NCBI RefSeq assembly: GCF_902706095.1
Contig: NZ_CACSJP010000001.1
Span: 682,001 to 746,000, forward strand
Reading direction: 5' to 3'
Source of the DNA: Rhizobium sp. 18065
GTDB lineage: Bacteria > Pseudomonadota > Alphaproteobacteria > Rhizobiales > Rhizobiaceae
Length of the DNA stretch: 64,000 nt
Shown one piece after another: positions 1 to 64,000 of this stretch. Position 1 is the stretch's first letter, and the number at the start of each line of letters is the position of its first letter. Under the pieces are notes generated by a model. It searched no databases. It saw only the letters and a list, made by a program, of their open reading frames with translations, and was not told the origin of the DNA. A program made the position numbers and the translations under genes.

Positions 1-1061
1 CCGAGGTTGAAGCGGTTTTTGGTCCCATCATCGAAGGCCTGGCGGAGCGCGACCTGACCGTGCGTATCAGCGCCGATGTGCCGGACGCCTATGCCGACCT
101 CGGCAGCCGCATGAACGAGGCGCTGGAACAGCTCCAGACCGCGTTTCTGGCATCAGAGGAAAAACTCACGCAGGCCCGCGGCACAACCGATGCCATGGTC
201 TCCGCCGCACGCGACTGTTCGAGCGGCGCCGATGCCCAGTCCGAGCGGCTGGGCGAGGCGTCCCGTGCGCTGGATGCCCTGACATCCGACGTGCGCGGCA
301 GCGCCGGCAAGACCAGGAAAGCAGAAGCCTCGGTGGCCGCCACCCGCCAGTCGGTCGAGGCCAGCGGCCTGGTGGTCGGTCAGGCGATTTCGGCGATGGC
401 CGATATCGAGGCCTCCGCCGAACAGATCGGCCATATCATCGGCGCGATCGATGAAATTGCCTTCCAAACCAACCTGCTGGCGCTCAACGCCGGCATCGAG
501 GCAGCTCGTGCAGGTGATAGTGGTCGTGGCTTTGCCGTTGTTGCCCAGGAAGTGCGCGCACTTGCCCAGCGCTCGGCCGATGCAGCGCGCGAAATCAAGA
601 CACTGGTTGCCACGACCAAGAACCAGGTCGTCGCCGGTGTCGATATGGTCGCTAGGACGCAAGGCGCCATTGCCGATATAGTCACCCAGGTCGGCGGCAT
701 CAGCGGCACCGTTTCCGAAATCGCCAGCGAGACGGATGCCCAGGCGACCGGCCTTGCCGGCCTGTCATCCATCGTGGCCGCTCTCGGCAGCGATGTCTCT
801 TCAACCGCCGATCTCGCCCGCCGCTCCAGTGACAGTTCGGACGACCTGCACAAGGTCATCCTCGAGCTCGGCGAGACGATCCGCGAATTCCACATCGAAC
901 GTCAGGTTCGCCCGTCAAAGCCGGTCTCGTCGCGTCTTGCCGTTTCGCCGGCAGCCGCTTCGCTTGCCGGTCTGCGGAACCTTGACGCAAATGACATCGA
1001 CAATACGCCGTTTGATGATGATTTCGGCTTTTCTGTCCAGATTGCTGGGCTGGGAGGATGA
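1..1061 (+). CDS. icpA: Methyl-accepting chemotaxis-type receptor, 5' truncated by window edge
   Basis: The reading frame is open from base 3, so the true start lies outside the window. The protein has an MCP signalling domain: the conserved hairpin tip reads [20 protein letters not shown], followed by [13 protein letters not shown] and [10 protein letters not shown]. No membrane segment is visible in the part seen. The C-terminus ends in an acidic [16 protein letters not shown] tail with no receptor-type pentapeptide for CheR/CheB. As first gene of the che operon it corresponds to the soluble receptor IcpA of S. meliloti (family knowledge). It presumably feeds the CheA/CheW complex encoded just downstream. 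The symbol rests on operon position. Confidence 0.8.
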
Positions 1062-1192
1062 GGGGATTGTTTACCACCATGCGCTACACAAGAAGCTCAG
1101 GCGGCGAATGTCTCCGAACAAATGGTGGATTTCTCAACCGGTTACCGGCTGGACCGGCACGATAGCTGCGGCTGCGTGAAACAAGGAAAGAA

Positions 1193-1495
1193 ATGATGGC
1201 AGTCAAGAAAGGCCAACAGAAGAGTTTGAAACTCGCGGCAGTGCTGGACCTCAACGAGGCCTCCAATCTGAAGGCGAACATTCTCTCCTTGCGCGGCGCC
1301 CCGCTCACCATCGACGCCTCCGGCGTCGAGCGCGTCGGCGCACAGTGTGTCCAGGTTCTGATGGCTGCGGCCAAGGCCTGGGAAGCTGACAAGCACCCCT
1401 TCTCTTTCGGGAAGGCCTCGGAGGCCTTTCTCAAGACCCTTCAACTGATTGGCGTGAACGTCGACCATCTGCTCGCTAAGGAGATTCGGCAATGA
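1193..1495 (+). CDS. cheS: CheS, STAS-like chemotaxis accessory protein
   Basis: A 100-residue single-domain protein with a STAS-like core (PLTIDASGVERVGAQCVQVL). It sits between the receptor gene and cheY1 and overlaps cheY1 by four bases (ATGA). Two adjacent ATG codons (1193, 1196) follow an AAGGAAAG ribosome site, so the start is uncertain by one codon. In S. meliloti the gene here is cheS; its product binds CheA and speeds CheY1-P dephosphorylation in the two-CheY phosphate-sink system. The assignment rests on position, size and the STAS-like pattern. Confidence 0.8.
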   Translation: MMAVKKGQQKSLKLAAVLDLNEASNLKANILSLRGAPLTIDASGVERVGAQCVQVLMAAAKAWEADKHPFSFGKASEAFLKTLQLIGVNVDHLLAKEIRQ

Positions 1496-1857
1496 AGAAA
1501 AAAGTGCTTACCGTGGATGACTCCAGAACCATCCGAAACATGCTTCTGGTGACCCTCAACAATGCCGGCTTTGAAACCATCCAGGCCGAAGACGGCATCG
1601 AAGGTCTCGAAGTGCTCGAAGAGTGCAATCCGGACGTCATCGTCACCGACATCAACATGCCGCGTCTCGATGGTTTCGGCTTCATCGAAGGCGTTCGCAA
1701 GAACGAGAAATACCGCGCCATCCCGATCCTGGTCCTGACCACGGAAAGCGACGCGGAAAAGAAGAACCGCGCGCGCCAGGCTGGTGCAACCGGATGGATC
1801 GTCAAGCCGTTCGATCCGACCAAGCTGATCGATGCCATCGAGCGTGTAACCGCCTAA
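1492..1857 (+). CDS. cheY1: Chemotaxis response regulator CheY1
   Basis: A 121-residue stand-alone receiver domain. Visible phosphorylation-site residues are the acidic pair D9/D10 (TVDDS), acceptor D53 (VTDINMP) and the lysine of VKPFDP near the end. It lies directly before cheA. In S. meliloti, CheY1 does not drive the motor; it acts as a phosphate sink that drains phosphate back through CheA, helped by CheS. A second CheY gene lies at 6522. Confidence 0.92.
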   Translation: MKKKVLTVDDSRTIRNMLLVTLNNAGFETIQAEDGIEGLEVLEECNPDVIVTDINMPRLDGFGFIEGVRKNEKYRAIPILVLTTESDAEKKNRARQAGATGWIVKPFDPTKLIDAIERVTA

Positions 1858-1873
1858 GCCGGGATTTTCTCCT

Positions 1874-4105
1874 ATGGATATGAACGAAATCAAAGAGATC
1901 TTCTTCCAGGAATGCGAGGAGCAGCTTGCAGAACTGGAATCCGGTCTTCTGAAAATGAATGACGGGGATCGTGACCCGGAGACGGTGAATGCCGTGTTCC
2001 GCGCGGTTCACTCGATCAAGGGCGGCGCAGGTGCTTTCGGTCTGGATGACCTGGTAGCCTTTGCGCATGTCTTTGAAACGACACTTGATTGCGTTCGTTC
2101 CAACAAGCTGGAACCTGGCCCGGAAGTGATGAAGGTGATGCTCAAGTCGGCCGACGTACTGGCTGACTTGACCAATGCCGCCCGCGATGGTGGCAGCGTC
2201 GATGCGTCCCGCTCCAGCGGCCTGGTCAAGGAACTGGAAGCCTTGGCAAACGGCCAAATGCCGGCGGCCCACGCTGCTCCGGCGGCTGCAGCCCCTGTCG
2301 CCAAGGCACCGGCTGCATCAGACGACGGCTTCCAGCCTGTTCCCTTCTCCTTCGACGGTTTCGGAGAAGAAGAGGAAGCGGCCGCCCTGTCGAGCTTCGA
2401 GGTCAGCTTCAAGCCGCGTCGCGAGCTGTATTCCAAGGGCAACGAAGCTGCTCTCCTGCTGCGCGATCTCTCGCGCACCGGCGAAATGAGCATCAGCTGC
2501 ATCATGGACGACCTGCCATCGCTTGATGACCTGGACCCGGAAGAAGCCTATTTCGCCTGGAAAATCCAGATCAAGCCGGAAAAGGGCGAAGAGGCTATTC
2601 GGACCGTGTTCGAATTCGCCGAATGGGACTGTGACCTCGAGATCAAGATGATCGAGACGGAACAAGCCAAGCCAGCCGGCGAAGAGCTTCCGATGATCCC
2701 TGTACCGTTCGACCTGTCGGCGCTCGACGACGGTCCGGAAATGGTCGCTGCCGAAACGGTCAATGCGGCTGTAGACGCTGCCGAAACCGCCACCCGCGTC
2801 AGCAAGCTTGCTGCCGCCAAGGCCGAAAAGAAGGAATCGCCGGCAGCCGCCGCCGCGGCCGCCGCTGCTGCCGCTGCCGCTCAGGCCAACAACGCCGCCG
2901 GCCAGACCATCCGCGTCGATCTCGACCGCGTCGACCGCCTGATCAACCTGGTGGGCGAACTCGTCATCAACCAGGCCATGCTGTCGCAGAGCGTCATCGA
3001 GAACGATGCGACCGGCACGTCTGCCGTCAACATGGGCCTCGAGGAGCTGCAGCAGCTCACCCGCGAGATCCAGGACTCGGTCATGGCGATCCGTGCGCAG
3101 CCGGTAAAGCCGGTCTTCCAGCGCATGTCGCGTATCGTCCGTGAAGTCGCCGACATGGTTGGCAAGTCGATCCGCCTCGTCACCGAAGGTGAAAATACCG
3201 AAGTCGACAAGACGGTCATCGACAAGCTGGCCGAGCCGCTGACCCACATGATCCGCAATGCCGTCGACCACGGCATTGAAAGCCCCGAGAAGCGCGCGGC
3301 CGCCGGCAAGGAGCCGGAAGGCACGATCAAGCTGACGGCGAAGCATCGCTCCGGCCGTATCGTCATCGAACTGGTCGACGACGGTGCCGGCATCAACCGC
3401 GAGCGCGTCCGCCAGAAGGCGATCGACAACGAGCTGATCGCGGCCGATGCCAACCTGACCGACGAAGAGATCGACAACCTGATCTTTGCGCCGGGCTTCT
3501 CGACCGCCGACAAGATCTCCGACATTTCCGGCCGCGGCGTCGGCATGGACGTGGTCAAGCGTTCGATCCAGGCACTCGGTGGCCGCATCTCGATCACTTC
3601 GCGTCCGGGCCTGGGGTCGACCTTCACCATGAGCCTGCCGCTGACGCTCGCCGTCCTCGACGGCATGGTCGTCACGGTCGCCGGCCAGACCCTCGTCGTT
3701 CCGTTGACGGCTATCGTCGAGACTTTGCAGCCGGAAGCGCGCAACATCCACTCCTTCGGCGCCAACCAGCGGCTGATCTCCATCCGCGACAGCTTCTGCC
3801 CGCTGGTGGATGTTGGCCGGATCCTGAATTTCCGCGGAACCCAGGCCAATCCTGTCGAAGGCGTGGCGCTGCTGGTTGAATCGGAAGGTGGCGGACAGCG
3901 CGCTCTGATGGTCGATGCTATCCAGGGGCAGCGTCAGGTCGTCATCAAGTCGCTGGAAGCGAACTACACCCATGTTCCGGGCATTGCCGCCGCAACCATC
4001 CTTGGTGATGGACGCGTGGCGCTGATCCTTGATGTGGATGCCGTCGTTGCCGCCTCGCGCGGCCAGTCCCTCAAGCAGGAAATGTCACTAGCAGTCGCAG
4101 GATAG
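1874..4105 (+). CDS. cheA: Chemotaxis histidine kinase CheA
   Basis: 743 residues in the usual CheA order. The Hpt domain has phosphorylatable H46 in AVHSIKGGAGAFG. A linker follows, including about thirteen alanines in a row (bases about 2848-2881), then a dimerisation helix segment (INLVGELVINQAML). The ATPase has an H/N box (HMIRNAVDHGIE) and glycine boxes (VDDGAGI, GRGVGMDVV). A CheW-like regulatory domain ends the protein. It autophosphorylates under receptor control and passes phosphate to CheY1, CheY2 and CheB, all encoded in this operon. The start MDMNEIKEIF sits 16 bases after the cheY1 stop. Confidence 0.96.
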   Translation: MDMNEIKEIFFQECEEQLAELESGLLKMNDGDRDPETVNAVFRAVHSIKGGAGAFGLDDLVAFAHVFETTLDCVRSNKLEPGPEVMKVMLKSADVLADLTNAARDGGSVDASRSSGLVKELEALANGQMPAAHAAPAAAAPVAKAPAASDDGFQPVPFSFDGFGEEEEAAALSSFEVSFKPRRELYSKGNEAALLLRDLSRTGEMSISCIMDDLPSLDDLDPEEAYFAWKIQIKPEKGEEAIRTVFEFAEWDCDLEIKMIETEQAKPAGEELPMIPVPFDLSALDDGPEMVAAETVNAAVDAAETATRVSKLAAAKAEKKESPAAAAAAAAAAAAAQANNAAGQTIRVDLDRVDRLINLVGELVINQAMLSQSVIENDATGTSAVNMGLEELQQLTREIQDSVMAIRAQPVKPVFQRMSRIVREVADMVGKSIRLVTEGENTEVDKTVIDKLAEPLTHMIRNAVDHGIESPEKRAAAGKEPEGTIKLTAKHRSGRIVIELVDDGAGINRERVRQKAIDNELIAADANLTDEEIDNLIFAPGFSTADKISDISGRGVGMDVVKRSIQALGGRISITSRPGLGSTFTMSLPLTLAVLDGMVVTVAGQTLVVPLTAIVETLQPEARNIHSFGANQRLISIRDSFCPLVDVGRILNFRGTQANPVEGVALLVESEGGGQRALMVDAIQGQRQVVIKSLEANYTHVPGIAAATILGDGRVALILDVDAVVAASRGQSLKQEMSLAVAG

Positions 4106-4109
4106 TCTC

Positions 4110-4577
4110 ATGTCGTATGCGGTCAGAAGCCTTGCAGAAGGAAATCGCGAACTCATCGCCTTCCGTATCGGAGAGCAGGAGTTTTGCGTGAACGTCATGT
4201 CGGTGCGCGAGATTCGCGGGTGGACCCCCGCGACTCCGCTGCCACATTCGCCCGGCTACGTTCTGGGGGTGATCAATCTGCGCGGCGTCGTATTGCCGAT
4301 CATGGACCTGTCCGGACGCCTCGGCATGAAGCCGGTCGAGCCAAGCGCGCGCCATGTCATCATCGTGGTGCAGGTTCGCTCGAAGGTCATCGGTCTGCTG
4401 GTTGAGGCAGTCTCCGACATACTGACTGTGACTGAGGACAACATACAACCGACGCCGGAGATCTCCTCCGACCTCGAACGCCAATATGCCCGCGGCATTC
4501 TCGCGATCGACAAGCGGATGATCTGCTTGATCGAGCTTGGTGCTCTTTTTTCCGACGCCGAAAGCGAGGCTGCATGA
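4110..4577 (+). CDS. cheW: Chemotaxis coupling protein CheW
   Basis: A 155-residue CheW domain protein with family hallmarks: ELIAFRIGEQEFCVNV, LPHSPGYVLGVINLRG, VVLPIMDL and VGLLVEAVSDILTV. It links receptors to CheA in the polar signalling array. It begins four bases after the cheA stop behind an AGGA ribosome site, and its end overlaps cheR by four bases. Confidence 0.95.
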   Translation: MSYAVRSLAEGNRELIAFRIGEQEFCVNVMSVREIRGWTPATPLPHSPGYVLGVINLRGVVLPIMDLSGRLGMKPVEPSARHVIIVVQVRSKVIGLLVEAVSDILTVTEDNIQPTPEISSDLERQYARGILAIDKRMICLIELGALFSDAESEAA

Positions 4578-5476
4578 CATTTGCAATGAGTTCATCCAGG
4601 CAATCTGAAGACGAGGTCCTGGCCAGCGGCGAATACCCGCTGACCCGTCGCGACCTCAATGAGATCGCAGCGATGATCTATTCGGACGCAGGCATCGCCC
4701 TCAATGATTCCAAGGCATCTCTGGTCTATTCCCGGCTGTCCAAACATATCCGCAATCTCGGCCTGTCGGGTTTCCGCGCCTATTGTCAGCTTGTTGCCTC
4801 TCAGGAAGGGGCAGGGGAACGGCGCGAAATGCTCTCGCACCTGACCACCAACTTCACCCGGTTTTTCCGCGAGAACCATCACTTTGAACATCTCCGTGAC
4901 GAGGTTCTCCCCGGACTGATCGCCCGGGCGAAGGCCGGCGGCCGCGTTCGTATCTGGTCGGCCGCGAGTTCTGACGGTCAGGAGCCCTATTCGATCGCGC
5001 TGACGGTGCTCCAGGCATTTCCGAATGCTGCCGACTACGACTTCAAGATCCTGGCGAGCGACATCGATCCCAAGATCCTCGCCATTGCCCGCCAGGGTGC
5101 CTATGACGAGCAGGCGCTTGAAACCGTTTCTCCCGCCATGCGCAAGCAATGGTTCAAGGAGACCGAAATCAACGGCCGCCGCAAGTTCCAGGTCGATGAC
5201 CGTCTCAAGCGCATCATCACCTTCAACGAGCTGAACCTGATGTCGCAGTGGCCGTTCAAGGGCAATTTCGACGTCATTTTCTGCCGCAACGTCGTGATCT
5301 ATTTCGACGAGCCGACCCAGGTGAAGATCTGGGGCCGTTTCGCCGGGCTGCTGCCGGTCGGTGGCCACCTCTATATCGGCCATTCGGAGCGTGTCTCCGG
5401 CGATCCGAAGAACGATTTCGACAATATCGGCATCACCACCTATCGCTATCTCGGCAAGCAGGGAGGGCGCAAATAA
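4574..5476 (+). CDS. cheR: Chemotaxis receptor methyltransferase CheR
   Basis: A 300-residue protein with the CheR N-terminal helical domain and an S-adenosylmethionine-dependent methyltransferase domain. Motifs seen are [36 protein letters not shown] (SAM-binding loop) and [18 protein letters not shown]. It methylates glutamates of receptors during adaptation, opposed by CheB encoded next. It overlaps cheW by four bases and its stop shares one base with the cheB start (TAATG). Confidence 0.95.
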
Positions 5477-6522
5477 TGGGCAATCCAGCACGCGTTCTCG
5501 TTGTCGACGACAGCCCGACCATGCGCGGCCTGATCACGGCTGTGCTCAGCCAGGATCCGGATGTCAGCGTTGTCGGCCAGGCCGGCGATGCCATGGAGGC
5601 CCGCGCCGCCATCAAGCAGCTGAACCCGGACGTCGTGACGCTCGACATCGAGATGCCGAACATGAACGGCCTCGAATTCCTCGAAAAGATCATGAAACTG
5701 CGCCCGATGCCGGTCATCATGGTCTCGACCATGACCCATCGCGGCGCGGAAGCGACGCTGGCGGCGCTCGAGATCGGAGCCTTCGATTGCGTCGCAAAGC
5801 CAGTGCCCGGTGATGCCCGCCCGTTCGGTGAACTGGCGGAAAAGGTCAAGGCTGCGGCCCGCTCGCAGCACCGTCATGCACCGGCTCCGCAGCTGCAGTC
5901 GCAAACGGCGGCCCCGGTCGCCGATTTCCGCGTTGGTCGCAAGATCGTCGCCATCGGGTCTTCGACCGGTGGGGTCGAGGCACTGATCGCAGTTCTGCAG
6001 AAGTTCCCGCGCAATTGCCCGCCGACGGTCATCACGCAGCATATGCCGCCGACCTTCACCAAGAGCTTTGCCGAGCGCCTGAACAGGCTTTGTGCCCCGG
6101 TCGTCGAAGAGGCAACCGATGGTGCAAGGCTTGAAATCGGCAAGATCTATCTTGCCCCCGGCGGCGAACGTCATTTGCAGGTGTCGAATGCGTCGGCACC
6201 CTGCTGCCGCCTGGTCGAGCGTGCCCCGGTCAACGGCCATCGCCCCTCGGTCGATGTGCTGTTTGATTCGGTTGCCGAACTGGCGGGTCGCAGCGCCGTT
6301 GGCGTGATCCTGACAGGCATGGGGCGCGATGGCGCCTCCGGCCTGTTGAAGATGCGTCACGCCGGTGCCCGCACCATCGGTCAAAACGAAAAGACCTGCG
6401 TGGTCTATGGCATGCCGCGCGTCGCCCATGAACTGGGCGCCGTCGAACATCAGCTGCCGCTTGGTTCCATTGGGGAGGAGATCCTCAAACTAACTGCCGC
6501 CCGAAAAGAAGGTATCGAATAA
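5476..6522 (+). CDS. cheB: Receptor methylesterase/deamidase CheB
   Basis: 348 residues from the ATG that overlaps the cheR stop. The open frame extends upstream to 5248, but that part lies inside cheR, and [13 protein letters not shown] is the proper receiver start. The receiver has D11/D12 and acceptor D57. The methylesterase triad is S163 (IGSSTGG), H189 (TQHMPP) and D285 (GMGRDGA). Phosphorylation by CheA relieves inhibition by the receiver. The stop overlaps the cheY2 start. Confidence 0.95.
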
Positions 6523-6911
6523 TGTCCATAGCCGAAAAAATCAAAGTTCTGATCGTCGACGATCAGGTCACCAGCCGCCTCCTCCTGTCGGACGCCCTGA
6601 CCCAGCTTGGCTTCAAGCAGATCACGGCAGCCGGCGACGGAGTTCAGGGAATGAAGGTCATGGAGCAGCAGCCCCATCATCTGGTCATCTCTGACTTCAA
6701 CATGCCGAACATGGATGGCCTTGGCCTCCTTCAGGCTGTTCGCACCAACCCGAACACCAAGAAGGCAGCCTTCATCATCCTCACCGCACAGGGCGACCGT
6801 GCGCTGGTACAGAAGGCCGCCCAGCTGGGTGCCAACAACGTGCTCGCCAAGCCTTTCACCATCGAAAAGATGAAGGCCGCGATCGAGGCCGTATTCGGAG
6901 CATTGAAATAA
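6522..6911 (+). CDS. cheY2: Chemotaxis response regulator CheY2 (motor-acting)
   Basis: A 129-residue receiver domain with acidic pair D13/D14 (IVDDQ), acceptor D58 ([12 protein letters not shown]) and LAKPFT lysine. By family knowledge, S. meliloti CheY2-P is the main regulator acting on the motor and slows unidirectional rotation, while CheY1 is the phosphate sink. The start overlaps the cheB stop. Confidence 0.93.
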
Positions 6912-6912
6912 A

Positions 6913-7467
6913 ATGATCGAGGACAGGGCAGCTAAACGCGTCCATATCATTCAGGGCGAGTGGAAGGTGAGCGACGACCCGAATGTGGTCCTGTCGACGA
7001 TCCTTGGCTCGTGCGTGGCTGCCTGTATTCGGGATCCGGATGCGGGAGTGGGAGGTATGAACCACTTCCTGCTTCCTGGCTCGGCTGTCCCTGGTGCCGG
7101 TGGTGGCGACGCTACCCGTTACGGGGTCCATTTGATGGAGCTTCTGATCAACGGCCTCCTGAAAAAGGGGGCACGCAGGGATCGATTGGAAGCCAAGATC
7201 TTTGGCGGCGCGAAGACGATTGCGACGTTCTCCAATGTCGGCGAACAGAATGCAGCGTTTGCCACCCAGTTCCTGCGCGACGAAGGGATCAGGGTGGTCG
7301 GCTCCTCCACGGGCGGGGACCACGGCCGCAAGCTTGAATTCTGGCCGGTCGGCGGCCGCGCCAGACAGTATCCGCTCACAGGCGCGGAAACCCAGAAGAC
7401 GGTCGCGCTTGAAAGGCGTCCGGCTCCTGTGTCGAAGCCGGTGGAAAGTTCAATCGAGTTTTTCTAG
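6913..7467 (+). CDS. cheD: Receptor glutamine deamidase CheD
   Basis: A 184-residue CheD family protein. The catalytic set is visible: T29 (STI), C34 in LGSCVAACI and H51 in GGMNHFLLP. It deamidates receptor glutamines and can bind signalling partners. The start lies one base after the cheY2 stop. The last about 35 residues are a proline/valine-rich tail beyond the catalytic core. Confidence 0.93.
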
Positions 7468-7480
7468 TACTGGAAATCGG

Positions 7481-7870
7481 ATGCAAAACGAAAACAAAGC
7501 CGACGTCGCAGGCCCCGAGGAAGCGTTGCCGGAGATCCTGATGCGCATCGTCAGCGAACTGCATGACGTTGCCTATCTGATCGAGCGGGTCGAGCCACAG
7601 CTTTTGGAACTGGGCGGTTCAAAAGTGCTGGAATCCTCCGACAGCATCAAGGTCCTGCAGGGCATCGACCTCGCCGTACAGAAGACCCGCGGGCTTGCCG
7701 AGTTCATCGATACAATTACCGGATCGATTCCGTCGGCCTGGATGATCGACATGACGACGGCCCTCAGCCTCGTCAAGCTTGCCGAAATGCAGAAGACCCT
7801 GGGCGCCGGTTTACGCCATGGCCATTCCCAACCGCTCAGCAAGGCGGCTGGCGACTTCGACTTCTTCTAG
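7481..7870 (+). CDS. cheT: CheT, rhizobial chemotaxis protein of unclear function
   Basis: 129 residues starting at MQNENKADVAG; the frame is open further upstream but only inside cheD. The protein is mostly helical-looking, with ILMRIVSELHDVAYLIERVEP and a SLVKLAEMQKTLG segment near the end; the C-terminus is FDFF. Position and size match cheT, last gene of the S. meliloti che operon. A CheZ-like phosphatase role is conceivable (helical, with a short C-terminal peptide after a basic linker), but I see no diagnostic CheZ motif. Confidence 0.75.
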   Translation: MQNENKADVAGPEEALPEILMRIVSELHDVAYLIERVEPQLLELGGSKVLESSDSIKVLQGIDLAVQKTRGLAEFIDTITGSIPSAWMIDMTTALSLVKLAEMQKTLGAGLRHGHSQPLSKAAGDFDFF

Positions 7871-7948
7871 CGTGCCGCCTGTTTGTCAGGCATCCTTCTT
7901 TCCACTGGCTAAGCCGAAATGAATTCGGCATTTCAGCCTCGCGAAACT

Positions 7949-7976
7949 CTCGCACAAGTTTCGCTTTCTATGGTCT
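7949..7976 (+). promoter_or_regulatory. Two-block flagellar promoter motif before fliF
   Basis: CTCGCACAAG (7949-7958), nine bases, then CTATGGTCT from 7968. It matches the pattern upstream of five other flagellar units in this window. A second CTCGC copy lies 11 bases upstream (7938-7942), the spacing expected of a direct repeat bound by an OmpR-type regulator. Rem is the inferred regulator. The motif argues that the fliF start lies downstream of it. Confidence 0.6.
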
Positions 7977-8026
7977 CGCCAAGGGCAAAAGCCCTCAAAC
8001 CTTTCTTTATGATGGTGCGAGACAGA

Positions 8027-9721
8027 ATGAATCTGTTAAATCAATTACTTCAGGTGCTGAAGAACTTCGGGTCGTTAGGCCAGACGAAGCTTTTGGCCAT
8101 GGGCGGTGTAGCCCTTGTTTCATTCGCAATCATCATTGCCGGTGCTCTTTACGTCAACAAACCGGCCCTCGAGACACTTTATGTGGGTCTGGAACCGGTC
8201 GATTTGAACCAGGTCAGCATTGCGCTTGCCGAATCAGGTCTGAATTTTGAAGTCGGGACTGACGGTGCGAGCATTCGTGTTCCCGTCGGCATGACCAGCA
8301 AGGCCCGTCTTCTGCTCGCCGAGCGCGGCCTGCCCAACAGCGCTAATGCCGGCTATGAGCTTTTCGACAATGTCGGTTCGCTGGGCCTGACCTCCTTCAT
8401 GCAGGAAGTGACACGTGTCCGCGCTCTGGAGGGTGAAGTCGCACGCACCATCCAGCAGATCAGCGGCATCGCAGCCGCCCGTGTGCATATCGTCATGCCC
8501 GACGTCGGCAATTTCCGCCGCGGTGAACAGAAGCCGACAGCATCCGTAATGATCAGAGCGGCCTCCGACGCGGGCCGCAAGTCCGCCGCCTCCATCCGCC
8601 ATCTTGTCGCATCCTCGGTGCCGGGCCTCGACGTCGAGGACGTCACGATTCTGGATTCGACCGGCCAGCTCCTGGCATCCGGCGACGAAACAGGCGGCGC
8701 CGCAACGCGCTCACTCGGCGTTGTGCAGTCGGTACAGCAGGAAATCGAATCGAACATCGACAAGGCGCTTGCGCCGTTCCTCGGCATGGACAACTTCCGT
8801 TCCAGCGTCACGGCCCAGCTGAACACCGACAGCCAGCAGATCCAGGAGACCATCTACGATCCGGAATCGCGGGTTGAGCGTTCTGTCCGTGTCACCAAGG
8901 AAGCGCAGAAGTCCCTGCAGCGCCAGTCGGATACGGCGGCAACTGTCGAGCAGAACATTCCCCAGGCAGCCCCGGAAAGTGGCGGCGCGGGTCCTGAATC
9001 CTCTGACGAGCAGGACAAGAAGGAAGAGCAGACCAACTACGAAATCAACAGCAAGACCGTAGCGACTGTTCGCAACAGCTACACGCTCGAAAAAATCTCC
9101 GTGGCGGTCGTGGTCAACAAGGGCCGTATTGCCAAGATGGTCGGAGAACCGGTCGACCAGGCCAAGATCGATGCCTATCTCGCAGAGATGCAGAAGATCG
9201 TTTCTTCGGCCTCCGGCCTTGATGCAGCGCGCGGCGACGTCGTCACGCTGACGGCGATGGATTTCCTCGAGAACCAGCTGCTCGAAGAATCCGCAAGCGG
9301 CCCGGGCATCATGGAAATCCTCAGCCGCAATGTCGGCGGGATCATCAACTCGCTTGCTTTCGTCGCCGTCGCCTTCCTGATTGTCTGGATGGGGATCCGT
9401 CCGATGGTCCGCAGCGCAGGCGTTGGTGGTGGTGCTGCAGCTTTGACCGGCGATATGGGCGAGCAGGCCGCAGGGCTCGAACTACCCGACTTCTCGCCGG
9501 CGCTTGGCGGCGGTGCAGGAAGCTCGCTCATGGACGGCTTCGGCTCCGACTTCGGCTTCGACAGCACCGACGACCTGCTCACCCTCGACGACGACGCAGG
9601 TGGTGGCTTCAACCGCCGCGTCAAGGAAGGTCCCGAGCGGCGTCTGTCGCGCATGGTGGAGCTTTCCGAGGAGCGCGCTGCCAAGATCCTCCGCAAATGG
9701 GCTGTGGAAAACGCGGCTTGA
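8027..9721 (+). CDS. fliF: Flagellar MS-ring protein FliF
   Basis: 564 residues from MNLLNQLLQVLKNFG. The open frame begins at 7919, but that would place the start inside the promoter-like motif; 8009 is a possible alternative. An N-terminal membrane segment (about residues 25-45) precedes the ring-building domain (LYVGLEPVDLNQVSIALAES). A second membrane segment is near residue 445. The cytoplasmic tail ends RMVELSEERAAKILRKWAVE, the usual FliG-binding region, preceded by an Asp/Gly/Phe-rich stretch. It forms the MS ring around which motor, rod and export gate assemble. A terminator follows. Confidence 0.95.
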   Translation: MNLLNQLLQVLKNFGSLGQTKLLAMGGVALVSFAIIIAGALYVNKPALETLYVGLEPVDLNQVSIALAESGLNFEVGTDGASIRVPVGMTSKARLLLAERGLPNSANAGYELFDNVGSLGLTSFMQEVTRVRALEGEVARTIQQISGIAAARVHIVMPDVGNFRRGEQKPTASVMIRAASDAGRKSAASIRHLVASSVPGLDVEDVTILDSTGQLLASGDETGGAATRSLGVVQSVQQEIESNIDKALAPFLGMDNFRSSVTAQLNTDSQQIQETIYDPESRVERSVRVTKEAQKSLQRQSDTAATVEQNIPQAAPESGGAGPESSDEQDKKEEQTNYEINSKTVATVRNSYTLEKISVAVVVNKGRIAKMVGEPVDQAKIDAYLAEMQKIVSSASGLDAARGDVVTLTAMDFLENQLLEESASGPGIMEILSRNVGGIINSLAFVAVAFLIVWMGIRPMVRSAGVGGGAAALTGDMGEQAAGLELPDFSPALGGGAGSSLMDGFGSDFGFDSTDDLLTLDDDAGGGFNRRVKEGPERRLSRMVELSEERAAKILRKWAVENAA

Positions 9722-9744
9722 GGAAAATCGGCTAACAAAACGCA

Positions 9745-9770
9745 AACCGCGCCCACCGGCGCGGTTTTTG
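9745..9770 (+). terminator. Intrinsic terminator after fliF
   Basis: AACCGCGCC, loop CACC, GGCGCGGTT, then TTTG: a perfect 9-bp stem followed by T residues, 24 bases after the fliF stop. It separates fliF from visN. Confidence 0.85.
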
Positions 9771-9854
9771 CGTTATGGTCGCGGCGTGGCAGTATTACAG
9801 CACCATGTCTCCAATGGGCTCCTCTCTTTAATTGGGGATGTACCGTGACTGGTT

Positions 9855-9900
9855 GTGATCTTTGACTATTTATATTTTAAAATGAACATGATTCGTTAGG
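9855..9900 (+). promoter_or_regulatory. AT-rich candidate promoter region of visNR
   Basis: An AT-rich stretch about 100-145 bases before visN holds TTGTGA/TTGACT (9852-9867) followed by TATTTATATTTTAAAATG. It resembles a housekeeping promoter, as expected for the top class of the motility cascade. The two-block flagellar motif is absent. The exact -35/-10 pair cannot be fixed by eye. Confidence 0.35.
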
Positions 9901-9999
9901 CCCGTGAGATGAGGGCAAGCGTTGAGTCGGGTTCAGCCGGTGAAATGCGCCTGTGTATCTTCTCGTTGGGATGTCACGTCCTCGAAGGGGCAACACTAT

Positions 10000-10746
10000 A
10001 TGGATGCCGAGCTGACAACGGAGGGATCAGGAAGCAGAGTGCGCTCACCCGCACGTGCTGAGCCTCCGCAGGGCTCGTCTTCCAGGGAGATCCTGATCCA
10101 TAAATTGGCGGCGCCGGGGCAGTCCGGTGATCTCGCCCATTGCTTGCGCATGCTGACCGAATATCTGGGCGCGACGCACTATCTTCTGGCGCGCTACGAT
10201 CTGGTGCAGGAAGACGGCCTTGATTTCGTCGTGGCGTCTGACTGGCCATTCGATCTGGTCCGTCGTCTGGATAGCGAACTGGCCACAACCTATTCGCAGT
10301 CGACCGAACTTGAGAAATGCATGTCGGTGCTGCAGCCGAAATACAATCTCCTGCCGGATGATGTGCATGTGCTGGACGGGATCAGCCGCCAGTATTGCTC
10401 GATCACCCTGAATGTCGGGCGCACGCGCCTGGCCCTGATGCTGCTGTTCCCGCAGGACCACGTTCTCGCCGCCGACCGGCTGCGCGAAGTGGGTCTGCTG
10501 ATAGGCTACGTTGTCGGCCTGTCGGTCAGCAAGGGTCAGAAGAGCGACCGTGATTTCGAGCTGACCGAACGTGAGCTGGAATGCCTCTTCTGGATTGCAG
10601 AGGGCAAGACCAGCGATGAAATCGCCACGATTCTGGGGATCTCGCGCAACACGATCAACAATTACATCACCAGCGTCATGCGCAAGACGGCAACAAAGAC
10701 GCGTTCTGAAGCGATCGCCTATGCGGTCAGAAACAATCTCGTCTGA
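10000..10746 (+). CDS. visN: LuxR-type motility master regulator VisN
   Basis: 248 residues from MDAELTTEGS. A TTG at 9922 would give a longer frame, but the ATG at 10000 follows GAAGGGG and gives the expected size. The N-terminal about 170 residues resemble a ligand-binding domain of the LuxR family. The C-terminus is a LuxR helix-turn-helix (LTERELECLFWIAEGKTSDE and NTINNYI). VisN forms a complex with VisR that activates rem and thereby the flagellar, motility and chemotaxis genes (S. meliloti knowledge). visR follows nine bases later. Confidence 0.92.
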   Translation: MDAELTTEGSGSRVRSPARAEPPQGSSSREILIHKLAAPGQSGDLAHCLRMLTEYLGATHYLLARYDLVQEDGLDFVVASDWPFDLVRRLDSELATTYSQSTELEKCMSVLQPKYNLLPDDVHVLDGISRQYCSITLNVGRTRLALMLLFPQDHVLAADRLREVGLLIGYVVGLSVSKGQKSDRDFELTERELECLFWIAEGKTSDEIATILGISRNTINNYITSVMRKTATKTRSEAIAYAVRNNLV

Positions 10747-10755
10747 GGGGGCGGA

Positions 10756-11505
10756 ATGGGGCATCAAAACAGACCTGGCGGTTCTACTCTTGAAGATGCG
10801 ACCTGGTCCAGCCAGCGCCCTGTCACGTCCCGCACCGATATCTTCCCGAAGCTTGTCTCGCTCCAGCGCTCGCTGAATGCCCGCGGCTTTGCGGCGTTCC
10901 GCGTCGCCGGCGCCAGCCTGCCGCACAAGCGTCGTCTGGATGCGGAATACGAGAACTGGAGCTCAGGCCTCAGCAGCGGCCGCGACGCCTTTGTCGCTGC
11001 CTATGGCGACACGCTGCTCGGCCATATCGAGGCCTCGACACTGCCGCTCATGTGGTGCGCCGACGACGAATCCAGTTTCATCGAGGCTTCGGATTTCACG
11101 CCGTTCACCACCCAGGTCGATGCCCGCCTGCTGCCGTATTCCGGCATTGCGTTTCCGGTGCGTCTGGGCGCCGTGGGAAATGGCTACATCGTCTTTCCGA
11201 CGGCCGGCGGCGCGGATCTGCCGGGCGAACTGGTGCTGTCCGTGCATAGCCGCTGTTATCAGGTGATGACCGATATCCTGTCGCTCGATGAGCGCAAGGC
11301 GATGACATCGGAGACCCTGAGCGAGCGTGAGATCGCCTGCCTGCAGCTGGCCGGCGATGGCCGTATCAGCGAAGAAATCGCCGAGAGGCTGGGCCTTTCG
11401 GTCCATACCGTCAACGCCTATCTCGGTTCGGCAACGATCAAGCTGGATTCGGTCAACCGCATCCAGGCGATCGCCAAGGCGATCCGCCTTGGCTACATCA
11501 CCTAA
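10756..11505 (+). CDS. visR: LuxR-type motility master regulator VisR
   Basis: 249 residues with the same two-part design as VisN and a LuxR helix-turn-helix at the C-terminus (LSEREIACLQLAGDGRISEE, VHTVNAYLG). It starts at an ATG behind GAGGGGCGGA. It is co-transcribed with visN and acts with it as the top of the motility hierarchy. It converges with the minus-strand gene ending at 11523. Confidence 0.92.
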   Translation: MGHQNRPGGSTLEDATWSSQRPVTSRTDIFPKLVSLQRSLNARGFAAFRVAGASLPHKRRLDAEYENWSSGLSSGRDAFVAAYGDTLLGHIEASTLPLMWCADDESSFIEASDFTPFTTQVDARLLPYSGIAFPVRLGAVGNGYIVFPTAGGADLPGELVLSVHSRCYQVMTDILSLDERKAMTSETLSEREIACLQLAGDGRISEEIAERLGLSVHTVNAYLGSATIKLDSVNRIQAIAKAIRLGYIT

Positions 11506-11522
11506 CCGTTTTCCCAAGGAAT

Positions 11523-11963
11523 TCAGCCGTATAAGGGCATGGCCTGTGCCTTGACGAATCGGGCTTCGCGCAGCCGTTGCTCAAGCATGCGTGTATTCGC
11601 ATTCGGGTCGCCGGCCGTCTCATGAAACGCGATATGGTTGATCTCCAGGCCTGCTGTCTCGTTGGTCAGGGTCAGCTGCGCGTAGATCGTGATGTCGCGC
11701 GGCTTGATCTCGAGGTCGAGCACGATCTCCGGCGGACCGCCCCATTCGAGCCGATACTCTCCGCCCGAGCCGAAATTGACGGTGCCTGGATGAAAATAGA
11801 GTTCGGCGGCCGAAGAAACGAGATCTGCAATATTCCCGTAAAGTTCAAAGCGTAAAAGTGAAATGAGATCGGCCGCATCGAGCAGGCGCATCTCGCTTGC
11901 GACGGGGCTGATGGCTTCTGCCACAATACGTTCACGCTGGGTGGTGTAAGAGCACTTTTTCAT
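11523..11963 (-). CDS. Conserved hypothetical protein downstream of flhB
   Basis: 146 residues, no signal peptide or membrane segment. It starts five bases after the flhB stop on the same strand, so it is very likely co-transcribed with flhB and perhaps translated by coupling, as no good ribosome site is visible. The sequence (RLLDAADLISLLRFELYGNI, FGSGGEYRLEWGGPPEIVLD) matches no family I recognise. From memory the same arrangement occurs in S. meliloti. Its place in the flhB unit suggests a motility or export-related role, which is inference only. Confidence 0.7.
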   Translation of the reverse strand: MKKCSYTTQRERIVAEAISPVASEMRLLDAADLISLLRFELYGNIADLVSSAAELYFHPGTVNFGSGGEYRLEWGGPPEIVLDLEIKPRDITIYAQLTLTNETAGLEINHIAFHETAGDPNANTRMLEQRLREARFVKAQAMPLYG

Positions 11964-11968
11964 AGTGG

Positions 11969-13051
11969 CTAGCGTATCCGTCTCTTGGGGGCCTTCGACG
12001 CGTAGACTCGGTGTACGAGTTCGGCGACGGCCTTATAAAATAACGACGGGATCACGCTATCCACTGAGACTTGCGCAAACATGGAGCGGGCGAGGGGCGG
12101 ATCTTCAAATATGGGAATATTGTGCTCGCCGGCGATTTCTCGGATCTTCAGCGCAACGAGGTCCTGGCCCTTGGCAACCACGACAGGCGCCTCGTTCTCT
12201 TCACGCACATAGCGCAGCGCCACGGCAAAGTGGGTCGGGTTGGTGATCACCAGCGTGGCGCGCGGCACGTTGGCAATCATGCGCCTGCGCGCACGGTCAC
12301 GAGCGATCGAGCGCTGCCGCGCCTTGACCACCGGGTCGCCCTGGGACTGCTTGTGTTCGTCCTTGATTTCCTGCTTGCTCATGCGCAGCTGTTCGTACCA
12401 GTGGTACCGCGTCCAGAACACGTCGACAGCCGCCAGCAGCGCCGTGGCCAGCAGGATGATGATCAGCATTTTTTTGATGATAATGGCGAATTTGACGAAG
12501 ATCGTCTGCGGATCGGAGAACATCGAATCGATCACCGCGTAGTAGTCGTTGCGCAGCGCAAAGACCATGATCACCGAGACAATGACGATCTTGAACAGGG
12601 ATTTGCCGAACTCGACCATGCCCGGGCCGCTGAAGATGCGGCTCCAGCCCTTGGCGAGTGAGATGCGGTTTGCCTGGGGGGTGATTCGGTCGAGCACGAA
12701 GGTCGGCAGATGCTGGACGATGCTTGAGCCGGCGCCCAGCACCATGAACAGGATGAAGGCCGGCGCCAGCAGCGCACCGATTTCCCAGCCGAGATGTGTG
12801 AACAGCGAGACGACATCGGTTGCCGTTCCCAGCCTCCACTGGTCGGGTCGCTCGAACAGGTCTTTCAGCGTTTCGCCTAGCCGGCCGATCCCGCTTGGTA
12901 GGAAGAAGACAAGGTAGAAATAGAAGCCCAGTGTGGATGCAAAAAGCGCGAGTTCACGCGAGATCGGGACATTTCCCTTCTCGTACGCATCGCGCACCTT
13001 TTTCTCGGTAGGATCTTCGGTTTTGCTGTCTTTATCTTCATCGTCAGACAT
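11969..13051 (-). CDS. flhB: Flagellar export switch protein FlhB
   Basis: 360 residues: a short charged N-terminus ([21 protein letters not shown]), four membrane segments, then the cytoplasmic domain with the self-cleaving NPTH site in [12 protein letters not shown]. It controls the switch from rod/hook to filament export, working with FliK (34567). A strong hairpin separates it from fliG upstream, so it may have its own promoter in the 110 bases before its start; I see no two-block motif there. Confidence 0.95.
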
Positions 13052-13161
13052 GACCGTCGCCGCCCTTCAGACCGGTAGAGGCATCCACTGCCCGTATGAT
13101 GAAGTCGGCGCCGTCGAGGCGCGCCGGCCGGCCACGATCATCGCGCCCGGCTGAAACGTAA

Positions 13162-13194
13162 CCGCCCGCCGATTGCTGTTCAATCGGCGGGCGG
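13162..13194 (-). terminator. Perfect 14-bp hairpin between fliG and flhB
   Basis: CCGCCCGCCGATTG, loop CTGTT, CAATCGGCGGGCGG: a perfect 14-bp stem, 33 bases beyond the fliG stop on the minus strand. The following minus-strand bases are TTACGTTTC, only weakly T-rich. It probably terminates or attenuates the motA-fliM-fliN-fliG transcript before flhB. Confidence 0.65.
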
Positions 13195-13226
13195 CGATTT
13201 GTCGGGTTTTCAACAGAGGCGCAGGT

Positions 13227-14264
13227 TTAGGCCGCCTGATTCTCGCCTTCTGTCTCCTTGAGCTGGATCTGCCCGGCATTGGCGAGGCGAATCGCTTCCT
13301 GCGCCACGGCGCGGCGGGCGATGGCGATCTCGCGGGGATTGATCCCCGTGGTGCCGGACTGCAGGTCCGATTCGATCATGCGGCGCGAACGTGGGCTGAT
13401 CGATGCCAGGACGCATTCCTTGATCTCGGTGCTGGCGCCGCGAAGCGCCATCGTGAGGATGTCGGCGGAGATGTCGTTGAGCAGCAGAACGCGGCTGCGC
13501 TGCGGCATGGCGAGCAGATCCTCGAACAGGAAGATCTTCGGGCGAACCTTGTTGACCGATTCCTTGCTGATCGATTCCAGCGAGGTGAGCAAGGTATCGA
13601 CTTCGTTCTTTTCCAGTTCGTTCATCAGTTCGGCAACCTTCGCCGAACCCGTCGAATTGCGGTCTGCGTCGATCTCGGCGATCAGGTCGTGGACCCGGTT
13701 CTCGATGATCTGCGCCGCCTTCGGGCTGACATTCTTCAGGTTGACGGTACGGTTCATGATATCCGCGCGACGGCTGTCCGGCAGCTTGAGGAGCACCTTG
13801 GCGCCGAACGAGGAGGGCAGCATCGACAGGATATAGGCGACCGTCTGCGGATGTTCGCGCATCAGGAACTTGGCGATGAAATCGGGCTCGGCATCCTGCA
13901 GGCGATCCCAGATCGACGCCTCGAAGGCCTGGAAGGCGGTGCGGCGGCCGAGAAGACCGTCGACTTCTTCCGGCGTCAGGCCTTCCTCGAGAATGCTCTC
14001 GATGGCCTTGGCATTGTCCATCAGGCCCGCACCTTCGGTGAACAGGTCCTCGAATTCGTTGACCAGCCCCAGCAGTTCATCCGGTGGGATGGTGCGCAGG
14101 GTCTGAGCCGATGCGATGATTGTCTGCAATTCCGCCTGGGTAAAATACTTGAGCAGCTTGCCGGCAACGCCCTTGCCCATGGCCAGCAGCACGGCGGCTG
14201 CCTTATCGGCCTGGGAAAGCGGTTTGCCGGTTAAGGGGCCGCCAAAATCGTCAAAGTCCATCAT
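13227..14264 (-). CDS. fliG: Flagellar motor switch protein FliG
   Basis: 345 residues from MMDFDDFGGPLTGKPLSQ. FliG features are DKAAAVLLAMGKGVAGKLLKY at the N-terminus, the central EHPQTVAYILSMLP segment, and the C-terminal torque domain with charged residues (DIMNRTVNL onward; NEVDTLLTSLE, FLFEDLLAMPQRSRVLLL). It couples stator force to rotor movement and binds FliF. It lies 28 bases downstream of fliN in the motA operon. Confidence 0.95.
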   Translation of the reverse strand: MMDFDDFGGPLTGKPLSQADKAAAVLLAMGKGVAGKLLKYFTQAELQTIIASAQTLRTIPPDELLGLVNEFEDLFTEGAGLMDNAKAIESILEEGLTPEEVDGLLGRRTAFQAFEASIWDRLQDAEPDFIAKFLMREHPQTVAYILSMLPSSFGAKVLLKLPDSRRADIMNRTVNLKNVSPKAAQIIENRVHDLIAEIDADRNSTGSAKVAELMNELEKNEVDTLLTSLESISKESVNKVRPKIFLFEDLLAMPQRSRVLLLNDISADILTMALRGASTEIKECVLASISPRSRRMIESDLQSGTTGINPREIAIARRAVAQEAIRLANAGQIQLKETEGENQAA

Positions 14265-14292
14265 GGTCTTGTCCTCTCTGGCCCATCATGGG

Positions 14293-14910
14293 TCAGGATG
14301 TCTTGGTCGCCATCACTTCGATCAGTTTTACACCGAAGCGGGTGTCGTCATTTTCGAGAACGGTGATCTCGCCGCGCGCAATGCGCCGGCCGTTCACCAT
14401 GATCTCGACGGGCTCGCCGATCTTCTTGTCCAGCGCGATAATGGCGCCTTCCTCGAGATTCATAAGCCCCGAAACCTGCATGCGGCTGGAGCCGAGCACG
14501 ATCTGGACCTCGATCGGGATGTCCATGATCAGGTCGATATTGGCGCTCAGGCCGCTGCCCGGTTCCTGGACGCTGCTCGGAGCGCTGTCGAAAGACGAAT
14601 CGCCACCGAAGCTGTCGCCACCAAAGCTCGATCCGCCGAACGCATCATCGGTACCGAAAGCATCGCCGGTCCCCAGGTCGCTGGTCGCGGACGATCCGCC
14701 GAAATCGGATTCGAAAGCTGCCAATGGGTCGCTGGAACCGCCGAAATCGCTGAGGTCCACGCCGAAGTCGGAGCCGATGTCCGGGAGGGTGCCTTCGGCA
14801 TCTGCTTTCAGGACGCCGCGCAGGTCATCGACTGCCATGTCGAAATCCGCATCGGAACCCGGCATCGCCAGAGCGTCTTCTTCCGTCTTGGGGGTCTTTT
14901 TCGTAGCCAT
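14293..14910 (-). CDS. fliN: Flagellar motor switch protein FliN
   Basis: 205 residues. The C-terminal about 80 residues are the SpoA/FliN core ([51 protein letters not shown]). The N-terminal about 120 residues form an acidic extension with repeated DFGG/FGGDS motifs, much longer than in enteric FliN. With FliM it forms the C ring that receives CheY-P. Confidence 0.93.
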
Positions 14911-14974
14911 GGATTCATTATTCCTGTTGAAACTTGCCTCAAGCTGCCGTGGGTCGTGTCACGGCCGAAAATGC

Positions 14975-15928
14975 TTAGCTCATCAAATGTCTTAGAATTT
15001 CATCTTCGCTGCTCACATTGTCTTTGACGCGCACGGTGTAGCGGTCGCCAGCACGACCGAATTCGCAGCGATACATCTCTTTGCCATTGGCACTGACGTC
15101 GACCATGACATCGCCCTTGTCCTGGAACGGAATGACATCGCCGGCGACAAGCCGCGAAATGGTGTTGAGTGTCAGTGTTTCCAGGCGGATCTTGGCTTCC
15201 AGCGTCACCTGCGAGCGGCGAACCTGCTCTGCGATCTGGTCCTGCCATTCCTTGCGCGTCCGCGAAGACTGGTTCTTCGACTTCGGCACGGTGACGACCG
15301 TTTTCAGCAGTGCCTTCTGCGGAACCACCAGGTAGAATTCCGAAGAGACGGTGCCGAGCGTGACGCCCATCTTGATCGTCACGGCATATTCGTCGACATG
15401 GTCGTCTTCCGGCTTCGGCCGGTCCTCGGCATTGTGCGCCTTTTCGATCAAGGGTTCGAAGCCGCCCGGGGCATTGACGCCCGAGCGCAGCACGTTGCCG
15501 ATCTTGTCGAACACCATGGTCGAGAGATCGAGCTCGATCTGCGACAGTGGCCTCTCAATCGGCTCCTGGATCGTTTCGGGAATTGCACCGAGCAGATTTT
15601 CCATCAGTGTGATGATAAAGCTGTTGCCGCAGGCCATGATGAAATTCGGCGACCAGTTGCGCAGCTGGGTGTCGACCAGCGCGACATTGTCACCCAGATC
15701 GGCAATCAGGTCGTTCATCAGGCCGCTTTCGAGACCGTTGAAGTGAACGTCGATGTTAAGCCCGGTCTCACTGTGGAATACGTCGGGCAGGAACTCGATA
15801 TACAGATGGCCGAAGTCGGCACAGAGTCGCTGTAGCGACTTCGCATCGCCGAGCCCGCCGGTCAGACGCGCCAGAAGCGCTCGGTCCATAGGTGGCAAGG
15901 ACGTATTCTCTGTGTTTGCTTTGCTCAT
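14975..15928 (-). CDS. fliM: Flagellar motor switch protein FliM
   Basis: 317 residues from the ATG at 15928 (MSKANTENTS). A longer reading would need a TTG at 15934. The start lies two bases after the motA stop. The protein has the middle CheC-like domain and a C-terminal SpoA domain (LETLTLNTISRLVAGDVIPF, KGDVMVDVSANGKEMYRCEF). The enteric N-terminal CheY-binding peptide (LSQAEIDALL-like) is not evident, as in other rhizobia. It forms the rotor switch with FliG and FliN. Confidence 0.9.
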   Translation of the reverse strand: MSKANTENTSLPPMDRALLARLTGGLGDAKSLQRLCADFGHLYIEFLPDVFHSETGLNIDVHFNGLESGLMNDLIADLGDNVALVDTQLRNWSPNFIMACGNSFIITLMENLLGAIPETIQEPIERPLSQIELDLSTMVFDKIGNVLRSGVNAPGGFEPLIEKAHNAEDRPKPEDDHVDEYAVTIKMGVTLGTVSSEFYLVVPQKALLKTVVTVPKSKNQSSRTRKEWQDQIAEQVRRSQVTLEAKIRLETLTLNTISRLVAGDVIPFQDKGDVMVDVSANGKEMYRCEFGRAGDRYTVRVKDNVSSEDEILRHLMS

Positions 15929-15930
15929 GA

Positions 15931-16809
15931 TCAAGCCGCCTTGCTTTCACCGCCGCCGCCGGGATTCATCATTTCCTGCTCGACCGCGTCGATAGACGGA
16001 CGCTCGTAGGACGAGATGGTCTTGCGGCCATATTCGAGTGCCACCTGCGGAACCGAGCCGTTCATGTAGGCAAGCAGGGTCTGCTTGACGATGATATACA
16101 GGCGGTGCTGCTTGGTGCGGACCATCTTGATCTGCGAGATGATCGGGTTGCAAAGGCAATAGGACAGGAAGATGCCGAGCATGGTGCCGACCAGGGCGGC
16201 GCCGATCAGGCCGCCGAGAACTTCCGGCGATTCGTTGATCTTGCTCATCGCCTTGATAACCCCGAGAACGGCGGCAACGATACCGATGGCCGGGAAGCTG
16301 TCGCCCATCGCGGTGATGGCGTGATAGGGCTTCATCTTGTCATAGAGGATGGTGTTGATTTCTTCGTCCATCAACGCCTCGATCTCATGGCTACGGGCGT
16401 TGCCGATGATGATCAGGCGGACATAGTCGCAGATGAAGGAGGTCAGTTCCTTGTTCTTCAGCAGGTTGGGCGCCGCCGTGAAGATGCTGGATTCCTCCGG
16501 GTTGTCGATATGGGCTTCGATCTCGTTGCGCGACTTGGTGCGCAGGTCGCGCATCAACGAGTAGAGCACGCCGAGAACGTCGAGATAGGCGCGTTCCTTC
16601 GGCACGGCATGCTTGAACGCTTCGCCGATCGCCTTGCCGGAATCCTTCACCACTTTCATCGGATTGGCCATGATGAAGCCGCCGACGCCGGCGCCGCCGA
16701 TGATCATCAGCTCGAAGGGCTGCACCAGAACGTCCAGGTGACCGCCCATGGCCATGAATCCGCCGAGCACGCAGCCAATCGTAATTACAAATCCGATGAT
16801 GATATTCAT
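15931..16809 (-). CDS. motA: Stator protein MotA
   Basis: 292 residues with four membrane segments (first at residues 3-22), a large cytoplasmic loop, and the MotA signature with TM3-TM4 ([31 protein letters not shown]). With MotB (31953) it forms the proton channel that drives the motor. It is the first gene of the motA-fliM-fliN-fliG unit. Just before its ATG the 11-base sequence GGTGCGGGCAA occurs twice in tandem on the coding strand. Confidence 0.95.
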
Positions 16810-16852
16810 TTTGCCCGCACCTTGCCCGCACCTGAACGTTATTTTTCAGGTT

Positions 16853-16880
16853 CAGCGATACGGCCCGTGCCTTGCGTGAA
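16853..16880 (-). promoter_or_regulatory. Two-block flagellar promoter motif before motA
   Basis: On the minus strand: TTCACGCAAG (16880-16871), nine bases, then GTATCGCTG (16861-16853), ending 43 bases before the motA start. Block one and the spacing fit the other five copies; block two has GTA instead of CTA. Confidence 0.5.
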
Positions 16881-17212
16881 GCTGAATCAAAACCGGCATG
16901 GCACGCCTTCTGCGACCATTTTTGCTGAGGCCGCTCACCAGACAGCTTCGCGCAAGCCATTTGCCGCAAGAAGAGCGCTGACGGACGCAAGCATCCCGTG
17001 GTCCGCGCAGTCGAGATTGTCGTTTTCGTATGATCAGCCAGCCTTCCAATCGACCTGAGCGCAATGCGCCTTATCGAGCGGGCAAGACCCTGGCACTGAA
17101 CGAGATTTTTGGCGGCGCCCGGAGTATGTCTGCCCCTTTTCGTGTCCGGTTCGACCCGTGTCAGGTTGAGCCCATGGCGTTCTTTTATCTCTGATGCTCG
17201 GAGGCAAATGAC
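16881..17212. other. Intergenic region motA/flgF without a recognised gene
   Basis: About 330 bases between divergent motA and flgF. No convincing coding sequence. CGCAAG occurs three times within 41 bases on the + strand (16951, 16965, 16986), the core of block one of the flagellar motif, but without CTA nine bases later. These may be regulator half-sites for the flgF unit. A GGAGG ribosome site precedes flgF. Confidence 0.4.
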
Positions 17213-17947
17213 ATGCAATCCGGAATCTACGTCTCGCTATCCTCGCAGATCGCGCTTGAGCGTCGTCTGACCACCATCGCCGACAACATGGCCAATGTGA
17301 ACACGGTCGGCTTTCGCTCGACCGAGGTGAAGTTCGACGAGGTGCTGAGCAAGACCGGCAATGACCTGAACGCCAAGATCGCCTTCGTGTCCCAGGGCAA
17401 CGACTATCTGTCGACCAAGACCGGCGAACTGTCGCAGACCGGCAATGTGCTCGACTTTGCCATCAAGGGGGACGCCTGGTTTGCCATCGATACGCCGATC
17501 GGCCAGGTGCTGACGCGCGATGGCCGTTTCACCATGAAGGACACCGGCGAACTGGTTTCAACCAAGGGTTTCTCGGTACTGGATGCCGGCGGTGCGCCGA
17601 TCCAGCTTAACCGGGCCGGTGGACCGCCTGAAGTGGGCGCGGATGGCGCGATCATGCAGGACGGACGCCAGGTGGCGAAGCTCGGCGTGTTTACCGCCGA
17701 CGTGCGCAACGGCTTCCTGCGGTATGAAAACAGCGGCGTGACCACCGTGGATGCGCCCCAGGCCGTTGTCGACAATCCGGAGGTCTCTATCATGCAGGGC
17801 TATGTCGAGAATTCCAACGTCAATGGCATTGGCGAGATGACCCAGCTTATTCAGGTCAACCGCGCCTTTGAAAGCGTCAGCGCGCTGATCAGCGGCAGCG
17901 AGAGCTCGATGAGCGAAGCGATCAAGATTCTCGGCGGCAGCGCCTGA
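17213..17947 (+). CDS. flgF: Flagellar proximal rod protein FlgF
   Basis: 244 residues of the rod/hook family. N-terminal signature is QIALERRLTTIADNMANVNT, and the C-terminal helix contains YVENSNVNGIGEMTQLIQVN and RAFESVSALI. No cleaved signal peptide, as expected for an axial protein exported through the flagellar gate. GGAGG precedes the ATG. fliI follows 18 bases later. Confidence 0.93.
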   Translation: MQSGIYVSLSSQIALERRLTTIADNMANVNTVGFRSTEVKFDEVLSKTGNDLNAKIAFVSQGNDYLSTKTGELSQTGNVLDFAIKGDAWFAIDTPIGQVLTRDGRFTMKDTGELVSTKGFSVLDAGGAPIQLNRAGGPPEVGADGAIMQDGRQVAKLGVFTADVRNGFLRYENSGVTTVDAPQAVVDNPEVSIMQGYVENSNVNGIGEMTQLIQVNRAFESVSALISGSESSMSEAIKILGGSA

Positions 17948-17965
17948 TCCTGAGATTGGAATGTC

Positions 17966-19360
17966 ATGGCCCAGCCTGAGAACGAAACCTTCGTCTTTTC
18001 ACCCAAGCTCAGCCAGCTGGCGGCGCTGGCCACCCGTTATGCCAAGCCTGAATATTCGGTGACGCATGGAGGCCATGTCAGGACGATTGCGGCGGGCCAC
18101 TACACGGTGACCGGCCTGTCGCGCCATGTACGGCTTGGTGAATTCGTCGCCCATCGCTCGGCAACCGGCGTGCATCTGGGTGAAGTCGTTCGCGTCGAGC
18201 CGGATATCGCCTATGTCTGCCCGATCGAACCGGGTGAACCGATCGGCATCCATGACGTCGTCATCCGCAAGGGCGCCTTCCGCATCGCGCCCGATGACAG
18301 CTGGTGCGGGCGCACCATCAACGCCCTGGGCGATCCGATCGACAATGGGCCAGGCCTGTCGCCGGGCCACGAACGCCGTCCGATCTCCACCACGGCGCCA
18401 CCCTCGATGACGCGCAGGCGCGTCGATCAGGGCTTCCGCACCGGCGTCAAGGCGATCGATATCTTTTCTCCACTCTGCCTCGGTCAGCGTCTCGGCATTT
18501 TTGCCGGCTCTGGTGTCGGCAAATCCACACTTCTTTCGATGCTCGCGCGTGCCGATGCCTTCGACAAGGTGGTCATCGCCCTGGTCGGCGAACGTGGTCG
18601 CGAAGTGCGCGAATTCATCGAGGACACGCTCGGCGACAACATGGCCAAGTCGATCGCGGTTGTCGCGACCAGCGATGAAAGCCCGATGCTGCGCAAAATG
18701 GCGCCACTGACAGCCATGACAATTGCCGAGCATTTTCGCGACAAGGGCGAAAACGTCCTGTTCATCGCCGACAGCATCACCCGCTTTGCCCATGCGATCC
18801 GCGAAGTCGCGACCGCAGCCGGCGAACCCCCGATCGCTCGAGGCTACCCGGCCTCCGTCTTCACCGAACTTCCGCGCCTTCTGGAGCGTGCAGGTCCAGG
18901 TGCTGAAGGTGCCGGAACGATCACCGCGATCATCTCGATCCTGGTCGACGGCGACAACCACAATGATCCGATCGCCGACTCGGTGCGTGGTATTCTCGAC
19001 GGTCATATCGTGCTCGAGCGTAGCCTTGCCGACGAAGGCCGGTATCCGCCGATCAACCCGCTGACCTCGATTTCTCGTCTGGCGCGCAAGGCCTGGACAG
19101 GCGAGCAGGAGAAGCTGGTCTCGCGCCTGAAGGCGCTGATCCATCGTTTCGAGGAAACACGCGACCTGCGCCTGATCGGCGGCTACCGGAACGGCAGCGA
19201 TCCCGATCTCGACATGGCGATCAAGCAGGTGCCGGTGATCTATGAAATTCTGAAACAGTCGCCGGGCGACAAGCCCTCCAACGATGCCTATGCGGACCTC
19301 GCCGGTGCACTGAAAGCGGCAGCCGGCGGCGGGCAGGGCGGAGCGAGGCAGAGGGGATGA
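17966..19360 (+). CDS. fliI: Flagellar export ATPase FliI
   Basis: 464 residues, F1-ATPase beta-like. Walker A is GIFAGSGVGKSTLL, Walker B region is VLFIADSITRFAHA, and the conserved ERGREVREFIED and ARGYPASVFTELPRLLERAG segments are present. It powers loading of export substrates, normally held in check by FliH; a FliH-like gene lies at 31309. It overlaps the next small gene by four bases. Confidence 0.95.
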   Translation: MAQPENETFVFSPKLSQLAALATRYAKPEYSVTHGGHVRTIAAGHYTVTGLSRHVRLGEFVAHRSATGVHLGEVVRVEPDIAYVCPIEPGEPIGIHDVVIRKGAFRIAPDDSWCGRTINALGDPIDNGPGLSPGHERRPISTTAPPSMTRRRVDQGFRTGVKAIDIFSPLCLGQRLGIFAGSGVGKSTLLSMLARADAFDKVVIALVGERGREVREFIEDTLGDNMAKSIAVVATSDESPMLRKMAPLTAMTIAEHFRDKGENVLFIADSITRFAHAIREVATAAGEPPIARGYPASVFTELPRLLERAGPGAEGAGTITAIISILVDGDNHNDPIADSVRGILDGHIVLERSLADEGRYPPINPLTSISRLARKAWTGEQEKLVSRLKALIHRFEETRDLRLIGGYRNGSDPDLDMAIKQVPVIYEILKQSPGDKPSNDAYADLAGALKAAAGGGQGGARQRG

Positions 19361-19932
19361 CCATGACCGATTTTGACGCCGATGAACCCGTAGCACCGAT
19401 CAGGCCGGCGGCAATTCGCCGACGTGTCTCGACTGTTGACAGGATGCTCGCGGCGACTGGCGTGGCGCTGGCCTGCGCGGCCGCCTTCTTCCCGTGGTAT
19501 GTCTTCTTCAACGAGGAGAAGTTCGGTGTTCGCGTTGCCGACTGGCAAAGCACGCGTGACCTGCCGGAAGGACCGGGCCGCAATGTGTTCAGTGTGTCGC
19601 CGTTGGCTCTGATCGACAATGACGATGAAAATACCGGCGAGGGCAGCAATCCCCCGGCTGTCGATCAGATCGTCACGGCGACCGTGCCGACGCTTGGCAA
19701 GGAGCGTCCGCAGGGGTTGGATGTGCCTGCCGCACAGCCATTTCCCGGCCAGAGCGGTTTCCGCCTGCTGCATGTCGCCAACGGCCGTGCGCTGATCGAG
19801 GACGGCGGCACCATGTTCATGGTGCGCGTCGGGTCCATTCTCCCCGACAACAGCCGCGTTGCGACGCTGGAGCAACGTGACGGAAAATGGGTCATCGTGA
19901 CCTCCAAGGGCGATATATATCAGAACAACTAA
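19357..19932 (+). CDS. Small membrane-anchored protein coupled to fliI
   Basis: 191 residues. Basic N-terminus, one membrane segment at about residues 30-48 (MLAATGVALACAAAFFPWYV), then a soluble part rich in Asp/Pro. The C-terminus (FRLLHVANGRALIEDGGTMF, then MVRVGSILPDN, WVIVTSKGDIY) looks like a small beta-rich domain. It overlaps the fliI stop by four bases. I recognise no family; the topology suggests a periplasmic domain. A conserved rhizobial gene in this position is expected from S. meliloti (memory). Function unknown. Confidence 0.75.
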   Translation: MTMTDFDADEPVAPIRPAAIRRRVSTVDRMLAATGVALACAAAFFPWYVFFNEEKFGVRVADWQSTRDLPEGPGRNVFSVSPLALIDNDDENTGEGSNPPAVDQIVTATVPTLGKERPQGLDVPAAQPFPGQSGFRLLHVANGRALIEDGGTMFMVRVGSILPDNSRVATLEQRDGKWVIVTSKGDIYQNN

Positions 19933-19953
19933 ACTTGTGTGGGTGGGGCAAGT

Positions 19954-19981
19954 CCCACGCAAGATTACTGGCCTAGGCTCC
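19954..19981 (+). promoter_or_regulatory. Two-block flagellar promoter motif before flgB
   Basis: CCCACGCAAG (19954-19963), nine bases, CTAGGCTCC from 19973; CTAGGCTCCG recurs exactly before flgE. GCAAG also occurs 11 bases upstream of the main copy (19948). CTAGG starts 36 bases before the flgB ATG, so it may be the -10 region. Confidence 0.65.
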
Positions 19982-20008
19982 GAGGGGTAAAAAGACGGAG
20001 TAACGCCC

Positions 20009-20404
20009 ATGAACCCCATCCAGTTGTTCGCGCTGGCTTCCCGACAGGCCGAATGGCTTTCGGTACGTCAGGAGGTTGTGGCAGGCAATATCGCCAACGC
20101 CAGCACGCCCAAATACCTGGCTAAGGACATCACCCCGTTCAGCGCAGTGCTGGACAACACGGCGATGGTTCAGCACATGGCCGTGACCCAGCCCGGTCAT
20201 ATGGCGTCGAACGATATCAGCGCCGACAATATCGACATCGAGGAATCCGAACTCAACGACGAGATCGGTATCCAGGAATCGGGCAACTCCGTCGCGATCT
20301 CTGAAGAATTGTCCAAAACCGGCGAGATCAAGCGTCAGCATGAGCTGAACACCTCGCTCATGAGTTCCTTCCATCGCATGATGTTGATGACGGTGAAACG
20401 CTAA
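20009..20404 (+). CDS. flgB: Flagellar rod protein FlgB
   Basis: 131 residues with the rod-protein N-terminus ([32 protein letters not shown]) and a C-terminal helical segment. First gene of a long unit flgB-flgC-fliE-flgG-flgA-flgI-motE-flgH-fliL-fliP. A GGAG ribosome site precedes the ATG; the flgC start overlaps the stop codon. Confidence 0.92.
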
Positions 20405-20826
20405 TGACCGATCCTTTAAGTGCTGCCCTGAAGATTGCCGGCAGTGGTCTGGAAGCTCAGTCCACCCGCATGCGCATCGTTTCGGAAAACATCGCCAATG
20501 CCCGGTCGACCGGCGATACTCCTGGCGCCGACCCCTACCGACGCAAGACCATCACCTTCGGCAGCGAGCTCGACAAGGTGTCTGGCGCGCAGGTGATCGA
20601 GGTCGAGAAGCTTGGCTTCGACAAGTCCGATTTCATCGAGGAATACGATCCGGGCAATCCGGCTGCCGATGAACGCGGCATCGTCAAGATGCCGAACGTC
20701 AATGTCCTCATCGAAATGGGTGACATGCGCGAGACCAACCGAACCTATGAAGCCAATCTGCAGACCATCAAGCAGACCCGCGACATGATTTCCCAGACCA
20801 TCTCACTTCTGAAGGCTTCGCAATGA
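20404..20826 (+). CDS. flgC: Flagellar rod protein FlgC
   Basis: 140 residues with the axial N-terminus ([31 protein letters not shown]) and a C-terminal [20 protein letters not shown] helix. Builds the proximal rod with FlgB, FlgF and FliE. Overlaps flgB by one base and fliE by four. Confidence 0.93.
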
Positions 20827-21176
20827 TCGATTCCATTTCCGGCGTAAGCGCATTTTCCAAGTCGATGGGTCTGGATTCGCTGACCACCGAACTATCCACA
20901 TTCGACCTGTCGACACAGGGTGTTGCGACCGCCGGTCTGACGCCCGGCATGTCGACGGGCGAGACATTTCTCTCGACCCTGAACAGCATGGCCACCGAAG
21001 CAGTCGGCAACCTGAAGCAGGCCGAGCAGACCTCCTTTGATGGCATTACCGGCAAGGCGAACACCCGCGAGGTTGTCGACGCCGTGATGTCGGCCGAGCA
21101 ATCGCTGCAGACGGCGATCGCCTTCCGCGACAAGATTGTCAGTGCCTATCTCGAAATCACGAAGATGCAGATTTAG
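20823..21176 (+). CDS. fliE: Hook-basal body adaptor protein FliE
   Basis: 117 residues. The C-terminal part has the FliE pattern ([37 protein letters not shown]). It links the MS ring to the rod and is the first rod protein exported. Overlaps flgC by four bases. Confidence 0.9.
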
Positions 21177-21194
21177 TAAGCAGGGAACGGACAC

Positions 21195-21983
21195 ATGAGA
21201 GCTCTTGCCATCGCAGCAACAGGTATGGACGCCCAGCAGACGAATCTGGAAGTCATCGCCAACAACATCGCCAATATCAACACCACCGGCTTCAAGCGCG
21301 CGCGTGCTGAATTCACCGACCTGCTGTACCAGACCGAACGCGCCCAGGGTGTGCCGAACCGCGCCAACCAGGCGATCGTGCCGGAAGGTGCCAATATCGG
21401 CCTTGGCGTGCAGACAGCCGCCGTCCGCAACATTCATACCCAGGGCGAACTGACCCAGACCGGCAACGAACTGGATATGTCTCTGGTCGGCCGTGGCTGG
21501 TTCCAGGTCGAATCGCCGGATGGCACGACCCTCTACAGCCGCTCGGGCGCGTTCAACATGAATGCCGAAGGCCAGCTGGTCACCATCGACGGTTATCTCG
21601 TCACCCCGCAGATCACCATCCCGCAGGATGCCAGCGAGGTTGTCATCAGCCGCACAGGTCAGGTCCAGGCACGCATCGGCAACGATTCCGACTATACCGA
21701 CCTCGGTCAGCTGACGATCGCAAACTTTGTCAACGAAGCCGGCCTGAAGCCGCTCGGCGACAACCTGGTGGCCGAGACGGCAGCCTCCGGCGAAGCGATT
21801 GTCGGCGTCCCGGAAGATCCGGGCTTCGGCTATATCAAGCAGGGTTATCTTGAGTCTTCCAACGTCGATTCCGTCAAGGAAATCACGGACATGATCTCGG
21901 CGCAGCGTGCCTACGAGATGAATTCCAAGGTCATTCAGACCGCCGACGAGATGGCTCAGATCGTCAGCAAGAACCTGAAGTAA
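21195..21983 (+). CDS. flgG: Distal rod protein FlgG
   Basis: 262 residues, the standard FlgG size. Starts [20 protein letters not shown] with [21 protein letters not shown]-terminal [20 protein letters not shown] and [17 protein letters not shown] are typical. Builds the distal rod spanning the periplasm through the P and L rings encoded downstream. Confidence 0.95.
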
Positions 21984-22000
21984 GGCAACTGGAGGCAAAC

Positions 22001-22480
22001 ATGAAGTTTCGCCGGAAAATCGGGAATGCAATCCGGGCCGTGGCACTTGCCGCAGCATCCGTCATTGGCTTCGGCGCCTGCGCAGCGTTTGCGCAGGGAA
22101 CCGCTGTTGTACCCACCCAGATCATCTATCCCGGCGAGACCATCTCGGCCGCGCAGCTCAACGAGGTTGAGGTGACCAACCCCAACCTGACCGGTGATTA
22201 TGCACGCACCAAGGCGGAAGTTGTCGGCATGGTATCGAAGCGCACGCTTCTGCCGGGCCGCACCATTCCGAGCAGCGGCCTGCGTGAAGCCTTCGCCATC
22301 AAGCGCGGAGCCAGCGTTCGCCTGACTTTCGCGATTGGCAACATGGTGATCAGCGCCGCCGGCACGCCCATGGTCGATGCCACGGTCGGCGAGGTCATCA
22401 AGGTGCGCAACATTGATTCCGGCACGATCGTTACAGGCACGGTCATGGCCGATGGGACAGTACAGGTGATGGCGAAATGA
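22001..22480 (+). CDS. flgA: P-ring assembly chaperone FlgA
   Basis: 159 residues with a signal peptide (cleavage probably after AFA about residue 32) and a SAF-type domain (IIYPGETISAAQLNEVEV, SKRTLLPGRTIP). The C-terminus VIKVRNIDSGTIVTGTVMAD fits FlgA. It helps assemble the FlgI P ring in the periplasm; flgI overlaps its end by four bases. Confidence 0.92.
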   Translation: MKFRRKIGNAIRAVALAAASVIGFGACAAFAQGTAVVPTQIIYPGETISAAQLNEVEVTNPNLTGDYARTKAEVVGMVSKRTLLPGRTIPSSGLREAFAIKRGASVRLTFAIGNMVISAAGTPMVDATVGEVIKVRNIDSGTIVTGTVMADGTVQVMAK

Positions 22481-23598
22481 AACTGTTTGCATCATCACGG
22501 ATTGCCCTGTGTGTCCTGGCTCTGGTGCTGGCACCGTTTGAGCCCGCCATCGCGGCCAATTCGCGTATCAAGGATATCGCATCCCTGCAGTCGGGACGGG
22601 ACAACCAGCTGATCGGCTATGGCCTGATCGTCGGTTTGCAGGGCACTGGCGACAGCCTGCGCTCGTCACCATTCACCGATCAGTCGATGCGCGCCATGCT
22701 GCAGAACCTCGGTATCTCGACCCAGGGCGGCCAGTCGAATGCCAAGAACGTCGCCGCTGTCATGGTCACGGCAAACCTGCCGCCCTTTTCCAGCCCCGGC
22801 AGCCGCATCGACGCCAATGTCAGCTCGCTTGGCGATTCCACCTCGCTGCGTGGCGGAACGCTGATCATGACCTCGCTCACCGGCGCCGATGGCCAGATCT
22901 ATGCCGTCGCCCAGGGCTCGGTCATCGTGTCCGGGTTCAACGCGCAAGGCGATGCTGCGTCGGTGCAGGAGGGCATCACCACGTCCGGCCGTGTCCCGGG
23001 CGGTGCCATCATCGAGCGTGAACTGCCGTCCAAGTTCAAGGATTCGGTCAACCTGGTGCTGCAGCTGCGCAATCCCGACTTCACCACCGCGCTGCGCATC
23101 GCCGACACGATCAACGCTTATGCCGCAGCCAACTACGGCGCACCGATCGCCGAGGCCCGCGACAGCCAGGAAGTCGTTGTCCAGAAGCCGCGCACGGCCG
23201 ATCTCGCCCGCCTGATGGCGGATGTCGAAAACCTCGTGGTTGCGACGGATTCACCAGCCAAGGTCGTGATCAACGAACGCACGGGAACGATCGTCATCGG
23301 CGCCGAGGTGCGTGTCTCGCGCGTCGCGGTGAGCTACGGCACGCTGACGGTCCAGGTGACCGAGACGCCGCAGGTCATTCAGCCCGAGCCATTCTCGCGC
23401 GGCGAAACAGCGGTGCAGGAACAGACCGATATCATCACGCAGAAGACAGGCGACAAGGTCATGATCGTCGATGGTCCTGATTTGAGAACCCTTGTCAGCG
23501 GCCTCAACAACATCGGCGTAAAGCCGGACGGCATTATCGCCATCCTCCAGGGCATCAAGTCCGCCGGTGCCCTTCAAGCGGAGCTTGTCCTGCAATGA
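22477..23598 (+). CDS. flgI: Flagellar P-ring protein FlgI
   Basis: 373 residues with a signal peptide (cut after about IAA, residue 27). FlgI hallmarks are RIKDIASLQSGRDNQLIGYG, LIVGLQGTGDSLRSSPFT and a C-terminal LVSGLNNIGVKPDGIIAILQ segment. Forms the periplasmic ring around the rod. Overlaps motE by four bases. Confidence 0.95.
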   Translation: MKLFASSRIALCVLALVLAPFEPAIAANSRIKDIASLQSGRDNQLIGYGLIVGLQGTGDSLRSSPFTDQSMRAMLQNLGISTQGGQSNAKNVAAVMVTANLPPFSSPGSRIDANVSSLGDSTSLRGGTLIMTSLTGADGQIYAVAQGSVIVSGFNAQGDAASVQEGITTSGRVPGGAIIERELPSKFKDSVNLVLQLRNPDFTTALRIADTINAYAAANYGAPIAEARDSQEVVVQKPRTADLARLMADVENLVVATDSPAKVVINERTGTIVIGAEVRVSRVAVSYGTLTVQVTETPQVIQPEPFSRGETAVQEQTDIITQKTGDKVMIVDGPDLRTLVSGLNNIGVKPDGIIAILQGIKSAGALQAELVLQ

Positions 23599-24128
23599 CA
23601 CAGTCCAGGCATTTTCTCTCGCTGCCTCCGGTCCTGCGCAACGGCCTGATCGTTGCTGCCATCGCCGTGCTGCCGGTCTTTGCCGACAATGCCGTCGGCC
23701 AGCAGCAGGCGGTGAACCCGAGCGACGCCGAGATCCAGCAGTTCTGCACGGGGATCGCCGATGCCGCGCGCGACCAGCGCTATCTGCTGCAGAAGCAGGA
23801 ACTGGAAAAGCTGCAGGCGGATGTCGATAGCCGAATCGCGGTCCTCGAAACCCGCCGGGCCGAATACGAAGACTGGTTGTCGCGCCGCAACGCGTTCATG
23901 AAGCAGGCCGAGGGCCAGCTGATCGAGATCTACAAGAAGATGGCGCCTGATGCGGCAGCACCGCAACTTGAGGAGACGAATGTCATCCTCGCGGCTGCGA
24001 TCATCATGAAGCTGCCGGCGCGCCAGTCGAGCCTCATCCTTACTGAAATGCAGCCGGACAAGGCAGCCAAAGTCGCCGCGATCATGTCCAGTGCCGGTGA
24101 TTCCACTACGTCGAAGGATCCATCATGA
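23595..24128 (+). CDS. motE: Periplasmic motility chaperone MotE
   Basis: 177 residues: signal peptide or membrane anchor at residues 12-37, a coiled-coil-like segment (QKQELEKLQADVDSRIAVLE), and a C-terminal part resembling the MgtE N-domain (AAIIMKLPARQSSLILTEM). In S. meliloti, MotE stabilises and folds MotC (encoded here at 33242). It sits between flgI and flgH with four-base overlaps on both sides. Confidence 0.88.
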   Translation: MTQSRHFLSLPPVLRNGLIVAAIAVLPVFADNAVGQQQAVNPSDAEIQQFCTGIADAARDQRYLLQKQELEKLQADVDSRIAVLETRRAEYEDWLSRRNAFMKQAEGQLIEIYKKMAPDAAAPQLEETNVILAAAIIMKLPARQSSLILTEMQPDKAAKVAAIMSSAGDSTTSKDPS

Positions 24129-24838
24129 ACAAGCGTTCCCCGGCATTGCTGGCCGTTCTGTTTCTTGCCGGCTGCCAGAGCCAGACCGTCAAGGAAATCG
24201 GCAATGCGCCCGCGATGAGCCCGATCGGATCCGGCCTGCGCTTCAGCCAGACGCCGCAGATGGCGCTATATCCGAAGCAGCCGCAGGCAACAGCCAGCGG
24301 CTATTCGTTGTGGAGCGACAGCCAGTCGGCTTTGTTCAAGGATGCCCGCGCCCTCAACGTTGGCGACATCCTGACAGTTAACATCCAGATCAACGACAAG
24401 GCATCGTTCGAGAACGAAACCGATCGAAGCCGGACCAATGCGAGCGGCCTTTCCTGGTCGACAGCCGTCGATCTGTTCGGCAACGAGATTCCGGCGACCA
24501 CCGGCGACCTGAGTTCCGGTTCCGACACCAGCACCCAGGGCAAGGGATCGACCGAGCGCTCGGAAAAGCTGACCCTGCTGGTTGCAGCCGTCGTCACCGG
24601 CATCCTCGAAAACGGCAATCTGCTGATCAGCGGCTCGCAGGAAGTTCGCGTCAACCACGAGATCCGCATTCTCAATGTTGCCGGTATCGTGCGACCGCAG
24701 GATGTCGATGCCGACAACACGATCTCCTACGAGCGCATCGCCGAGGCTCGCATCTCCTACGGTGGCCGCGGTCGCCTGACCGAAGTGCAGCAGCCGCCCG
24801 TCGGCCAGCAGGTAGTCGATCTGTTCTCGCCGTTCTGA
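24125..24838 (+). CDS. flgH: Flagellar L-ring lipoprotein FlgH
   Basis: 237 residues with a lipoprotein signal, lipobox LAGC and acylated C17. FlgH signatures are SLWSDSQSALFKDARALNVG, DILTVNIQINDKASFENET and GSQEVRVNHEIRILNVAGIV. Forms the outer-membrane ring. fliL follows 40 bases later. Confidence 0.95.
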   Translation: MNKRSPALLAVLFLAGCQSQTVKEIGNAPAMSPIGSGLRFSQTPQMALYPKQPQATASGYSLWSDSQSALFKDARALNVGDILTVNIQINDKASFENETDRSRTNASGLSWSTAVDLFGNEIPATTGDLSSGSDTSTQGKGSTERSEKLTLLVAAVVTGILENGNLLISGSQEVRVNHEIRILNVAGIVRPQDVDADNTISYERIAEARISYGGRGRLTEVQQPPVGQQVVDLFSPF

Positions 24839-24877
24839 CGGCGGGAACAAAAGACAGAGTAGGAACGGCAAGGTCCG

Positions 24878-25393
24878 ATGGAACAAAGCGAAGAGCCCAC
24901 AGGCAAGAAGAAATCCGCCCTCATGACACTGCTCGTGCCGCTGGTCGTGCTGACCGTCGCCGGCGGCGGCGGCGGTTGGGTCATCGGCAATATGCTGGCA
25001 CCACAGGTGAAACTGTCGGAAGATGCAGCAAAAGCAGCTGAGGCAGCGCCGGCCGCCGGCCATGGCGAGGCCAAGAAGGAAGAGGGACTTCCCAAGATTG
25101 CCACCGAAGCCAATGGCATCGTTCAGCTGGAGCCGATCACCACCAACCTGGCATACCCATCGGAAAACTGGATCAGGCTGGAACTTGCGCTGATGTTCAA
25201 CGGCGCGCCCGACGTCAAGATTGCCGAAGACGTGCATCAGGACGTCATGACTTATCTGAGAACGGTCTCGCTGCAACAGGTCGAAGGACCGCGCGGCTTT
25301 CAATATCTCAAGGATGACATCCAGGAGCGTGTTGACCTACGCTCCGAAGGGCGCGTATCGAAGGTGATGTTCAGGACGTTTGTCATCGAATGA
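24878..25393 (+). CDS. fliL: Stator-associated membrane protein FliL
   Basis: 171 residues: short basic cytoplasmic start, one membrane helix (about residues 15-36) including a glycine run, and a periplasmic FliL domain (WIRLELALMFNGAPDVKIAE, HQDVMTYLRTVSLQQVEG, ending KVMFRTFVIE). FliL surrounds the stator and supports torque. Overlaps fliP by four bases. A second FliL-like protein may be encoded at 47444. Confidence 0.93.
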   Translation: MEQSEEPTGKKKSALMTLLVPLVVLTVAGGGGGWVIGNMLAPQVKLSEDAAKAAEAAPAAGHGEAKKEEGLPKIATEANGIVQLEPITTNLAYPSENWIRLELALMFNGAPDVKIAEDVHQDVMTYLRTVSLQQVEGPRGFQYLKDDIQERVDLRSEGRVSKVMFRTFVIE

Positions 25394-26127
25394 TTCGATT
25401 TATCCTTGTTGCCGCTGTCATGATGATGGCGCCGGAAATTGCGCACGCGCAGCAGTTTCCGACGGAGATCTTCAATACGCCGATCGATGGGTCGGTGGCG
25501 GCATGGATTATCCGTACCTTCGGTCTGTTGACCATCCTGTCGGTTGCCCCTGGCATCCTGATCATGGTCACCAGCTTCCCGCGTTTCCTGATCGCCTTTT
25601 CGATCCTGCGCTCGGGCATGGGGCTTGCAACAACCCCCTCCAACATGATCCTCACCAGCATGGCGCTGTTCATGACCTTCTATGTCATGGCGCCGACCAT
25701 GGATCAGTCCTGGCGCACCGGCGTCCAGCCGCTGTTGGCAAACCAGATCAACGAGGCCGAGGCGGTGGCCCTGATCGCCGAGCCATTCCGCACCTTCATG
25801 ACGGCCAATACCCGTGACAAGGATCTGCGGCTGTTCGTCGATATCGCCAACGAACGCGGCCAGGCCACGGTCACGGGCGACAAGGTCGACTATCGCGTAC
25901 TCGTTCCCGCCTTCATGCTGTCGGAAATCCGGCGCGGCTTTGAGATCGGATTTCTGATCGTTCTGCCCTTCCTCGTCATCGATATGGTGGTCGCCACCAT
26001 CACCATGGCCATGGGAATGATGATGCTGCCCCCGACGTCGATTTCGCTGCCCTTCAAGATCCTGTTTTTTGTCCTGATCGATGGCTGGAACCTGCTCGTC
26101 GGCAGCCTTGTGCGCTCCTTCGTCTAA
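25390..26127 (+). CDS. fliP: Flagellar export gate protein FliP
   Basis: 245 residues with a cleavable signal (MIRFILVAAVMMMAPEIAHA) and the FliP core: VTSFPRFLIAFSILRSGMGL, PSNMILTSMALFMTF, VLVPAFMLSEIRRGFEIGF and ATITMAMGMMMLPPTSISLP. Forms the export channel with FliQ and FliR, encoded 16-19 kb downstream. No fliO is recognised. It is the last gene of the flgB unit. Confidence 0.95.
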   Translation: MIRFILVAAVMMMAPEIAHAQQFPTEIFNTPIDGSVAAWIIRTFGLLTILSVAPGILIMVTSFPRFLIAFSILRSGMGLATTPSNMILTSMALFMTFYVMAPTMDQSWRTGVQPLLANQINEAEAVALIAEPFRTFMTANTRDKDLRLFVDIANERGQATVTGDKVDYRVLVPAFMLSEIRRGFEIGFLIVLPFLVIDMVVATITMAMGMMMLPPTSISLPFKILFFVLIDGWNLLVGSLVRSFV

Positions 26128-26140
26128 CGCTTAGAGAATT

Positions 26141-26172
26141 GTTTACCACTTCCCTTGCTGCGTTGTTTACCA
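26141..26172 (+). promoter_or_regulatory. Repeated GTTTACCA in the flaA upstream region
   Basis: GTTTACCA occurs at 26141-26148 and 26165-26172, 24 bases apart. Related GTTAACCA/TTAACCATG sequences precede flaB (27526) and flaD (28667, 28678), and GTTAAC precedes flaC (29924, 29938). It may be a flagellin-specific activator site. No terminator is obvious between fliP and flaA. Confidence 0.35.
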
Positions 26173-26301
26173 AGGATTTATCCAGCTTTACCGATCCCTA
26201 ATTTGTTAAGGTGTTGGCAATATTTGACGGTCAGTTTGGTCCTCACACGAAGGGTCTGGTAGACGAAAAATTCGCTACCGAATGGCATGATGCCGAACTG
26301 T

Positions 26302-26364
26302 CGTAGCCGGTAATTTCCAGTCCGGTATGTCCCCAATAGTATCTTGTTTTAAGGGACAAATAAC
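26302..26364 (+). promoter_or_regulatory. Conserved flagellin leader block, flaA
   Basis: TCCGGTATGTCC at 26321-26332, with an upstream CCGG copy (about 26307), 43 bases before the flaA ATG. TTTTAAGGGACA before the ATG is the ribosome site. The same CCGGnATGnCC block lies 42-45 bases before all four flagellin starts. Confidence 0.5.
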
Positions 26365-27270
26365 ATGGCCAGCATTCTGACCAACACCAACGCTATGTCT
26401 GCTCTTTCCACGCTGCGTTCGATCTCTTCCAACATGGAAGCGACACAGAACGCGATCTCCACGGGCAAGAGCGTTGCATCTGCATCCGACAACGCTGCTT
26501 ACTGGTCGATCTCGACCACGATGAAGTCCGACAACATGGCTCTCGGCGCTGTCTCCGACGCGCTCGGCCTCGGCGCTGCCAAGGTTGATACTGCCTATGC
26601 CGGTATGGACGCAGCAATCGACGTCGTCACGGAAATCAAGGCCAAGCTCGTTGCCGCCAAGGAACAGGGCGTCGACAAGGAAAAGATCCAGGAAGAAATC
26701 TCGCAGCTTCAGGACCAGCTGACTTCGATCGCTGAATCCGCTTCGTTCAACGGCCAGAATTGGCTGGCGAATGAAGGTGGCGACGTGACTGTCATCACCG
26801 GCTTTGTTCGCGCTGCTGACAACACGGTTACGGTTAAGTCGAGCACGATCACGCTGGACGACACCAACATGCTGTTCAGCGCTGACGCAGCTGGCGTTAT
26901 CGATGAAGCAACCGGTATCCTGGGCGCCAACGGTACTGCCTCGTCGTCGAGCATCGTCGGCTTCGAAATCGACAACGACACCGACTCCGACACGCTGGAC
27001 AACCTGCTTACCGACGTTGAAACCGCTCTGACCAGCATGGTCAGCGCCGGCGCGACGCTCGGCTCCCTGTCCAGCCGTATCGATCTGCAGTCTGAGTTTG
27101 CTGACAAGCTGTCGGACGCAATCGAAACCGGTATCGGTCGTCTCGTCGACGCCGACATGAACGAAGAATCGACCCGCCTCAAGGCCCTGCAGACCCAGCA
27201 GCAGCTGGCGATCCAGGCTCTGTCGATCGCCAACAGCGACTCGCAGAACATCCTGTCGCTCTTCCGTTAA
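26365..27270 (+). CDS. flaA: Flagellin FlaA
   Basis: 301 residues with flagellin N- and C-terminal axial helices (ASILTNTNAMSALSTLRSIS; GIGRLVDADMNEESTRLKAL; ILSLFR end). The central part is short and lacks large D2/D3 domains, as in rhizobial complex filaments. The ribosome site AAGGGA precedes ATG. From S. meliloti, FlaA is the essential flagellin and needs at least one secondary flagellin for a working filament. Confidence 0.94.
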   Translation: MASILTNTNAMSALSTLRSISSNMEATQNAISTGKSVASASDNAAYWSISTTMKSDNMALGAVSDALGLGAAKVDTAYAGMDAAIDVVTEIKAKLVAAKEQGVDKEKIQEEISQLQDQLTSIAESASFNGQNWLANEGGDVTVITGFVRAADNTVTVKSSTITLDDTNMLFSADAAGVIDEATGILGANGTASSSSIVGFEIDNDTDSDTLDNLLTDVETALTSMVSAGATLGSLSSRIDLQSEFADKLSDAIETGIGRLVDADMNEESTRLKALQTQQQLAIQALSIANSDSQNILSLFR

Positions 27271-27400
27271 TCGCAAGAACGGGCCGGCCCGTGAGGGCCG
27301 GCTAGACTATCCCGACGCCGATATGCCTTGGTGGCTGACCAGAGGCGCGCGAAGGGAAAGCTTTACTGCTCGGAGGCTGAACTGGGTAAGTGGCTACGGA

Positions 27401-27440
27401 GGTCGCGTCTGGAAACAGACGCGGCCTTTTCGTTTTATTA
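27401..27440 (+). terminator. Terminator after flaA
   Basis: GGTCGCGTCTG, loop GAAA, CAGACGCGGCC, then TTTTCGTTTT: an 11-bp stem with one G-U pair and a stable GAAA loop, 130 bases after the stop. A second hairpin (GCCGGCCC-GTGA-GGGCCGGC, 27283-27302) lies close to the stop without a T run. Confidence 0.85.
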
Positions 27441-27668
27441 AGCATTTTTTGTTACGCGCGCGTGCACGCGAAGATTGCATTTTTTTGTCGCAATCAGCCG
27501 CCAGATCGAATTGCCTTAGTCCTTCGTTAACCAACATGCGTTTATCTGAATGCATCGAAGGGGCGAGCTAACCATTCAAATTCAGCCGGTTAGCAGGCAT
27601 GACGCTGTGCGCTTCTACCGGTGATACCGGAATGCCCTTCCTATTCAGCCATTAAGGGGCACACACCT
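27441..27668 (+). promoter_or_regulatory. flaB upstream region and leader
   Basis: The flaA-flaB gap holds no gene. After the flaA terminator come T-rich runs, GTTAACCA (27526-27533), and the flagellin leader block ACCGGAATGCCC (27626-27637) with a second ACCGG just upstream, 42 bases before the ATG. TTAAGGGG is the ribosome site. The earlier part (27271-27400) holds only the two hairpins. Confidence 0.45.
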
Positions 27669-28583
27669 ATGACGAGCATTTTGACAAACGTCGCCGCAAT
27701 GTCGGCACTCAGCACCTTGCGCAGCATCAGCAGCGGCATGGAAGAAACACAGTCGCGCGTTTCCTCCGGCGAGCGCGTCGGTGAAGCGTCTGACAACGCA
27801 GCTTACTGGTCGATCGCAACGACCATGAAGTCCGACAACATGGCCCTCTCGGCTGTCTCCGACGCCCTCGGCCTCGGCGCTTCCAAGGTTGATACTGCCT
27901 ATGCCGGTATGGACGCTGCCATCGACGTCGTGAAGGAAATGAAGGCCAAGCTGGTAACGGCGACTGAAGAAGGCGTCGACAAGGCCAAGGTTCAGGAAGA
28001 AATTTCTCAGCTGCAGGAACAGCTGATGTCGATCGCAGAATCCGCTGCATTCAGCGGCGAGAACTGGATTGCCGGCGACGCTGCCGACGTGACCGTCGTT
28101 TCTGGCTTCGTCCGTGATGCCAACAATGCAGTTTCCGTAAAGACCACCACCTACACGCTCGACGATGCAGCTGACGGCACACTGCTGTTCGGTGGCGACG
28201 GCGCAGGCGGCATCGACGACACGACCGGTGTTCTTGGCACTGCAGGCGGCGCGACGATCGCAGTATCTGTCTACGAACTCGACATCAGCACATACGACGG
28301 CACCGAAATGGCCGAAGCTCTGAGCCTCGTCGACGAAGCTCTTGCATCGATGACCAGCGCTGGCGCCGAGCTTGGCTCGATCTCCACCCGCATCGAACTG
28401 CAGGAAGATTTTGTCGGCGCTCTGTCGGACTCGCTCGACAGCGGTATCGGCCGTCTGGTTGACGCTGACATGAACGAAGAATCGACCCGCCTGAAGGCTC
28501 TGCAGACCCAGCAGCAGCTGGCTATCCAGTCGCTCTCGATCGCCAACTCTTCTTCGGAAGTCATCCTCTCGCTCTTCCGTTAA
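27669..28583 (+). CDS. flaB: Flagellin FlaB
   Basis: 304 residues from MTSILTNVAAM; the frame is open from 27621, but that part overlaps the leader block. Same terminal helices as FlaA, with a variable centre (GGDGAGGIDDTTGVLGTAGG). Bases in the N-terminal third are nearly identical to flaA, suggesting recent duplication or gene conversion. A secondary flagellin that co-assembles with FlaA. Ends ILSLFR. Confidence 0.93.
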   Translation: MTSILTNVAAMSALSTLRSISSGMEETQSRVSSGERVGEASDNAAYWSIATTMKSDNMALSAVSDALGLGASKVDTAYAGMDAAIDVVKEMKAKLVTATEEGVDKAKVQEEISQLQEQLMSIAESAAFSGENWIAGDAADVTVVSGFVRDANNAVSVKTTTYTLDDAADGTLLFGGDGAGGIDDTTGVLGTAGGATIAVSVYELDISTYDGTEMAEALSLVDEALASMTSAGAELGSISTRIELQEDFVGALSDSLDSGIGRLVDADMNEESTRLKALQTQQQLAIQSLSIANSSSEVILSLFR

Positions 28584-28621
28584 GCCTAGGCTTTCGGTCC
28601 ACAGCAAGATCGCAATTTTGG

Positions 28622-28651
28622 AAAGCCGCCCTCCGGGGCGGCTTTTTTTTA
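28622..28651 (+). terminator. Terminator after flaB
   Basis: AAAGCCGCCC, loop TCCG, GGGCGGCTTT followed by TTTTT: strong intrinsic terminator 39 bases after the flaB stop. Confidence 0.9.
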
Positions 28652-28666
28652 CATCGTCAAATTGCG

Positions 28667-28818
28667 TTAACCATGCATTAACCATGTCCGGTTTACATGA
28701 AGGTCAAGTAACGATGGATTAACCAAAACGAAGAAACGGTTAATAGCATTAAGCAAGACCATCGTTCCCGGACAGACCGGGATGTCCCAGAAACTAGCCA
28801 TTTTTAGGGGACGCGCAA
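28667..28818 (+). promoter_or_regulatory. flaD upstream repeats and leader hairpin
   Basis: TTAACCATG occurs twice 11 bases apart (28667-28675, 28678-28686), one helical turn. The leader block forms a hairpin CCCGG-ACAGA-CCGGG (28767-28781) followed by ATGTCCC, 42 bases before the GTG start. TTTTTAGGGGAC is the ribosome site. Confidence 0.45.
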
Positions 28819-29754
28819 GTGACCAGCATTTTGACAAACAACGCAGCTATGACTGCACTTCAAACCCTTCGTTCTATTGATTCCAGCATGGAAGACACAC
28901 AGGCGCGCGTATCGTCTGGTCTCCGTGTCGGCACGGCGTCCGACAACGCCGCCTATTGGTCGATTGCGACCACCATGAGATCCGACAACATGGCACTCTC
29001 GGCCGTGCAGGATGCACTCGGCCTCGGCGGCGCCAAGGTTGATACGTCCTATGCCGCGATGGAAAGCGCCATCGAAGTCGTCAAGGAAATCAAAGCCAAG
29101 GTCGTGGCGGCAACCGAAGAAGGTGTCGACAAGTCCAAGATCCAGGAAGAAATCGACCAGCTCCAGGAACAGCTCCGTTCGATCTCCGAATCAGCAAGCT
29201 TCAGCGGCGAAAACTGGATCGCCGGCGATGCCGGACCCAAGACCGTCGTCTCCGGGTTTGTCCGGGATTCGAACGGCGCTGTCATGGTGAAGACCACAGA
29301 ATACACATTGGATGATGCTGCCGATGGCAACCTGCTGTTCGGCGGCGACGGTGCCGGCAATATCGAGTACACCACGGGTATCCTTGGTACGGTGTCAGCG
29401 TTCACCACTGTGGGCGATGTCTCTGTAGATACCTTGGACATCACTGTCTTTGACGATGCTGACATGGCTGTGAATATGCAGGAATCTCTCGACCTCGTCG
29501 AAAATGCCCTGCAGAGCATGACGAGCGCGGCCGCTGAGCTCGGTTCGATCTCCATGCGCATCGAACTCCAGGAAAACTTTGTCAGCACTCTCACCGACTC
29601 GATCGACTCCGGTGTCGGTCGTCTCGTCGATGCCGACATGAATGAGGAATCGACCCGCCTGAAGGCCCTGCAGACCCAGCAGCAGCTCGCCATCCAGTCG
29701 CTGTCGATCGCCAATACCGCTTCCGAAAGCATCCTGACTCTCTTCCGTCAGTAA
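28819..29754 (+). CDS. flaD: Flagellin FlaD (GTG start)
   Basis: 311 residues; starts with GTG, unlike the other three flagellins, at MTSILTNNAAM. Flagellin terminal helices conserved (MEDTQARVSSGLRVGTASDN; GVGRLVDADMNEESTRLKAL; SILTLFRQ). The letter follows S. meliloti order flaA-flaB-flaD-flaC and is not independently proven. Confidence 0.9.
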   Translation: MTSILTNNAAMTALQTLRSIDSSMEDTQARVSSGLRVGTASDNAAYWSIATTMRSDNMALSAVQDALGLGGAKVDTSYAAMESAIEVVKEIKAKVVAATEEGVDKSKIQEEIDQLQEQLRSISESASFSGENWIAGDAGPKTVVSGFVRDSNGAVMVKTTEYTLDDAADGNLLFGGDGAGNIEYTTGILGTVSAFTTVGDVSVDTLDITVFDDADMAVNMQESLDLVENALQSMTSAAAELGSISMRIELQENFVSTLTDSIDSGVGRLVDADMNEESTRLKALQTQQQLAIQSLSIANTASESILTLFRQ

Positions 29755-29813
29755 GGGCGCCTTGGCTAGGGGCGACTTCGTCCCGCGCTGACAAGTCGGA
29801 TGTATTCGGTATG

Positions 29814-29845
29814 AACCGCACCCAGAAATGGGTGCGGTTTTTTTG
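29814..29845 (+). terminator. Terminator after flaD
   Basis: AACCGCACCC, loop AGAAAT, GGGTGCGGTT then TTTTTG: perfect 10-bp stem with T run, 59 bases after the flaD stop. Confidence 0.9.
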
Positions 29846-29923
29846 TGCCTTGCGTGAGGCTGGCCGGATATTGCGGTTTTGCGCCGAAGCGGATTTCCGA
29901 CCTTGCCAAATCGCGGTCGCGTT

Positions 29924-30050
29924 TGTTAACTGGCACCGTTAACGATTTGTTAATGGTTACGGGGACCAGCGGTATGCTGGTCTGCATGATGCCCCTCCGT
30001 TGCCACCGGTATGTCTCCGGCCTTTTGGATTGACGATTAAGGGCACTTCA
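29924..30050 (+). promoter_or_regulatory. flaC upstream sites and leader hairpin
   Basis: GTTAAC occurs at 29924 and 29938. A perfect hairpin GACCAGC-GGTAT-GCTGGTC (29964-29982) precedes the leader block ACCGGTATGTCTCC (30005-30018), 45 bases before the ATG. TTAAGGGCA is the ribosome site. Confidence 0.45.
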
Positions 30051-31019
30051 ATGACCAGCATCATGACCAACGCCGCCGCTATGGCGGCACTGCAGACTTT
30101 GCGCTCGATCGATACGAACCTGGAAACCACCCAGAGCCGCGTCTCCTCGGGCTATCGGGTCGAGACGGCGTCGGACAATGCCGGCTACTGGTCGATCGCC
30201 ACCACCATGCGCTCCGATAATGCGGCATTGTCGACTGTCGCCGACGCGCTGGGTCTGGGTGCCGCCACGGTCGATACCGCCTACACCGCGCTCGACAACG
30301 TCATCGAGGTCATGTCCTCGATCAAGGCCAAGCTGGTCGCCGCAAGCGAGCCGGGCGTCGACAAGGAAAAGATCAACGAAGAAATGAAGCAGCTGAAGAA
30401 CCAGCTGGTTTCCGCGGCCCAGTCCGCGTCCTTCTCCGGTGAGAACTGGCTCTACAATACCAATGTCAACGAACTGGGCACCAAGCAGGTTGTCTCGTCC
30501 TTCGTTCGCGGTGCCGACGGCAGCGTTCAGGTCACCACGCTGGATTTCGACACCGCGGATTCCGTCCTGATCGACACGGAGGACGCAAGCCGCGGCTTCC
30601 TGACCAAGGCCATCGATGCGGATGCACTGCTTCCGACCCCGACGGGCACGGCGCGCGAATATTATCTTCTCGATGTCGGCTCCGTCGTGCCGCCGACGGG
30701 CGATCCGATCGAGATCGACAATGACACCGATACCGCAGCGCTCTCCGACATGATCAGTGTTGTCGACGATCTGATCAGTCAGCTGACCGACGCCGCCGCA
30801 ACGCTTGGCGCGATCACCAGCCGTATCGAGATGCAGGATAATTTCGTCTCCAACCTGATGGACGTGATCGACAAGGGTGTCGGTCGTCTGGTTGATGCCG
30901 ACATGAACGAGGAATCGACCCGCCTGAAAGCCTTGCAAACCCAGCAGCAGCTCGGCATCCAGGCGCTTTCGATCGCCAACAGCAGCGCAGAAAAGCTGCT
31001 CACCCTGTTCCGCGAGTAA
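30051..31019 (+). CDS. flaC: Flagellin FlaC
   Basis: 322 residues from MTSIMTNAAAM; the longer frame from 30000 would cover the leader block. It is the most divergent of the four, with a longer centre (about residues 160-235) and a less matched N-terminal half. C-terminal helix is standard (GVGRLVDADMNEESTRLKAL, ending LLTLFRE). No strong terminator follows; only an imperfect GC-rich hairpin near 31077-31102. Confidence 0.9.
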   Translation: MTSIMTNAAAMAALQTLRSIDTNLETTQSRVSSGYRVETASDNAGYWSIATTMRSDNAALSTVADALGLGAATVDTAYTALDNVIEVMSSIKAKLVAASEPGVDKEKINEEMKQLKNQLVSAAQSASFSGENWLYNTNVNELGTKQVVSSFVRGADGSVQVTTLDFDTADSVLIDTEDASRGFLTKAIDADALLPTPTGTAREYYLLDVGSVVPPTGDPIEIDNDTDTAALSDMISVVDDLISQLTDAAATLGAITSRIEMQDNFVSNLMDVIDKGVGRLVDADMNEESTRLKALQTQQQLGIQALSIANSSAEKLLTLFRE

Positions 31020-31113
31020 ACGCAAGCCTCAGCAGCATGGCCAGACACGCCATCGATACGACAGTCCCCTTTTGGGCCGCGCGATCATCCAGGCGCGGTC
31101 CTTCGCATTCATC

Positions 31114-31141
31114 CTCGCGCAAGTTTGAAACCCTAGCTTCG
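31114..31141 (+). promoter_or_regulatory. Two-block flagellar promoter motif before the FliH-like/motB operon
   Basis: CTCGCGCAAG (31114-31123), nine bases, CTAGCTTCG from 31133. It would drive the unit FliH-like-motB-motC-fliK-transglycosylase with a leader of roughly 165 bases before 31309. Confidence 0.6.
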
Positions 31142-31210
31142 GCCAAAGCACGCGTGGGCATATGCGCCCGCGACCGGCTCGATCCGAAGGTGATCTCGAC
31201 ATTGGAAGTG

Positions 31211-31312
31211 ATGATGCTGCGCGTTCGGACATTTTTGAAATTCAGTCTGCTTGAGATTGATGACCGTTCACCCGGACCGGTCGTCCTCGCCGATGGAGGC
31301 GATCGCCGATGA
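31211..31312 (+). CDS. Possible small leader ORF coupled to the FliH-like gene
   Basis: A 33-codon frame (MMLRVRTFLKFSLLEIDDRS...) lying downstream of the promoter motif and ending in ATGA overlap with the next gene start. GGAAG at 31204-31208 is five bases from its second ATG. The overlap suggests translational coupling, but it may be only a spacer. No family recognised. Confidence 0.25.
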   Translation: MMLRVRTFLKFSLLEIDDRSPGPVVLADGGDRR

Positions 31313-31956
31313 GCATGCCATTGACCCGTCTTTTGAAGGATTTTTCGGCGCCTCCCGCGCCGACGCCTTCGTTGTCGGCACAGTTTGACGCAGCGGAGCC
31401 GGATCCGTTCGACATGGATTTTCCCGCCTTGCCGGAACCCGTGCCGGTTAATCTCGATGCGGAGCGCCGCGAGGCCTATGCCGACGGGCATGAGGCGGGT
31501 GAAAAAGCCGCCGAAGAACGTTTCGAAGTCGATCGCCAGGCGATGGACGTTGCCCATTCCCAGGCGATTGCCGAACTCGAAGCCCGGCATCGCGACGAGA
31601 TGTCGAAGGCATTGTCTGAAAAGCTCCCCGCCATCATCAACGAACTTTCGCTTGCGATCAGCGATCAGGTGGCGGTCGCTCTTGCTCCGCTGTTTTCCGA
31701 CGCGGTGGCAGAAAAGGCCGTCAGCGACCTCGCACATCTGTTGAAAACGGCAATCAGCGCCGGCGAGGCCGGGGTGATCGAGTTGCGCGGGCCAAAGGCG
31801 CTGTTTGCCATGTTGTCGACCCATATGCCGGAACATCTCGGGCTATTGCACCATGTCGAGGCGGACGATCTGGATCTGTCCGCAGAATTTGCTGAGGCCG
31901 CTCTGGTCACGCGTATATCGGCCTTTACGGCCAGCCTCAGGAAGGTGATCGGATGA
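31309..31956 (+). CDS. Candidate FliH-like export ATPase regulator
   Basis: 215 residues. After a variable Pro-rich N-terminus comes [19 protein letters not shown], with a GxxxG helix pattern typical of FliH. A long helix with [11 protein letters not shown] follows, and the C-terminal part [29 protein letters not shown] resembles the FliH/SctL fold. No other FliH is evident though FliI is present. GGAGG at 31295-31299 supports this start; it overlaps motB by four bases. The FliH assignment is inference from pattern and context. Confidence 0.65.
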
Positions 31957-33242
31957 GCGACGAGAATCACCATCACGGCAAGAATGAAATCATCATCATC
32001 AAACGCCATGGCGGCGGCGATCACGATGGCGCCCATGGTGGCGCCTGGAAGATCGCCTATGCCGACTTCATGACGGCAATGATGGCATTCTTCCTCGTCA
32101 TGTGGCTGGTCAATGCTGCAAACGAAGAGACCAAGGCCTCCGTTGCCAGCTATTTCAATCCGATCAAGCTTTCGGACGAGAAGCCGACCGAAAAAGGCTT
32201 GAAGAAGCCCGTCGATCAGGCAGAGGGCGAGCAGAAGCAGGAACGCTCCAAGGTCGAGGCCGACGAGCAGACCGTCGGTGCGGCCGCTGCGACCGGCGAG
32301 GACCAGACGGCAACCTCCGGCGACCAGGCGAACTACTCCGAAGCCGACTTCTTCGAAAATCCCTATTCCGTTCTGGCCGAAATCGCCCAGGAAGTCGGCC
32401 AACAGGCCAATGTCAGCGCCAAGGGCGAGGGCGGCGCCTCCGATTCCGGTCCGTCGACGGGTGCCCAGGGCGGCGAAGCCTATCGCGACCCCTTCGATCC
32501 GGACTTCTGGACGCAGCAGGTTCAGACGGCCAACACACCGGTTGGCAAGCCGACCGATGCAACGACGCCGGCCGAGCCGCAGACAGCAGAAATCCAGCCA
32601 CAGCAGGAACCGGCAGACCCGACGACACCGGATCAGCAGGTGGCGCTCGTCGTGCCTGGACAGAAACCTCAGCTGCAGCCGGATATAGCCAAGGAAGCCA
32701 AGCCGGACGAGGGCAAGACCGAACAGCCGCAGGATGGCAAGACCGAAATGACGGCCGAGGCCGATCTTGCGGTCCAGCAGGCATCGGCCGACAGGCTGAA
32801 AGCGCAGATCGAGGCCGAGATCGGTGGGGTATCCGGCAAGCTCGCCGAGGGCCTGATCGTAACCCCGGCTGAAGGCGGCCTTCTGGTGACGCTGAGTGAC
32901 CAGAGCGACCAGCCGATGTTCAGCGTCGGCTCCGCCGTGCCGCAGCGCGAAATGGTTCTGGCAATGGAGAAGATCGGCAAGCTGCTTCAGGCCCGGCCGG
33001 GGTCGATCATTATCCGTGGCCATACGGATGGTCGCCAGTTCAAGGGCAGCGAAAATGACAATTGGCGCCTTTCGATGGCGCGTGCCCACAGCGCCTATTA
33101 CATGCTTTTGCGGGGCGGTCTGACGGAAGATCGCGTCCAGCAGGTCTCCGGTTTTGCCGATCGCCGGCTGCAGGTGCCGGATGATCCGCTGGCCGACGCC
33201 AATCGACGCATTGAAATCCTGATTCAGGCGGAGCAGGGATAA
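31953..33242 (+). CDS. motB: Stator protein MotB
   Basis: 429 residues. A basic N-terminus with [13 protein letters not shown] is followed by a single membrane helix containing the proton-carrying aspartate D38 ([20 protein letters not shown]). A long Pro/Gln/Glu-rich linker (about residues 90-270) leads to an OmpA-like peptidoglycan-binding domain ([50 protein letters not shown]). It anchors the stator and pairs with MotA. The linker is longer than in enteric MotB, as in rhizobia where MotC binds the periplasmic part. Confidence 0.95.
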
Positions 33243-34564
33243 TGACGCTCCGCAGGGTATCCATCTCGCTTCTGGCTCTCGCTTCGCTTGTCGGACTGGG
33301 CAATGCCTCGGCGCGTGCCAACGACATGGATACCATCCAGCCTTTCCAGATGCTGCGCTCGTTGCAGTTCGTGCAGGACACCGTGGTTCTGGGCGATCAC
33401 TCGGCTGCCGAGATGCAGCGCTTCATGCTCGGAACCATCGACGAGCGCCTGCGCGGCGCCGATCCGGCGATCTTCGACGATCCGCGCAATGTCGATGCCG
33501 CGCTTATCTACGCCATGAGCGGTGGTAACCCGGCAACGCTGGAATTCCTCGTCGCGCGTGACATCAACGGCAATTTCGACAATCGAATTACCGATAGCCT
33601 GCGCAAGTATCTGAGCGGCAAAGGCACGCTGATCGCCAAGTCCCTGGGTGAGATCAGCAAGGAATATCGCAACACCGATCTCGCGCCTTATCTTGCCCTG
33701 GTCGCCGGCAATGTGACGATTACGCGCGACCCTGTCGATGCGTTGAAATTTTACGACTGGGCACGCCTGACCGCGCCCGGCACGATCGTCGAGGAGGCGG
33801 CCCTGCGTCGCTCGCTGGCGGTCGCTGTCGATGCGAAGATTGTCGACAAGGCGGGTGGCTACGCCAATCGTTATGCGCGGCGCTACCTCTATTCCCCGTA
33901 TGCGAGCCAGTTTGCCGATCTCTTCGTCCAGCTTGTCGTTGAGCACTATGATGTCATCAAGCAGGAAGATATCGAGGCAACGCTCGGATATATGGACAAT
34001 GATCGCCGGCGCGAGGTCTATCTTCGCATTGCCCGCAAGGCGGCGATTGCCGGGCGCAAAGATCTGACCAAAATGGCCGCAGACCAGGCCAGGGCCTTGT
34101 CTGGAACAGCGGAAGGCTCCGACGCACTGGCCAATCTCTATGGCAGCCTCGCCAGCATCTCGACGGAAAATGTCGATGACGCCATGCAGGCGATCATGAA
34201 TATCCCAGCGGAATCCCTCTCGCCGAAGGATCTCGCACTGCGCCGGGCAGCCGAAGCCATCGCCAAGGAAGTGCTACGCAAACCGGAACCACCGCCTGAA
34301 AGCCTGACGCAAGCCAGCGCTAATACAACCGTTGCGAATGCAGATGCAGGCGCTATGGCCGCGGGAGAGGATGATGCGGAGTTGCAGGATCCGACAGCGC
34401 CACCGACCCCTGCCGCCGCGCCGCAGCCGCAGCCGCAGCCCGTTTCAGCGGAGGCTGACGCCGCCAATGCCGCCAGTCTCGACCCGGCGGTTCGTACCTT
34501 TGTTGACACCGGGCGCTCCAAGCTGGATGCGATCGATGATCTTCTCAAGCAGGAAGGCCCCTGA
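33242..34564 (+). CDS. motC: Periplasmic motor protein MotC
   Basis: 440 residues with a signal peptide (cut near ARA, about residue 26). The mature protein is helical (FQMLRSLQFVQDTVVLGDHS, AEMQRFMLGTIDERLRG), and the C-terminal region is Ala/Pro/Gln-rich (about 355-400). MotC is specific to rhizobia and relatives; it binds MotB in the periplasm and affects rotary speed. MotE (23595) is its chaperone. The start shares one base with the motB stop. Confidence 0.92.
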   Translation: MTLRRVSISLLALASLVGLGNASARANDMDTIQPFQMLRSLQFVQDTVVLGDHSAAEMQRFMLGTIDERLRGADPAIFDDPRNVDAALIYAMSGGNPATLEFLVARDINGNFDNRITDSLRKYLSGKGTLIAKSLGEISKEYRNTDLAPYLALVAGNVTITRDPVDALKFYDWARLTAPGTIVEEAALRRSLAVAVDAKIVDKAGGYANRYARRYLYSPYASQFADLFVQLVVEHYDVIKQEDIEATLGYMDNDRRREVYLRIARKAAIAGRKDLTKMAADQARALSGTAEGSDALANLYGSLASISTENVDDAMQAIMNIPAESLSPKDLALRRAAEAIAKEVLRKPEPPPESLTQASANTTVANADAGAMAAGEDDAELQDPTAPPTPAAAPQPQPQPVSAEADAANAASLDPAVRTFVDTGRSKLDAIDDLLKQEGP

Positions 34565-34566
34565 CC

Positions 34567-36009
34567 ATGATGGATGCATATACCGCCCCCAGGATCCCGA
34601 CAACGGATACTGCGGCCTCCCATGCGACATCGGGCGGACGCGCCGATAAATCCGGCGAAGGTGGCTTTTCCGAAGCGCTTTCGAGCTCGGGCCGCCAGGG
34701 GCAGGGCGACACGAAAGATAGCGAAGTGCAGGCTGACGAAGGGTCGGGCAACGAGCACGGCGATGTCGCCGCGCCAGAAACCGGACGCTCCAAGCGTCCG
34801 ATCATCGATCTGTCCCAGGCAAGCCTGCTGAAGCCTGTTTCGGCGGAGGCAACGTCTGCCGCTGCCGAGCAGCTTGATCCGGAGACCGTGGCTGTCGACG
34901 GCAAGGACAAGACCAAGGTGAAGGCTCATGTCGAGACGGACGGCAAGGCTTCGTCGCTCGACGAGCAGCAGCTTGCGGCGCTTGTGAAGAGCGGCGGTCT
35001 GAAGGCTGCTGCTTCGGATGGTGCGAAAACCACAGAGGCGGACAGCGACGTTTCGGCGACCGAAGATGGCGTCTCGGCGGACGGGAAGAGCGCCGATCTC
35101 GGGGATGTCCTGTCGCTGCTGACAACGGGGGCTGGGACGGAACAGGCCAATGGCCAGTCAATCGCGCACAACGCCGTGGAGGGCAGCAAGACGATCATCG
35201 ACGGCCATGGCGAACAGATGGTCGAGGCGCTCACTGCCAACGGCGTCTCTGCCGGTGACGGCGAGACCGTCGGCGCTGACGGCAGCGAAAGCGATCAGTC
35301 ATTCCGCTTCGTGCGTGCCGATGGCAAGGGCCAGTCTGTCACTCTGAGAAGCGAAGCCGCCCAAACCCTCAGGGATGATGGCGAGCCAGCATCCTCGACT
35401 GTAGAAACGGTCACCGTCATCGATGCGCGCCGCTTCCTGGCACCGGTCTCGAGCAACAACGCCGCTTCGATCACGGCGGCCATGGTCGGCGATAGCGAGT
35501 GGATCAGCGCAATGTCGCCTGGCTCCGAACTGGCCAACGCGGCAACCCAGTCCAGTCAGGGCAAGGTGGTCAACACCCTGAAGATCCAGATGAACCCGAT
35601 CGAGCTTGGCAGCGTCACCGCGACGCTGAAGCTGACGGGCGAAGAACTTTCGATTCAATTGACCGTCGAGAACCACGCAGCACTGCAGAAGCTGACCAAG
35701 GATCAGGACGAGATCCTGAAGGCATTGCGCGCACAGGGGCTGACCGTCGACCAGGTGCAGGTTAACATTCAGGTCGCGCCCGCCGACCGCAGTGCCGATA
35801 GCCAGAGCAGTGGCAATGGCCAGCAGAATGGTCAAGCGACGGGACAGCAGGCGTCCGATCAGTCGGGACGGCAGGCTGGTGGCGATCGTCAGACGCGCGG
35901 TGACGCTGCGAGCGACAGGGTGAGGACAACGGATGACAGGACGCTTCAGCCAGCTGGCAACCAGGGTGTTGCCGATGACAGCACTCGTCCTGATCTCATT
36001 TACATCTAG
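34567..36009 (+). CDS. fliK: Hook-length control protein FliK (formerly MotD)
   Basis: 480 residues. The N-terminal about 300 residues are low complexity (Ala/Asp/Ser/Gly rich). The C-terminal domain has the Flg_hook pattern (LKIQMNPIELGSVTATLKLT, EELSIQLTVENHAALQKLT, VDQVQVNIQVAP), then a Gln/Gly/Arg-rich tail. It sets hook length and triggers the FlhB switch. The last 77 bases overlap the transglycosylase gene in another frame. Confidence 0.92.
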   Translation: MMDAYTAPRIPTTDTAASHATSGGRADKSGEGGFSEALSSSGRQGQGDTKDSEVQADEGSGNEHGDVAAPETGRSKRPIIDLSQASLLKPVSAEATSAAAEQLDPETVAVDGKDKTKVKAHVETDGKASSLDEQQLAALVKSGGLKAAASDGAKTTEADSDVSATEDGVSADGKSADLGDVLSLLTTGAGTEQANGQSIAHNAVEGSKTIIDGHGEQMVEALTANGVSAGDGETVGADGSESDQSFRFVRADGKGQSVTLRSEAAQTLRDDGEPASSTVETVTVIDARRFLAPVSSNNAASITAAMVGDSEWISAMSPGSELANAATQSSQGKVVNTLKIQMNPIELGSVTATLKLTGEELSIQLTVENHAALQKLTKDQDEILKALRAQGLTVDQVQVNIQVAPADRSADSQSSGNGQQNGQATGQQASDQSGRQAGGDRQTRGDAASDRVRTTDDRTLQPAGNQGVADDSTRPDLIYI

Positions 36010-36514
36010 CGCCTCGGCCAGTGTCGGCATCTGCGAGCGTGAAATCAGCGCTGCTGCGGCAAAATATGGGGTGCCGGAAGGCATCCTTTATTCCGTCGGC
36101 CTGACCGAAACCGGTCGCAAGGGATCGCTTCAGCCCTATGCCATGAATGTCGAAGGTCGGGCGATCTATTCGGGCGACATGAACGAAGCGCTTGGCGCGT
36201 TTCAGGTGGCGCGCGGGCAGGGAGCCAAGCTGATCGACGTTGGCTGCATGCAGATCAACCAACACTTTCATGGCGATCAGTTCACCTCCGTCCAAGCCAT
36301 GTTCGATCCGAAAAAGAACGTCGAATACGCAGCCCGCTTCCTCAGCAAATTGCACAATCGGCACGAGACCTGGACGATGGCGGTGGCCCGATATCATGCC
36401 GGACCGAACAATGACCCGGCGCAAAAGCGCTATGTCTGTCGAGTTATTGCCAATCTCGTCGCCACGGGCTACGGCACCTGGACGACCAATGCGCGTCAAT
36501 TTTGCGGTGAATAG
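35933..36514 (+). CDS. Periplasmic lytic transglycosylase of the flagellar cluster
   Basis: 193 residues from ATG 35933, or 179 from ATG 35975 (MTALVLISF). Signal peptide ends near SASA. Family 1 lysozyme-like motifs: YSVGLTETGRKG with probable catalytic Glu in TET, DVGCMQINQHFHG, and AVARYHAGPNND. FlgJ at 46492 has only the rod-binding domain, so this enzyme probably opens peptidoglycan for rod growth (inference). Its start lies inside fliK. Confidence 0.85.
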   Translation: MTGRFSQLATRVLPMTALVLISFTSSASASVGICEREISAAAAKYGVPEGILYSVGLTETGRKGSLQPYAMNVEGRAIYSGDMNEALGAFQVARGQGAKLIDVGCMQINQHFHGDQFTSVQAMFDPKKNVEYAARFLSKLHNRHETWTMAVARYHAGPNNDPAQKRYVCRVIANLVATGYGTWTTNARQFCGE

Positions 36515-36623
36515 CAATCTTTGGTTGTTTGACAGCCACATTAGTGCCGATTTGTTAATTGTGGCAACACTGCGGACAAATGGGGCAAAGCAAGAGCTTG
36601 CGCGAAGCTTGCGTTAACTTTTC

Positions 36624-36662
36624 CACTAAAAAATAGTGCGCAATAGTGGGTGTAGCCACTAT
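36624..36662 (+). promoter_or_regulatory. Dyads upstream of rem, candidate VisNR sites
   Basis: CACTA-AAAAA-TAGTG (36624-36638) and a perfect ATAGTGG-GTGTAG-CCACTAT (36643-36662) lie about 135-170 bases before rem in an AT-rich region. Both share the TAGTG half-site. VisNR is known to activate rem in S. meliloti; that these dyads are its sites is inference. The two-block flagellar motif is absent in the forward direction. Confidence 0.45.
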
Positions 36663-36794
36663 ATATAGATCAAATCGGCACCAATTCGTTAATCAATTAT
36701 TAATATCTATCATTAACTTTCGCCAGTTGTCGCTGAATCCCTCGATTCGTACCCATAGTGCATCGAAACACCACACTGATTCGGAGGCGGCTGA

Positions 36795-37466
36795 ATGATC
36801 GTCGTGGTTGATGAGCGCGAGCTCGTGAAAGACGGGTATACTTCTCTATTTGGACGGGAAGGGATTCCATCCACCGGATTTGATCCGGCGGAATTCGGGG
36901 AATGGGTCACTACGGCGGCTGATTCCGACATTGCGGCAGTTGAGGCTTTTCTGCTCGGTCAGGGCGAAAGCACATTGGAACTGCCACGGGCAATCCGGGA
37001 TAGAACCCAGGCACCGGTGATCGCGGTCAGCGATCAGCCGTCCCTGGAGGCGACCTTGGCCCTGTTTGATTGCGGCGTCGATGACGTCGTACGCAAGCCG
37101 GTCCATCCTCGCGAAATCCTGGCACGGGCAGCGGCCATTCGCCGTCGTCTGAAGGCAATTTCCAACTTCACCGAGATCGGACCTATCCGGGTCTTCTCAG
37201 ATGGGCGCGATCCGGAAATTTCCGGCGACGTGTTTCCTCTGCCGCGGCGCGAGCGTCGCATCCTGGAATACCTAGTCGCAAATCGCGGTCGGCGCGTCTC
37301 GAAGACCCAGATCTTCAACGCCATCTACGGCATTTTCGACGAGGAAGTCGAAGAGAACGTCGTCGAAAGCCATATCTCCAAGCTGCGCAAGAAGCTTCGC
37401 AAGAAGCTCGATTTCGACCCTGTCGATTCCAAGCGCTTCCTTGGCTACTGCATCGACTGGAGCTGA
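36795..37466 (+). CDS. rem: Orphan OmpR-type motility regulator Rem
   Basis: 223 residues: a degenerate receiver domain and a winged-helix DNA-binding domain ([48 protein letters not shown]). The receiver keeps D6/E7, S79 and K101 but has no Asp at the phospho-acceptor place after strand 3 (around residues 50-55, VEAFLLG). In S. meliloti Rem is activated by VisNR and itself activates flagellar and motor genes in growing cells. No partner kinase gene is adjacent. Confidence 0.93.
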
Positions 37467-37544
37467 GGTCGCAACCTGCGGACCTGTGCGTGCGTGAGGC
37501 GGCTTGTCGGATGAATTTAAACGACAACCTGTATGTCATACAGC

Positions 37545-37573
37545 CTCACGCAAGGCCCATCTCCTAGGCTCCG
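37545..37573 (+). promoter_or_regulatory. Two-block flagellar promoter motif before flgE
   Basis: CTCACGCAAG (37545-37554), nine bases, CTAGGCTCCG (37564-37573). CTAGGCTCCG is identical to the copy before flgB and lies 38 bases before the ATG (36 at flgB). It would drive flgE-flgK-flgL-flaF-flbT-flgD. Confidence 0.65.
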
Positions 37574-37601
37574 TAATGACTACCGAAGCGAGGATTTTAA
37601 T

Positions 37602-38798
37602 ATGAGCCTTTACGGAACAATGCGAACCGGCGTGTCCGGGATGAATGCCCAGGCGAACCGCCTTGGCACCGTCGCCGACAACATCGCGAATTCCAGCACT
37701 GTCGGCTACAAGAAGTCGTCGACCCAGTTTTCATCGATGATTTTGCCAAGCACGGCTGGCCAGTACAATTCCGGTGGTGTCGAAACGGATGTCCGTTACT
37801 CGATCTCCAGCCAGGGTACGTTCAGCTACACCACATCCTCGACGGACCTTGCCATCAACGGCGACGGCTTCTTCATCGTCTCAGGTGAAGACGGCGTTGA
37901 ATACCTGACCCGCGCCGGCGCGTTCACACTGCAGGACGATGGCTCGCTGCAGAACTCCGCCGGCTACACGCTGATGGGTTACGAATACGATTCCGCCGCC
38001 GATCCGACGATTGTCGTCAATGGTTTCGACGGCCTGTCAGAAGTCAACCTGTCGGGTTCCGGCATCTCCGCAGTCGCTTCGGACACGGGTATCCTGGCCG
38101 TCAATCTGCCGAATACGGCTGTGGCAGGCGACACGAAAACCACCTCGCTCAAGGTTTTTGACAGTCAGGGCACAAGCCGCCTGGTCACCTTTACCTACAC
38201 AAAGTCGGCAACCGACAATGAGTGGGACGTCGTCGCCGTCGATCCCGATGGCAACAATATCCTGAGTGAGACACTTTCGTTTGATGTCGACGGCCAATTG
38301 ACATCAGGAAGCGATCTGACGCTAACCGGTTTCACCATGGGTGGCGCTGAAGTTCCTGACATCGCGCTGAGCATTGCTGGCACCACGCAGCTTGCTTCCG
38401 ACTTCTCCGTTCAGAACGGTAAGGTCAACGGCAACGCGGCCTCCAAGGTCAAGGGTTATGAAATCGACGATACAGGTGTGGTCTCGGTCGCTTATGAAAA
38501 TGGCGACCTGGTGCCGACCTACCGCGTGGCGCTGGCCAGTGTGCAGAGCCCCGACAACCTCAACCCGGTTGCCGGTAACCTTTACACCCAGTCCAACGAC
38601 TCCGGTGTGGTGGTCATGGGCTATGCCGGCTCGAGCGGCTTCGGCAGCATCATCTCCGGCGCACTCGAAGACTCCAACGTCGACGTGGCTGAAGAGCTCA
38701 CTGCGATGATCGAATCGCAGCGCAACTACACTGCAAACTCCAAGGTATTCCAGACCGGCTCCGAATTGATGGAAGTCCTGGTCAACCTGAAGAGATAG
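37602..38798 (+). CDS. flgE: Flagellar hook protein FlgE
   Basis: 398 residues from MSLYGTMRTGVSGMNAQANR. The frame is open from 37533, but that would run through the promoter motif. FlgE signatures: ADNIANSSTVGYKKSSTQFS, TDLAINGDGFFIVSG, and C-terminal ISGALEDSNVDVAEELTAMI with QRNYTANSKVFQTGSELME. Forms the curved hook. flgK follows 23 bases later. Confidence 0.95.
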   Translation: MSLYGTMRTGVSGMNAQANRLGTVADNIANSSTVGYKKSSTQFSSMILPSTAGQYNSGGVETDVRYSISSQGTFSYTTSSTDLAINGDGFFIVSGEDGVEYLTRAGAFTLQDDGSLQNSAGYTLMGYEYDSAADPTIVVNGFDGLSEVNLSGSGISAVASDTGILAVNLPNTAVAGDTKTTSLKVFDSQGTSRLVTFTYTKSATDNEWDVVAVDPDGNNILSETLSFDVDGQLTSGSDLTLTGFTMGGAEVPDIALSIAGTTQLASDFSVQNGKVNGNAASKVKGYEIDDTGVVSVAYENGDLVPTYRVALASVQSPDNLNPVAGNLYTQSNDSGVVVMGYAGSSGFGSIISGALEDSNVDVAEELTAMIESQRNYTANSKVFQTGSELMEVLVNLKR

Positions 38799-38821
38799 TC
38801 CGAAAAAGTTAGGGTAGCCTT

Positions 38822-40279
38822 ATGTCGCTTGCATCATCGCTTGGCACTGCTCAGGGAATTTTCCGGAACACGGGGCAACAGACCTCCGTGCTCACGACGA
38901 ACATCGCCAATGATGGAAACGAGAACTACGTAAGGCGCCAGGCTGTCGTCACCAACACCGTCTACGGTGCGACGATGGTCCAGAACGAACGTTCGCAGCA
39001 GATGGCTCTGCTGCGACAGTTCTCCAGCGCGACGTCGCAGCAGAGTTCGCAAGGCACACTGTTGGAAGGGTTGGAAACGATCTCCAGCGCGCTTGGCGGC
39101 AATGACTACGAACTGTCGACGTCGACCTATCTTGCCAATCTGCAGAGCAGCCTGCAGTCCTTCGCAGCGGCACCGGGTGAATATGCGCTCGCATCCACCG
39201 TTGTCACCGATGCGATCGATGTTGCCAATTCGCTGAACAATGCGACGGCTTCGACCCAGCAGCTGCGCGCCGACACCGACGCCCAGATTGCCGAACAGGT
39301 CGAGAGCCTGAACAAGCTGCTGGCCGAGTTCAAGACGGTCAACGACTCGGTCATTCGTCTGACGGCAACCGGTGGCGAGCCGAGCGATTATCTCGATCGC
39401 CGCGATACGCTGGTCAAGGAGATTTCCGGCATCGTCGGTGTCAGCATCAACATGCGCGAAAACAGCGACATGGTGCTCTACACTTCGGACGGCACCACGC
39501 TGTTCGAGACCGATCCGCGTGAAGTCACATTCGATCGCAAATATAATTACGATGCATCGGTTACCGGAAATTCGATCTATATCGACGGAACGCCGGTCCG
39601 TGCCGGCGTTGGCGGCAATACCGACGGGCAGGGCACCCTGAGCGCGCTGGTCCAGCTGCGCGATGTCATCGCACCGACGTTCCAGGTGCAGCTCGACGAA
39701 GTTGCACGTGGCCTGATCGAGGCTTTTGCCGAAACCGATCCCTCGGCCGGTCAGCCGGATGCTCCGGGCCTGTTTACCTGGTCGGGTGGCACCACACTGA
39801 CATCCGGCACGGTCGAGCCGGGTTTGGCCGCCAAGATTACGGTCAATGATGCTGTGCGATCGGATGCCGGCGGCGACCCGACACTGATCCGCGATGGCGG
39901 CATCAACGGAACGGATTATGTCCACAACACCGCCGGTGCCTCGGGCTACACCGACCTGATCAATACCTATGTCGACGCCATGTCCGCCGACCGTGATTTT
40001 TCGGCAGACGCCGATCTGACCACGACAACCAGTCTGTTGTCCTTCGCCAGCGACTCCATCGGTTGGCTTGAAGAGTATCGTTCGACTGCCACCTCGGCAG
40101 AGGAAAACAAGAGCGCGCTTTACGAGCGTACCTATCAGACATATTCGTCGAAAACGGCAGTCAGCCTCGACGAAGAACTTTCCATGCTGCTCGATGTTGA
40201 GCAGTCCTACAAGGCCGCAGCCAAGCTCGTCTCGACAATTGACGAGATGCTGGAAGCCGTGCTGCAGATGGCGGGATAA
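38822..40279 (+). CDS. flgK: Hook-filament junction protein FlgK
   Basis: 485 residues. N-terminal axial region (LGTAQGIFRNTGQQTSVLTT, NIANDGNENYVRRQAVV) and C-terminal helices (LDEELSMLLDVEQSYKAAAK, LVSTIDEMLEAVLQ) match HAP1. It sits on the hook beneath FlgL and the filament. flgL follows six bases later. Confidence 0.93.
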   Translation: MSLASSLGTAQGIFRNTGQQTSVLTTNIANDGNENYVRRQAVVTNTVYGATMVQNERSQQMALLRQFSSATSQQSSQGTLLEGLETISSALGGNDYELSTSTYLANLQSSLQSFAAAPGEYALASTVVTDAIDVANSLNNATASTQQLRADTDAQIAEQVESLNKLLAEFKTVNDSVIRLTATGGEPSDYLDRRDTLVKEISGIVGVSINMRENSDMVLYTSDGTTLFETDPREVTFDRKYNYDASVTGNSIYIDGTPVRAGVGGNTDGQGTLSALVQLRDVIAPTFQVQLDEVARGLIEAFAETDPSAGQPDAPGLFTWSGGTTLTSGTVEPGLAAKITVNDAVRSDAGGDPTLIRDGGINGTDYVHNTAGASGYTDLINTYVDAMSADRDFSADADLTTTTSLLSFASDSIGWLEEYRSTATSAEENKSALYERTYQTYSSKTAVSLDEELSMLLDVEQSYKAAAKLVSTIDEMLEAVLQMAG

Positions 40280-40285
40280 TCCAGG

Positions 40286-41350
40286 ATGTCGACCTCGAAC
40301 GTATCGAATATCTCCATACAGACGTCCATGCGGCTCACCATCCGGCAGGCCCAGACCGATCTGCTGCAGGCGCAGCAGGAGGTCAGCACGGGGTACTTTG
40401 CCGATATCGGCGCCGAACTGGGCAGCAAGACATCGACGGTGATCGATCTCAATCGCGAAAGCCTGCGGCTGTCTTCGATCCTCAGCAACAACAGCATCGC
40501 AACCCAGCGGCTGTCGGCCTCTCAGGAAGCCCTGAGCCAGATTGCCAAGGCTGCCGAGGAAATGAACCAGTCGTTGATCACGATCTCGGGTTCGACCAAT
40601 ACGGATACGATCGGCACGACGATCGGCACGGTCAAGAGCTCGCTCGACACCATGACCGACATGGCCAATTCGGCCATCAACGGCGAGTTCCTGTTTTCCG
40701 GCATCAACACGGATGTGCAGCCGCTCGCCGACTACGATGAAACATCGGCAGCCAAGGTCGCTTTCGACAATGCCTTTACCGGTTACTTCGGCTTTGCGCC
40801 GACCAGCACGGCTGATACGGCGACGATCGTTGCCGAAGGCGGTGCGCCGAGCATGGAAGACTTCATCGCCAACGTCCTGGAGCCGATGTATTCCGGCGCC
40901 GACTGGACGACCGACTGGTCGAGTGCTTCCGATGAGGTCATGACGAGCCGGATTACGCAGTCGGAAACGGTCAACACCTCTGCGTCTGCCAACGAAAACG
41001 GTTTCCGCTACTTCGCGCTGGCCGGGGTCATCACCCAGGAACTGATGAACATCGGCGCGCCGGCCGATGCCGTCACCGTGGCGATCAATTCGGCGATTGA
41101 CTACACCGGCAAGGCCATCAGCGGGATCAACAAAACCAGATCCGAGCTGGGTCTTTCGGAAAACCGGATCGAGAAGGCTGATTCCTCCTTGCAGATCCAG
41201 GTCGACATCATCGAGACAAGTCTGTCCAGCAAGATCGAAGTCGATGCCTACGAAGCGTCGACGAAGGTCAATAGTCTTCTGGCAATGGTTGAAGCGTCCT
41301 ACACGCTGACAGCCAAGATCCAGGCGCTGAGTCTCGTAAATTACCTTTGA
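40286..41350 (+). CDS. flgL: Hook-filament junction protein FlgL
   Basis: 354 residues with flagellin-like terminal helices (MRLTIRQAQTDLLQAQQEVS, TGYFADIGAELG; C-terminal KVNSLLAMVEASYTLTAKIQ). HAP3 family; links FlgK to the flagellin filament. Confidence 0.92.
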   Translation: MSTSNVSNISIQTSMRLTIRQAQTDLLQAQQEVSTGYFADIGAELGSKTSTVIDLNRESLRLSSILSNNSIATQRLSASQEALSQIAKAAEEMNQSLITISGSTNTDTIGTTIGTVKSSLDTMTDMANSAINGEFLFSGINTDVQPLADYDETSAAKVAFDNAFTGYFGFAPTSTADTATIVAEGGAPSMEDFIANVLEPMYSGADWTTDWSSASDEVMTSRITQSETVNTSASANENGFRYFALAGVITQELMNIGAPADAVTVAINSAIDYTGKAISGINKTRSELGLSENRIEKADSSLQIQVDIIETSLSSKIEVDAYEASTKVNSLLAMVEASYTLTAKIQALSLVNYL

Positions 41351-41387
41351 TGATCAAAGGGACTGAGTAAAACTGAAGGGCAAATGA

Positions 41388-41735
41388 ATGTACCAGTTTT
41401 CATACGCCGAAATCATGGAAGATGGGGTGGCCGACGCGAAGGATCGCGAGCGTCAGGCCCTGGATCGGACGATTGATTTGCTGCGGGCGGCTGCACTGAA
41501 GGCCAGCTATTCGCGCGAGGCGATTGAAGCGCTTTACTACACACGACGGGTCTGGGTCCGCTTCATTGAGGACCTGCAACATCCCGAAAATCAGCTGGCT
41601 GTCGAAGTTCGCGCCAATCTGATTTCCATCGCGATTTGGATTTTGAAGGAATGCGACCGGATCAGGAAGCGCCAGTCAGACAATTTCCAGGGCATCATAG
41701 ACGTGACAACCATCATTAGGGATGGACTTAAATGA
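41388..41735 (+). CDS. flaF: Flagellin synthesis regulator FlaF
   Basis: 115 residues ([40 protein letters not shown]). FlaF proteins of alphaproteobacteria promote flagellin production or secretion and oppose FlbT. It overlaps flbT by four bases, the usual pair. Confidence 0.92.
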
Positions 41736-42181
41736 AGAGCACTTTGCGCATCTCGCTCAAGTCGGGCGAACGGATCTTTATCAACGGAGCGGTTCTTCGC
41801 GTCGACCGCAAGGTTGCTCTGGAGTTCCTCAATGACGTGACTTTCCTGCTGGAAAATCACGTTCTGCAGCCCGACCAGGCCACCACGCCTCTGCGTCAGC
41901 TCTACTTCATTGCGCAGATGATGCTGATCAATCCGGAAGGCCGCGAACAGTCCATGGCGATGTTCCGCAAGTCGATCATCATGCTGTTGAACTGCTTCCA
42001 GAACGAGGAAATTCTGGCCGAACTGAAGCGTGTCGATGCGATGGTTTCGTCCGGGCGAGCCTTTGACGCGCTTAAGGCAATACGCTCGCTTTATACGGTC
42101 GAGGACCGGATTTTGAGCAGCGAAGAGATGAGCCCGGCAACGATCGAGCAGATTCGCAAGGAGATCGCACCATGGCGGTAG
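41732..42181 (+). CDS. flbT: Flagellin translation regulator FlbT
   Basis: 149 residues with FlbT features ([59 protein letters not shown]). In Caulobacter FlbT acts on the 5' leader of flagellin mRNA and limits its translation. The conserved leaders of the four flagellin genes here are candidate targets. It overlaps flgD by ten bases. Confidence 0.93.
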
Positions 42182-42639
42182 ATGCAGTCAGCAGCACGAC
42201 AAGTGCCACGACGACAACGACGACGACTGATACCTCTGCCTCCAGCGCTTCGGCGTCTGCCTCGCTGGACTACGAGAGTTTCCTGAAGCTCCTGATCGCG
42301 CAAATGCAAAACCAGGATCCGACCGATCCGATGGATGCCAGCGAGCAGATCTCGCAGCTGGCCACCTTCTCGCAGGTCGAGCAGACGATCCAGACCAACT
42401 CGAACCTCGAGACACTGATCACCGGCAACGCCCTGACCAACGCCTCGAACTATATCGGCAAGACCATCACAAGCGCTGACGAGAAGACCACCGGCGTCAT
42501 CGAATCGGTTCGCGTCTATTCCGACACCATGGTTGCCACGACCACGGACGGTGACGAGATACCGATCACTGTCGGCGTTCGTGTCGGAGAGCCGCCTGCC
42601 GCGGATACGGATACGGATACCGAGACGAGCGACACCTAA
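42172..42639 (+). CDS. flgD: Hook-cap scaffold protein FlgD (short form)
   Basis: 155 residues. The FlgD N-terminal domain is clear ([40 protein letters not shown]). The C-terminus is short and ends in a [11 protein letters not shown] tail encoded by a GGATAC tandem repeat, so the FlnD/Ig-like domains of enteric FlgD are absent. Required for hook assembly. Confidence 0.92.
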
Positions 42640-42649
42640 ACTGCTAAGC

Positions 42650-42689
42650 CTTCCGGAGTGGAGGGAATGATTCGCCGCTCCGGAAGGAC
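42650..42689 (+). promoter_or_regulatory. Hairpin overlapping the fliQ ribosome-binding site
   Basis: CTTCCGGAGTGG (42650-42661) pairs with CCGCTCCGGAAG (42675-42686): a 12-bp stem with one U-G pair and a 13-base loop. The 3' arm contributes to GGAAGGA (42683-42689), the likely fliQ ribosome site eight bases before its ATG. It could hide that site or act as a weak terminator after flgD. Confidence 0.55.
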
Positions 42690-42697
42690 ACCGTCTC

Positions 42698-42964
42698 ATG
42701 AATGAGGCTGACGCACTCGACATTATGCAGGCTGCCATCTGGACAATCCTGATGGCATCCGGACCCGCGGTTGCTGCCGGCATGATTGTCGGTGTGGTGA
42801 TCGCGCTGATCCAGGCGCTGACCCAGGTCCAGGAAATGACCCTGACTTTCGTCCCGAAGATCCTGGCAATCCTGATTACCATCGGCATCACCGCCCCCTT
42901 CGCCGGCGCGCAGATTTCCCTTTTTGCCAACATGGTTTTTTCCCGCGTGCAATCGGGTTTCTGA
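42698..42964 (+). CDS. fliQ: Flagellar export gate protein FliQ
   Basis: 88 residues with two membrane segments (VAAGMIVGVVIALIQALTQV, QEMTLTFVPKILAILITIG), the standard FliQ layout. Export channel partner of FliP and FliR. Confidence 0.93.
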   Translation: MNEADALDIMQAAIWTILMASGPAVAAGMIVGVVIALIQALTQVQEMTLTFVPKILAILITIGITAPFAGAQISLFANMVFSRVQSGF

Positions 42965-43000
42965 TCGGATCGCCTAAGCGTCCGGACGCTTCCTGACACC

Positions 43001-43028
43001 CTCGCGCAAGCTTCGCCTTCTATATCTG
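43001..43028 (+). promoter_or_regulatory. Two-block flagellar promoter motif before flhA
   Basis: CTCGCGCAAG (43001-43010), nine bases, CTATATCTG from 43020, 62 bases before the flhA end of the leader. Shares CTCGCGCAAG exactly with the FliH-like/motB copy. Confidence 0.6.
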
Positions 43029-43089
43029 TTCCCGATACTGCCCGAAGCCCTGGCTTCAGGATGACTTCTCATGAAGAGATGGAACGGAA

Positions 43090-45177
43090 ATGGCGCAACC
43101 TCCTGCAATCGTAATTCCGAAGGTCAGTCCGAGCGGACGCGATATTGGCTTTGCTCTCGGTATCACCCTGATCCTCGGCATTCTGTTCCTGCCGATCCCG
43201 CCGTTCCTGATCGACATGGGACTGGCCTTCTCGATTGCCTTCTCCGTGCTGATCCTGATGGTCTCCCTGTGGATCCAGCGGCCGCTCGATTTCTCGTCCT
43301 TCCCGACCATCCTTCTGATCGCAACCATGATCCGTCTGTCGCTCAACATCGCGACGACGCGTGTGATCCTGTCCCACGGTCACGAAGGTCATGACGCTGC
43401 CGGCGGCGTGATCGCCGGTTTCTCCACCCTGGTCATGGGCGGCGACTTCGTTATCGGTCTGATCGTCTTCATGATCCTGATCACGGTCAACTTCATCGTC
43501 ATCACCAAGGGTGCCACGCGTATCGCCGAAGTCGGCGCCCGCTTCACCCTCGATGCCATCCCCGGCAAGCAGATGTCGATCGATGCCGACCTGTCAGCCG
43601 GCATCATCGACGAAAAGGAAGCGCAGTTCCGCCGCAAGGAACTGGAGCAGGAAAGCTCGTTCTTCGGTGCGATGGACGGTGCCTCGAAATTCGTTCGTGG
43701 CGACGCCATCGCCGGCCTGATCATCACCGGCATCAACGTCTTCGGCGGTATCATCATCGGCTATTTCCGCCATGGCATGGAAATCGGCGAAGCCGCCGAC
43801 GTCTTCGTCAAGCTGTCTGTCGGCGACGGTATCGTCTCGCAGGTTCCGGCCCTTATCGTTTCGCTGGCAGCCGGCCTGCTCGTCTCGCGCGGCGGCACAC
43901 CTGGCTCGACAGACCAGGCCGTCATCAACCAGCTGAGCGGCTATCCGCGCGCGCTGTCGGTTGCCGCCTCGCTGATGTGCGCCCTGGCGCTGGTTCCGGG
44001 CCTGCCCTTTATACCGTTCATGGCGCTTGGCGGCATGATGGCTTTCGGCGCCTGGTTCATCCCGCGTCAGGTCGAAGCCGAAAACAAGGTCAAGCGCGAC
44101 CAGGAAGAAAAGAAGGTCATCCAGAACAAGGAAGCCGAGAAGGACTCGGTCAAGTCGGTCCTGAAGACCGCCGAGATCGAGCTCGCGCTTGGCAAGCTGG
44201 TCTCGACCCGCCTGCTCGGCGCCCATCAGGAACTGGCGTTCCGCGTCGGCAAGATGCGCAAGAAGTTCGCCAGCCAGTACGGTTTCGTCGTGCCGGAAAT
44301 CAAGGTCACCGATGATATCGCCATTCAGGACAAGTCCTACCAGATCCGCATCCATGGTACGACGATCGCATCGAATGCGCTGCGTGTCGGCGAAGTGCTC
44401 GTGGTTACGGGCTCCGGCCGCAAGCCGAAGGTCCCCGGCGACGAGATCCGCGAACCCGCTTTTGGCATGCCGGCCGTCTCCGTCCTGGAAACCTTTACCG
44501 AGGAACTGAAGCGCGAAGGCTTCCACCCGATCGACAACGTCTCGGTCGTGCTCACCCATGTCAGCGAAGTCATCCGCAACAACTTGCCGCAGCTTCTCTC
44601 CTACAAGGACGTCAAGATCCTCATCGATCGCCTCGATCCGGAATACAAGAAACTGGCCGACGAAATCTGCTCGTCGCACATGTCCTATTCCGGTCTGCAG
44701 GCGGTCTTGAAGCTTCTGCTGGCTGAACGCGTCTCGATCCGCAACCTGCATTTGATTCTCGAAGCCGTGGCAGAACTTGCGCCGCATGTGCGCAAGACCG
44801 AACAGATCGTCGAGCATGTACGGGTGCGCATGGCCCAGCAGCTCTGCGGCGACCTGACCGACAACGGTGTCCTGCGCGTTCTGCGCCTCGGCTCGAAGTG
44901 GGACCTCGTTTTCCACCAGGCGCTGAAGCGCGATGCCAAGGGCGAAGTCGTGGAGTTCGACATCGATCCACGCAGCCTCGAAGAGTTCAGCGAGCAGGCG
45001 AGCCAGGTTATCCGCGACTTTATGGACCGCGGGCTTCCTTTCGTGCTTGTCACGTCGCCGGAAACACGGTCCTATGTCCGCATGATTATCGAACGCTTGT
45101 TCTCCACGCTGCCGGTTTTGTCTCACGTCGAACTGGCCAAGGGCATCGAAATTAAGATCCTGGGCTCCATTTCATGA
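43090..45177 (+). CDS. flhA: Flagellar export gate protein FlhA
   Basis: 695 residues: about eight membrane segments in the first half, including the FHIPEP-family segment ([20 protein letters not shown]), then a large cytoplasmic domain ([20 protein letters not shown] near the end). It forms the nonameric ring that docks export substrates. Overlaps fliR by four bases. Confidence 0.96.
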
Positions 45178-45923
45178 TAACAGACCCGGAAGGGACCGTT
45201 CTGGCGTTGTTTGCGGTTTTCTGCCGCATTGGCGCCTGCATGATGACCTTGCCGGGTTTTTCCTCCGCGCGCATTTCGATGACGATCCGGGTGTTGCTAT
45301 CCGTCTCGATGTCTCTGGCGCTGCTGCCGATCCTGTTCGATACGGTCTATCCGCGCGTCGCGGGTGGCGGCTACACCTACATCCAGCTGATTGTCGCCGA
45401 AGTGCTGATCGGCGCGATGTATGGCCTGGTTCCCAGGCTTTACGTGCTTGGTCTGCAATTTGCCGGATCTGCCACGTCCATGGCCATCGGCTTCAATTCG
45501 CCGGGTGCTGCCGATGTCATCGAAGACACCAGCGAAAACCAGCTGACCAACCTGATCAGCTTTGGCGGCTTGCTGCTGCTTTTCATGCTGGATTTCCACC
45601 ATGTGGTCTTCCGCGCTCTGGTGGAATCCTATTCGGTCATGCCATTGGGTGGCTTTCCCGATACCCAGAAGATGCTGATCACGCTGAGCGACACGCTGTC
45701 CAAGACCTTCATGCTGATGTTGAGGCTGGCAAGCCCGTTCATCATCTTCGGTCTGATGTTCAACGTCGGCGTCGGCCTGGTCAACAAGCTCGCGCCGCAG
45801 ATCCCGATCTTCTATATTTCCACGCCTTATCTGCTGATTGGCGGACTGCTGCTGGTCTATTTCTCCATCGCGGCGATGGTCATGCAGTTTGCCCAGTCTT
45901 TCCCGATGATTTTCGACTTCTAG
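45174..45923 (+). CDS. fliR: Flagellar export gate protein FliR
   Basis: 249 residues with six predicted membrane segments ([60 protein letters not shown]). Completes the FliPQR channel. Its stop lies at the edge of an intergenic repeat element. Confidence 0.94.
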
Positions 45924-46025
45924 TGCAATTCCAGCAAAAATGGGAACCAGTTTTGCGCAAGGAATTGAGTAAAAACAAAGAGATAGAGCATTAGAGGCGA
46001 CTCCGTTTTCGCAGAAAATGCTCTA
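45924..46025. repeat. Palindromic intergenic repeat of Rhizobiaceae type
   Basis: Two nested inverted repeats: CAATTCC (45926-45932) with GGAATTG (45961-45967), and TAGAGCATT (45984-45992) with AATGCTCTA (46017-46025), joined by a GTAAAAACAAAGAGATAGAG segment. This layout matches a dispersed intergenic repeat common in Rhizobium/Agrobacterium genomes (recalled, not searched). It separates fliR from the following small genes. Confidence 0.7.
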
Positions 46026-46047
46026 GGTCGCGCCAGAGGACCACCAA

Positions 46048-46458
46048 ATGGGACCGAAAAAGCAGTCCGAAAAACTGAAACGCCTGGTCGCCGTGCAGCG
46101 TCACATGGAACGCATGGCGGAGAGCGATCTCAGCACGACCGCGAAACGCATCGAGGAAAACACGGTCTCCATGGATTCGGTGATGGATGCCATCGGTTCG
46201 CTGGAACCGGTGCACCGGCTGTTTGCGCAAAATTATGCGGATCGCTTCGATCGCCTGTCGAACTCGGACAAACAGCTCCGCGGCCTTCAGCAGGTTCAGG
46301 AGATGAAGGTCATGCGCGAACGCGCCAAGGGTGATCGCCTGGAAGAGAACATGAGGGAGGCCCGCGACCACGAGGATCGCGAAGCCGATGACAATTCCAT
46401 CTATGATCTGATCGATCTGCAGTTCGCCACACCAGCCTCCAGCAAGCTTCACGAGTGA
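46048..46458 (+). CDS. Candidate FliJ-like coiled-coil protein
   Basis: 136 residues, highly charged and helical with no membrane segment (KQSEKLKRLVAVQRHMERMA; LQQVQEMKVMRERAKGDRLE). Size, coiled-coil nature and position after fliR fit an export chaperone of the FliJ type, and no other FliJ is seen. Sequence similarity to enteric FliJ is too weak to assert by eye, so no symbol is given. Confidence 0.6.
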   Translation: MGPKKQSEKLKRLVAVQRHMERMAESDLSTTAKRIEENTVSMDSVMDAIGSLEPVHRLFAQNYADRFDRLSNSDKQLRGLQQVQEMKVMRERAKGDRLEENMREARDHEDREADDNSIYDLIDLQFATPASSKLHE

Positions 46459-46491
46459 TAGTCGCCCCGAACACATATCGAGGATGTCATC

Positions 46492-47049
46492 GTGGCCATT
46501 TCCCCTCCGAGCGATCTCGTGCTGGACGTTGTCCGCGCGGCTGATCCGTCGCAAGTTGCTGCAGCGCAGGAAAAGCTCAAGACGAACCGGGCGAACTTCC
46601 TGGCAACCAGCCTTGCCGAAAAGGGTGCAGGCTTTGGCAACGCTGTTGAGATCCTGAACAAGGCCAGCACTGCCGACGCGCGTGCAACCGCCGCAGACAA
46701 GGCCGAAAGCAGCGAGCCGCCGAAGATCTACCGCGACTTTGAAGCGGTTTATCTGACCAATTTCGTCCAGTCGATGCTGCCGGATGACAGCGAAGAAGTC
46801 TATGGCAAGGGCAATGCCGGCGAGATGTGGAAGAGCATGATGGCCGAACAGATGGGTTCGGTGATCGCGGATTCCGGTGGCATCGGCATCGCCCAGCAGA
46901 TGTATGACGAAGCACTTGCCCGTACCCGCGGCCAGGACACTGCCAATGCCAAGACGGACGAAGCTGATCGAAGCCGGGCTTTGAGCTGGGTGACCGATCT
47001 TGAACGGCGCACGCTCGGCGCCTCTGCCGAAACCAAGTCCGCACAGTAA
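46492..47049 (+). CDS. flgJ: FlgJ-type rod-binding protein, no muramidase domain
   Basis: 185 residues starting with GTG (AISPPSDLVLDVV) behind GAGGA. The rod-binding domain is clear at residues 75-140 (FEAVYLTNFVQSML, YGKGNAGEMWKSMMAEQMGS, VIADSGGIGIAQQ). The peptidoglycan hydrolase domain of enteric FlgJ is absent; the transglycosylase at 35933 may replace it. It caps rod assembly. Confidence 0.85.
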   Translation: MAISPPSDLVLDVVRAADPSQVAAAQEKLKTNRANFLATSLAEKGAGFGNAVEILNKASTADARATAADKAESSEPPKIYRDFEAVYLTNFVQSMLPDDSEEVYGKGNAGEMWKSMMAEQMGSVIADSGGIGIAQQMYDEALARTRGQDTANAKTDEADRSRALSWVTDLERRTLGASAETKSAQ

Positions 47050-47072
47050 TTAGAATGCTTTTTTGAGGTGAC

Positions 47073-47444
47073 ATGATGGAAGTTGTTTCGAGCGAATACC
47101 GTGTGAAGACGGTTCTTGGTCGTCTGGAACGCATTATCGACAATGAAAACGAGCGGATCGGCAAGGATCGCGAATTCGATTTCAAGGTGTCGAATGCCCA
47201 CAAGAGCCGTTGCCTCTATGAACTGACCATGCTGTTCAGAGAGACGGATCCGCGCGAAATCGCCGTCAACTATGTCGAGCAGATGCATTCGCTGAAGAAG
47301 AAGCTTGCGCTCAATGTGCGCCGCGTCGAAGCGCATATGAACGCTGTGCGCGCCGTTGCCGATCTCCTGAAGAATGCCGTACGCGACGCTGATGGCGACG
47401 GTACTTATTCCCAGGAACAGTTCCTTCTGCATAGCGAGTTCTGA
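47073..47444 (+). CDS. Candidate FlgN-like chaperone
   Basis: 123 residues, helical (TVLGRLERIIDNENERIGKD; SRCLYELTMLFRETDPREIA; NVRRVEAHMNAVRAVADLLK) ending in DGTYSQEQFLLHSEF. Length and helix layout fit a FlgN-type chaperone for FlgK/FlgL. The assignment is inferred from size and context. Its stop overlaps the next start by one base. Confidence 0.6.
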   Translation: MMEVVSSEYRVKTVLGRLERIIDNENERIGKDREFDFKVSNAHKSRCLYELTMLFRETDPREIAVNYVEQMHSLKKKLALNVRRVEAHMNAVRAVADLLKNAVRDADGDGTYSQEQFLLHSEF

Positions 47445-47983
47445 TGGGAAAGTTACTGGCCGTTGGTCTGTGGGTCTGCATCGTCACGCTCGGCGCCGTC
47501 TACGGTGCCATCAGCCTGGCGACGGCCCCGGCTGGCCCCAGCGAAGAGGATCACAAGGCCCCGCTTGAACTGGTCAAGGGCGAACCGATCACCATTCCGG
47601 TCATTTCGGATGGTGGCGTGTCGGGCTACTTCCTCACCCGCGTGTCGTTCATGATGGATAAGGCGAAGATCACCGGCGTCGAGCTGCCGATGACCGAACT
47701 GATGACCGATGAGCTGTTCACCCTGCTGATCGGCAACAAGATGGTCGATCTTGCCAATACCAAGGGATTTGATGTCGCGGTCTTCCGCGAGAAGATCAAG
47801 ACCGACATCAATGCCCATCTCGGCGAGGGTTTCGTCAGCCAGGTGCTGATCGAGCAGCTTGACTACGTCTCCAAGGAGGTTGCCCGCAAGGCAGCCGATG
47901 GCGACAGCCGTGGGCCGCTGGATGCGACCGTTATCGTCGAAGGCGAAAAGGTCGAGGAGCCGGCAGCCGGTTCGGGCCACTGA
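47444..47983 (+). CDS. Membrane-anchored FliL-like protein
   Basis: 179 residues: one membrane segment at about 4-26, then a periplasmic part. ITIPVISDGGVSGYFLTRVS and ELMTDELFTLLIGNKMVDL followed by TDINAHLGEGFVSQVLIEQL follow the general FliL pattern of a strand, helix and C-terminal helix. It could be a second FliL-like stator accessory protein. The last gene of the flagellar region, followed by a strong terminator. Confidence 0.6.
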   Translation: MGKLLAVGLWVCIVTLGAVYGAISLATAPAGPSEEDHKAPLELVKGEPITIPVISDGGVSGYFLTRVSFMMDKAKITGVELPMTELMTDELFTLLIGNKMVDLANTKGFDVAVFREKIKTDINAHLGEGFVSQVLIEQLDYVSKEVARKAADGDSRGPLDATVIVEGEKVEEPAAGSGH

Positions 47984-48016
47984 ACCGCCCGCTCTCGCAT
48001 TGGCCACAGATTGAAG

Positions 48017-48054
48017 ACAGGAGGGTGCAATCCGGATTGCCCCTCCTGTTTTGC
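48017..48054 (+). terminator. Terminator closing the flagellar region
   Basis: ACAGGAGGG-T-GCAATCC then GGATTGC-CCCTCCTGT and TTTTGC: a 16-bp stem with one bulged T. It marks the boundary between the motility genes and folD. Confidence 0.85.
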
Positions 48055-48185
48055 ATTGCGCGAACCGATCTCGTTGCCGCAACTCTTGCAAAATGCCGCA
48101 ATTTGACAGCATAGGACGGAGACAGGCAAACGGCGCCGGGTCGATGACGCTAGCTTGTCGAAACGTGAGGCGAGGGCGAGAGACA

Positions 48186-49085
48186 GTGACGACGGTGATT
48201 GATGGAAAGGCAGCGGCCGCATCGGTGGTCGAGGCGGTAACCTCTGCAGCAGCAGTCCTTGAAACGCGCGGCCATCGCAAACCAGGCCTTGCCGTCGTGA
48301 TCGTCGGCAACGATCCGGCAAGCCATGCCTATGTCGGCGCCAAGAGCAAGATGGCCAAGCAATGCGGCTTCAATTCCCTCCAGCATACATTGCCTGAAGA
48401 CACGTCTCAGGACGATCTGATGGCGCTCGTCGCGTCTCTCAATGCCGATCCGACCATTGACGGCATCCTCGTCCAGCTTCCGCTTCCCAAGCCGTTGAAC
48501 TCCGATCCGGTGATCCAGTCGATCCTGCCGGAAAAGGATGTCGATGGTCTGCATGTGGTCAATGCCGGCAAGCTGGCGATCGGCGATACGAAAACCGGTC
48601 TGGTCTCCTGCACGCCGGCCGGCGCTATGATCCTGGTGCGCCAGGTGCATGGATCCGATCTGTCCGGCCTCAATGCGCTGGTCATCGGCCGCTCCAACCT
48701 GTTCGGCAAGCCGATGGCCCAGCTTCTGCTGGCTGCCAATGCCACGGTGACGATCGGTCACTCGAGGAGCCGCGACCTGCCGGCTTTGGCACGCGAGGCC
48801 GACATTCTGGTGGCCGCAGTCGGTCGCCCGGAAATGGTCAAGTCCGACTGGGTCAAGCCCGGCGCGACGATCATCGATGTCGGCATCAACCGGATCGCGG
48901 CGCCTGAGCGCGGTGAAGGCAAGTTCCGCCTCGTCGGCGACGTGGCCTTTGCCGAGTGCAAGCCGGTTGCCGCGGCGATCTCGCCGGTACCGGGTGGCGT
49001 CGGTCCGATGACCATCGCCATGCTGATGGCAAACACCGTGATTGCGGCCTATCGCGCAGCGGGCGAAGCGGCCCCGACATTCTGA
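48186..49085 (+). CDS. folD: Methylenetetrahydrofolate dehydrogenase/cyclohydrolase FolD
   Basis: 299 residues from a GTG ([17 protein letters not shown]). The frame is open from 48051, but that would begin at the terminator. FolD motifs: [20 protein letters not shown], catalytic lysine region, [29 protein letters not shown], and C-terminal [18 protein letters not shown]. Makes formyl-THF and NADPH in one-carbon metabolism. Not part of motility; the junction is a housekeeping flank. Confidence 0.95.
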
Positions 49086-49103
49086 CGTCGCTCGCTCCGG
49101 CGA

Positions 49104-50138
49104 TCAGTCTTTCGCCGGAGCCGGTCCTGTCGAGGACCTGACGACCAGGTCGACCTTCCACAGCTCCTGCAATGGCGGCTGCATCTCCGGGCCGCTGTGG
49201 ATCATGGCGATCAGCCGCTCGGCAACACGCTTGCCGGCCTGGCGCAGGGATGAGCGTGTCGTTGTCAGCGGGACGCTGAAATTCTCCGGCTTCAGCAGCG
49301 GCAATTCGTCATCATGGGCGATGAGCGACACGTCGACCCCGAGTTTCAGCCGGGCTTCGTTGAGCGCCCTGACGGCACCGAGCGCCAGTACAGTGCTGGC
49401 GCAGAGCACGGCTGTCGGCCGCTGCGGTCCGCCGAGGATTTCCTTCATGCCGCGATAGCCCTGTTCGTCGCCCATGAATGTGTTGCGGATATGGGTGGGG
49501 TCCAGGATCAACCCCTGTTCGGCAAGGGCCTTTTCCGTGCCCTGTTTGCGACGCAAGGCAAAGTCCAGGTCGGCCGGGCCGTTCAGCAGTGCGAAATGCC
49601 TGTGCCCAAGCTGCAACAGGAAACGCGTCGCATCATAGAATGCGCCTTCGTTGTCGACATCGAGAAATGGGTAGTTTGCCGTGCGCCCGGAGGATCGTCC
49701 ATGCACGATGAAGGGCAGCGACAGGGACTGCGCCATGGTGATGCGCGGATCGTTCTCGCGCATATAGGCCAGATAGTAGCCATCGACGCTGCCGCTGGCC
49801 ACCAGCCAGCGGATCGCTTCCTGCTCGTCTTCCATTCGCGCCGGCATGATGACGAAGTGGAAGTCGTGTTCGATCGCGACCTCCGCCAAGCCGCCCTGAA
49901 ACTCGGCAAAATGGATATCGGAGGCATGATCGGGCGAAACCGGCATGATCAGGCCGATGGATCCGGCTTTGCCGGTGGCCAGGCGCTGGGCAGCCCGGTT
50001 GGGCCTGTAGCCGGTCTCCTTGGCCGCCTTCAGCACGCGTTGACGGGTTTCCTCGTTGACCTCGGGGTAACCGTTGATGGCGCGGCTGATCGTCGTTTGC
50101 GACAGGCCGAGCATGAGCGACAGTTCTTTGAGATTCAC
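49104..50138 (-). CDS. aglR: LacI-family repressor of alpha-glucoside uptake AglR
   Basis: 344 residues from the GTG at 50138 (NLKELSLMLGLSQTTISRAI), the usual LacI-family start. A TTG at 50147 is possible but lies directly on the AGGA ribosome site. N-terminal HTH and hinge (NGYPEVNEETRQRVLKAAKE), then a periplasmic-binding-like sugar domain. Divergent from aglE, with palindromic operators between, it should repress aglEFGAK until alpha-glucosides are present. Confidence 0.88.
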   Translation of the reverse strand: MNLKELSLMLGLSQTTISRAINGYPEVNEETRQRVLKAAKETGYRPNRAAQRLATGKAGSIGLIMPVSPDHASDIHFAEFQGGLAEVAIEHDFHFVIMPARMEDEQEAIRWLVASGSVDGYYLAYMRENDPRITMAQSLSLPFIVHGRSSGRTANYPFLDVDNEGAFYDATRFLLQLGHRHFALLNGPADLDFALRRKQGTEKALAEQGLILDPTHIRNTFMGDEQGYRGMKEILGGPQRPTAVLCASTVLALGAVRALNEARLKLGVDVSLIAHDDELPLLKPENFSVPLTTTRSSLRQAGKRVAERLIAMIHSGPEMQPPLQELWKVDLVVRSSTGPAPAKD

Positions 50139-50196
50139 GGCAGGCAATTCCTCTCCCTCGCTGGGAAACCACCGGTTCTTCCTCCCTCCGGCATTT

Positions 50197-50208
50197 CAAA
50201 GCGCTTCG
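50197..50208. promoter_or_regulatory. Candidate AglR operator 1
   Basis: CAAAGCGCTTCG, 11 of 12 bases of the palindrome CAAAGCGCTTTG. It lies 59 bases upstream of aglR, suggesting autoregulation. Confidence 0.5.
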
Positions 50209-50312
50209 ACTATGCCGCAGTTTTCGCGTGGGCGACAAGTGCGAACTTGCCATATTTGCGCGCACCTGCACCATTTTAGGATGCGCTTTGCGACTATTTG
50301 GAGCAAATTTGC

Positions 50313-50324
50313 GATAGCGCTTGA
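50313..50324. promoter_or_regulatory. Candidate AglR operator 2 (weak)
   Basis: GATAGCGCTTGA, 8 of 12 bases of the palindrome, overlapping a TTGACT (50321-50326) that could be the aglE -35 element. Confidence 0.3.
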
Positions 50325-50358
50325 CTCCTCGGGGATCGGAGTGGGATGACTTGTAGGC

Positions 50359-50370
50359 CAAAGCGCTTTG
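50359..50370. promoter_or_regulatory. Candidate AglR operator 3
   Basis: CAAAGCGCTTTG, a perfect 12-base palindrome with the central CG typical of LacI-family sites, 62 bases before the aglE start. Confidence 0.65.
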
Positions 50371-50431
50371 AGGAAGGGGCTTTCGAGCCAATGGACGTTT
50401 GGCCGTCCATATGTGATGGGAGGTATATCAC

Positions 50432-51790
50432 ATGAAGAAACTGTTTTTGATCACGGTCGCTGCCGCAGCACTGGCTGCTGGCATGACGTCTGCCGCCGAA
50501 TTGAAGTTCAAGCCGGGCGAGGACGCGAAATTCAATTGGGCGAGCTTTGAAGAGTTCAAGAAAGCCAATGATCTCAAAGGTCAGACGCTGACCATCTTCG
50601 GACCCTGGCGCGGCGAAGACCAGGCTCTGTTCGAGAGCATCTTTGCCTATTTCGAGGAAGCCACGGGCGCAGACGTCCAGTATTCCTCGTCCGAAAACTA
50701 TGAGCAGCAGATCGTCATCGACACCCAGGCCGGCAGCCCACCGAACATTGCCATTCTGCCGCAGCCGGGCCTGATCGCCGACCTCGCATCCAAGGGCCAT
50801 CTGACGCCGCTGGGCGACGAGACCAAGAACTGGTTGCTTGAAAACTATTCCGCCGGCCAGTCCTGGGTCGATCTCTCGACCTACAAGGGCAAGGACGGCA
50901 CGGCTGCCCTTTACGCACTGCCCTACAAGATCGACGTGAAATCGCTGGTCTGGTACGTGCCGGAAAACTTTGAGGACGCCGGCTATGAAGTGCCCAAGAC
51001 CATGGAAGAGCTGAAGGCGCTGACCGAGAAGATTGTCGCGGACGGTGGCACCCCGTGGTGCATCGGCCTTGGTTCGGGCGGTGCGACCGGCTGGCCGGCA
51101 ACCGACTGGGTCGAAGACATGATGCTGCGCACGCAACCAGCTGATGTCTACGACAAGTGGGTCACCAACGACGTCAAGTTCAACGATCCGGCCGTCATCG
51201 GTGCGATCGAGGAATTTGGCTGGTTCGCCCGCAATGACAAGTTCGTCGATGGTGGCGCCAAGGCCGTGGCTTCGACCGACTTCCGCGACAGCCCGAAGGG
51301 TCTCTTCGGCGCCCCGCCGAAGTGCTATCTGCACCATCAGGCTTCGTTCATCCCGTCCTTCTTCCCTGAAGGCACGGTTGTCGGCGAAGATGCCGACTTC
51401 TTCTACATGCCGCCTTATGCTGCCAAGGCCGACCTCGGCAACCCGGTGCTCGGCGCCGGAACGTTGGCGATGATCGCAAAGGACAGCCCCGCTGCCCGCG
51501 CCTTCATCGAATATCTCAAGACCCCGATCGCGCATGAGACCTGGATGGCGCAGTCGAGCTTCCTCACCCCGTTCAAGGGTGCCAACAAGGAAGCCTATGC
51601 CAACGCCCCGATGGCCAAGCAGGGCGACATTCTCCTGAATGCCACCACATTCCGCTTCGACGGTTCCGACCTGATGCCCGGCAAGATCGGCGCCGGCGCC
51701 TTCTGGACCGGTATGGTGGATTATTCCGGTGGCAAGTCTGCGGAAGATGTGACCGGCGAGATCCAGAAGGCCTGGGACGCCCTGAAGTAA
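50432..51790 (+). CDS. aglE: Alpha-glucoside ABC transporter, binding protein AglE
   Basis: 452 residues with a signal peptide (MKKLFLITVAAAALAAGMTS, cut after SAA). Extracellular solute-binding family 1 pattern (LTIFGPWRGEDQALFESIFA; YALPYKIDVKSLVWYVPENF; GAGTLAMIAKDSPAARAFIE). First gene of aglEFGAK. In S. meliloti the system imports sucrose, maltose and trehalose. Confidence 0.93.
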   Translation: MKKLFLITVAAAALAAGMTSAAELKFKPGEDAKFNWASFEEFKKANDLKGQTLTIFGPWRGEDQALFESIFAYFEEATGADVQYSSSENYEQQIVIDTQAGSPPNIAILPQPGLIADLASKGHLTPLGDETKNWLLENYSAGQSWVDLSTYKGKDGTAALYALPYKIDVKSLVWYVPENFEDAGYEVPKTMEELKALTEKIVADGGTPWCIGLGSGGATGWPATDWVEDMMLRTQPADVYDKWVTNDVKFNDPAVIGAIEEFGWFARNDKFVDGGAKAVASTDFRDSPKGLFGAPPKCYLHHQASFIPSFFPEGTVVGEDADFFYMPPYAAKADLGNPVLGAGTLAMIAKDSPAARAFIEYLKTPIAHETWMAQSSFLTPFKGANKEAYANAPMAKQGDILLNATTFRFDGSDLMPGKIGAGAFWTGMVDYSGGKSAEDVTGEIQKAWDALK

Positions 51791-51915
51791 TTCTCTCCGA
51801 AGAGGGAGTATCGCCGGGCTCGTGCAAAACGAGCCCGGCGACCGATACAAAAATGCCTGCGGTCCGGCGCCATTTGCCTATGGCGAGGGGGACCCCGTAA
51901 AGGGAGGGAACGCAA

Positions 51916-52926
51916 GTGGAACAGCTATTCTTTGCATTAGTGACGATCGTCATCGGTGTCGCGGCAGCCATAGGCTACTTCTATGGATCCAACCTGCTGC
52001 TCGACATGATCTTTCCGTCGCGCATCGCGGACACGACCCGCGCATCCGAAAACCTGCGCAAGGCGGCGCTGATCCGCCCCTGGCTGTTTCTCGGACCAGC
52101 CCTGATTTCACTGGCGGTCTATCTGGTCTACCCGCTGTTTTCCTCGGTGGTCTATGCGTTTCTCGACCGGTCCGGCGAGAACTATGTCGGGCTCGCCAAT
52201 TTTCGCTGGATGTTCCAGGACGGCGAATTCCGCCAGTCGATCTACAACAATCTTCTCTGGCTGATCGTCGTTCCGGCCGCAGCCACGCTGTTCGGCCTGA
52301 TCATCGCCGCGATGACTGACCGCATCTGGTGGGGCAATATCGCCAAATCGCTGATCTTCATGCCGATGGCGATCTCCTTCGTCGGTGCATCGGTCATCTG
52401 GAAGTTCGTCTATGACTACCGCGATGCCGGTTCCGAGCAGATCGGCATCCTCAATGCCATTGTCGTGGCCTTCGGCGGCGATCCGCAGATCTGGATCGCG
52501 CTGCCGTTCTGGAACAACATCTTCCTGATGGTCATCCTGATCTGGATCCAGACAGGTTTCGCCATGGTTCTGCTGTCGGCAGCGCTGCGTGGCATTCCGG
52601 AAGAAACCATCGAGGCTGCGATCATCGATGGCGCAAATCCCTGGCAGATCTTCATGAAGATCAAGGTGCCGCAGATCTGGAACACGATCGCGGTCGTCTG
52701 GACCACGATCACCATCCTCGTCCTCAAGGTCTTCGACATCGTCCTCGCGATGACCAACGGCCAGTGGCAGACACAGGTTCTCGCCAACCTGATGTTCGAC
52801 TGGATGTTCCGCGGCGGCGGCGATTTCGGCAAGGGTGCCGCCATCGCAGTCGTCATCATGATCATGGTCGTGCCGATCATGATCTGGAACATCCGCAATG
52901 CCCGCCGCGAAATGGAAGGACACTGA
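51916..52926 (+). CDS. aglF: Alpha-glucoside ABC permease AglF
   Basis: 336 residues starting with GTG behind GGGAGGGAA. MalF-type permease with membrane segments and the EAA loop (AALRGIPEETIEAAIIDGAN, PWQIFMKIKVPQIWNT). Two N-terminal hydrophobic segments precede the permease core. aglG begins one base after its stop. Confidence 0.92.
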   Translation: MEQLFFALVTIVIGVAAAIGYFYGSNLLLDMIFPSRIADTTRASENLRKAALIRPWLFLGPALISLAVYLVYPLFSSVVYAFLDRSGENYVGLANFRWMFQDGEFRQSIYNNLLWLIVVPAAATLFGLIIAAMTDRIWWGNIAKSLIFMPMAISFVGASVIWKFVYDYRDAGSEQIGILNAIVVAFGGDPQIWIALPFWNNIFLMVILIWIQTGFAMVLLSAALRGIPEETIEAAIIDGANPWQIFMKIKVPQIWNTIAVVWTTITILVLKVFDIVLAMTNGQWQTQVLANLMFDWMFRGGGDFGKGAAIAVVIMIMVVPIMIWNIRNARREMEGH

Positions 52927-52927
52927 G

Positions 52928-54073
52928 ATGCACGCCACCAAGCTTTCGCCGCTGACGATCGTCGTCAATCTCACCGTCCTGCTATTAGTCGCGCTCTGGA
53001 CCCTGCCGACCGCCGGTCTGCTGATCTCGTCCCTGCGTGACAAGGACCAGATCGTCGCTTCCGGCTGGTGGACGGCGCTGACCACATCCAGCCAGAACGC
53101 CATCTACCGGGCGCCGCCTGCCAGCGCCCAGGTCGAGGAAAATGGCCAGTTCGTCATCGCCGGCAATGTCTTCGACGGCAAGGGCGGAACCGTCAGCGCC
53201 TTCGGCGTCAACATCAACAAGCCTGCCGATTTCGAACCGGGCGCGGTTGCCGAACGCAATGACGGCAGCAAGCTGACGCTGCAGGAAAACGGCGATTTCC
53301 GCCTGGAATCGCCCAAGGCATTTGAAGGTTCACGCGGCGACCGCATCTTCTTCACCTCGGCCGTCCCGCCGCGGTTCACGCTGGAGAACTACCAGACGGT
53401 GCTGAATTCCGAAGGCATCGGCAAGTCCTTCATCAATTCGCTGACGGTGGCCATTCCGTCGACCATCATCCCGATCCTGGTTGCTGCCTTTGCCGCTTAC
53501 GCACTCGCCTGGATGAAATTTCCGGGCCGCTCCATCCTGCTTGCGGTCATCGTCGGCCTGCTCGTCGTGCCGCTACAGATGTCGCTGATCCCGCTCCTCA
53601 AGATGTACAATGGCGTCGGTGCCTTCTTCGGCGTGCCGGCCAAGGGATATGTCGGCATCTGGCTGGCGCATATGGGCTTCGGCCTGCCGCTCGCCATTTA
53701 CCTGCTGCGCAACTACATCGCCGGCCTGCCGCGCGAGATCATGGAATCGGCCCGCGTCGACGGTGCCTCCGATTTCGAAATCTTCATCAAGATCGTCCTG
53801 CCGCTGTCCTATCCGGCGCTGGCATCATTTGCCATCTTCCAGTTCCTCTGGACCTGGAACGACCTGCTGATCGCGATGGTTTTCCTCGGTTCAGGCGACA
53901 ACGAACTCGTCCTGACCGGACGGCTGGTCAACCTGCTCGGGTCGCGCGGCGGCAACTGGGAAATCCTGACGGCATCCGCCTTCATCACCATCATCGTTCC
54001 GCTCTGCGTCTTCTTTGCCCTGCAGCGCTACCTCGTCCGGGGTCTGCTCGCTGGCTCGGTCAAGGGCGGTTGA
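52928..54073 (+). CDS. aglG: Alpha-glucoside ABC permease AglG
   Basis: 381 residues from MHATKLSPLTIVVN; the upstream frame from 52898 lies in aglF. MalG-type permease with EAA loop (LPREIMESARVDGASDFEIF, IKIVLPLSYPAL). Between membrane segments 1 and 2 there is a periplasmic insert of about 110 residues (NIFDGKGG-like to PRFTLENYQTVL), typical of this subfamily. Confidence 0.92.
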   Translation: MHATKLSPLTIVVNLTVLLLVALWTLPTAGLLISSLRDKDQIVASGWWTALTTSSQNAIYRAPPASAQVEENGQFVIAGNVFDGKGGTVSAFGVNINKPADFEPGAVAERNDGSKLTLQENGDFRLESPKAFEGSRGDRIFFTSAVPPRFTLENYQTVLNSEGIGKSFINSLTVAIPSTIIPILVAAFAAYALAWMKFPGRSILLAVIVGLLVVPLQMSLIPLLKMYNGVGAFFGVPAKGYVGIWLAHMGFGLPLAIYLLRNYIAGLPREIMESARVDGASDFEIFIKIVLPLSYPALASFAIFQFLWTWNDLLIAMVFLGSGDNELVLTGRLVNLLGSRGGNWEILTASAFITIIVPLCVFFALQRYLVRGLLAGSVKGG

Positions 54074-54110
54074 GCGCACGAAGCTTCACTGACATGCACA
54101 AGGACCTATC

Positions 54111-55766
54111 ATGAGCTCTACGACGCAATCGATGCTGACGGCCGACAAGGACTGGTGGCGGGGTGCGGTGATCTACCAGATCTATCCGCGCTCCTACCAG
54201 GACAGCAATGGCGACGGCATCGGTGACCTCAAGGGCATCACCGCGCGCCTGCATCATATTGCCGAACTTGGCGCCGATGCGATCTGGATCTCGCCCTTCT
54301 TCGCCTCGCCGATGAAGGACTTCGGCTACGATGTGTCGAACTATGTCGACGTCGATCCGATGTTCGGCTCGCTGACCGATTTCGACGGGCTGATCGCCGA
54401 GGCCCATCGCCTGGGCATCCGCGTTATGATCGATCTCGTCATGTCGCACTCGTCGGATCAGCATCCGTGGTTTGTCGAAAGCCGCTCGAGCCGCGTCAAT
54501 CCGAAGTCGGACTGGTATGTCTGGTCGGATCCGAAGCCGGACGGCACGCCGCCGAACAACTGGCTGTCGATCTTTGGTGGGTCGGCATGGCAGTGGGATC
54601 CGACCCGCATGCAATATTACATGCACAACTTCCTGACCTCGCAGCCCGACATGAACCTGCACAATCCGGAAGTGCAGGACGCGCTGCTCGCCGCCACCCG
54701 CTTCTGGCTGGAGCGCGGCGTTGACGGCTTCCGTCTCGACACCATCAACTTCTACTTCCACGACAAGGAATTGCGCGACAATCCGGCGCTCGCCCCGGAG
54801 CGCCGCAATGCCTCGACGGCACCGGCGGTCAACCCGTACAATTTCCAGGAACACCTCTACGACAAGAACCGGCCGGAAAACATTGCCTTCCTCAAGCGGT
54901 TTCGGGCACTGCTCGACGAATATCCGGCGATTGCCGCCGTCGGCGAAGTGGGCGACAGCCAGCGTGGTCTCGAGATCGTCGGTGAATACACCTCCGGCAA
55001 TGACAAGATGCAGATGTGCTACGCCTTCGAATTCCTGGCGCCGGAACCGCTGACGCCGGATGTGGTCAGGCAGACGCAGATCAATTTTGCCGCGGCAGCC
55101 CCGGAAGGCTGGGCCTGCTGGGCATTTTCCAACCACGACGTCGTCCGCCACATCAGCCGCTGGGGCGCTGACGTGCTCGACCGGGACACCTATGCCAAGA
55201 TGATGTCGGCACTGCTGCTGACCCAACGCGGCTCGGTCTGCATCTATCAGGGCGAAGAACTTGGCCTGACCGAGGCCGACATTGCCTTCGAAGACTTGCA
55301 GGATCCTTATGGCATCCAGTTCTGGCCCGAATTCAAGGGGCGTGACGGTTGCCGCACGCCGATGGTCTGGGACAATCATGCGGCACAGGCCGGTTTCTCG
55401 ACAGCCGCCAAGACCTGGCTGCCGATCCCGGTGGAGCATGTGCTGCGGTCGGTGAACACGCAAGTCGGCAAGGACGAGACGGTTCTCGAGCATTACCGCA
55501 GGTTCCTGTCGTTCCGCCGCAAGCATCCCGCCTTTGCCAAGGGCGATATCGAATTCCACGCGGCCGGCGATACACAGCTGGCCTATACGCGATCCTTCGG
55601 CAACGAGACGCTGCTCTGCCTGTTCAACATGAGCCCGGAGGCGAGCGCAATTGCGCTTCCGGCCGGCGAATGGGTGGCGCTCGATGGCCATGGCTTCACA
55701 AATGAGATGAACGGCAACCACGTAGAATTGCCGGCATGGGGCGCGTATTTCGCGCGTCATGTCTAA
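54111..55766 (+). CDS. aglA: Cytoplasmic alpha-glucosidase AglA
   Basis: 551 residues, glycoside hydrolase family 13 (IYQIYPRSYQDSNGDGIGDL). Catalytic residues by pattern: nucleophile D210 (DGFRLDTINF), acid E279 (AVGEVGD), and D343 (FSNHDVVRH). No signal peptide, so it cleaves imported alpha-glucosides inside the cell. AAGGA precedes the ATG. Confidence 0.93.
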   Translation: MSSTTQSMLTADKDWWRGAVIYQIYPRSYQDSNGDGIGDLKGITARLHHIAELGADAIWISPFFASPMKDFGYDVSNYVDVDPMFGSLTDFDGLIAEAHRLGIRVMIDLVMSHSSDQHPWFVESRSSRVNPKSDWYVWSDPKPDGTPPNNWLSIFGGSAWQWDPTRMQYYMHNFLTSQPDMNLHNPEVQDALLAATRFWLERGVDGFRLDTINFYFHDKELRDNPALAPERRNASTAPAVNPYNFQEHLYDKNRPENIAFLKRFRALLDEYPAIAAVGEVGDSQRGLEIVGEYTSGNDKMQMCYAFEFLAPEPLTPDVVRQTQINFAAAAPEGWACWAFSNHDVVRHISRWGADVLDRDTYAKMMSALLLTQRGSVCIYQGEELGLTEADIAFEDLQDPYGIQFWPEFKGRDGCRTPMVWDNHAAQAGFSTAAKTWLPIPVEHVLRSVNTQVGKDETVLEHYRRFLSFRRKHPAFAKGDIEFHAAGDTQLAYTRSFGNETLLCLFNMSPEASAIALPAGEWVALDGHGFTNEMNGNHVELPAWGAYFARHV

Positions 55767-55781
55767 AAGGGGAGGAAGACA

Positions 55782-56870
55782 ATGACGGGCTTGGTTCTCA
55801 AGGATATTCGCAAGGCATACGGGCAGGTCAAGGTTCTGCACGGGATCGATCTCGACATCAAGCAGGGCGAGTTCATCGTCTTTGTCGGGCCGTCGGGCTG
55901 CGGGAAGTCAACGCTTCTGCGCATGATTGCCGGCCTTGAGGACATTACCAGCGGTGAAATGCTCATCGATGGCCAGCGCGTCAACGATATCCCGCCCTCC
56001 AAGCGCGGCATCGCCATGGTATTCCAGTCCTATGCGCTTTACCCGCATATGACGGTCTACGACAACATGGCGTTTGGCATGCGCATTGCCGGCGAGAGCA
56101 AGCAGGAGATCGACCGGCGCGTGCGTGCGGCAGGCGACATCCTCCAGCTCGGCCCCTATCTCGACCGCCTGCCGAAGGCGCTGTCCGGTGGCCAGCGCCA
56201 GCGCGTCGCCATCGGGCGCGCCATCTGCCGCGACCCGAAGGTCTTTCTCTTCGACGAGCCGCTGTCGAACCTGGACGCGGCCCTGCGCGTCGCCACCCGC
56301 ATCGAGATCGCCAAGCTCAACGACAGCATGCCGGACACGACGATGATCTACGTCACCCATGACCAGGTCGAGGCAATGACGCTTGCCGACCGGATCGTCG
56401 TGCTGTCTGCCGGTCGCATCGAGCAGGTCGGCCCGCCGCTCGAACTCTACGAGCGCCCGGCAAACCTCTTCGTCGCCCAGTTCATCGGCTCTCCGGCGAT
56501 GAACATCATGCCGGCAACCATTGCCGAAGCCGGTCAGGCGACCACGTTGAAGCTCAAGGATGGCAGCACGGTCGCTGTCGATATTGCGACGCAGGCCACC
56601 GAAAAGGGCAAACCCGCAAGTTTCGGCGTTCGCCCTGAAGACATCGCGATTGCCGCCGGTGACGAATATCTCTTCGAGGGGCTGGTCGATATCGTCGAAG
56701 CGCTGGGCGAAGTGACGATGCTCTACGTCCAGGGGCCGGCCGACGACGCGCCGATCGTCGTCAAGCTACCGGGTATCGTCGATGTTAAGAAGGGCACGAA
56801 GCTGCGCTTCTCCGCAGACAAGTCGAAGCTGCACCTTTTTGACGCAGCCGGGCAGACCTATCGCCGTTGA
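55782..56870 (+). CDS. aglK: Alpha-glucoside ABC ATPase AglK
   Basis: 362 residues, MalK/MsmK type. Walker A GPSGCGKSTLL, signature LSGGQRQRVAIGRAICR, Walker B VFLFDEPLSNLD, H-loop VTHDQVEAMTLADRI, and a C-terminal TOBE-like regulatory domain. Energises AglEFG. A terminator follows. Confidence 0.94.
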   Translation: MTGLVLKDIRKAYGQVKVLHGIDLDIKQGEFIVFVGPSGCGKSTLLRMIAGLEDITSGEMLIDGQRVNDIPPSKRGIAMVFQSYALYPHMTVYDNMAFGMRIAGESKQEIDRRVRAAGDILQLGPYLDRLPKALSGGQRQRVAIGRAICRDPKVFLFDEPLSNLDAALRVATRIEIAKLNDSMPDTTMIYVTHDQVEAMTLADRIVVLSAGRIEQVGPPLELYERPANLFVAQFIGSPAMNIMPATIAEAGQATTLKLKDGSTVAVDIATQATEKGKPASFGVRPEDIAIAAGDEYLFEGLVDIVEALGEVTMLYVQGPADDAPIVVKLPGIVDVKKGTKLRFSADKSKLHLFDAAGQTYRR

Positions 56871-56910
56871 ATACCGGTTTTCGGAGTGTCTTCGCCTCGT
56901 CGAGGATTAA

Positions 56911-56946
56911 GGCCCTGTTAGCCGTAGTTGCGACAGGGCCCTTTTG
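56911..56946 (+). terminator. Terminator after aglK
   Basis: GGCCCTGT (56911-56918), 14-base loop, ACAGGGCC (56933-56940), then CTTTTG. Closes the agl operon. Confidence 0.75.
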
Positions 56947-57039
56947 CACCCAGGAATGAGCCGCCAAAAATACCGACTGTTAAACTGTCACTGCTAGCTT
57001 TTTGCTCATAAGAACGGACAAAAAATAGGGACAGGAACA

Positions 57040-57444
57040 ATGGCAGCGCCAAGTGGTTCTCATTTTCTGAAAAAGGAAGAATCCTTCATGTACGACCGGG
57101 AAAACCGGTACCGCATGGAAGATACGATGAACGCGGGACGTCTCGAATATACCGAGAACGGCATGACGCATATGGCCGCGCGCCGTTGCGACGTCGTCCG
57201 CATCTCGATGAGCGGGGCGATCATTTCGCTGATCACGCAGGTCAATCTTCCCAAGCAATTCTACTTCGACATTCCGGATGCACGCATCAACAAGATCGGC
57301 AGCATCCTGCTGAAGACGTTTTCCAACAATACCGCCGAGATCCGCTTCCTGCGTCTGCTGACCCAGAAGGAACTCGACCGTATCTTCGTCTTCTCCACCC
57401 ATCCGGCACACAGGGACCGCGTGCTCGACGTTCGCAGCTGGTAA
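57040..57444 (+). CDS. Small PilZ-like protein
   Basis: 134 residues from ATG 57040 behind AGGA; ATG 57088 is an alternative. The segment RRCDVVRISMSGAIISLITQ resembles the PilZ pattern (basic residue, then ISxSGA), followed by KQFYFDIPDARINKIGSILL. If a true PilZ protein it could bind cyclic di-GMP, which often affects motility, but the arginine motif is incomplete, so c-di-GMP binding is uncertain. Confidence 0.55.
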   Translation: MAAPSGSHFLKKEESFMYDRENRYRMEDTMNAGRLEYTENGMTHMAARRCDVVRISMSGAIISLITQVNLPKQFYFDIPDARINKIGSILLKTFSNNTAEIRFLRLLTQKELDRIFVFSTHPAHRDRVLDVRSW

Positions 57445-57570
57445 GGCCGCTTCTTTCGTTTCGTGATCGAAGGCCGGTGTGGCGCAAGCTGCACCGGCCT
57501 TCAGTTTTTCTGACTGGACATCGGCTGCAAAGCTCATGATTCTCCCGACCAAACACAGGGAGAATAATCA

Positions 57571-58275
57571 ATGTCGGAACAAAAGGTTGCCATCGTCACT
57601 GCCGGCGGAAGCGGAATGGGAGCAGCCGCTGCCAAGCGGCTGGCCGCAGACGGCTTCAAGGTTGCGATCCTGTCGTCCTCCGGCAAGGGCGAGGCATTGG
57701 CGCAGGAACTCGGCGGGATCGGCGTCACCGGCTCCAACCAGTCGAATGACGACCTCAGGCGCCTGGTCGACAGCACCATGTCAACCTGGGGCAGGGTCGA
57801 CGTTCTGGTTAACAGCGCCGGCCACGGTCCACGCGCGCAGATCCTCGAAATTACCGATGAGGACTGGCACAAGGGCATCGACGTCTATCTGCTGAACGTC
57901 ATCCGCCCGACCCGTCTGGTCACGCCGATCATGCAGGCGCAGAAATCGGGCGTGATCATCAACATCTCGACGGCATGGGCCTTCGAGCCGAGCGCCATGT
58001 TCCCGACCTCGGCCGTCGCGCGTGCCGGGCTCGCCGCCTTCACCAAGATCTTTGCCGATACCTATGCGGCTGAAAACATCCGGATGAACAACGTGCTTCC
58101 GGGCTGGATCGACAGCCTGCCGGCCACCGAAGAGCGCCGCGACGGGGTGCCGATGAAGCGCTATGGCACGAGCGAGGAAGTCGCCGCAACGGTCGCATTT
58201 CTGGCCTCTTCCGGGGCGGGTTATATCACCGGCCAGAACATCAAGGTGGACGGTGGCCTGACGCGCGCAGTCTGA
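57571..58275 (+). CDS. Short-chain dehydrogenase/reductase-like protein with altered active site
   Basis: 234 residues with SDR landmarks: nucleotide loop TAGGSGMG (residues 10-17), NSAG at 81-84, N109 region YLLNVIR, and PGWI. Alignment with FabG from NIS to FTK needs no gap and puts T134, S147 and R151 where Ser, Tyr and Lys of the catalytic triad belong. The fold is clearly SDR; the usual YxxxK chemistry is not expected. Substrate unknown. A ribosome site GGGAG precedes the ATG. Confidence 0.8.
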   Translation: MSEQKVAIVTAGGSGMGAAAAKRLAADGFKVAILSSSGKGEALAQELGGIGVTGSNQSNDDLRRLVDSTMSTWGRVDVLVNSAGHGPRAQILEITDEDWHKGIDVYLLNVIRPTRLVTPIMQAQKSGVIINISTAWAFEPSAMFPTSAVARAGLAAFTKIFADTYAAENIRMNNVLPGWIDSLPATEERRDGVPMKRYGTSEEVAATVAFLASSGAGYITGQNIKVDGGLTRAV

Positions 58276-58310
58276 GCTTTTGCGCGGCGCATAACTGGTG
58301 ATGCACCAGA

Positions 58311-58345
58311 TTTTGGCGGGATGGATCGAATTTCATCCCGCCATG
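58311..58345 (+). terminator. Terminator-like hairpin after the SDR gene
   Basis: GGCGGGATG, about ten bases, CATCCCGCC: a perfect 9-bp inverted repeat about 40 bases after the stop, without a strong T run downstream. Coordinates are approximate. Confidence 0.5.
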
Positions 58346-58495
58346 TGACAAGAAAGATCGGCGCGTAAACCTCTTGGTTACCAAACTTCTTCATTCTTTA
58401 GGGCATCCGACAGCACGGGATCTCCCGCTGTCTGACCTGTAAGCGTGTTGGCATCGCCGTATTGATGCCATGTGTGTTCGGTAGCGAGTAACAGT

Positions 58496-59818
58496 ATGGC
58501 GTCCTCGACAAAGTTGGTGTCCGGTGGCAATGCGACCGCCGTTGTGAAGACAAAGTCGCGCAGCAAGAAGCGCGGCTCCAGCATGCCGACCATCATGGGC
58601 ATCGGTCTTGCTTGCGGCTTCTGGGCCATGGCCACCCTTGCAATCGTCAAGGGCCTGTCCAGTTCGGCCATCGAAGCACCCGTTCTGATCGGCCATTCGC
58701 TGCCGCGACCCACATTGGCGCTCGCCCAGCCTCTGGCCCCACGCCCGATTACCACGGCCAGCATGCAGCATGCCGCGCTCGAAAAGATGCGTGCCCGGTT
58801 TGCCGATGCGATCGCCGCGACCGATCATCTTGGCCTGCTGATGTTGCCGGCCGCCATGCGGCTGGCCGAAGTCGACAAGTCCGATCGCCTCCTGCTTGCC
58901 CGGATCGAGAGCTTCACCGATCCGCAGGCCATGGCTGTCCTGCGAGACGCGCTGGTCGAAGCGGAAGCGACCCGCCAGCAGGCTGGTCTTGCCACAGCGG
59001 CCCATGAACGCCGCACCGCCGCCGATGACATTGATCCGGTGATGACCGCCTCCATTCCCGTAGCCGCCGGCACAGCGGCGACAATGGCACTCGGCTATGC
59101 CGCTCCATCGACGGCCGCTGACGTGGTTGCCTCAGCCGACCCGCGCGAGGAGCCATTCGTCGAATTGTTGTCCGAGCCGGACATGGACCACGATGCCCTG
59201 CCGGATGATGGCCCGATACCGGGCGCAAAGCCGAAGCCCAAGGCCGTCCTGGTAGTGCCGCTGAGCACGGAGACGCCTGCAGCGCCGGCCAAACCGAAAA
59301 AGACCAAGACGCTGTCCAGCATGCTGGCCTATGCCAAGCCGGACAATCCGATCACCACCGATGATGGTGCCGGTGGCCTGTTCAGCCGCAAGTCGAAACT
59401 CCCGGGTGCCGGCAGCCGGATCGCGGTCTACGTGATCGACGAGGCCGTCGTTCACATGCCGAACGGCGAAAAGCTCGAGGCCCATTCGGGACGCGGCCAC
59501 ATGCGCGACAAGCCGAAGTTTGTCCACATGAAGAACCAGGGGCCCACCCCGCCGAATGTCTATAACCTGCGCATGCGTGAATCCCGCTTTCATGGCATCG
59601 AGGCGATCCGCATGACCCCGGTCGGCGATTCCAGGATGTACAATCGCGACGGCTTCCTGACTCACACCTATCTGCTGCGGCGACGAGGCGACAGTTCCGG
59701 CTGCGTCGTGTTCGAGGACTACAATCGCTTCCTCAATGCCTTCAAGCGCGGCAATGTGAAGACGCTGGTCGTCGTGCCAAGCATGCGCGAACTGCCGAAA
59801 TACATGGCGATGCTCTAG
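58496..59818 (+). CDS. DUF2778 (Tlde1-like) membrane-anchored protein
   Basis: About 440 residues from ATG 58496; ATG 58472 would add eight. Basic N-terminus, membrane segment (IMGIGLACGFWAMATLAIVK), a long Ala/Pro-rich stalk, and a C-terminal domain with AHSGRGHMRDKP and FLTHTYLLRRRGDSSGCVVF-like His and Cys motifs. This pattern fits DUF2778, the family of L,D-transpeptidase-like Tlde1. Here no secretion system is nearby, so a role in the cell's own wall is as likely as a toxin. Confidence 0.7.
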   Translation: MASSTKLVSGGNATAVVKTKSRSKKRGSSMPTIMGIGLACGFWAMATLAIVKGLSSSAIEAPVLIGHSLPRPTLALAQPLAPRPITTASMQHAALEKMRARFADAIAATDHLGLLMLPAAMRLAEVDKSDRLLLARIESFTDPQAMAVLRDALVEAEATRQQAGLATAAHERRTAADDIDPVMTASIPVAAGTAATMALGYAAPSTAADVVASADPREEPFVELLSEPDMDHDALPDDGPIPGAKPKPKAVLVVPLSTETPAAPAKPKKTKTLSSMLAYAKPDNPITTDDGAGGLFSRKSKLPGAGSRIAVYVIDEAVVHMPNGEKLEAHSGRGHMRDKPKFVHMKNQGPTPPNVYNLRMRESRFHGIEAIRMTPVGDSRMYNRDGFLTHTYLLRRRGDSSGCVVFEDYNRFLNAFKRGNVKTLVVVPSMRELPKYMAML

Positions 59819-59849
59819 CGGTTTCTGCCTTCGTCGTGACCATTCATGC

Positions 59850-59876
59850 CCTCGACCGTCCCGGTCGGGGGTATTT
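59850..59876 (+). terminator. Terminator after the DUF2778 gene
   Basis: CCTCGACCG, loop TCC, CGGTCGGGG, then GTATTTTTG: a 9-bp stem with one U-G pair and a T run, about 30 bases after the stop. Confidence 0.75.
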
Positions 59877-60005
59877 TTGTTGGTGGCAAGCCTGATGGAA
59901 AGCGCGGCTCGGCGCCGTGCTGGTCATCGCACTGCCATACGGCATTTAGCGGCCGATAAAAATTGTGCACTATTTAATTGATGGCAATTGACAGGCGCGC
60001 AAATC

Positions 60006-60025
60006 TGCGCAATATCTATTGCGCA
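60006..60025. promoter_or_regulatory. Perfect 20-bp dyad upstream of the Tat hydrolase gene
   Basis: TGCGCAATA-TC-TATTGCGCA, perfect 9-bp arms with a 2-base centre, 35 bases before the long-form start. It is followed by a 13-base near-direct repeat (GCGCACAAACAAA, GCACACAAACAAA, 15 bases apart). A MarR-type regulator site is a reasonable guess. Confidence 0.5.
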
Positions 60026-60059
60026 CAAACAAATCGCACACAAACAAAAGAGCAGCCAA

Positions 60060-61031
60060 ATGTCGGATCGAAACTCAACTGCACTCTCCCTCACCCGCAG
60101 GGACGCCCTCGTGGCCGGAACGGCATTCGCAGCACTCGCTTTGGTGAATGCCCCGGCATTCGCAACCCCTTCATTCGCTTCTAGCAACCCAGGAGATTTG
60201 ACCATGAGCAGCATCACCACCAAGGACGGCACAAACATCTTCTACAAGGACTGGGGTTCCAGAGACGGTCAGCCTGTCCTCTTCTCGCACGGCTGGCCGC
60301 TGTCGTCGGATGCCTGGGATGCGCAGATGCTGTATTTCGGCCTGCAGGGCTACCGGGTCATCGCCCATGATCGCCGTGGCCACGGTCGTTCGGACCAGCC
60401 CTGGAACGGCAATACGATGGATCAGTATGCCGATGATCTGGCCGAACTGATCGAGAAGCTCGACCTGAAAGACATCGTCATGATCGGCCATTCGACCGGC
60501 GGCGGCGAAGTGGCCCACTATATCGGTCGCCATGGCTCGGCCCGTGTTGCCAAGGTCGTCCTGGTCGGTGCCGTGCCGCCACTGATGTTGAAGACGGACG
60601 CCAATCCGGAGGGTGTGCCGATGGAGGTGTTCGACAGCATTCGTGCCGGTACCGCAAACAACCGGTCGCAATTCTACTACGACCTGACGCTGCCCTTCTA
60701 CGGCTTCAACCGCGAGGGCGTCACCGTCAATGAAGGCTTCCGCGAGAGCTTCCGCCTGCAGGGTCTCGCTGGCGGCATCAAGGGCCAGTACGACTGCATC
60801 CGGGAATTTTCGGAAGTCGACTACACCGACGACCTGACATCGATCGATAAGCCGACGCTGATCATCCACGGCGACGACGATCAGATCGTGCCGATCAAGG
60901 CAACGGCTGAAAAGGCTGCGAAGCTTGTCAAGGGTTCGGTCTTCAAGGTCTATGAAGGCGGCCAGCATGGTCTGGCCCAGTTGCAGGCGGACAAGTTCAA
61001 CGCCGATGTCCTGGGTTTCATCCGCGGCTGA
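60060..61031 (+). CDS. Alpha/beta hydrolase of the haloperoxidase type, with Tat signal
   Basis: 323 residues from ATG 60060: a twin-arginine signal ([19 protein letters not shown], cut near AFA) then the hydrolase. Nucleophile elbow GHSTGGGE, acid in HGDDDQIVP, histidine in GGQHGLAQ; the start of the core is [20 protein letters not shown]. Resembles non-heme chloroperoxidases/perhydrolases. A second ATG at 60204 follows a strong AGGAG and would give a 275-residue cytoplasmic form. Confidence 0.85.
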
Positions 61032-61042
61032 GCTAATGCAAA

Positions 61043-61171
61043 GATCCTTCTCCCTCAACGGGGAGAAGGATCAATTGCGAAGGGGAGGCGGGTGAGGGGC
61101 AAGCGTCGAACTCGGGACGCGCTGAACTCGTACCCCTCACCCTGACCCTCGCCACCCCAGCAGGGCGAGGG
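61043..61171. repeat. RIME-type palindromic intergenic repeat
   Basis: Three inverted repeats in 130 bases: GATCCTTCTCCC-TCAACG-GGGAGAAGGATC (61043-61072, perfect 12 bp), GTGAGGGG (61092) with CCCCTCAC (61133), and CCCTCGCC (61146) with GGCGAGGG (61164). Matches the known RIME mosaic repeats of rhizobia (recalled). It lies between two convergent genes and may end both transcripts. Confidence 0.75.
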
Positions 61172-61186
61172 ATCGCTTTGTCCGGT

Positions 61187-61972
61187 TTACATCACCGGCA
61201 TTACGGTAATCGCACGCACCGGCATATCGACCCCGGCGAGCATGCCAGCCTTGGTGGCGGCACCTGTTTCCAGATTGACCGTGTAGAGGCTGTTGTCGGC
61301 GACCAGCCAGGCGGTATTCTTGCCTTCACCGGTAGCCTGGATGTCGAAGGCATAGGTCTTCGGCATGCCTTCGATGCCCAGCTTGCCGATCGCCTTCAGC
61401 GTGCCGTCATTCGGCTTGGTCTGCTGGATCAGCGCACCGATCGTCGCATCGATATTGTACATCGCCGTCTTTTCCGGCTTGCCCATCGAATTGGTATAGG
61501 CGGCCGCCACTGTGTTCGGCGCTTCGCCCTTGTGCATGTCGCCCTCTTCGAAGACGAGATTGCCATCGACGGTGACGGCACCGGTGTCCGGATGGACGCG
61601 ATAGTTCGTGGTGCCGGTCATGTAGCGCAGGCGATCGGCGGCCGGGTTGAAATTGACGACCACCGGCGCCTCGCCGATCGTCAGCGGCTTGTCCATCTTG
61701 GCAACTTCGGTGGCAGCACCGGTTGCGGGGTCGATCGTGACGATGACGCTGTCTGCCGTCACGCCGACAATGGTCTTGGTGCCCGGGCGAAAGTCGAGGC
61801 CGACCAGTTTGGTCACACCGGTCACGTCCATCGTTTTTGTCGCATCCGGCTTGTCGGTGTCGAACATCACCAGCGTCTTGTCGCCGGCAAGCCCGAGCGC
61901 AGGGGCTGCATGCGCGGAAAACGCGGTGAGTGCGGTTGCGGCTGTCAGGGTGAGGATGCTCAAGGTCTTCAT
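61187..61972 (-). CDS. Secreted DUF4394 protein
   Basis: 261 residues from ATG 61972 (MKTLSILTLTAATALTAFSA, cut after AHA) behind GGAG. The mature protein has beta-propeller-like repeats with DUF4394 traits (GLDFRPGTKTIVGVTADSVI; VNFNPAADRLRYMTGTTNYR). Probably periplasmic or extracellular; function unknown. It is divergent from the ECF sigma factor gene and is a good candidate for its regulon. Confidence 0.75.
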   Translation of the reverse strand: MKTLSILTLTAATALTAFSAHAAPALGLAGDKTLVMFDTDKPDATKTMDVTGVTKLVGLDFRPGTKTIVGVTADSVIVTIDPATGAATEVAKMDKPLTIGEAPVVVNFNPAADRLRYMTGTTNYRVHPDTGAVTVDGNLVFEEGDMHKGEAPNTVAAAYTNSMGKPEKTAMYNIDATIGALIQQTKPNDGTLKAIGKLGIEGMPKTYAFDIQATGEGKNTAWLVADNSLYTVNLETGAATKAGMLAGVDMPVRAITVMPVM

Positions 61973-62049
61973 GGTCTTCTCCCGAATTGAATGGATCCGG
62001 AACACGCCGGAATGGCGCCTCCTGAACCCTAGACACGCGGGCGCTGCAC

Positions 62050-62088
62050 TTTGGATGCAGCGAATTCAGATTTATTTTTGCATCCAAA
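62050..62088. promoter_or_regulatory. Widely spaced perfect dyad between DUF4394 and ECF sigma genes
   Basis: TTTGGATGCA (62050-62059) and TGCATCCAAA (62079-62088), perfect 10-bp arms 29 bp centre to centre, in the divergent control region. Could be a regulator site for both genes or an RNA hairpin; no T run follows. Confidence 0.45.
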
Positions 62089-62236
62089 TCGTCTGCTGCC
62101 GTGTCTCATGCGTAGAAGGGATGAACACATGGGATTGATCGGGCATACGGATCGTCGGCATCACGGCGCGGGTAACAAGACTTGCAATCGCCCGCCGCGC
62201 CGCTACGCTTTGAAAAGACGACAAGAAGGAGTTCGG

Positions 62237-62788
62237 ATGGAGGATCCGCAACAGCGGCTGGAGACGGCGCTGAAGGCGTGTGCTGCCGGGGACCGCAAGG
62301 GACTTGCCGTGATCTATCACAGCGAGGCCGCGCGCATGGTGACGGTCGCCGAGCGCATTCTGCGCCGCCACGATCTGGCCGAGGAGATCGTCCAGGAAGC
62401 CTTCCTGCAGATCTGGCAGAAGGCCGGGCAATATAGTCCCGAACGCGGTTCCGCCCGCGGCTGGCTCTATGCCGTGGTCAAGAGCCGCTCGCTCAATGCC
62501 ATCCGCGACGGACGGCGCGAGGAACTGACCGATACGGAAAGCCTGGAACGACTGCAGGACGAGGCGCAGGATGGCCTGTTTGCCGATCTGTTCGACGATC
62601 TCGATCAATCGAGCCGCCTTCGCGCCTGCCTGTCGCGCCTGGACGCCTTGCGCCGCAAGACCGTGCTGATGGCCTATGTCTCGGGCTACAGCCACGGCGA
62701 GATCGCCGGTCGGTTGAAACTGCCGCTCGGAACGGCCAAGGCCTGGATCCGCCGCTCTCTTCTGGCATTGCGGGAGTGCATGGCATGA
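62237..62788 (+). CDS. ECF sigma factor (SigK-like)
   Basis: 183 residues from ATG 62237 behind AAGAAGGAG; the longer frame from 62051 would cover the dyad. Region 2 (YHSEAARMVTVAERILRRHD, LAEEIVQEAFLQIWQKAGQY) and region 4 (VLMAYVSGYSHGEIAGRLKL, PLGTAKAWIRRSL) are clear. It overlaps the anti-sigma gene by four bases. Confidence 0.92.
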   Translation: MEDPQQRLETALKACAAGDRKGLAVIYHSEAARMVTVAERILRRHDLAEEIVQEAFLQIWQKAGQYSPERGSARGWLYAVVKSRSLNAIRDGRREELTDTESLERLQDEAQDGLFADLFDDLDQSSRLRACLSRLDALRRKTVLMAYVSGYSHGEIAGRLKLPLGTAKAWIRRSLLALRECMA

Positions 62789-63519
62789 CCGACCCATTGA
62801 ACATCGATGAACGCGCCGATGCCTATGTGCTCGGCCTGATGGACGAGACAGATCGCCAGGTGTTCGAAGCGGCCCTGGAAGATGACACCGCTCTGCAACG
62901 GGCCGTCGGTCTTGCCCGCGACCGCTTCCTCGAACTCGATCTGGCCGGCAGGGCAACGAGCGTGTCAGCAGATCTGTGGACACGTATCGAAACCCGGCTG
63001 AAGGTGCCGGATGCGGTGCCAGCTATGACAGCGGACGAACAGGCCGCGGCGTCCGTCGACGTACCGGCGAACGACAATGCAATCGGTGCACTCGGCCGCT
63101 GGAAGCGCGTGGCATTGTCGGCAACGGCAGCCTCGGTCCTCCTGCTTGCCGGCCTCGCCTATACCCTGACCAACCAGCCTGATCCGCAGGTCATCGCCAT
63201 CCTGATGAACGATGCCGGCCAGCCGGTGGTGATGATCGAGGATTTCGGCAATGATGCCGCAAGGGTCACGCCGCTGGTCGATGTCGACGTGCCCGCCGAT
63301 CGCTCGCTGCAGGTCTGGACGCTGCCGTCGAAGGACTTGGGACCGGTCTCGCTGGGCGTTCTCGACAGCTGGCGCACCGTTACGGTGGAAGGTCCTCGGC
63401 TGCCGGGGCCACAGGAGGCGCAGCTTTATGAAATCACCGTCGAACCGCTGGGTGGCTCTCCGACAGGCCGGCCAACAGGCCCGATCCTCGGCAAAGGCTT
63501 TGCCAAGGTGCCGCGCTGA
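62785..63519 (+). CDS. Membrane anti-sigma factor (RskA-like)
   Basis: 244 residues. N-terminal cytoplasmic sigma-binding part (DERADAYVLGLMDETDRQVF), one membrane helix (VALSATAASVLLLAGLAYTL, about 110-130), and an extracytoplasmic RskA-type domain (LQVWTLPSKDLGPVSLGVLD). It should hold the preceding sigma factor inactive until a signal arrives. ATGA overlap with the sigma gene indicates coupling. Confidence 0.88.
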   Translation: MTDPLNIDERADAYVLGLMDETDRQVFEAALEDDTALQRAVGLARDRFLELDLAGRATSVSADLWTRIETRLKVPDAVPAMTADEQAAASVDVPANDNAIGALGRWKRVALSATAASVLLLAGLAYTLTNQPDPQVIAILMNDAGQPVVMIEDFGNDAARVTPLVDVDVPADRSLQVWTLPSKDLGPVSLGVLDSWRTVTVEGPRLPGPQEAQLYEITVEPLGGSPTGRPTGPILGKGFAKVPR

Positions 63520-63563
63520 GATTGGCGTGATTTAAATCGCTACCGGTGTCACAGCGCTCAAGC

Positions 63564-63607
63564 CTGTCTGTCGCCAGACAGACGAGCAGGCCGGATCGGG
63601 CCTGCTC
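63564..63607 (-). terminator. Double hairpin after edd and the anti-sigma gene
   Basis: CTGTCTG-TCGC-CAGACAG (63564-63581) and GAGCAGGCC-GGATCG-GGCCTGCTC (63584-63607) lie between the convergent anti-sigma and edd genes and probably end both transcripts. Confidence 0.65.
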
Positions 63608-63623
63608 GATGATCTGTCGGTAT

Positions 63624-64000
63624 CTAGAACAGCACGCTTGCGCCCTGGTCTGCAGGTCCGGCGATGCGGCGGAAGCTGGCAAACAGTTCGCGGCCCATGC
63701 CATACTCGTTTTCGTCCAGATTGACGGTTACGGCCGGTCGCGCGGCAAATTCGCCGGGATTGACCAGCACTTCGAGCGTGCCGGCGACGGCGTCGAGACG
63801 AATGATGTCGCCATCCTTGATCTTGGCAATCGGGCCGCCATCGACGGCTTCCGGTGTCACATGGATGGCGGCCGGCACCTTGCCCGATGCACCTGACATG
63901 CGGCCGTCGGTGACCAGTGCCACCTTGAAGCCGCGATCCTGCAGCACGCCGAGCGGCGGGGTCAGACGGTGCAGTTCCGGCATGCCATTGGCGCGCGGTC
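63624..64000 (-). CDS. edd: Phosphogluconate dehydratase, C-terminal part, cut by window end
   Basis: Only the last about 125 residues are present; the frame continues past the window edge ([20 protein letters not shown] is readable across it). Edd/IlvD family C-terminus: [39 protein letters not shown]. The NGMPELH and LTPPLGVLQ segments favour Edd over IlvD. First dehydration step of the Entner-Doudoroff pathway. edd near agl matches S. meliloti order as I recall it. Confidence 0.85.

Follow-up and report, generated by a model that had tools for sequence, protein, structure and literature searches.

Six flagellar units in the window (the whole 64-kb stretch of DNA analysed here) are each preceded by the same two-block motif, a core that ends exactly ten bases before a fixed TA, which we predict to be the operator of the flagellar regulator Rem, built into the promoter itself (probability about 0.8). 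Rem and its orthologues are described as flagellar master regulators in rhizobia and Brucella. A fixed operator at a fixed spacing would make the regulon readable from sequence, distinguish two flagellar systems within one genome and point to unstudied genes. Furthermore, the missing phospho-acceptor of Rem becomes a testable claim, namely that its amount, and not its phosphorylation, would set flagellar expression.

Two-block motif in the window and in related loci

Scanning both strands of the window with the pattern YYCRCRCAAG-N9-STA returned exactly six matches (Table 1), all where the preliminary description had placed them and none elsewhere. Family matches identify the genes behind the copies as fliF, flgB, motB, flgE, flhA and motA; the gene preceding motB, FliH-like according to the earlier description, matched no family in the family searches. 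In 300 windows simulated with a third-order Markov model, the mean was 0.013 matches per window, and 296 of the 300 held none. The core alone occurs ten times in the window, with TA ten bases on in six. The flagellins of the window lack a two-block match. An Rfam search of the window gave no match, and a consensus fold of 29 flhA leaders showed no compensatory changes.

Table 1. Regulator genes, motif promoters and further cores in the window
Feature	Position	Strand	Sequence features	Relatives
rem	36795..37466	+	winged-helix regulator, OmpR/PhoB class; Glu at phospho-acceptor position (residue 50)	
visN and visR	9922..11505	+	both above curated cut-off	
fliF promoter	7949..7970	+	core 7949-7958, TA 7969-7970, hexamer TATGGT	kept in 15/15 relatives read
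flgB promoter	19954..19975	+	hexamer TAGGCT; clear GCAAG copy 11 bp upstream of core	15/15 relatives
motA promoter	16859..16880	-	core from 16880 down; hexamer TATCGC, no T at -7	15/15 relatives
FliH-like/motB operon promoter	31114..31135	+	hexamer TAGCTT	78/78 loci with enough upstream sequence
flgE promoter	37545..37566	+	hexamer TAGGCT	80/80 loci
flhA promoter	43001..43022	+	hexamer TATATC, no T at -7	78/78 loci
Seventh core, facing flgF	16947..16968	+	CA replaces TA after ten bases	
Two cores 11 bp apart upstream of rem	36597..36617 (core - 36606)	-	reversed, no TA	
Reversed core between two flagellin genes	29858	-	core scan	
Further core without TA at ten bases	19943	-	core scan	
Weaker candidate in end of motC, facing motD	34304..34325	+	core CTGACGCAAG, TA after ten bases; matrix score 14.7	

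Related loci were collected from species genomes with Rem as the query, and the best 80 were kept with up to 10 kb per side; they are closely related, and counts among them are not independent events. Strict matches numbered 177 in total, with at least one in 77 of the 80 loci, and the reversed control gave none in the same 1.62 Mb. With the downstream gene and the core as the only anchors, every locus counted had the core upstream of flgE and flhA, and TA always followed at exactly ten bases. The same anchoring recovered core and TA ten bases apart before the FliH-like/motB operon in all loci with enough upstream sequence (L013, with just 4 bases available, is outside this count; the site lies 382-383 bases upstream in L040 and L045, and L014 has a second core besides its own intact site). 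The fliF, flgB and motA promoters were read in 15 additional regions, taken from genomes represented in the set of 80; with anchors that exclude TA, each again showed the core with TA at ten bases. Conservation of the blocks and their spacing in related genomes, the check proposed in the preliminary description, thus came out favourably (80/80, 78/78, 78/78 and three times 15/15).

Across these relatives core and TA are constant, and spacer and flanks are variable. Since the relatives are not independent, it is the persistence of core and TA amid this change that counts. CTAGGCTCCG is identical before flgB and flgE, 36 and 38 bases from the respective ATGs, as had been noticed, and this identity is not kept in relatives' flgE promoters, e.g. 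CTAGTCTC. Matrices built from the relatives' sites, with each promoter group left out in turn, ranked the window copies as follows among 127,918 window positions: flgE 4, fliF 5, FliH-like and flhA both 6, motA 7 and flgB 11.

Whole-genome counting gave little or no excess over the reversed pattern and was dropped as a test of the motif. The source genome holds 9 strict matches versus 5 for the reversed pattern, and 11 versus 7 for the looser TCRCRCAAG-N10-TA; 25 Rhizobiaceae genomes total 246 versus 151, and an order-wide table of whole-genome counts, judged by inspection and not by totals, displays no visible excess. The signal therefore lies in clustering within the flagellar region and not in the genome total, and the analysis was accordingly moved to regions.

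Promoter architecture and the Rem protein

The second block had been proposed to be CTA and to form part of the −10 element. TA is invariant, but the preceding C is conserved in just 44-94% of sites, depending on the promoter, so that TA is the fixed part. A T at −7 occurs in 96-100% of the flgE, FliH-like, flgB (13 rows of 16 possible) and fliF sites, versus 4% at flhA and 6% at motA. Four of the six promoters thus carry a −10-like TAnnnT hexamer, and TTGAC was found near −35 at no site; both features favour assigning the second block to the −10, with flhA and motA lacking the T at −7.

Upstream of the core, tandem copies at a distance of 11 bp had been claimed for fliF and flgB. On average 11 bp is the best offset (3.16 of 7 columns, versus 2.35 at 10 bp). 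The claim is strongly borne out at flgB (mean of 4.8 of 6 bases identical); flgE, flhA and motA likewise score highest at 11 bp (2.6-2.9 of 6), but at fliF 10 bp scores slightly above 11 bp (3.0 versus 2.9), and likewise at the FliH-like gene (2.0 versus 1.7). A direct repeat of about 11 bp, as in a PhoB-like architecture, is therefore strong at flgB only, with a small advantage for 10 bp at two of the six promoters.

On the pho box, PhoB occupies half-sites about 11 bp apart that replace the −35 element, about ten bases from the −10. The placement found here, with no TTGAC, TA ten bases past the core and TAnnnT in four of six, is PhoB-like. By analogy, Rem, also a winged-helix protein, may bind half-sites about 11 bp apart at −35 with about ten bases to the −10. 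Unlike in the PhoB system, the half-site here is GCAAG, the upstream half is degenerate and Rem has no phospho-acceptor Asp.

The C-terminal winged-helix domain of Rem (Trans_reg_C) scores 57.7 bits against a cut-off of 26.2, and its receiver domain scores 26.9 bits, under the Pfam cut-off of 30.2. Residue 50 is Glu in 83/83 close rows, and in 67 distant rows, some genomes being counted twice, it is E in 40, Q in 16, R in 8 and D in 3. With a receiver below cut-off and Glu at the acceptor position, Rem does not match a canonical phosphorylated response regulator. The residues at this position are in line with the independence of phosphorylation reported for LafR (PMC8429497). Across the order the recognition-helix stretch hardly varies, and in Rhizobium sp. 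PDO1-076, which is close to the source genome, Rem is identical.

These features suggest how the promoter might work. The operator would comprise the core YTCRCRCAAG, ending exactly ten bases before TA, and a degenerate half-site about 11 bp upstream; if TA lies at −12/−11, the core would fall at about −32 to −23, with the degenerate half-site upstream of it. A Rem dimer would presumably sit head to tail on the two half-sites in place of a −35 element and keep the housekeeping polymerase at a weak −10, which would make transcription dependent on Rem. As the phospho-acceptor Asp is missing from Rem, what controls its activity is probably the amount made (via VisNR in Rhizobiaceae) and not phosphorylation.

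Association with Rem and alternative readers of the motif

Rem of Sinorhizobium meliloti and Rhizobium leguminosarum, known from the VisNR-Rem cascade, has the orthologues FtcR (Brucella), LafR (Bradyrhizobium) and ActR (Azorhizobium), and as in those systems the regulator gene in the window lies in the flagellar cluster, adjoining flgE. According to PMC8429497, Rem activates the basal-body and motor genes, which form class II, and flagellin and chemotaxis genes form class III. The six motif promoters, which serve basal-body, hook, export and motor operons, fit this class II set as reported there. The motif occurs at six class II units in the window, and neither at the window flagellins nor in polar-type regions (0/20).

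Rem was found at E < 1e-45 in 54 of 199 genomes of the order, with the next best matches near 2e-22, and in none of 143 further genomes from the class at E up to 1e-40. FlhA is at least 57% identical in 48 genomes and, among the matches listed, about 43-48% identical in the others; all 48 genomes with this Rem-type FlhA are among the 54 with a close Rem. In 40 regions surrounding Rem, drawn from 14 families (the source family among them), TCRCRCAAG is most often separated from TA by ten bases, with 19 sites against a mean of 1.1 at other spacings (10 of the 19 from the source family and 9 from outside it). Twenty Rem-type flhA regions, none of them from the source family, hold 12 sites at ten bases and 8 at twelve, one of the 12 being also among the 19 Rem-region sites. 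The spacing of twelve outside Rhizobiaceae is partly a recurring coding stretch in flagellar clusters and partly a real-looking variant. The strict site is absent from 26 of 40 distant Rem regions and from 10 of the 20 Rem-type flhA regions. None of the 20 polar-type flhA regions has a ten-base site; nine of these regions come from genomes with both FlhA types and 11 from genomes that lack a close Rem. Among the nine dual genomes, six have the site in the Rem-type region and three in neither region.

Together, these associations support the earlier proposal of a Rem site, as the ten-base spacing recurs at Rem genes and in Rem-type clusters of other families and in none of the polar-type regions. 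Blocks and spacing follow Rem rather than flagella in general, and rather than VisNR. We would give an even chance to a broader reading, that of a promoter code found across the order and older than VisNR control. In it, an activator lacking the phospho-acceptor would take the place of the −35 element, ten bases away, with twelve as a second spacing in other families. On this reading the published motif of FtcR would not be its flagellar operator, and genes that carry the code would be newly recognised motility genes.

Other readings of the motif were weighed against a Rem operator. A flagellar alternative sigma factor could read the blocks as −35-like and −10 elements with no activator bound, and two invariant blocks at fixed spacing would be expected of it as well; however, the core ends closer to TA than the usual −35 spacing, conservation extends upstream to about 11 bp before the core, and the motif follows the gene of an activator, Rem, which makes this reading improbable. 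Chance resemblance of the six promoters could appeal to the shortness of the copies and to the extra flgB/flgE identity not being kept in relatives, but it is already excluded statistically by six copies against 0.013 expected, by strict matches to the exclusion of reversed ones in the relatives' 1.62 Mb, and by a core and TA that stay fixed where spacer and flanks vary.

It is also unlikely that another regulator accompanying this flagellar type, such as VisNR, CtrA or MucR, reads the motif. VisNR does act above rem (PMC8429497), but a search of 199 genomes found VisN in just 7, each from the source family, and the motif is present also where VisN was not found, so VisNR is not its general reader. 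At one orphan target a CtrA-like TTAA-N7-TTAA box overlaps the TA in 10/10 genomes (see below), but S. meliloti genes for the primary flagellar apparatus are reported to be targets of CtrA only indirectly (PMC4433202).

Published sites bear on the Rem reading as well. In PMC9456535, FtcR is a Rem orthologue acting on fliF, and its Brucella ChIP motif, TGTGGGCA, occurs in 118 of 363 peaks; it is the only ChIP motif of a Rem orthologue found in the literature searched. This motif, as given there, differs from the core described here, a comparison made with the promoters of the Rhizobium window. TGTGGGCA is absent from the window, and TGCCCACA occurs twice (33083 and 47195), at none of the six promoters, so that the only in vivo-defined site in the literature searched fits none of them. 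None of the motifs derived de novo from the start-site map of S. meliloti (PMC3616915) resembles the present one. A named Rem or FtcR site, or an operator at fixed distance to a −10, was not found in the literature searched, to which the 2006 Rem paper did not belong, and the site may already be in print.

Further cores and candidate targets

The core facing flgF is present in 15/15 relatives, followed by CA in 12, TA in two and AA in one. Upstream of rem, where the motif had been described as absent, the two-block form is indeed missing, but the core is present in reversed orientation. The position of these reversed cores is shared by 15 of the 80 loci, each belonging to the nearest relatives, and three other loci have one elsewhere; the reversed cores mark a possible autoregulatory site. 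A site related to the one within motC and facing motD was found in 45 of 80 loci. A match in the 3′ end of flhB (minus strand, 12079) recurs in 15/15 relatives and was not counted because it lies in coding sequence that is itself conserved.

Outside the cluster, the source genome has six matches to TCRCRCAAG-N10-TA (the reversed pattern has seven in all). Four of the six precede genes whose relatives keep the site, and these genes belong to four small orphan protein families; the same predicted promoter before all four is a new observation. A membrane protein of about 150 residues is encoded in 26/26 genomes, with the longer-core site in 11, CRCAAG-N10-TA in 10 more and neither in five. A 105-residue protein is found in 10 of 26 genomes and has the site in 10/10; in all ten the CtrA-like box contains the TA, which may thus belong to that box and not to a −10. 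The other two families are a lipoprotein (L277 in the source genome; L165, L167 and L173 in relatives) and a protein of about 40 residues (L007, L180 and L182). Pfam gave no match for the five orphan sequences searched, the protein of about 40 residues not being among them. L008, inside a transporter-like ORF, L275 and L276 look like chance matches, and matches in single genomes were seen at L171, L170 and L176. The site also precedes the gene of another protein, of about 210 residues, in two genomes (L177 and L179).

Downstream genes and possible joint control

In all ten genomes compared (L305-L314), the promoter of the 105-residue protein carries a CtrA-like box, TTAA-N7-TTAA, which overlaps the TA of the motif, pointing to possible joint control by CtrA and Rem. 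At locus L007 of the window's genome and at the counterparts L180 and L182, the motif is followed after ~93 bases by a conserved open reading frame for 37-42 residues, with the N terminus MAYDW; the encoded product is likely to have one membrane helix.

Genomes with two FlhA types

Nine genomes (G108, G135, G159, G163, G198, G130, G032, G178 and G197) encode two types of FlhA, one ~65% and the other ~46% identical to the window's FlhA. In these genomes Rem accompanies the ~65% type, and they thus provide a natural control for flagellar regulation.

The flhA leader and further matches

Features of the window and of the same genome
Feature	Position	Strand	Context
flhA leader	43023-43089		compared with 29 flhA leaders
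Motif	L007 1501; C2:333031		counterparts L180, L182
TTTGCGCAAG-N10-TA	12079	minus	end of flhB
Reversed core CCTCACGCAAGG	29849-29858	minus	between two flagellin genes, after terminator-like hairpin

The flhA leader closes with TCTCATGAAGAGAYGG, directly ahead of the start and nearly invariant across the set and the window. Upstream of it, a hairpin of variable sequence was discerned by eye, with arms GGGCAGC..GCTGCCC in Sinorhizobium and CCGGAAG..CTTCCGG in near relatives. When the 29 leaders were folded to a consensus, only the invariant short stem was recovered, with no compensatory changes, and Rfam gave no match in the window, the flhA leader included.

The flhB-end match recurs in 15 of 15 relatives; because it lies inside conserved coding sequence, this recurrence is indistinguishable from protein conservation. 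In the inter-flagellin stretch, cores lacking the TA occur in 18 of the best 80 Rem loci of relatives and exact CCTCACGCAAGGC in only two; the reversed core may belong to a second stem.
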